Origin: a virus
Length of the DNA stretch: 22,191 nucleotides
Direction: 5' to 3' (one strand)
Virus record (IMG/VR): IMGVR_UViG_3300021139_000169
Coordinates: 1-22,191 of that record
Shown: positions 1 to 22,191 of the stretch, piece after piece
How the letters are laid out: each line of letters starts with the position of its first letter
Position numbering within the stretch: position 1 is the stretch's first letter
The notes under the pieces: generated by a model
Seen by the model: the letters and a program-made list of their open reading frames with translations, nothing else
What the model was told of the DNA's origin: nothing
The model's database searches: none
Program-made: the position numbers and the translations under genes

Positions 1-1740
1 ATTAGTATGGGAATAAACACCTAAACGGTTATCTTTTTCTACTTTTTCAGTAAACGAACCCATACTTGGAGTATACTTTACTATATTAGGATATTGATGA
101 GTATTAACTAATGCATCTACTACTGAAGCACCGCAGTTGTTACGCTCTACTAATAATGGAGGGTTACCCCATTGACCGGCTATTTCTACGAGCTTCCCAG
201 TAAAGTTAAATGGGTCTAGTTTGTTATTAGCATATGTAGCTACTTGTTCTATGTTAGTTAAATCAGTAACATCCACTACTTGTATAGTAGAGTTAGCTCT
301 ACCTATACCCTCGCCAACGTCAACCCCTATACTATAAAAATGTCCATCAATATGATCTTTATAAATTTTAAATGTACCGTCATCATCTTCATAGACGGGT
401 TCTGGGGCATTACTAGTTAATTCATCTAACTGGTCTTTATCGAAAATATTTTCACCAGCAGCTCTAAACTCGTTACCATACTCTTGATTAAAGGACTCCT
501 CGGAACCAAGAGCTCTCATAGTCATTTCTTTCCATTTGTCATCTCTACCTGGAACCTCGTGCCAATCTACTCGCTCGTGGTGCCAACCGTTTTTACCCGC
601 TACTGCATCTGTATAGGTGTTAAAGAAAAGATTACCTACACCATTAGGAGTAGATAACATAAAGATTTTAGACTTTTTAGAGGACGAAATGACAGGGAAT
701 ACTGACTCCCAAAAGTCATCCATAAACTCTGATGGGATAAATGCAGCTTCGTCCAAGAGTAGGCAGTTAATAGACTCACCTCTAGCAGCATCAGACGTTG
801 TAGTACTAATACCAATCGATGAGCCGTTCTCTAGTTCCATACCTTCTTTAGCGTAAGCTATTACACCTGGTTTCATGTAGTTAGGTAACATTTCGTACGC
901 TAACTTAATACGTTTAAAGATGTTCTTAGCTGTTTCTTGTTTATTTGCAATCAGTAATACTCTATAATCGTCATGAAAACAAATCATCCATAAAGCAAAT
1001 ATGGTTAGGATAGTGGTATTATGAGTAGGAATATATTGCTTACCACAAAGATACAAGCTGTCTGGGCTATCTACTGTTATACAGCGTACCGGAACCGAAT
1101 CTATTTTTTCTACGTTTTTAATATAATGCCATTTATTATTTAGAGTAAACGTTTTACATGCTGGTATTCTATGGTTAGGCTCTCCACCATATGTATTTAA
1201 TGTATCAAATATCTGTTTAGTAGTTTTTACCGTACCACCACTATGTCTTTCGTCTCTACTTTGAGTAAACCATAAATGCTCAGCATCGGCTGTAATGACT
1301 TCACCGCTATCAAAAGTAATTTTATAGCAATCCCTATCTTGTAGTATATCGTGTGCTTGAGTAACGTTACAAGCTTTACCGTCTAAACCATAAACCTTAT
1401 CACCGGTTTTTAAATCTCCCATTGTAGTCCAACCATTAGGGGTGGGTATAGGGGTATCTAGTGCTAACGCTTTACCAATCTGTCTAGAAGCTAATACAAC
1501 GTTAAACCTATTCTCTACCAACGCTTTAAGCACTCTTTTTTGAAAGTTATAAAGCTTGATTGGCTGCTTACCTTCGTCCAAACTAACAATGTAAAAGAAA
1601 CGAGAGAAGTGTAAAATAGATTTGCGCGCTCTCTCCAAGTCTTCCACCATTTCCGGTGTCCAGTTAAACTGAGTTTCGGGTACAGGCAAGTTCTTATTAC
1701 CCAAATAATATGTAGTCTGATCTCCTTTTGCTTTTGCCAT
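1..1740 (-). CDS. terL: Large terminase subunit (T4 gp17-like), intein-containing, 3' end outside window
   Basis: ATPase-nuclease motor that packages DNA into the prohead. The minus-strand frame is open for 580 codons from ATG at 1740 to the window edge, so the C-terminus is missing. After removal of the intein (residues 91-241) the Walker A reads SRQIGK-TT, as in T4 gp17. Walker B is LLLDEAAF (residues 327-334) and the coupling motif is STPNG (363-367). The stretch ENGSSIG (about 304-310) and the PVIS...SK region also follow gp17. The nuclease domain begins near YSIGVDVGEG, with the first catalytic Asp expected there. The gene is divergent from the 1789 gene; a TAAGTA box lies 6 bases before the ATG and no Shine-Dalgarno is seen. 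The small terminase is not in the window. Family assignment is secure; cleavage of a functional motor requires protein splicing. Confidence 0.95.
   Translation of the reverse strand, partial: MAKAKGDQTTYYLGNKNLPVPETQFNWTPEMVEDLERARKSILHFSRFFYIVSLDEGKQPIKLYNFQKRVLKALVENRFNVVLASRQIGKALALDTPIPTPNGWTTMGDLKTGDKVYGLDGKACNVTQAHDILQDRDCYKITFDSGEVITADAEHLWFTQSRDERHSGGTVKTTKQIFDTLNTYGGEPNHRIPACKTFTLNNKWHYIKNVEKIDSVPVRCITVDSPDSLYLCGKQYIPTHNTTILTIFALWMICFHDDYRVLLIANKQETAKNIFKRIKLAYEMLPNYMKPGVIAYAKEGMELENGSSIGISTTTSDAARGESINCLLLDEAAFIPSEFMDDFWESVFPVISSSKKSKIFMLSTPNGVGNLFFNTYTDAVAGKNGWHHERVDWHEVPGRDDKWKEMTMRALGSEESFNQEYGNEFRAAGENIFDKDQLDELTSNAPEPVYEDDDGTFKIYKDHIDGHFYSIGVDVGEGIGRANSTIQVVDVTDLTNIEQVATYANNKLDPFNFTGKLVEIAGQWGNPPLLVERNNCGASVVDALVNTHQYPNIVKYTPSMGSFTEKVEKDNRLGVYSHTN
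1018..1470 (-). other. Class 3-type mini-intein inside the terminase Walker A motif
   Basis: An in-frame insertion of 151 codons separates Lys and Thr of the GKT motif. Its first residue is Ala (ALALDTPIPTPNGW, block A) rather than Cys or Ser. Block B contains TADAEHLWFT with Trp two residues after His (intein residues 65 and 67). Block F contains PVRCITVDSPD with Cys at intein residue 130. Block G ends IPTHN, followed by extein Thr. Trp in block B, Cys in block F and Thr before the terminal His-Asn are the known WCT signature of class 3 inteins, in which the block F Cys makes the first nucleophilic attack. There is no room for a LAGLIDADG or HNH endonuclease, so it is a mini-intein and probably not mobile by itself. 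Confidence 0.92.
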
Positions 1741-1746
1741 TATATA

Positions 1747-1752
1747 TACTTA
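1747..1752 (-). promoter_or_regulatory. Late-promoter-like TAAGTA box before terL
   Basis: Minus strand reads TAAGTA, then 6 bases, then the terL ATG. It belongs to the TAARTA set found before many genes here and resembles the core of the T4 late promoter TATAAATA. Transcription starting about 6 bases downstream would give a leaderless or almost leaderless mRNA. Confidence 0.55.
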
Positions 1753-1777
1753 CTATGGATCTAGCACTAGTCAAAAG

Positions 1778-1783
1778 TAAGTT
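1778..1783 (+). promoter_or_regulatory. TAAGTT box before the 224-residue gene (variant late-promoter-like site)
   Basis: TAAGTT followed by 5 bases (ATAGT) and ATG at 1789. It differs from TAARTA at the last base but keeps the spacing. It is divergent from the terL box about 30 bases away. Confidence 0.4.
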
Positions 1784-1788
1784 ATAGT

Positions 1789-2463
1789 ATGAACAATTTA
1801 GTTGTTACTAATAATAAGTTTAATTCTAATGGTTACTGGGTAAAAACTATTGAGGGTTTTGATAAGTTTCCAACAGCTGGTGGTCAGATTATATACCCTG
1901 GCCCTGAACATTTAGAGTTATTTGATCAGGACGGTTTTGCTATGAGCAATATAGAACAATGGTTTGCAAATGCAAATAAAGAAACTCTATCAACTCACTA
2001 CACTGATCAAGAATGTTTACGGCAACCGTGGATTAAACAAGAAGGGGTAGTGTTTGAGGGTACCAATCTTAATCACAGCTTGTTATTTGAGCGGAGAGGT
2101 TTTAAAGGAGAAGCACTAGAAAAGCTTAAACTGTGGGCACAATGGAATACTCAACTTTACAAGCTCATTAAGTTGAGGCCAAAATGGGGTTTAGATTTTT
2201 CTATAGACTACACTGATAAAGAGGGTAACTGTATAGAGGTTTTACACTATGAACATGATGAATTTAGCTATGAAAAAATAGAGGAAAGAAGAATCTTAGT
2301 TGAACCTGTATTTTTAAATAAAGACTGGGATGATATTGCTAAACAAATGATTAAACGTAAAAATGAGTGGGGACATTTAGATTTATTTGCACAGGGATTT
2401 TGGAAGTGTAACTTTTTAGGCATACCTAAAGACAATCAAAAAATGATTTCCTGGGAGGTCTAA
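1789..2463 (+). CDS. Conserved-looking phage protein of unknown function, 224 aa
   Basis: I do not recognise a named family with confidence. The protein is rich in Trp and aromatic residues (for example WGLDFSIDYTD near 133-143 and EWGHLDLF near 193-200). There is no signal peptide, no membrane segment and no catalytic motif I can identify. A C-terminal pattern of the type FSIDYxDxxGNxxEVLHYEHD, then DW, then EWxxLDLF, gives the impression of a conserved fold seen in other T4-like phages, but I cannot verify that. The ATG at 1789 follows a TAAGTT box at the usual 5-base spacing. It is the first gene of the plus-strand run opposite the terminase and ends 33 bases before the nucleotidyltransferase gene. 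Confidence 0.85.
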   Translation: MNNLVVTNNKFNSNGYWVKTIEGFDKFPTAGGQIIYPGPEHLELFDQDGFAMSNIEQWFANANKETLSTHYTDQECLRQPWIKQEGVVFEGTNLNHSLLFERRGFKGEALEKLKLWAQWNTQLYKLIKLRPKWGLDFSIDYTDKEGNCIEVLHYEHDEFSYEKIEERRILVEPVFLNKDWDDIAKQMIKRKNEWGHLDLFAQGFWKCNFLGIPKDNQKMISWEV

Positions 2464-2480
2464 TACATTTAGATATTACG

Positions 2481-2486
2481 TAAGTA
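2481..2486 (+). promoter_or_regulatory. TAAGTA box before the nucleotidyltransferase-like gene
   Basis: TAAGTATTTAAATA lies upstream of ATG 2497. The TAAGTA is 10 bases from the ATG, a wider spacing than elsewhere. A leader of a few bases would be expected. Confidence 0.45.
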
Positions 2487-2496
2487 TTTAAATAAT

Positions 2497-3564
2497 ATGT
2501 TACCCGTTGATAAGCTTACGTTTGAATACCACGACACTCTTAATCCATTAGTGTGGAACGGGAATACTATTAACCCAGATGTTAAGAACAAATTATTAGA
2601 AGTAGCTGAAGCATTTTTAGAATCTATAGAAATACCAGTCGATGTTGAAGATATAACTTTGACTGGTTCTTTAGCTAACTATAACTATACTGAATATAGT
2701 GACTTTGATTTACATGTTATAACAGACTGTAGAGAGTATAATATAGACGAGGCTTTACTTAAAGACTATTTTAAAGCTAAAAAGACTGTTTGGAACAGTA
2801 CTCATGAAATTAAAGTTAAAAACTATGATGTAGAAGTATATATACAAGATATACTTGAACCGCATCATTCTACAGGTGTATATTCGTTAAAGAACGATAC
2901 TTGGGTGCATAAACCTGAAAAATCAGGTCATATAGATAAAAAAGAGTTAGCTAAAAAGGCTGAAGCGATGAGACATATGATTGACCATGCTTTAAGCGAT
3001 AAATGTGACTTAGAGTGTGCTGAAAATGTAAAAGATAAAATTTTAAAAACTAGACAAGCTGGTCTAGTTAAAGGCGGGGAGTACTCTATAGAAAATTTAG
3101 CGTATAAAGAGTTGAGACGTACTAAAGATATTGATAGGTTAATACAAGGCGTAATAGCTAAGAGAGATAAAGAGCTATCTTTAAACCAAGAAGCCGAAAC
3201 TTTCAAGACGTTTATGTCTCAACCAGGCATGACTAGCGGTAAAGGTAGTCGCGGTCCAAGACATCAATCTCCTACGGCGGGTATGAGCAAGTTAACTAGA
3301 CACGATACAAAATCGGTCAGTATTATTGCTAAGACTCACAGAGAGATGGAGACTCCTTTTCCTGAAATTGAAAACTTAAAAAAGAAACCACGTGGTAAAA
3401 TATATATTATACCTCAAACCGCTCAAGCAATTGCTCGTTTTTATAGTATGAATATGGATAAGGTAAATACCGAGCCTCGCGGTCTAAGTACTAGTGGCAT
3501 TGTACTCGGTTTTGATCCAATTGTAAGAAGACACTATTTAGAAAAGAAAGAAAAAGGCAAATAA
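2497..3564 (+). CDS. Nucleotidyltransferase-fold protein with basic C-terminal extension
   Basis: 355 aa. The N-terminal half carries the polymerase-beta-like nucleotidyltransferase signature: GS at residues 57-58, then SDFD at 68-71, with a likely third carboxylate in DVEVY (E113). The following segment HHSTGVYSL and a Trp-containing stretch match a family of nucleotidyltransferase-like proteins common in T4-like marine phages. Residues about 215-355 form a Lys/Arg-rich extension containing a Gly/Ser/Arg-rich linker (near 241-262). The substrate is unknown; nucleotide transfer to RNA, protein or a small molecule are all possible. The stop overlaps the next start (TAATG), so the two genes are probably translationally coupled. 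Its position beside structural genes could mean a virion-associated or late function, but this is inference. Confidence 0.8.
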   Translation: MLPVDKLTFEYHDTLNPLVWNGNTINPDVKNKLLEVAEAFLESIEIPVDVEDITLTGSLANYNYTEYSDFDLHVITDCREYNIDEALLKDYFKAKKTVWNSTHEIKVKNYDVEVYIQDILEPHHSTGVYSLKNDTWVHKPEKSGHIDKKELAKKAEAMRHMIDHALSDKCDLECAENVKDKILKTRQAGLVKGGEYSIENLAYKELRRTKDIDRLIQGVIAKRDKELSLNQEAETFKTFMSQPGMTSGKGSRGPRHQSPTAGMSKLTRHDTKSVSIIAKTHREMETPFPEIENLKKKPRGKIYIIPQTAQAIARFYSMNMDKVNTEPRGLSTSGIVLGFDPIVRRHYLEKKEKGK

Positions 3565-4175
3565 TGGCACTCGGACCTATAACACAACAGTCTATTCTTA
3601 ATAAAAGTAGAAAAGATAAATTTCTACTCACGTTAAACCTGCCTGACGCTCTTAAAAAGATTAATATATTAAATCAAAGCGACAGAACAAATGATGGAGT
3701 ATATCTAGATTCTTTGCAATATTCGGTTTACGGTACAGTTGTACCTGCTACCGCAATAAATCCTGTCGATTTACCATTTTCCGGTCAAACTTTAAGCGTA
3801 ACTTCTAACAAAAGAGAGAAGTACCAAAACATTACTGTAAACTTTACAGTAGATAACAATTATAACAACTGGTGGGTATTATGGAAGTGGTTGGATTATA
3901 TAAACGGCGCTACAAGTAGTACTATGGATCCAGATAACCTAACACAACTACCTCAAACACCAACTCAATATACAGGCTTAGCAAATCTACAACCTTACCA
4001 AACAAGCGTAGTGGTGGAGGGGTTGGATGAATATAACAATAAGAAAATCCGTTGGACGTATAGCAAAGCCTTTATTACAAATTTAACAGGCATAGCTTAT
4101 AGTTATAGAGATGCTGATCAGTTAGAGTCTTCATTTACGTTCTCGTTCAGCCAGTTGACTTCAGAATTACTGTAA
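3564..4175 (+). CDS. Tail-tube-fold protein, tube-initiator (gp54)-like
   Basis: 203 aa. The protein has the sequence rhythm of phage tube-fold proteins: a beta-strand KFLLTLNLP (19-27), a loop VYGTVVPAT, a Pro/Gly turn LPFSGQTL, then VNFTVDNNYNNWWVLWKWL (92-110). The pattern xFxVDxxYxNxxxLxxWL is typical of T4-like baseplate-tube junction proteins of the gp54/gp48 class. It ends with FTFSFSQL, a terminal strand. It overlaps the upstream gene by one base (TAATG) and has no promoter motif of its own, so it is co-transcribed. A tail-tube initiator or other tube-end role fits, but a tail completion protein is also possible. Confidence 0.6.
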   Translation: MALGPITQQSILNKSRKDKFLLTLNLPDALKKINILNQSDRTNDGVYLDSLQYSVYGTVVPATAINPVDLPFSGQTLSVTSNKREKYQNITVNFTVDNNYNNWWVLWKWLDYINGATSSTMDPDNLTQLPQTPTQYTGLANLQPYQTSVVVEGLDEYNNKKIRWTYSKAFITNLTGIAYSYRDADQLESSFTFSFSQLTSELL

Positions 4176-4179
4176 AACA

Positions 4180-4203
4180 ACAAGGTTTTCTCGCGGAAAA
4201 GCC
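4180..4203 (+). other. Imperfect hairpin between the 203-aa gene and the sheath gene
   Basis: GG TTTTC TCGCG GAAAA G CC can fold as a 5-bp stem extended by 2 GC pairs across a one-base bulge. No T-run follows, so it is not a standard rho-independent terminator. It directly precedes two TAAATA boxes and might mark the 3' end of the upstream transcript. Confidence 0.35.
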
Positions 4204-4213
4204 TAAATAATAG

Positions 4214-4219
4214 TAAATA
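4214..4219 (+). promoter_or_regulatory. TAAATA box before the sheath gene (second of two in tandem)
   Basis: TAAATA, 5 bases (CTACT), then the sheath ATG. Another TAAATA lies 10 bases upstream at 4204-4209. There is no Shine-Dalgarno in the interval. It is a strong member of the TAARTA-N5-ATG set, in front of what should be one of the most highly expressed genes. Confidence 0.6.
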
Positions 4220-4224
4220 CTACT

Positions 4225-6507
4225 ATGGCTACTTTACGTCAAATACAATCCCCTGGTGTACAAATTAATGAAATCGATCTAAGCCAAACAACAAGCGTAC
4301 CTAATGGTACTAATGTGTTTATTGCAGGTTTTGCTGCTCAAGGTCCTGCTAATGAAATTATAAGCCTTACAACAGGTAACGATTTTACTAATATTTTCGG
4401 TACACCTACTAATGCAGCCGAACGTTATTTTTATTATTCCGTACAACAACAGTTTAATGCAGGTACAAACGCTCAAGTAAGTGTTTATCGTTTACCTTAT
4501 GGTGGTGGAATGGGAGATGGTTATGCAGCTAACAAATACAGTGCTTTAGTATTCCCAGTACTACCAGCTTTAACACCAAGCACAACTACAGCAGCTGCAG
4601 CTTCAACAACTACAGCATTCATGAGTGCAAGTACATATTATCTTGCAGCCCCACAACTTATTGAACTTTCTCAAGACGATTACGTAACTTTAAAACAAAA
4701 CGGTATTAACTGGAGCACAACTGGCGGTGGTGCAGCTCCAACTATTAATAGTGTTGCTGATTTAACAGCAAACGGTATCGGTTTAGTAGTATTAAACGAA
4801 TCTCAAACAACTATTAACGAAAAGTTTGAAGGTCTTTATTTAAATCTTGCTGATAATCTTAACTTAAACCCAACAACAGCAATGTCTGCTGTTCAAAACG
4901 TATTCAGTATTACAGCTGAACAATCATCGTTTGGTTTAACAGGTGCTAATGTTTATCAAGAGATTCCATCAAGCCGTTTAAGCTTCCAATTATCAGCTAC
5001 AGCAGCAGATCCAAAGCCAAGCGTTTCACAGTTAATCGAAAACATTCCACAATACGACATTTCAAATGTAGGTGGTACAGGCTTTGATGACTTAGCGATC
5101 GTTTCTCTTATTAAAGTAAGAACATCTCCTTTCGGTAATAACCCATTACAGTTATCATATAGCTTACAAGAAGGTTATGCTACATCGTTCTATGCTAACC
5201 GTACAGTACAAGACAAAAACGGTGGTGCAGCTAAGAGCGACTTTATTGAAACAGTAATCAACAATACTTCACCTAACTTAATAGTATTCCTTAACCCTAA
5301 CATTTCAAACAATATTAAATGGTTAGACAATGACGGTAATGCTGCAAAACAAGTCAGAGTATTAACTCCTTTTAATCAAACAGGCAACTATAAAGCAGCA
5401 ACTAGCCTATTCCCATTAGGTGTTTATGCTCCTTCGTTAGATACAACTAACGTAAAGACAATCGGTGATGTTGGTGCAAAACTTGATAACGCTTTAAGTT
5501 TAGCTGGTAATGCAGATGTATACAATATTGACGTTGTAGTAGACGGTGGTTTATCGACTGTTGCAGCTATTGCACAAACAGGCACATTTGATGATACAGC
5601 ATACGGTACAGCAGTTCAATCTGCAGTAGACAATTTAACAGAATCTGATGGTAACTATACACCAGATACTATTGTCGGTACTTGGTCTCAAATTACTCAA
5701 AAGTTTGTAGACTTTACTACATTCCAACGTAAAGATTGTATCTTTATTTCTGACCCATTACGTCAAATTTTCGTACAAGGTGCAGACTTCAAGACATTAA
5801 AAGATCCTTCAACAAACTTCTCAAGCAACATTTACTGGCCGCTACGTAACTCCTATCAAGGGGTTAATACAAGCTATGCTACAACATATGGTAACTGGGT
5901 CAAAGTTATTGATTCATTTACTTCAAAAGCTACTTGGTTGCCATTCTCTGGTTTTGCTGCAGCAATCTATACAAGTAACGATGCAGTAGCTTATCCTTGG
6001 GCAGCACCTGCTGGTGCAAATCGTGGTACCGTAACTGGTATTGTTGATATTGCAGTTAACCCAAATCAAAAGCAGCGCGATTTACTTTACAAGATTGCAA
6101 TCAACCCAGTAGTAAACACTCCTGGTACTGGTTTCTCAATTCAAGGTCAAAAGACTTTATTACAGACACCGAGTGCATTTGATCGTATTAATGTTCGTCG
6201 TTTATTCCTCTTCTTAGAGAAATCAGTACTACAGACAAGCAAATCGTTCTTATTTGAACCAAACACAACGTTTACACGCAACAGATTGGTTAATACAATT
6301 AATCCAGTATTTGACTTAGCTAAGAATACTCAAGGCGTTTACGATTATTTAATTGTATGTAACGACACAAATAATACTCCAGACGTTATTGATGATAACT
6401 CGCTTGTTGTAGACATTTACATTAAGCCAGTTCGTACAGCAGAGTTCATTCTAGTTAACTTCTACTGCACGAAAACATCTCAAAACTTCCAAGAGTTATT
6501 ACAATAA
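4225..6507 (+). CDS. gp18: Tail sheath protein (T4 gp18-like)
   Basis: Contractile sheath subunit, 760 aa, slightly longer than T4 gp18. The N-terminus has the sheath signature SPGVQINEIDLS (about 9-20), followed by FIAGFAAQGPANE and FGTPTNAAERYFY. The C-terminal domain, which binds the tube and forms inter-subunit contacts, is very well conserved: INVRRLFLFLEKSV, FEPN, YDYLIVCNDTNNTPDVID and VDIYIKPVRTAEFI in order. The variable middle (about 110-500) corresponds to the surface-exposed domains and contains an Ala/Thr-rich tract near residues 115-135. Codon choice drifts towards AAC, TTC, GCA and ACA compared with the genes to its right, as expected for a very abundant product. It is monocistronic by spacing, with its own TAAATA box. 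Confidence 0.96.
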   Translation: MATLRQIQSPGVQINEIDLSQTTSVPNGTNVFIAGFAAQGPANEIISLTTGNDFTNIFGTPTNAAERYFYYSVQQQFNAGTNAQVSVYRLPYGGGMGDGYAANKYSALVFPVLPALTPSTTTAAAASTTTAFMSASTYYLAAPQLIELSQDDYVTLKQNGINWSTTGGGAAPTINSVADLTANGIGLVVLNESQTTINEKFEGLYLNLADNLNLNPTTAMSAVQNVFSITAEQSSFGLTGANVYQEIPSSRLSFQLSATAADPKPSVSQLIENIPQYDISNVGGTGFDDLAIVSLIKVRTSPFGNNPLQLSYSLQEGYATSFYANRTVQDKNGGAAKSDFIETVINNTSPNLIVFLNPNISNNIKWLDNDGNAAKQVRVLTPFNQTGNYKAATSLFPLGVYAPSLDTTNVKTIGDVGAKLDNALSLAGNADVYNIDVVVDGGLSTVAAIAQTGTFDDTAYGTAVQSAVDNLTESDGNYTPDTIVGTWSQITQKFVDFTTFQRKDCIFISDPLRQIFVQGADFKTLKDPSTNFSSNIYWPLRNSYQGVNTSYATTYGNWVKVIDSFTSKATWLPFSGFAAAIYTSNDAVAYPWAAPAGANRGTVTGIVDIAVNPNQKQRDLLYKIAINPVVNTPGTGFSIQGQKTLLQTPSAFDRINVRRLFLFLEKSVLQTSKSFLFEPNTTFTRNRLVNTINPVFDLAKNTQGVYDYLIVCNDTNNTPDVIDDNSLVVDIYIKPVRTAEFILVNFYCTKTSQNFQELLQ

Positions 6508-6515
6508 CCTCAACA

Positions 6516-6521
6516 TAAATA
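6516..6521 (+). promoter_or_regulatory. TAAATA box before the tail tube gene
   Basis: CATAAATA followed by 6 bases and ATG 6528. This is the closest match in the window to the T4 late consensus TATAAATA (7 of 8 bases). No Shine-Dalgarno is present. Confidence 0.6.
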
Positions 6522-6527
6522 TTTAAT

Positions 6528-7049
6528 ATGTCACAAACAATACAAGACTTCTACAGGGTAGCACAGCAAAGAGATTTCGCTCGTGACTACATGCTACGAG
6601 TAACTTCTCTAGGTAATAATATTTTTAACGAAGACGATTTCGTATATATTACTACAGCTACTCTACCTTCAAGAGACATTCAAAATCAAACAGCTACCTA
6701 TATGGGTCTTGATTTTAACTTCCCTGGTACCGTAAAATACCCTGGTAGTAATGCTTGGACAGTTGAGTTTCGTGCTGACAAGGCTAGTCTTATCCGGCAG
6801 AAACTCGAAGCTTGGCAAAGAGGTCAAGTATTCAATGATTTAACAAGTACTGGCGACTTATCAGTAAGAGGTCCTGAAGCACTTATCACTCTTGTACAAG
6901 TTGATGATAAGTTAACAGAGATCAACAAATACAACCTATACGGAGCTTATATCCAGAAGATTGGCGATGTGAAATACGATATTACAGGTACAGGTAAGCC
7001 TTTAACATTTTCAGCTACATTAGCATATCATTACTGGACACAAGGTTAA
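6528..7049 (+). CDS. gp19: Major tail tube protein (T4 gp19-like)
   Basis: 173 aa, close to T4 gp19 (163). It polymerises inside the sheath to form the DNA channel. An N-terminal helix is followed by LPSRDI (46-51), the loop that precedes the main sheet, then WTVEFRAD (77-84), AWQRG, the strand YNLYGAYIQKIGDV (135-148) and the terminal strand LAYHYW (165-170). T4 gp19 ends with the equivalent LALDYWE. Its place directly after the sheath repeats the T4 gene 18-19 order. It is the best match to gp19 among five tube-fold proteins here and is followed by a terminator, so it is probably the bulk tube protein. Confidence 0.93.
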   Translation: MSQTIQDFYRVAQQRDFARDYMLRVTSLGNNIFNEDDFVYITTATLPSRDIQNQTATYMGLDFNFPGTVKYPGSNAWTVEFRADKASLIRQKLEAWQRGQVFNDLTSTGDLSVRGPEALITLVQVDDKLTEINKYNLYGAYIQKIGDVKYDITGTGKPLTFSATLAYHYWTQG

Positions 7050-7071
7050 TTCCAATAAAGCTTATATTATT

Positions 7072-7097
7072 AAACCCGGCGTAAGTCGGGTTTTTTA
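7072..7097 (+). terminator. Rho-independent terminator after the tube gene
   Basis: AACCCGGC GTAA GTCGGGTT followed by TTTT: a GC-rich stem (one G-T wobble) with a 4-base loop and a T-run. It separates the highly expressed sheath/tube unit from the following tube-like genes. Confidence 0.85.
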
Positions 7098-7109
7098 TTG
7101 TTCTAAGCT

Positions 7110-7115
7110 TAAGTA
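7110..7115 (+). promoter_or_regulatory. TAAGTA box before the second tube-like gene
   Basis: TAAGTA, 5 bases (TTAAT), then ATG 7121, directly after the terminator. The combination of terminator then box then start codon supports the box being a promoter. Confidence 0.62.
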
Positions 7116-7120
7116 TTAAT

Positions 7121-7681
7121 ATGGCCTTGCAGGACTTCATTACAGCAGCTAATACATTAGGATTTGGAAAGAAATATAACTTCCAAGTTGCTGATATTAA
7201 AGGCGCGCCAGCAGGGATAGTAATAGGTGGTTCGGTTTTATTGTACGTAGAAACTTTTACTTTACCATCAAGAAAGACGAACACTACAACAGTGCCTTAT
7301 AAAGCGTTTGATTTTAATGTACCTACTAATGCAAGTTTTCCGGAATCTAGTAGATGGAGAGTAACGTTTTTTTCAGATGAAAACTTATTAATTAAAAATC
7401 TATTCGAAAAATGGAGTAATTCTCTTTACGAACCAGTTAATAACTATAGTGACTCAAGTATATATGCAAATCCTGCTAATGCAGCAGATCTGTTTAACGG
7501 GCCGTTTGGAGATTGTGAATTAACTTTAGATTTAAAAAACGATAAAGACGTAACTGTTAAAACAATTACCTTACATGGGGTATTTCCAGTACTTGTAGAA
7601 GGTATTGAATACAACGTAGGAGATAACGGAGAAACAGTAGCTAGATTACCAGTAACATTAGCATTTCAATATTTTACATAA
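7121..7681 (+). CDS. Tail tube-like protein, gp19 paralogue 2
   Basis: 186 aa. It keeps the tube layout of the preceding gp19-like protein: N-terminal helix MALQDFITAANTLGFGKKY, LPSR (48-51), WRVTFFSDE (79-87), strand ITLHGVFPVLVEGIEYNV and the terminal strand LAFQYF. It differs by a longer strand region (28-45) and an insert at about 103-130. It is too divergent from the main tube protein to be a simple recent duplicate. It may form the distal or proximal rings of the tube, or a baseplate-proximal adaptor. It starts a unit of three tube-fold genes spaced 0-2 bases apart. Confidence 0.82.
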   Translation: MALQDFITAANTLGFGKKYNFQVADIKGAPAGIVIGGSVLLYVETFTLPSRKTNTTTVPYKAFDFNVPTNASFPESSRWRVTFFSDENLLIKNLFEKWSNSLYEPVNNYSDSSIYANPANAADLFNGPFGDCELTLDLKNDKDVTVKTITLHGVFPVLVEGIEYNVGDNGETVARLPVTLAFQYFT

Positions 7682-7683
7682 TC

Positions 7684-8361
7684 ATGGCTGATACTACTCA
7701 AAATTTACAACAATTTTACCTAGCCGCTAGTGAGTTTGGGTTCTCAAGAGATTTTCAAGCAAGAATTGACTTAATAAAACTTAATGGTTTCGAATTTTTT
7801 CTTACAGGTAAAGCTAATGATACAGCTTATTTGTATATTAAAGAGTTTTCTTTACCCGGAACAAAAAAATCAATTGCATCAGTAAAATACAAAGGGGTAG
7901 ACATAAACGCACCTAGCACAAGAGACTTTGGTAACAGTAAAAGCTGGGAAGTAACGTTTTATGTAGATACATATTTACGGGTAAGGTCTTGGCTTGAAGA
8001 TAGACTTATTGAATCGGCAGCTAACACCCCTGGTACTATAAACCATATACCAAATGAAGCTAAAGACGTTGCACAAGTATCAGTATACGATGATTTGTTA
8101 AACCAAGTAATTACGTACACTATAAAGGGGTTATTTATAAAAGAATTACCTAATCAAGGTTATAATGTATCAGGTAGCGGCAAAATACAAGAAGTAAAAG
8201 TGGTCTTCGGTTATCAAACTTGGGAATCTGAAATAAAAGCACCTGTTAATGAAAACCCAGATGATAAATACCCGGGTGGTGCACCAGGTTCAAACGGGGT
8301 ACCTGACGTAAAAGAAATTAAACCTTTTCAGTTATTTTCTTTAAACAATCTTTTCAGTTAA
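7684..8361 (+). CDS. Tail tube-like protein, gp19 paralogue 3
   Basis: 225 aa. The tube core is visible: N-terminal helix QQFYLAASEFGFSRDF, SLPG (56-59), WEVTFYVD (88-95), strand VITYTIKGLFIKELP and the terminal strand VVFGYQTW (about 168-175). A C-terminal tail of about 45 residues rich in Pro, Gly and Asn follows the core (for example NPDDKYPGGAPGSNG), then a hydrophobic end FQLFSLNNLF. Such a tail is absent from the other paralogues and could dock to a baseplate or terminator protein. It follows the previous gene by 2 bases and precedes the next by one base, so translation is likely coupled. Confidence 0.8.
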   Translation: MADTTQNLQQFYLAASEFGFSRDFQARIDLIKLNGFEFFLTGKANDTAYLYIKEFSLPGTKKSIASVKYKGVDINAPSTRDFGNSKSWEVTFYVDTYLRVRSWLEDRLIESAANTPGTINHIPNEAKDVAQVSVYDDLLNQVITYTIKGLFIKELPNQGYNVSGSGKIQEVKVVFGYQTWESEIKAPVNENPDDKYPGGAPGSNGVPDVKEIKPFQLFSLNNLFS

Positions 8362-8362
8362 A

Positions 8363-9004
8363 ATGATAATTTCAAACATAAGTCAATTTTTAAAATCTGT
8401 ATTAGCTAGTCCTGACTTTCATATACCTATAGAGGCAAACTTTGTTGTAGGGTTTGACAATTTAGATCATATTATAGGTAATTTAAACTCTACAATACCT
8501 GATAGAATAATTAAAACCGGAGATTGGGGTATAGTTAAAGAGGGGTACGATATTTTCTTTGCAAATGGTGTTACTATACCAGGGGAAACAGTTACTTCTA
8601 GTAAAGCTGGGTTTTCTGCAGGAGGAGACGGACTGTATGGTGGTTTACTTTCAGGCCCAGTTTTAACCGGTCGTTCAAACTTAACTAATTTCGAAATAGT
8701 GTTTTTAGAAACAAGCCAGTCGTTTGCAGATCAAGTCATAAGGCCATGGATAGTTAATGCAGCTCATTACGGTCTATTTGCTAGAAAAAAAGATTCAAAA
8801 CAAAATTTTAAAACAGATGTAACTGTTGCTTTTAAGAAAAACACGTCATCTAATTCTAACGACCCGGTAAATCGTAAAACTATAGTGTTTAAAGATGCTG
8901 TACCAACAAGTATAGAAGGTTATAGTGCAAGTTATGGTGGATCTAAAGTTACTGCTCGTAATATTAAGACTACATGGACATACTCTACATATGAAATAAG
9001 TTAA
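8363..9004 (+). CDS. Tube-fold tail protein (divergent), possibly baseplate-tube junction
   Basis: 213 aa. More divergent than its neighbours, but the layout persists: a strand EANFVVGF, a loop ending TIPGE (71-75), a Gly-rich loop SAGGDGLYGGLLSG, strand NFEIVFLET (109-117), then a helix-turn FADQVIRPWIVNAAHYGLFAR that resembles a segment of T4-like tube-initiator and tube-cap proteins. The end, TWTYSTYEIS, is a terminal strand. Role inferred: an end-piece of the tube (initiator, adaptor or terminator), not the bulk polymer. It lies one base after the upstream stop. Confidence 0.65.
   Translation: MIISNISQFLKSVLASPDFHIPIEANFVVGFDNLDHIIGNLNSTIPDRIIKTGDWGIVKEGYDIFFANGVTIPGETVTSSKAGFSAGGDGLYGGLLSGPVLTGRSNLTNFEIVFLETSQSFADQVIRPWIVNAAHYGLFARKKDSKQNFKTDVTVAFKKNTSSNSNDPVNRKTIVFKDAVPTSIEGYSASYGGSKVTARNIKTTWTYSTYEIS
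8997..9002 (+). promoter_or_regulatory. Possible TAAGTT box before the first gp26-like gene
   Basis: TAAGTT ends 7 bases before ATG 9010 and overlaps the stop of the upstream gene. This variant hexamer is also seen before the gene at 1789. It is weaker than the other sites; read-through from the upstream unit is equally possible. Confidence 0.25.
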
Positions 9005-9009
9005 TATAA

Positions 9010-9930
9010 ATGTCTTTTAAGTTAAATGCATACTTGCCTAGCAAAAAGCAGGAAGTATTAATAAGCGAGCTTCATTACAAACAATATAGAGATCTTGTGA
9101 AAAGCTTGCATAATACTGATAAAAAAGAAACTATATTACAGTATAACGCTATTTTAAAAGATCTTTGTCCGGATATAGCTGGATATGATATTACTTTTGA
9201 AGATAAGCTATCCTTGCTTTTAACCATACGTAATTATTGCGTAAGTCCGGATTTAAAACTTAAATGTAATTTGCAAGATGGAACGTCTTATAGTTTTACA
9301 GTACCAATAGAAACTATATTAAGTAAAGTTAAAAGTATTAATAAATCCAGTACAGTTGTTTGCAACGATATTACTGTGCAATATTCTAGTTATAAAGTTA
9401 GAGACGAACATGTTTTCCTTAATAACAACAGAGATACATTTGTTAATTTAGCTTCTATTATAGATAGCCTTAAAATAGAAGAAACAATCGTTATATTCAA
9501 GGATTTAACATTAGAAGCTAGAGTTAAAATAATACAAGAGTTACCACTTATAGTAATTAAGGCTATTGTAAGGGATATTGAAAAAACTGATCATTTATAT
9601 GACACTGACTTACTTCTAATAAAAGACCCTAATACTGGTAGTATTATATTAAGATTTAATTGTAATATAACATTTGAAATGTTGCAAAAAATGGTAGAGT
9701 TTTTATATACTGAAAGTTTAAACAACATTTACAGAACTCTTTACAATGTAGTAAAGTATCTAGGGTTTTCTGCAGAATATGCAGATAGTATTACCCCTAT
9801 TGAGTTACAGGTATATTGGATGTATCTTATGCAAGATAACGCCAAGCAGCAAGAGCAAAATAACGCGGTAAGACCGGGTGGCGGATTGAATATGCCTACC
9901 AGCACCCCGAATTCAGAACTAGGCTTTTAG
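9010..9930 (+). CDS. Baseplate hub/assembly protein, T4 gp26-like family (copy 1)
   Basis: 306 aa. The N-terminus shows LPS (9-11), KQY (24-26), then a helical region ending in the LLTIR motif (70-74). That layout is typical of the T4_baseplate (gp26) family, which takes part in baseplate hub assembly and is often found next to the tape measure gene. The rest is a helix-rich region followed by a short Pro/Gly/Asn-rich tail (about 285-303). The next gene has the same N-terminal layout. Its position immediately before the tape measure gene is also where tail assembly chaperones sit in many tailed phages, so a chaperone-like role is an alternative. It ends with TAG, while nearly all genes here end with TAA. 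Confidence 0.65.
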   Translation: MSFKLNAYLPSKKQEVLISELHYKQYRDLVKSLHNTDKKETILQYNAILKDLCPDIAGYDITFEDKLSLLLTIRNYCVSPDLKLKCNLQDGTSYSFTVPIETILSKVKSINKSSTVVCNDITVQYSSYKVRDEHVFLNNNRDTFVNLASIIDSLKIEETIVIFKDLTLEARVKIIQELPLIVIKAIVRDIEKTDHLYDTDLLLIKDPNTGSIILRFNCNITFEMLQKMVEFLYTESLNNIYRTLYNVVKYLGFSAEYADSITPIELQVYWMYLMQDNAKQQEQNNAVRPGGGLNMPTSTPNSELGF

Positions 9931-9940
9931 TATATTAATG

Positions 9941-9946
9941 TAAGTA
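9941..9946 (+). promoter_or_regulatory. TAAGTA box before gp26-like copy 2
   Basis: TAAGTA, 5 bases (CTTTT), then ATG 9952. The spacing matches the main set and no Shine-Dalgarno is seen. Confidence 0.6.
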
Positions 9947-9951
9947 CTTTT

Positions 9952-10692
9952 ATGTCTGATATAAATGAATTTATTGCAAGTATTAATGCTAATGCGGTAA
10001 AAAACTCCATAGAGGTGTTTTTACCTAGCTTTCAAAGAATAGTGAAGTTTAAACCTGTTAGTACAAAGCAATATAAAAATCTGTACGCTTGTATTAAAGA
10101 CAATATACTGTATAATACTAAGTTTGTTATAGTAACGTATAACATTATTAAAGATAACTGCTTAGAACCAGATATACTAGATCAAATAAACATTATCGAT
10201 AGAGCGTTTATTTTATTAGCATTAAGAAAAAATATTTTAGGCACTACAGTAAAAAATATCGACTTTAGTTCTAATTTGGCACTTGCTTCAACTATAGCAT
10301 TACCTGAAGAGGTGTTATTAACTATTGATAATATAAAAATTAATACTCAAATACCAACTTTAAAAGAAGTATATGAAATGGAAGTTGAACTTAGAGGGGA
10401 TCTTAAAGAAGAAACAGTCACTATTAATACTTTAACTGAAAATCTTATTATCGGTGGTTGCTGTAAGTTTATAAAAAATATACAAGTTGAGGACACTGAT
10501 TTAAATTTTAAAACTTTTAATTATAAAGAACGTATAAGATTAGTTGAAAACTTACCAGCTAGTACATTAAACAGTATTCAAAGTTTTGCAGAAAAAGTAA
10601 CTAATTTACAGGATAGCGTTACTAATGTATTAAACAGTGACGGTACTCGCTTTCAATTTTATATAAATGCGGATTTCTTTTTAGCTGAATAA
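9952..10692 (+). CDS. Baseplate hub/assembly protein, T4 gp26-like family (copy 2)
   Basis: 246 aa. It shares with the preceding protein LPS, then exactly 12 residues, then KQY (24-26 and 39-41), followed by LLALR (88-92) at the equivalent helical position. Overall identity by eye is low, so this is an old duplication or two related families. It is mostly helical with no membrane segment. The N-terminus is about 15 residues longer than copy 1. It has its own TAAGTA box, although only 21 bases separate it from copy 1, so the two may be expressed at different levels. Confidence 0.62.
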   Translation: MSDINEFIASINANAVKNSIEVFLPSFQRIVKFKPVSTKQYKNLYACIKDNILYNTKFVIVTYNIIKDNCLEPDILDQINIIDRAFILLALRKNILGTTVKNIDFSSNLALASTIALPEEVLLTIDNIKINTQIPTLKEVYEMEVELRGDLKEETVTINTLTENLIIGGCCKFIKNIQVEDTDLNFKTFNYKERIRLVENLPASTLNSIQSFAEKVTNLQDSVTNVLNSDGTRFQFYINADFFLAE

Positions 10693-10713
10693 CATAAAGA
10701 CTGGTTTAGTACC

Positions 10714-10719
10714 TAAGTA
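10714..10719 (+). promoter_or_regulatory. TAAGTA box before the tape measure gene
   Basis: TAAGTA, 5 bases (TTTTT), then ATG 10725; a typical member of the set without a Shine-Dalgarno. Confidence 0.6.
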
Positions 10720-10724
10720 TTTTT

Positions 10725-12560
10725 ATGAGCGACACTGCAGACGTAGAATCTGGTGACAAAGCAAAATTTGAAATTGCTTTAAACACGCTCACGGATGCTT
10801 TAGTTAAAGGAGACGGATCAAATCCATCTCTAAAAGAAACGATAAAAAAATTAAGCGAAAATGTTGATCAGTTAACTAGAAAAACTGAAGAAGCTTCTAC
10901 TAGAACAAACAATAAGAATAATACTGAAGAAGGATATAATAAGAGCGCTTTAAATTATGCGCAGGCAATTTTAAATGAACGTAAAGCTAAGTTTGAAGAC
11001 AAGGGAGAAGATGAATCAGAACGCTCAACAAAAGAAAAATTAAAAAGAGTTGAAGATATAACTTCAGATAAGTTAAAACAAGTGGAAGGTTTTATTGGTA
11101 GATTTATTCCGAAAACTGTACAAAATATATTAGGGTTTATCGGTGGTAAGGAAATACTTGAGAGTCTTAATAAAGCTGTTATAGAAAAAGCTCAAGGTTT
11201 GTTTACTGGAGAAGAGCTTAAAGAAGCAGAAGCAATAAAAGAGTTAGAAAGAAAAATAAATAAAAAAACTCTTGAGCAAAAAAAACTACAAGCAGCGAGC
11301 GGGCAGGATCTTAATAATTTAAACAAAGAGCTTAGCGAACAGTACGGTGTAACCACTGAAGATAATTTAAGCGATGTTTCTAAAGGAGTACCACCGGTTA
11401 AGGCTCCAGACGATACTACTGCTGATGAAAAACAGGAAGTAAAAACAGAAACACCTACTTTACTACCTGTTAACGGCAACTCTGCTATAACAACTTCTCC
11501 TATAACAGTAGACGAAACTTCAACAGGTAGTAAAGTAGTTAAAGAAGGTGGGGCAGTTGTTAGCGAAGAGAATGCCCCTGCTGAAATAGTATTAACAAAA
11601 ATATCTGATGAAGCAGCTGATGCAATTGCAAATGCATTAAAAAAGGTATTAACCGAAAAAAGAGAAAACACGAAAACTGATACTGATGAAGTTAAAAAGA
11701 AAGTAGAGGGTGCTAGTAAAAATGTAGATCGGGTTAGTCAAGGTATAGATAACCTCGCAGCTAAAAATAAACCGCAATATGAAAACATAGAAGGTCAAGC
11801 AGGGGAAGGGTTACCTACAACATCAGATAAAAAAGGAAGTAAAGGTCCTGGTTTAGTACCCACAGTTGCTGAGGACGTTATTAAAGAAGCTGCAATGGCT
11901 CGTTTTTTAAAAATTGCAGCAAAAGACATAGGCAAGGCTGAAGCAGTTACAACTACGGGTATTGCAGCTGCAGAAGTAGCATCAGCTGGTGCAAATACCC
12001 CGCTTATACCTGTAGAACTACTCGCCGGTGCTGGATTTGGAGTTATAGAAGCTTTGACGGATTATTTTGCTGATTCTCAAAACAGACAGGCAAAGGGTGG
12101 CCCTATAAAAACCCCGAACAAGCCAGTATTGGTAGGGGAAGAAGGCCCAGAAATATTTGTGCCTGAAAGTACAGGAAACATAATACCTAATAACCTTTTA
12201 ACCGGTAAAGAAAAAGATACAACGAACCCTGCTGCAGTAGAAAAAATAACCTCTCTTTTAACACAGGTTATATCCTTACCTTCAGAAAAATTAGCGGCTA
12301 TATCTAATACTACTAATATAGGAGACAGCTCTAGTAGTACACTACAAACTATGAATAAAACGTTGCTAGATATAAGCGACAAGCTTGATGTAAAAAATAA
12401 CACTAATAACGATCAGTCTTCATCAAAACTTACTGGTTTAATGAATTCTAGTAACAATTCTTCAAATAGCACTATAAACATAATATCTCAAGGCAATCCT
12501 ATTACTAATTCTCGTCTTAGAATAGATAACTTTTTATACAATAGGAGGGCTAACGCTTAA
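10725..12560 (+). CDS. Tape measure protein (T4 gp29-like role)
   Basis: 611 aa, close to T4 gp29 (590), which sets a tail of about 90 nm. It is strongly helical and charged at residues 1-215, with heptad-like stretches. A low-complexity Thr/Pro/Val linker follows (about 220-290). A hydrophobic Ala/Gly-rich helix (about 403-446) may be the membrane-active segment known in other tape measures. Diagnostic is the segment at 456-494: AKGGPI, then VGEEGPEIFVPESTG, then IIPNN, a motif found in the C-terminal part of many tape measure proteins. The last 100 residues are Ser/Asn-rich. The family identification rests on this motif, size, composition and gene order. Confidence 0.85.
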   Translation: MSDTADVESGDKAKFEIALNTLTDALVKGDGSNPSLKETIKKLSENVDQLTRKTEEASTRTNNKNNTEEGYNKSALNYAQAILNERKAKFEDKGEDESERSTKEKLKRVEDITSDKLKQVEGFIGRFIPKTVQNILGFIGGKEILESLNKAVIEKAQGLFTGEELKEAEAIKELERKINKKTLEQKKLQAASGQDLNNLNKELSEQYGVTTEDNLSDVSKGVPPVKAPDDTTADEKQEVKTETPTLLPVNGNSAITTSPITVDETSTGSKVVKEGGAVVSEENAPAEIVLTKISDEAADAIANALKKVLTEKRENTKTDTDEVKKKVEGASKNVDRVSQGIDNLAAKNKPQYENIEGQAGEGLPTTSDKKGSKGPGLVPTVAEDVIKEAAMARFLKIAAKDIGKAEAVTTTGIAAAEVASAGANTPLIPVELLAGAGFGVIEALTDYFADSQNRQAKGGPIKTPNKPVLVGEEGPEIFVPESTGNIIPNNLLTGKEKDTTNPAAVEKITSLLTQVISLPSEKLAAISNTTNIGDSSSSTLQTMNKTLLDISDKLDVKNNTNNDQSSSKLTGLMNSSNNSSNSTINIISQGNPITNSRLRIDNFLYNRRANA

Positions 12561-12563
12561 ATA
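12558..12563 (+). promoter_or_regulatory. TAAATA box before the gp48-like gene
   Basis: TAAATA starts inside the stop codon of the tape measure gene and is followed by 5 bases (ATATT) and ATG 12569. An AGGAGGGC sequence lies 26 bases upstream of the ATG, too far to act as its Shine-Dalgarno. Confidence 0.55.
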
Positions 12564-12568
12564 ATATT

Positions 12569-14038
12569 ATGGATCTATTTGGTTTAATAGGTGGTACATC
12601 TGAAACAGGCTCAACAGCTGTAATACCAGAACAGAGTAATACTAGTAGTAGCGGTTACAACCCGAAAGCAAGTTATACCGGCGCGCCTAAAATACCAGTT
12701 AAAGAATGGAAGGTGCACGAGGAATATAACTGGGCTTTAAATTTAGGTCCGAATAATGGGGATATAAGAAATTATATACCTAAAATTGAGTTGGTAGAGT
12801 ATGATCTTACATCTAGTTCTCAGTTAAACGCATATAAGTTATTTTTATCTCAAGCTCAAGATCAACTTAATATAGCAAATATAAACCAAGTAGGTGTTGC
12901 AGGACAACCTAATACTGTTACTTCTAATATTGCATCTCTTATTAACAGTGGCGTTTTACCAACCGGTTCAGTAGATAAGTATTTAGGGCCAAATAACGGA
13001 GTAGCACAACCAGGGGGGTTTAGTAATGCAGATCCGTATTACGGTCTTTATCAAGGTAAAGAAACCGGTAACAAGTATTATTTACCTTACTTGAACCCGC
13101 AAAACATGACTTCTAACTTAGGTACATGGAAAGGAATTGATGGTAGTAATGTTGCAAAAGATGTCAGTAATGTTGCAGCTGATAAATTAGGTGGATTACA
13201 ATTTGGGCCGACTGGCTCTGATTTAGTTAAGGAATTTCAGAATTTAGGATTAAAACTTGATGCTATTAACAGCGTGGCTAATGTTGCCTCTAGTTTAAAT
13301 GCGCCTGGTATATCTAAAGAAACTATAAAAGCATTTGCACCAAACGACACAGGAGACTCAATTGTTACAACGTTTTACCTGTTTAATACTCAAGACCAGG
13401 CTCAAATGGCGAACAACTGGAATTTTCTTTTTACATTGACTTATCAAAACTTACCTAATAGAAAATCATTAAGTAGAATGGACCCACCATGTATATACAC
13501 AGTTACAGTTCCAGGGTTCAAAAGATTTCCAGTCGCGGTAATAACTGGCTTAAAAGTAGATAATGTAGGCACTACAAGATTGGTAGATATAACTACCGGA
13601 GAAATGATGTCAGTAGATAAAGCTACTGATAGTAAAAACGTAAAAATTGTACCTGAAGCGTATAGAGTAACTGTTACTATTCAAAGTTTATTAACGAATT
13701 CCCGTAATTTATTTTATTATAACTATGACCCTAAAGGTGCTGGGGCTAGTATAAATGTTATAACAAGTCCGGATACTATTAATAATTCAAACCAAGAACT
13801 TACTAATACGTTGAATCAGTATCAAAAAATAGCTGAAAACGCTAAAATTGATGCAGATGCAGCAGCTGAAGATTTAAACACGTTTAAATCATACTTCCCT
13901 ACTAATTGGGATCAATCTGTAACAGGTCAAAACTTAAACGCAGCAAACACAACTGCCCAGCAAAATCTGCAAAGCGCAAACATAGCGGTGAATACTACGC
14001 AAAATTATATAAACAAACTCAATACCCCAAACCCTTAA
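12569..14038 (+). CDS. Baseplate tail-tube cap protein (T4 gp48-like)
   Basis: 489 aa, longer than T4 gp48 (364). The diagnostic part is residues about 270-385: FNTQDQAQMANNWNFLFTLT, a Pro-flanked strand CIYTVTVPGFKRFPVAVIT, GLKVDNVGTTR and IVPEAYRVTVTIQSLLTNSRN. This follows the C-terminal tube-fold domain of gp48-type proteins, which cap the baseplate hub and start the tube. The N-terminal half is Asn/Gly/Ser-rich and irregular. A predicted helical, Ala/Gln/Asn-rich tail (about 395-485) has no counterpart I know in T4. It heads the five-gene baseplate cluster, with the next gene 1 base away. Confidence 0.65.
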   Translation: MDLFGLIGGTSETGSTAVIPEQSNTSSSGYNPKASYTGAPKIPVKEWKVHEEYNWALNLGPNNGDIRNYIPKIELVEYDLTSSSQLNAYKLFLSQAQDQLNIANINQVGVAGQPNTVTSNIASLINSGVLPTGSVDKYLGPNNGVAQPGGFSNADPYYGLYQGKETGNKYYLPYLNPQNMTSNLGTWKGIDGSNVAKDVSNVAADKLGGLQFGPTGSDLVKEFQNLGLKLDAINSVANVASSLNAPGISKETIKAFAPNDTGDSIVTTFYLFNTQDQAQMANNWNFLFTLTYQNLPNRKSLSRMDPPCIYTVTVPGFKRFPVAVITGLKVDNVGTTRLVDITTGEMMSVDKATDSKNVKIVPEAYRVTVTIQSLLTNSRNLFYYNYDPKGAGASINVITSPDTINNSNQELTNTLNQYQKIAENAKIDADAAAEDLNTFKSYFPTNWDQSVTGQNLNAANTTAQQNLQSANIAVNTTQNYINKLNTPNP

Positions 14039-14039
14039 T

Positions 14040-14396
14040 ATGGACGGACAAAAACAAAACAGTATATCTACGTTACCTACATTAAGCCAGCAGTACCTGG
14101 AAAACTTGTTTAATGTGTATAATGATGGGCAGAACTATTTCTAAAACTTAATAGGTACTGTTAATATACCTTCTAACTTAGATAATAGTGTGTATACTAA
14201 CTTTGTGGTGACGAGTGATTATATGCCTTGGCCTTTAATAGCTCAAAAGGTTTACAACGCGCCTGCTTTATGGTGGTTAATATGCTGCACTAACAACATA
14301 CAAGATCCTACATATTTTCCAAAAGCCGGTACAGTTTTAAAAGTCTTAACCCCTACATACGTATCTGCTATATTACAGCAAATTAATAAAAGCTAA
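14040..14396 (+). pseudogene. gp53: Baseplate wedge protein gp53-like, interrupted by an in-frame TAA
   Basis: From ATG 14040 the frame reads 34 residues ending NVYNDGQNYF, then TAA (14142-14144), then continues in the same frame with NLIGTVNIPSNLDNSVYT and on to TAA 14394-14396. The downstream part matches T4 gp53-type wedge proteins: YF-NLIGTVNIP, D.MPWPLIAQKVYNAP, LWWLICCTNNIQDPT, PKAGTVLKVLTP. gp53 binds the wedge complex and has a LysM-like fold. The family aligns across the stop, which supports one original reading frame of about 118 codons. The stop could be a real nonsense mutation, a sequencing error or a read-through site. No frame change is involved. The gene starts TAATATG after the gp48-like stop. 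Confidence 0.75.
14190..14396 (+). CDS. C-terminal open frame of gp53-like protein (GTG start)
   Basis: If the upstream stop is real, the first usable start is GTG at 14190 (in-frame ATG at 14223), giving 68 aa that keep the LysM-like core with LWWLICCTNNIQDPT. There is no Shine-Dalgarno before it and it lacks the N-terminal helix, so efficient independent expression is doubtful. It overlaps the next gene at TAATG. Confidence 0.5.
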   Translation: MYTNFVVTSDYMPWPLIAQKVYNAPALWWLICCTNNIQDPTYFPKAGTVLKVLTPTYVSAILQQINKS

Positions 14397-15952
14397 TGCC
14401 TCAATTTAGCACAGTTTTTAATGGAATAGCTCCATCGACTATTAATACTTTAAAGTATAATAACCAAAAGTATCAGTTAGATATTATATTTGATAACTTA
14501 CAGGGTAATACTTTTCAGCTTAATGTTGCAAGTATGGTTTCTTTAGACATACAGGAAAACACTACTGATTGGTTTAGAAGAGCTAGTTTAGTTATAAGCA
14601 ATCCAGAAAAAATATTTGAGCAAAAAATAACTCCAAGTACTAATAAAAATCAGTACTATAAGTTCAGGAACGATGGTAGAGATATTGTTTATATACGTTT
14701 TAAGATTATAGACGACACAGATATAAACGTTGCACCTGCTAATATAGATTATAATGTGTGGGGTATGCAGTATAAGTTTGCTATATACGACAAAGAAGAT
14801 ACCCCCGGTGATAGCCCCGCTAAAGAAACACTTAAGCTTTATTTGTGGGAATATGATCAGCAAATATTAAACGAAACCGCTTTACAGTGGTCTACTAATG
14901 AAGCACTACCTACTAATATTATACCAGCATATGCTACAGATGATCAAAAGCTAGTTAATACTGGTACTGCTATTAAAAGTCTATTAAATAAAGCTTTAGC
15001 ACATTCAGAACCACCAGTATTTTCAACAAACTGGGATATAGGTTCTAGTAAAGCGTTTTATAGTGCTCCGGCTAACTACACTGCTTATGATAGCTTAAAT
15101 TACTTGTTAAAAAAGCATGTTAGCTCTCAAATAGGGGCTGATGGAGGCGCAGACCCTTGTATTATTAATCGTTCTAGATATGATACTGTGTGGAGCTTAA
15201 CTTCATTTTGTAATATATTTAATAGTGCGGTAAAATATAACTTCTCAACAGCTGTTGCTGGTAATTTGCAAAGAGAAATTATTACTCTATCTTACCCTGG
15301 CGGTAACGATAGTGGCGGCTTCTTATTTGAATTACCTCAATCTCCTTTCGGTAGAAGCGACGGAAAAACCAATATACAGCACCCAACCACAAGCAATATA
15401 ACTAATATTAATTTTACAGACATGTCTACCATTGATAGTACTCAAGATATGGTGACAACTCCTTGTTATAGTAATGATTACAACAATAAAGTATTTAATC
15501 TTGAAGTAGTTAGCAATGATATTACCAATGTAAAGAATTATATTGATAAGAACTATTCTAATAAGATGCGTATTAGTGCAAAACCTGATACTCTTGTCAC
15601 ATTAAATAAAACTAAAACAGACACGTTAGCGGTTAAGAACGTTTACTCTTTAAGCCCAGATAAAACAAGTAGATTGGCAGAAAGTAGAAACTTTATGTTA
15701 ATGTCTGCATTATATTATAATACTGCAGTAAGTTTTACAGCTTTAGGTTCTCCTATTAGAGAGTCTGGTACGTTTATTAGCGTTGAAAAGGGCAAAGGCA
15801 TTAATATGGACGAGTTTCATAACAAGTTGCTCGGGCAATGGTTTGTACATACAGTAGTACATCATTTTACTTTAGGTCAGTATACAAACGATATAACAGC
15901 TGTTCGTGTACATGCTAACGATAACATTGATATAAGGAGCAATATAACCTAA
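14396..15952 (+). CDS. Baseplate hub protein (T4 gp27-like)
   Basis: 518 aa. Features consistent with gp27-type hub proteins are a beta-rich N-terminal domain with VSLDIQENTTDWF (about 48-60) and RASLVISNPEKIF, a second domain with YDKEDTPG and strands ETLKLYLWEYD, and a C-terminal domain ending QWFVHTVVHHFTLGQYTNDITAVRVH (493-507 region). The last feature resembles the end of many hub proteins, where the domain repeats close a ring around the spike. T4 gp27 is 391 aa, so this one is longer. It lies between gp53-like and the spike gene, as expected of hub genes. Stop and start codons overlap with both neighbours (TAATG), indicating a tightly coupled operon. Confidence 0.6.
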   Translation: MPQFSTVFNGIAPSTINTLKYNNQKYQLDIIFDNLQGNTFQLNVASMVSLDIQENTTDWFRRASLVISNPEKIFEQKITPSTNKNQYYKFRNDGRDIVYIRFKIIDDTDINVAPANIDYNVWGMQYKFAIYDKEDTPGDSPAKETLKLYLWEYDQQILNETALQWSTNEALPTNIIPAYATDDQKLVNTGTAIKSLLNKALAHSEPPVFSTNWDIGSSKAFYSAPANYTAYDSLNYLLKKHVSSQIGADGGADPCIINRSRYDTVWSLTSFCNIFNSAVKYNFSTAVAGNLQREIITLSYPGGNDSGGFLFELPQSPFGRSDGKTNIQHPTTSNITNINFTDMSTIDSTQDMVTTPCYSNDYNNKVFNLEVVSNDITNVKNYIDKNYSNKMRISAKPDTLVTLNKTKTDTLAVKNVYSLSPDKTSRLAESRNFMLMSALYYNTAVSFTALGSPIRESGTFISVEKGKGINMDEFHNKLLGQWFVHTVVHHFTLGQYTNDITAVRVHANDNIDIRSNIT

Positions 15953-17199
15953 TGTCTCTTAGTGCACAGTTTGTAGTACAATCAATAGACTATTACAATA
16001 CTCTATTAACTATACCTGGCTACACGGTGCCTGGTTACGAAGATGAGCAGTACATTACTAAGGCTCACTATAGTACAGACTTTTCTTCTAACCCTATTGG
16101 TTCTAAAATAGACTTTTTTACTCATTTAAACGACCCTTGTGTTAGTATTGTTGCACCTCACCCGATTTTTACTATACCTAAGCCTTTATCCGCATTAGAC
16201 CCTCAATGGTTTAGCGGTTGGTGGGATCAGGCAATGTACTACTCTCACCCATTAGTCAAAGAGCAGTTAAGTGCTAACTACCCTAACATATATCAAGACT
16301 TTTCAGACTCAGTAGGTACCCTAGCATATGCCCCTACTGAACAAGATTATAATAGTCCTGCATTTGGTAGAGACACAATTAATCCTTCTATACAGCATAA
16401 AGTAATATCAGACTTGTTTAATGAAATGGACAAGCTAAACAACGATATGTTCAAGTTGTACCAAGCAGCTACACCTAAAGGGCTTGGTTTAAAGAGCGAT
16501 ACATTCTTAGGTCAAGTACTATCTAGACAGAGTGGTTCATATAGTATTAAGCTTCAAGTAAAGGGTAAGTTCGGTGCATTAACAGCAAAACTACCATTGG
16601 ATACTATACTTGGTGGTAACTTAAATGCAGATCCGTTATGGAGTAATAAATCTACTATTAACAACATACAAGCTGCAGTTGATAAGGCTAACAAGTTTAT
16701 TACAGAGCATTCTCCTGGTAGAATGATATCTAATGCATTGAATGACTTTAAGAAAAATATTAAAGAATACTTAAATAAAATCTCTCTACCTAATATTAGT
16801 AAGTTACTGGGTATACCACAAGTTAATGTAACGGCTATAAGTAACACTATCAAGACGTTACAACAGTATGGTAGTGCTATAAATGCTACTATAGGACAGG
16901 TACAAGGTACATTGACCGCGGTACAACAAGGTATAGCTTCAGTGGCAAGCACTATTAACAAAGAAACAAATCAAATTACAAGTGTGGTTAATACAGTGGT
17001 AAGAGCTCCTGGAGCAGTTACCGGTGCTAATGCTGTGGTGAATGTAGGTGGTGCTGATGCTTCTTTAAGTTACCAGCTGCCTAATCAAACAGTCGGTCTA
17101 AGTAAGAATGCTGTGACTATTGTACCAGGAACAGTTAAATCTAATGGCGATCCAGCCGTAGTAAAGATTTCAACATTACAACAACCTCCAGGAAATTAA
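15952..17199 (+). CDS. Unrecognised baseplate-cluster protein, 415 aa
   Basis: I cannot place this in a known family. Residues 1-225 are aromatic-rich and look globular (for example PQWFSGWWDQAMYYSHP at 84-100). Residues about 230-350 are rich in Asn, Thr, Ile, Val and Gln and appear helical, with a repeated pattern of hydrophobic residues every three or four positions (SNTIKTLQQYGSAINATI, GQVQGTLTAVQQGIASVAS). The last 65 residues are Gly/Val/Asn-rich. There is no signal peptide and no catalytic motif. It is coupled by TAATG to the gp27-like hub gene upstream and lies one base before the spike gene. A structural role in the hub or as a partner of the spike is the simplest reading, by position only. 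Confidence 0.6.
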   Translation: MSLSAQFVVQSIDYYNTLLTIPGYTVPGYEDEQYITKAHYSTDFSSNPIGSKIDFFTHLNDPCVSIVAPHPIFTIPKPLSALDPQWFSGWWDQAMYYSHPLVKEQLSANYPNIYQDFSDSVGTLAYAPTEQDYNSPAFGRDTINPSIQHKVISDLFNEMDKLNNDMFKLYQAATPKGLGLKSDTFLGQVLSRQSGSYSIKLQVKGKFGALTAKLPLDTILGGNLNADPLWSNKSTINNIQAAVDKANKFITEHSPGRMISNALNDFKKNIKEYLNKISLPNISKLLGIPQVNVTAISNTIKTLQQYGSAINATIGQVQGTLTAVQQGIASVASTINKETNQITSVVNTVVRAPGAVTGANAVVNVGGADASLSYQLPNQTVGLSKNAVTIVPGTVKSNGDPAVVKISTLQQPPGN

Positions 17200-17200
17200 T

Positions 17201-19366
17201 ATGGTAGACAAATTTAACAGTATTTATCTAGGAATAGTAGTACAAAACAATGACCCAGAACATAGAGGCAGGGTTAAGGTTTGGGTACCGCACGTATCAT
17301 TAAACGTGTATGATAAGTGGAGTCAGTTAAAACAAGACCAATCGTTCTCGTTTCCTGGTTCTCCTGGTGGAGAGAACATTAGTGCTATATTACCAGAACT
17401 AAAAGACGCGTTACCTTGGGCTGAATTTGCTAGTCCTATTGTAGGTGCTTCTACAGCTGGTTACTACAATGCTGCAACAGATACTAATACAGTTTCAGAT
17501 GCACCACTAGCATATGCACACCCTAATAGCAATTACGCTAACTCTTCTTCTGCTACTAATTTAGACCCTGAACAAAAGGGAGGTAAGCCCGGGGCATATT
17601 TTGAGACTAACCCGGTAAGTGATGCTTTTGGGAATACTTCTAAAATAAATAGCGCTCACTTCAATCAGTTTTCAAATACATATAAACCTGCCACTTATTC
17701 CAACTCTGCTAAAGGTTTATTCTCTATACCTAATGTAGGTGCGCATGTTTGGGTATTCTTTAAAGAAGGTTCACCATTGTTTCCGGTTTATTTTGGTGCA
17801 TCATTTGGTAGTGCTGATTTTAATAGTATATTCAAATCTGGAGATAATATCTATCCAGATTATCCTGATGCGTTTGAAAATAAAGACCGCAGAGCCGGTC
17901 CTATTACAAACGATAATGTAAGATATCAAAACAAAATGGTACTCAATCAAAAGGGTGCTGCTATTGAAATCATTAACACTACTGATAGGGAATCTTACAA
18001 GGTAACTCATTACAAAGGTGGTTACTACGAAATAAATAACAAGTATACTGCTATGTTTAACCCTGATAATTTTCAGTTGTTAACACTAGCCGATAAGTTC
18101 GAAACAGTTAATGGCCACAACAATCTTTTTGTACAGAGAGACTTTGATAACATAGTACAAGGCGATCATTACCTTAAAGTAGGTAATTTTAATACTAAAG
18201 CTGCTGCTAAATGGTATGACTTATTCTCTAAATCGGGTCTAGCTAATATAACAGATTTAAATGCATATCAAGCTACATTACAAAGTCTAACGAACCCATT
18301 ATCAAACCATGAAAAGGATATGGGATTTGGTGGTAATAGTTTTGAGTTTATATCTAAACATAAAACAGTTGCAGTTGGTTTGGTTCGTAATACCTCGCCT
18401 GCATATTATCTAGATAATCTTAGCTTGCTTACTTCGGGTAAATCTGTTGCTACTCGTGTTGGTCCTTTTATAGCTGCACCGTTTGAATTCGGTGCTAACT
18501 ATGTTAGTTTTGCATCTTATAAAGAGCTTAGTGTACCAGATATGCCTGGTGGTAACTATGACATATTCGCTATGAACAGACTTAAAATGCAGTCTGGTAA
18601 CGGTGGTATGACCATGCAAACCGGCGGTAACATGAAAATATCAGGTGGTACAGTAGAGGTAAGAGGCGACCTAGTTACAATGGGTACTAAGGATGGAACC
18701 TTAGGATTATATGGTAGTTTAGTTACTATTGAAGCAGATGTACTAAGTTTAAAGAACGTTAATAAAGGTCAAGTAGTAGTTGACAGTACTTTGGGTGTGA
18801 CTAATAACGTTATTATTGGTGGTGGTGCGTATATTGGTGGTGAATTATTTGTTAATCACATTACCGCCCCTATAGAGTATCAAGTAACTGAAAACACTCA
18901 AATAATAGCTTCTGGTCCGATAGTAAACCCTGAAGGTACACCAGATGTGCCTGCTTCTGGTTGGAACATAATAAACTCAGACGTTATGGGTACAATGCAG
19001 CTTATTATACCACCATTAAATGTGGTTGGTAGTGCAACTACTTACTCAATAGTAAACGTACAAGTACTTGGCGGTCAAATAGACGTTAATGCAGCGGGTT
19101 CTGGTACATTAACTATTGCACAACCACACTCTCACGTATTTAAAAATATACCTCTCACCTTAACCGCAGATAAGATTAACCAAGGTTTAGCTGCAGCGGC
19201 TGGGGTTGGTGCTAATGACTCAACACCTATTCAATCTGAAGACAGAGTAGATGGTAGAATACAAACTGTGGGTATCCCACCACCCGTTATTTACGTTACG
19301 GGTACTGCCGGTGCACCGTTTGGTGGTCCAAACGGGCCCGGTTCCCAACAACCAGATCTAGCTTAA
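17201..19366 (+). CDS. Baseplate central spike (T4 gp5-like), no lysozyme domain visible
   Basis: 721 aa. An N-terminal OB-fold runs over about 5-205: IYLGIVVQNNDPEHRGRVKVWVP, then LPWAEFAS (about 71-78), then SIPNVGAHVWVFFKEGSPLFPVYFGA (175-200). This is the pattern by which gp5/VgrG-type spikes bind the hub. A large insertion (about 85-165) sits inside it. Residues about 255-540 contain repeating short strands typical of a beta-helix (for example HNNLFVQRDFDNIVQGDHYLKVGN, and the GG-rich 465-550 region). Near the C-terminus QPHSHVF gives an HxH motif (643-645), similar to metal-binding spike tips. No muramidase domain is inserted between OB-fold and helix as in T4 gp5. The stop overlaps that of the convergent gene. 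Confidence 0.85.
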   Translation: MVDKFNSIYLGIVVQNNDPEHRGRVKVWVPHVSLNVYDKWSQLKQDQSFSFPGSPGGENISAILPELKDALPWAEFASPIVGASTAGYYNAATDTNTVSDAPLAYAHPNSNYANSSSATNLDPEQKGGKPGAYFETNPVSDAFGNTSKINSAHFNQFSNTYKPATYSNSAKGLFSIPNVGAHVWVFFKEGSPLFPVYFGASFGSADFNSIFKSGDNIYPDYPDAFENKDRRAGPITNDNVRYQNKMVLNQKGAAIEIINTTDRESYKVTHYKGGYYEINNKYTAMFNPDNFQLLTLADKFETVNGHNNLFVQRDFDNIVQGDHYLKVGNFNTKAAAKWYDLFSKSGLANITDLNAYQATLQSLTNPLSNHEKDMGFGGNSFEFISKHKTVAVGLVRNTSPAYYLDNLSLLTSGKSVATRVGPFIAAPFEFGANYVSFASYKELSVPDMPGGNYDIFAMNRLKMQSGNGGMTMQTGGNMKISGGTVEVRGDLVTMGTKDGTLGLYGSLVTIEADVLSLKNVNKGQVVVDSTLGVTNNVIIGGGAYIGGELFVNHITAPIEYQVTENTQIIASGPIVNPEGTPDVPASGWNIINSDVMGTMQLIIPPLNVVGSATTYSIVNVQVLGGQIDVNAAGSGTLTIAQPHSHVFKNIPLTLTADKINQGLAAAAGVGANDSTPIQSEDRVDGRIQTVGIPPPVIYVTGTAGAPFGGPNGPGSQQPDLA

Positions 19367-19857
19367 GATCTAGGCAATACGTTATTAGTTGTAAGAACGT
19401 AAACAGGTTCTTTAGTCTTAATCTTAAGATTGTTAGTCTTAAAGAACTTGTTCGGTACGTTAGCAATAGCTTGACCAATAGATGATACTGGATACTTTTG
19501 GCCCTTCTTAGAAGCGTTAAAGTTGTATGCACCGCTCTTAATAGAGTCTAATACAGTAGCTACATCATCATTTTCTGGAATCTGTAATACCCAACCTACT
19601 AAGTCTTTATTAATAATACCGTTTGTATCAGATACTAAGATAACGAACTGTTGTTTTGGCTTTGGTTCACCTTCTTCATCATTACCAGTTTCTTTAGAAA
19701 CATCAACTGCTTCTTCTTCTGTTTTAGCTGCTTCATCAACAGCTACTGTAGCATTACTTAAGAGCTCGAGGATTTCATCAATCGTCTCTTGGTTATCTAC
19801 AGTCTTTTGCAGCGCTGCAACTACAGCTTGTAATTTAACGTATTCTTCTTTTGACAT
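19363..19857 (-). CDS. Acidic protein of unknown function, 164 aa
   Basis: Not recognised. The N-terminal third is a predicted helix (LQAVVAALQKTVDNQETIDEI), followed by an acidic Glu/Asp/Lys linker (about 41-68) and a compact C-terminal domain starting QFVILVSDTNG. That domain includes VGWVLQIPEND (87-97), AYNFNASKKGQKYPVSSIGQA and a terminal KTKEPVYVLTTNNVLP. The order suggests a small alpha/beta fold joined by a flexible linker. It is on the opposite strand to the tail cluster and its stop codon overlaps the spike gene's stop by two bases. The start at 19857 follows a 41-base stretch after a minus-strand TAAGTA box. A virion or accessory role cannot be decided from sequence. Confidence 0.8.
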   Translation of the reverse strand: MSKEEYVKLQAVVAALQKTVDNQETIDEILELLSNATVAVDEAAKTEEEAVDVSKETGNDEEGEPKPKQQFVILVSDTNGIINKDLVGWVLQIPENDDVATVLDSIKSGAYNFNASKKGQKYPVSSIGQAIANVPNKFFKTNNLKIKTKEPVYVLTTNNVLPRS

Positions 19858-19898
19858 AGTATGTTATTGGTTACAGGTACTATGTTATACCATATTTT

Positions 19899-19904
19899 TA
19901 CTTA
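19899..19904 (-). promoter_or_regulatory. TAAGTA box upstream of the 164-aa gene
   Basis: The minus strand reads TAAGTA, 5 bases (AAAAT), ATG GTA TAA. At the spacing used elsewhere the box therefore points to a two-codon open frame at 19885-19893. The real gene starts 41 bases after the box. An extended -10-like TGGTATAAC also lies here, so a host-type promoter is an alternative. Confidence 0.35.
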
Positions 19905-19910
19905 ATCAAG

Positions 19911-19916
19911 TATAAT
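19911..19916 (+). promoter_or_regulatory. Possible host-type -10 (TATAAT) upstream of the 74-aa gene
   Basis: A perfect TATAAT hexamer 53 bases before ATG 19969, but no convincing -35 at 16-18 bases. It may be chance in AT-rich DNA. Confidence 0.2.
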
Positions 19917-19951
19917 CCTTGGATTTTTCTTGTTTAAACACTGTACACACA

Positions 19952-19957
19952 TAAGTA
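19952..19957 (+). promoter_or_regulatory. TAAGTA box before the 74-aa gene
   Basis: ATAAGTATAG, with TAAGTA ending 11 bases before ATG 19969. The spacing is wider than the usual 5-6 bases and similar to the box before the gene at 2497. Confidence 0.45.
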
Positions 19958-19968
19958 TAGTCAATAAT

Positions 19969-20193
19969 ATGAAGTTTCAAGAGCTAATGGAACAGTATGG
20001 CATGATAAAGAAAGAACAGCGTATGTTCTACCCTAAAAACTTTAATCTGTCTGAAGGATTTCTTAAAGCACTTAAAGCTGAAATTGCTTTACAAGAAAAA
20101 GCAGGTATTACCCCTGAAAAGTTTTCACATAAACTTAATAGAGCATTACAGTTTCATATTTCAGAACATAAAAAAACCCCTGCACCGAAGTGA
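19969..20193 (+). CDS. Small hypothetical protein, 74 aa
   Basis: Translation from ATG 19969 gives MKFQELMEQYGMIKKEQRMF and on, with a helix-rich, basic composition. The open frame extends upstream to 19930, but the shorter start fits the TAAGTA box and the extension (MFKHCTHISIVNN) is out of character. The later part, LSEGFLKALKAEIALQEKAG and KFSHKLNRALQFHISEHK, suggests two amphipathic helices, as in small DNA- or protein-binding phage proteins, but no family is recognised. It ends with TGA inside the stem of the terminator that serves the convergent outer-membrane gene. Confidence 0.65.
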   Translation: MKFQELMEQYGMIKKEQRMFYPKNFNLSEGFLKALKAEIALQEKAGITPEKFSHKLNRALQFHISEHKKTPAPK

Positions 20194-20199
20194 GGGGTT
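20170..20199 (-). terminator. Rho-independent terminator of the outer-membrane protein gene, UUCG-type loop
   Basis: Minus strand reads AACCCCTCAC TTCG GTGCAGGGG followed by seven T. The stem CCCCT/AGGGG plus CAC/GTG with one bulged base closes a C(UUCG)G tetraloop, a very stable hairpin. It lies within the end of the plus-strand 74-aa gene, so it is encoded inside coding sequence. Confidence 0.9.
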
Positions 20200-20231
20200 A
20201 GATGTTTGTCGGGTGTGAATTGTTCTAGGTC

Positions 20232-20963
20232 TTAGAACTTGAATTTGTAACCAACGTTATAACCAGTGATTTGAGCGGCTGAGTCTGTTAATGAGGTGCG
20301 TTGAGCAAATAGATTTGCTGTTACACCGTGGAACTCAAGACCAACACCTGGTTGATAGTACTTCTTAACGTTCTTTAAAGCAGCAATAGTAGCAGCACCT
20401 GGATCGTTAAAGCCAACAACTAGTGCTGGAACAACTTTAAGAGCGCCAAATGTATTAATTGGTGTATTAACACCGAATTCATAGTTGTTGCTACGATTTA
20501 CCGTATCGTTAAGAGCACGGCCTTGCCAGTTAAGATGACCACCAAACCAGCTACCACTTAATTTAACGAATGGTAAGAGGTTGTGATTAGCTTGACCAGC
20601 AGCTTCTGCTACGTTTACGTGTCTTAATTCTGCACCGAGTGTTAAGTCAGCGAGAGGAGACGTGAATTTATAACCAGCATCGAGATAAACACGCTTTAGA
20701 CCAGAAGCATCGGTTGTCGATACTGTTTTACCAGCTACAACTGATGTTGTGGTTGTGTCGCTAACTTTGTCAAATGCTGTTACAGCAAGATCAATGCCGT
20801 ATACATTTGTATCAACGCCAGCTGTTGCATAGTTAGTGCCAACTAATTGACCTTGTTGGATTAACTTTGAAGTAAATCCGAGGTCTAAGTCACCGCTAAC
20901 TGGAGCAGCATTTACAACGATTGCGATTAATGACAATGCGAGGAATGTTAATAGTTTCTTCAT
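20232..20963 (-). CDS. Phage-borne outer-membrane beta-barrel protein
   Basis: 243 aa. The N-terminus is a classic Sec signal peptide: MKKLL, a hydrophobic core, and cleavage predicted after VNA (residue 19, before APVSG). The mature part is built of alternating short strands (DLDLGFTSKLIQQGQ, VYLDAGYKFTSPL, LTLGAELRHVNV, LNWQGRALND, LVVGFNDPG, VGLEFHGVTANLFAQ) and ends NVGYKFKF. A C-terminal Phe on an aromatic strand is the known recognition signal for outer-membrane barrel insertion. At about 225 residues a barrel of 8-12 strands is likely. It resembles short environmental porin-like proteins in rhythm; I do not assign a substrate. TAAATA lies 6 bases before ATG and a strong terminator follows, so it is an independent unit. 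It may alter surface permeability or block superinfection (inference). Confidence 0.82.
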   Translation of the reverse strand: MKKLLTFLALSLIAIVVNAAPVSGDLDLGFTSKLIQQGQLVGTNYATAGVDTNVYGIDLAVTAFDKVSDTTTTSVVAGKTVSTTDASGLKRVYLDAGYKFTSPLADLTLGAELRHVNVAEAAGQANHNLLPFVKLSGSWFGGHLNWQGRALNDTVNRSNNYEFGVNTPINTFGALKVVPALVVGFNDPGAATIAALKNVKKYYQPGVGLEFHGVTANLFAQRTSLTDSAAQITGYNVGYKFKF

Positions 20964-20969
20964 ACTCTA

Positions 20970-20975
20970 TATTTA
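20970..20975 (-). promoter_or_regulatory. TAAATA box before the outer-membrane protein gene
   Basis: Minus strand ATATAAATA, 6 bases (TAGAGT), then ATG 20963. The extended ATATAAATA matches the T4 late consensus TATAAATA in full, so this gene is probably expressed late along with the virion genes. Confidence 0.6.
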
Positions 20976-21037
20976 TATATTATAAACAAAAAATAGCAAC
21001 TTCCTTGCAAATATTTTATGTTTCTCTAATTAAGGAT

Positions 21038-21838
21038 ATGGTAACAGTATACTATGGAGATGGTAACAGAACAGGTAATCAAATGCTCATGTACGTTACC
21101 GCTCAGTTATTTGCTAAAAAGTTTGGATATGTTTTTGAGCCTGAACCTCTCTATGGATTTGCTTTATCTCCAGATAAACCGCAAATAGTAACTTCAGGGT
21201 TTAATGAACCGGGTAAACCATTACACACTATACCTAATATTGGTACTAAACGATTTACCGAACCAGTTGTATCGGTACATGATTTAAATTTAATGGAGCT
21301 ATTAAACAAGGACAGTATACCTGATGCGCACTATCATTTTTTACATTGGTTTCAAATAAAAGACTACGTATTACAATATCGTAATGAAATACGAGGTATG
21401 TTTGAGATTGAATATAAACCCCAATCAAAAGACCAGATGATGGTGGTTGTACGGTTAGGAGATGTAGCGCATAGAAGACAGAGACTACCTCTATCTTATT
21501 ATATAGAAGCAATAGAGCTTTTAATTAAAAAAGGATGTACAGGTGGGTATATTACTTCTGATAGTATGAATCACCCGGATGTAATAGAACTTATAAACCG
21601 CTATGGTCTTAAACCTTATTATAATGATGTACCTATTGAAAAGATTAACTTTGTAAAGGACTTCGATAATATTGTCTTAAGTGAGGGTACGTTTTGTTGG
21701 TGGATGGGTATGTTAAGTAACGCTACTAATGTAGTATGCAATGACCGTAGAGATCGCTTTACTTGGCACGGTGATATATTTGTTTTTCCTGAATGGATAA
21801 AACTTAATCACGATTGTCCTGAGTTACCCGAAATATAA
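21038..21838 (+). CDS. Glycosyltransferase, GT11/alpha-1,2-fucosyltransferase-like
   Basis: 266 aa from ATG 21038; the frame stays open upstream to 20921, but that part runs antisense through the outer-membrane gene start. Motifs in order are TGNQMLMYVTAQLFAKKFG (12-30), equivalent to the GNQMFQYA motif of GT11, then VVVRLGD (136-142) with LPLSYYIEAIE (150-160), like the HxRRGDY...LPxxYYxxAI block, then ITSDS (172-176) and LSEGTFCWWMGMLSNA (214-229), like the NSTFSWWxAxL motif. The His of the GT11 HxRRxD motif is replaced by Val. The donor would be a GDP-sugar if the family holds. An AAGGA lies very close to the ATG. It may modify host surface glycans or a virion component. Function is inferred; fold-level assignment is moderate. 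Confidence 0.6.
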   Translation: MVTVYYGDGNRTGNQMLMYVTAQLFAKKFGYVFEPEPLYGFALSPDKPQIVTSGFNEPGKPLHTIPNIGTKRFTEPVVSVHDLNLMELLNKDSIPDAHYHFLHWFQIKDYVLQYRNEIRGMFEIEYKPQSKDQMMVVVRLGDVAHRRQRLPLSYYIEAIELLIKKGCTGGYITSDSMNHPDVIELINRYGLKPYYNDVPIEKINFVKDFDNIVLSEGTFCWWMGMLSNATNVVCNDRRDRFTWHGDIFVFPEWIKLNHDCPELPEI

Positions 21839-21848
21839 AAAAAAGGAA

Positions 21849-21874
21849 CCCGGCTCAGATTGCTCCAAGCCGGG
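21849..21874 (-). terminator. Terminator for the 61-aa gene, between convergent genes
   Basis: CCCGGCT (21849-21855) pairs perfectly with AGCCGGG (21868-21874) across a 12-base loop. On the minus strand the stem is followed by TTCC and nine T, a good rho-independent terminator for the leftward gene. On the plus strand the following sequence is only GTTATTATT-like, so it is less convincing for the glycosyltransferase gene. Confidence 0.8.
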
Positions 21875-21897
21875 CGTTATTATTCTAACTTATAGTA

Positions 21898-22083
21898 TTA
21901 AAATAGATGTTGGTGCGGGGCTGAGATAGCTTCTTTCCAAGCTTCTTTAAACCCTACCCAAAACTTTTTAACACTTTCAACGAACTTTGCTTTTGTCTTA
22001 CTGTTTCCTATCTTATAGTCCTCGTACGCGAGTCTAACAAGACCACCAACAGCAAGATAACTTGTTATGATTATTGCTTGCAT
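21898..22083 (-). CDS. Small protein with hydrophobic N-terminal segment, 61 aa
   Basis: MQAIIITSYLAVGGLVRLAYEDY: residues about 3-19 are hydrophobic enough for one membrane helix, followed by a basic, amphipathic helix-like tail (KTKAKFVESVKKFWVGFKEAWKEA). There is no recognised family. Such one-pass basic peptides in phages can be inner-membrane accessory or inhibitory proteins, but nothing in the sequence decides this. It has no Shine-Dalgarno; an ATG-proximal TAARTA box is missing and the nearest one lies about 75 bases upstream. It has its own terminator, which supports real expression. Confidence 0.6.
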   Translation of the reverse strand: MQAIIITSYLAVGGLVRLAYEDYKIGNSKTKAKFVESVKKFWVGFKEAWKEAISAPHQHLF

Positions 22084-22104
22084 ATGTGTTGTTGTTTTGT
22101 TTAG

Positions 22105-22128
22105 AACCGCAGCCCGGGGGCTTTGGTT
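22105..22128 (-). other. Symmetric GC-rich hairpin in the leader of the 61-aa gene
   Basis: AACC, two unpaired bases, AGCC, loop CGGG, GGCT, two unpaired bases, GGTT: a symmetric stem-loop with an internal loop. It lies between the TAAGTA box at 22158-22163 and the start codon at 22083 and has no T-run, so it looks like 5' leader structure and not a terminator. Confidence 0.4.
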
Positions 22129-22157
22129 GTTATGCTGGATAATGTCACCAGCACAAA

Positions 22158-22163
22158 TACTTA
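22158..22163 (-). promoter_or_regulatory. TAAGTA box upstream of the 61-aa gene
   Basis: The minus strand reads CACAAGTAAGTATTTGTG: a TAAGTA hexamer flanked by a 5-base inverted repeat (CACAA/TTGTG). It is about 75 bases before the start codon, so its transcript would have a real leader, unlike most genes here. The rest of 22084-22191 holds no convincing gene. Confidence 0.35.
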
Positions 22164-22191
22164 CTTGTGTTTCTTATATAATATTAAAAAA

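Follow-up and report, generated by a model that had tools for sequence, protein, structure and literature searches.

The window analysed here is the 22,191-nucleotide stretch at positions 1-22,191 of IMG/VR record IMGVR_UViG_3300021139_000169, an incomplete sequence from an uncultured T4-like virus. It contains a tail sheath gene (gp18-like; 4225..6507, plus strand), which matches T4-like sheaths in tblastn at approximately 30% identity over about half its length and served as the anchor for finding relatives; sheath identity was 61% for G012, 54% for G014 and 52% for G020, and a near relative, G001, is represented by 140 kb, also incomplete. The hexamer TAARTA recurs shortly before genes of the window. 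Spacing is given here as the number of bases between the box and the ATG, and the predicted leader is the spacing minus 5. On the plus strand, the spacing is 5 before genes 4225 (TAAATA, 4214..4219), 7121 (TAAGTA, 7110..7115; predicted +1 at the A of ATG), 9952 (TAAGTA, 9941..9946), 10725 (TAAGTA, 10714..10719) and 12569 (TAAATA, 12558..12563). It is 6 before the tail-tube-like gene 6528 (TAAATA, 6516..6521, plus), before terL (1740, minus; TAAGTA, 1747..1752, minus; predicted leader of 1 base) and before gene 20963, encoding a porin-like protein (minus; TAAATA, 20970..20975, minus). Wider spacings of 10 and 11 precede gene 2497 (TAAGTA, 2481..2486, plus; predicted leader 5) and gene 19969 (TAAGTA, 19952..19957, plus; predicted leader 6), and the variant TAAGTT stands at spacing 5 before gene 1789 (1778..1783, plus) and, doubtfully, at spacing 7 before gene 9010 (8997..9002, plus). 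These placements are as a preliminary description of the window had given them, and its remark that overlapping or abutting genes (3564, 7684, 8363, 14040, 14396, 15952, 17201) go without the box also holds, none having TAARTA within 50 bases upstream. The boxes before 19969 and 20963 are the same in G001, which has TAAGTA at the 12569 position; in the window, the upstream gene, which ends at 12560, has the TAA of the 12569 box as its stop codon.

Conservation was counted over orthologous upstreams (matches of at least 30% identity, upstreams distinct over 30 bases). The box is present in all 33 distinct upstreams of gene 6528, at spacing 5-11, in 25 of 26 of gene 2497, at spacing 9-10, and in 12 of 15 of terL, at spacing 5-6. 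For gene 7121 it occurs in 25/25 (at least 30% protein identity; low-identity matches may be paralogues), with 24 at spacing 5-6. Gene 10725 yielded two distinct upstreams, both boxed; the box of gene 9952 is poorly conserved (7/19), and gene 9010 has TAARTA in only 5/34. TAARTA proper was found in none of the 12 distinct upstreams of gene 1789, whose relatives mostly carry TAAGTT, TAAGTC or TAAATC at spacing 5-6 in the upstreams displayed; this variant box diverges from that of terL, and the two start codons, 1740 and 1789, are divergent with 48 bases between them. Across relatives, conserved boxes show moving spacing and A/G swaps, and their flanks drift too.

The sheath gene modifies the preliminary picture. 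Its spacing-5 box exists as claimed, but the conserved one is a second TAAATA, 10 bases upstream (4204..4209, plus; spacing 15, predicted leader 10). A box is found in 32 of 33 distinct sheath upstreams, and in every aligned row displayed TAAATA (TAAGTA in L023) stands about 15-23 bases before the ATG. The copy at 4214-4219, retained by the closest relatives and by some others and replaced in many by tataatactact, tatatc or other sequence, is probably not the main one. In the stretch before the sheath box, RNAalifold detected no structure shared by the sequences; single folds of this stretch were on average stabler than shuffles (-4.9 vs -2.6 kcal/mol, 19 sequences). Gene 2497 likewise has a second copy, TAAATA at spacing 2 besides TAAGTA at 10. 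Just upstream of the 7110 box lies an intrinsic-terminator-like stem followed by TTTATTGTTC (7072..7093, plus), the first-listed of 17 terminator-like sites where 9.6 were expected by shuffling, and several relatives show a similar arrangement of stem and box.

The expectation of one hexamer per 500-600 bases per strand proved rough, as the window holds 50 matches on both strands vs 96.5 in dinucleotide shuffles. At spacing 5-6 it has 9 TAARTA-ATG pairs of any kind, whereas 200 order-2 Markov sequences averaged about 2.7 and never exceeded 7. The stronger test was made at the scale of the lineage, on 803 non-redundant genes of the uncultured T4-like lineage to which the window belongs, 453 of them transcription-unit starts. 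These come from 41 hand-picked stretches (the window, ten records or record parts and 30 of 96 lineage loci), 36 of which still contribute after removal of proteins at least 80% identical; 80,000 of 82,476 bases were used for G014, 60,000 of 108,882 for G010 and 20,000 of 20,994 for G005. Genes were called with a simple script using ATG starts only (at least 80 aa for the spacing counts on the 453 starts), and those lying 45 bases or less from a sequence end, or lacking an upstream neighbour, were dropped. A sharp step emerged. At spacings 0-12 the TAARTA counts among the 453 starts are 1, 3, 2, 2, 0, 67, 56, 17, 18, 28, 27, 4 and 5, so that spacings 0-4 sum to only 8 boxes, vs 67 at spacing 5 and 56 at 6. 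The step is less marked when G020 is taken singly (4 boxes at 0-4, 9 at 5-6). Of the 60 permutations of the hexamer, TAARTA ranks first at spacing 5-6 (123 vs a median of 6), and the next four (57 to 48) either match TAAATA itself or are its one-base shift. In a triplet test on five records, free of gene calls, ATG was over-represented more than any other triplet after TAARTA at both spacings (53 vs 17.7 expected at 5; 46 vs 17.7 at 6); at spacing 5 neither GTG (13 vs 11.8) nor TTG (24 vs 23.5) was clearly enriched. Leaderless mRNAs prefer AUG over GUG and UUG. The G at the fourth box position, which had been remarked upon in the window, is a real preference, with 42 TAAGTA, 25 TAAATA, 6 TAATTA and no TAACTA at spacing 5. 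Variants of the form TAART[TCG] precede 17 genes at spacing 5 and 14 at 6 in the lineage, and no other spacing has more than 5.

The box favours particular genes. In three pooled records, boxed transcription-unit starts amount to 39/57 in structural (late) spans vs 10/44 in replication (early) spans (Fisher P 7e-6), the spans having been picked via T4 homologues so that lateness is inferred from these and not from expression; G014 alone gives a modest contrast (10/19 late vs 6/23 early). Boxes at spacing 5-6 are rarer in abutting genes (37/350 vs 123/453 transcription-unit starts), and in 29 of those 37 the upstream stop codon is the TAA of the box. Shine-Dalgarno-like sites (GGAG, GAGG or AGGA ending 3-12 bases before the ATG) precede only 2 of the 453 non-redundant transcription-unit starts and 4 of 626 of all. 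Among unboxed starts there is a weak TAWWWT peak at spacing 6 (22 starts, compared with 15 at spacing 0 and at most 11 elsewhere).

The preliminary description had proposed a search for the T4 late factors, and this was partly successful. Among 20 records searched, gp55 was found in three (G014 and G020 of the lineage and a distant relative, G008) and gp45 in four, three of them in the lineage (G012, G014, G020). Neither gp55 (phrog_234) nor gp45 (phrog_223) was matched in G001 or in the window, both incomplete, and of the 151 proteins called in G001, the 70 compared with PHROGs included none named as a DNA polymerase, primase, replicative helicase or clamp. With T4 gp33 as the query, BLAST matched nothing in six gene sets up to E 1, a search that might overlook a protein both short and divergent. 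As to the hydrophobic C-terminal clamp-binding motif of gp55, neither the G014 nor the G020 protein has a segment alignable with the C-terminal ends of the T4 and Pelagibacter phage HTVC008M proteins; the annotated gp55 of P-RSM6 has no such segment either. It is plausible that the fourth-position G reflects a putative diverged gp55. Ribosomal proteins S21 and S1, as phage-encoded aids to leaderless translation, were each found in none of the 20 records, which may be fragments.

We propose, with considerable confidence, that TAARTA is a T4-type late promoter set against genes, with a predicted +1 at the ATG or a few bases before it. At the sequence level, this late-promoter reading is supported by the T4-like spacing limit, the bias towards structural genes, the conservation of several boxes, the terminator-like site directly upstream of one of them, the lack of Shine-Dalgarno-like sites and the presence of gp55 and gp45 in relatives. 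Host RNA polymerase carrying the gp55-like sigma factor would read TAARTA, presumably assisted by the gp45 clamp, the lineage having moved its promoters up against its genes. Because the T4 late box, which spans -13 to -6, ends at -6 (PMC1524935), a box at spacing 5 would put the first transcribed base on the A of ATG, and any larger spacing would give a leader of the excess length. The near-absence of boxes below spacing 5 would fit an RNA start being impossible inside the start codon. Translation would then begin at a 5'-terminal or near-terminal AUG, and we infer that late messages of these uncultured T4-related lake viruses appear to start at the first codon or a few letters upstream of it, with no leader on which a ribosome could dock. 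The earlier suggestion that the mRNAs are leaderless holds for the commonest single class and not as a general rule. TAARTA at spacing 5-21 precedes only 257 of the 453 transcription-unit starts; about half of these boxed starts (123, spacing 5-6) have a predicted leader of 0-1 base and the other 134 one of 2-16 bases, with hardly any Shine-Dalgarno-like sites. Part of the late mRNAs would therefore retain a leader, that of the sheath gene having a predicted length of at least 10 bases.

Comparison with T4 brings out what is shared and what differs. T4 late promoters (TATAAATA, served by gp55, gp33 and gp45) share the core, at a predicted -11 to -6, with the lineage box; the spacing limit fits the T4 box-to-start geometry, boxes precede structural genes in both, and gp55 and gp45 are encoded in both. 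However, the core TAA.TA is kept in the lineage without the TA at -13/-12, and G is accepted or preferred at -8 (42/67 at spacing 5). Most boxes of the T4 late region are 24-28 bases upstream of the ATG, compared with mainly 5-10 in the lineage, and Shine-Dalgarno-like sites are found at 15 of 21 T4 late-region transcription-unit starts, compared with almost none. A distance of 12-32 bases is the usual one in sampled stretches of 21-50 kb from T4 and seven further T4-like phages, XG4, P-RSM6, phiM9, Mosig, Melnitz, P-HM1 and DLP6. In the T4-like Aeromonas phage Aeh1, the late box, CTAAATA from -12, has diverged together with gp55 and, unlike that of the lineage, retains A at -8; the available part of the report makes no mention of leaderless placement (PMC1524935). 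The cultured HTVC008M resembles the lineage in having TAARTA at exactly spacing 5 in 12 of 197 annotated genes, and gp55 and gp45 are annotated in it. It differs in having Shine-Dalgarno-like sites at 98/197 genes, some boxes at 16-21 and a box that often reads TATAAATAG; near boxes precede 9 of 75 genes within its structural span and 6 of 122 outside.

Leaderless transcripts occur in Thermus phage P23-45. The late promoter of phiKZ, TATG, also includes the letters ATG, but it serves a phage-encoded multisubunit polymerase and the RNA starts at the G, hence is not leaderless at that ATG (PMC4666361). AR9 leaders measure 26-491 bases, phage transcripts being called often leaderless (PMC5312081), and the late promoters of Ma-LMM01 are sigma-70-like (PMC5780444); the portions available of these two reports describe no T4-type leaderless late promoter. 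Nor is there a report of leaderless T4-type late mRNAs in the open-licence literature surveyed, in the portions available (including PMC9004378, PMC7029224, PMC2988020, PMC3160421, PMC1524935, PMC7892883, PMC5312081, PMC2984593, PMC3037559, PMC4666361 and PMC5780444), a survey that may miss T4 or cyanophage transcript maps elsewhere. T4-type late promoters themselves are already known; what appears to be new is a variant abutting start codons.

Bacterial leaderless TA-led genes, which are widespread, resemble the lineage in having a box some 10-12 bases upstream of the start codon and no or a very short leader, the box there being the sigma-70 -10 element (TANNNT, about 12 bases upstream) (PMC3160421). 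The boxes could accordingly be host sigma-70-type -10 elements giving leaderless mRNAs without a phage sigma factor, and the weak TAWWWT peak at spacing 6 matches sigma-70 geometry. We consider this quite unlikely for TAARTA, whose sixth base is A and not T, which prefers structural genes and whose lineage carries gp55; the TAWWWT peak looks like a separate class. Under the usual sigma-70 geometry, moreover, the lower limit of spacing 5 would place the RNA start inside the ATG. About as unlikely is a signal for translation, AU-rich or Kozak-like and read by the ribosome as in Bacteroidetes lacking Shine-Dalgarno sites, with the true promoters elsewhere. The near-absence of Shine-Dalgarno-like sites and the size of the spacing 5-6 class would suit it, and Kozak-like bases do precede Bacteroidetes starts (PMC6847099). 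However, the box is not tied to the ATG, its sequence being kept as it slides from spacing 5 to 21 and beyond; abutting genes need translation too, yet have it more rarely; it favours structural genes; and the cut-off (0 at spacing 4, 67 at 5) better fits a transcription start than ribosome contacts. A Bacteroidetes-type promoter (TANNTTTG) was not enriched (2/196, 7/257, 4/350).

It is also conceivable that these are T4-type late promoters whose near boxes are minor or internal starts, the RNAs beginning further upstream at unrecognised promoters. The paired boxes before the sheath gene and gene 2497 could be read in this way. We give this the smallest probability, a very low one, since the terminator-like site at 7072-7093 leaves scant room upstream, divergent starts lie close together (48 bases for 1740/1789, and 26-27 in G001, at 13864/13892 and 46258/46285), and the upstreams of relatives displayed contain no competing conserved box.

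Taking TAARTA as a T4-type late promoter, a broader reading may be offered, to which we grant slightly less than an even chance. An entire T4-type lineage would do without Shine-Dalgarno leaders, using gp55-read late promoters at spacing 5 and perhaps host-type TAWWWT promoters at spacing 6, the +1 of each falling on the A of AUG; a 14-base module, e.g. TAAGTATTAATATG, could combine the stop codon with promoter and start codon, and the preference of gp55 would have shifted to G at -8. In the textbook system of T4 late transcription, the leaders that follow late promoters mostly carry Shine-Dalgarno sites. If the proposal is true, a T4-type promoter joined directly to the start codon can direct the synthesis of virion-protein mRNAs that are leaderless, and the related cultured phage HTVC008M makes the arrangement testable. 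The box would provide a rule for start-site correction and transcription-unit finding in uncultured T4-like phages, and might help in pelagimyophages, where late-promoter prediction was unsuccessful (PMC7029224). It also hints at hosts with ribosomes accepting leaderless or near-leaderless mRNAs. Bacterial genomes, searched for a host with the porin-like protein and the sheath alignment, yielded no relatives, and the porin-like protein had none in phage records. tRNAs and one tmRNA were detected.

The window, a virus record of 22,191 bases, belongs to a T4-like phage and has terminase, sheath, tube-like and baseplate genes; its sheath is about 30% identical to T4-like sheaths across about half its length, and its terminase large subunit matches the best phage records among those listed at about 39% identity. 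Its relatives comprise a near-identical virus record of 140,180 bases (G001) and many more distant contigs, and the lineage is probably of freshwater origin, going by metagenome numbers. Every TAARTA box (R = A or G) that a preliminary description had reported before start codons of the window was found in place with its spacing (the bases between box and ATG), and the seven abutting genes said to lack a box do lack one. Counting either strand, the window has nine TAARTA-ATG pairs at spacing 5-6, compared with a mean of about 2.7 and a maximum of 7 in 200 simulated order-2 Markov sequences. In the box of gene 12569, TAA (12558-12560) is the stop codon of the upstream gene. At 19891-19904 (minus strand), a further spacing-5 box precedes ATG GTA TAA, a two-codon mini-ORF ahead of gene 19857, and this box and ATG are conserved in G001 and another virus record, G002.

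The preferred spacing extends across the lineage. Genes were called in 41 hand-chosen stretches (1,042 genes; 803 once proteins at least 80% identical had been dropped), and 453 were classed as transcription-unit starts, lying at least 12 bases from the upstream gene or beside a divergent neighbour. At these starts TAARTA occurred 1, 3, 2, 2, 0, 67, 56, 17, 18, 28, 27, 4 and 5 times at spacings 0 to 12; the nearest box among the 257 starts boxed at 5-21 lay at 5-6 in 123, 7-10 in 89 and 11-21 in 45. TAARTA ranked top of its 60 pattern permutations at spacing 5-6 (123; median 6), and the next four, scoring 57 to 48, match TAAATA itself or its one-base shift. A spacing-5 box implies no in-frame stop, so the peak should not be an artefact of which start codon was picked. 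In a triplet count over five records that used no gene calls, ATG was the most enriched triplet after TAARTA at spacings 5 (53 vs 17.7 expected), 6 (46) and 9 (36); at 5 and 6, GTG and TTG were enriched slightly or not at all. Among abutting genes, 37 of 350 had a box at 5-6; the upstream stop codon TAA forms its first half in 29 of the 37, with a gap of 8 in 23 and 9 in 6. The fourth base is also selective: spacing-5 counts were 42 for TAAGTA, 25 for TAAATA, 6 for TAATTA and 0 for TAACTA, yet TAACTA outnumbers TAAGTA across G001 and the lineage record G020 overall. At spacing 5-6 G outnumbers A (75 to 48), whereas at 9-22 A outnumbers G (71 to 41; P 2e-4). A less common form, TAART[TCG], which includes the box of gene 1789, preceded 17 genes at spacing 5, 14 at 6 and at most 5 at any other.

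The lineage box points to a T4-type late promoter, as judged from its geometry and distribution. In a passage of PMC1524935, the T4 late box TATAAATA is placed at -13 to -6; its end at -6 leaves five bases before +1, and the lower spacing limit of five observed here is the one expected from T4 geometry, provided that transcripts can begin at the start codon and not within it. The bases 3' of the lineage box are AT-rich (TTWWT at spacing 5), resembling the segment that melts in T4 late promoters (PMC2988020). Three virus records have recognisable T4 replication genes; in them a box at 5-21 precedes 19/26 (G020), 10/19 (G014) and 10/12 (G012) transcription-unit starts in structural spans and 1/10, 6/23 and 3/11, respectively, in replication spans (pooled, 39/57 vs 10/44; P 7e-6). 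All three encode gp45, and G014 and G020 encode gp55; the sheaths of the gp55-encoding records are 52-54% identical to that of the window. BLAST at E 1 gave no match to T4 gp33 in six gene sets, a search that a short divergent protein could escape.

The leaderless mRNAs claimed earlier are predicted at about half of the 257 boxed starts, the rest predicting a short leader. Shine-Dalgarno-like sites (GGAG, GAGG or AGGA, with the last base 3-12 bases upstream of ATG) occurred before 2 of the 453 transcription-unit starts and 34 of the 350 abutting genes, suggesting that the lineage depends on starts with no leader or almost none, together with coupling inside operons. Ribosomal S21 or S1 genes were not found in 20 records. 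Starts without a late box showed a weak TAWWWT peak at spacing 6 (22; 15 at spacing 0 and at most 11 elsewhere), given which host-type promoters might also be positioned for leaderless RNA.

Conservation of individual boxes was counted over distinct orthologous upstreams, in which low-identity matches of tube-like genes may include paralogues. The box was kept in 12/15 for terL (1740, minus strand), 25/26 for gene 2497, 32/33 for the sheath gene (4225) and, with paralogues possible, 33/33 for 6528 and 25/25 for 7121; in these, spacing drifts and the fourth base swaps between A and G. A terminator-like site (7072-7093) lies immediately 5' of the 7110 box, and likewise in several relatives. A box was present in 7/19 upstreams for gene 9952, 5/34 for 9010, 7/32 for 3564 and 5/11 for 15952, and TAARTA was absent from those of 1789, 8363, 14040 and 14396 orthologues. 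Orthologues or paralogues of gene 7684 had a box in 31 of 36, the window's own 7684 having none. For the sheath gene, the conserved element proved not to be the spacing-5 box of the earlier claim, where many relatives have tataat, tatatc or other sequence, but ccTAAATAATAGTA or close to it. Its TAAATA sits about 15-23 bases upstream of ATG in aligned relatives, so the predicted sheath leader is about 10-18 bases, with no Shine-Dalgarno-like site apparent. Just 5' of the conserved sheath box, at about 4184-4203, lies a hairpin-like stretch (such as GGTTTTC..GAAAAGCC) found in many relatives with varying stem sequences; single folds of the upstream stretch (19 sequences) averaged -4.9 vs -2.6 kcal/mol shuffled, and RNAalifold gave no consensus structure for it.

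Known phages were compared with the lineage for box spacing and Shine-Dalgarno-like sites. In the T4 late region TAARTA lies mainly 24-28 bases before ATG, and Shine-Dalgarno-like sites occur at 15 of 21 transcription-unit starts. The stretches sampled from Mosig, Melnitz, P-HM1, DLP6, P-RSM6, XG4 and phiM9 have boxes mainly at 12-32 and no more than 2 at spacing 5. The share of called genes preceded by Shine-Dalgarno-like sites is 20-65% in these phages and 57% in T4, against 1-4% in G001, G020 and G012 and 9% (n=22) in the window. Pelagibacter phage HTVC008M is intermediate between the lineage and the other sampled T4-like phages: 12 of its 197 annotated genes have a box at exactly 5 (spacings 0-4 have 3, 2, 2, 0 and 1, and spacing 6 has 3), and 98 of 197 have Shine-Dalgarno-like sites. 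Its near boxes (5-6) extend beyond structural genes (9/75 in 13.9-76.5 kb, 6/122 elsewhere). Its divergent genes at 18916 (minus) and 18943 (plus) of NC_020484.1, separated by 26 bases from one ATG to the other, both carry a spacing-5 TAAATA; the genes starting at 19456, 31132 and 49760 are also among the 12 with a box at 5. A pelagimyophage study reports that attempts to predict the middle and late promoters of these phages did not succeed (PMC7029224).

Several other features were observed. An intein-like insert apparently splits the terminase large subunit (1-1740, minus strand): in the translation read by eye, the N-terminal part stops near ...ASRQIGKA and the terminase picks up again near ...HNTTILTI, about 150 residues later, and the Pfam terminase match starts only at residue 242; no Pfam intein family matched at E 0.01. 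A porin-like protein (20232-20963, minus strand), with a signal peptide apparent by eye, matched no Pfam family, and no relative of it turned up in phage records or, at the sensitivity used, in bacterial genomes. The lineage member G003 carries a tmRNA (10193-10573 of its stretch L049; tag GIKNRISSLVKAFTGSEELAFAA) alongside 20 tRNAs within 20 kb. The 20-60 kb region of G001 (L042 and L043) encodes several radical-SAM proteins, glycosyltransferase-like proteins and a Nol-like carbamoyltransferase, and the late box also precedes some of the genes there.
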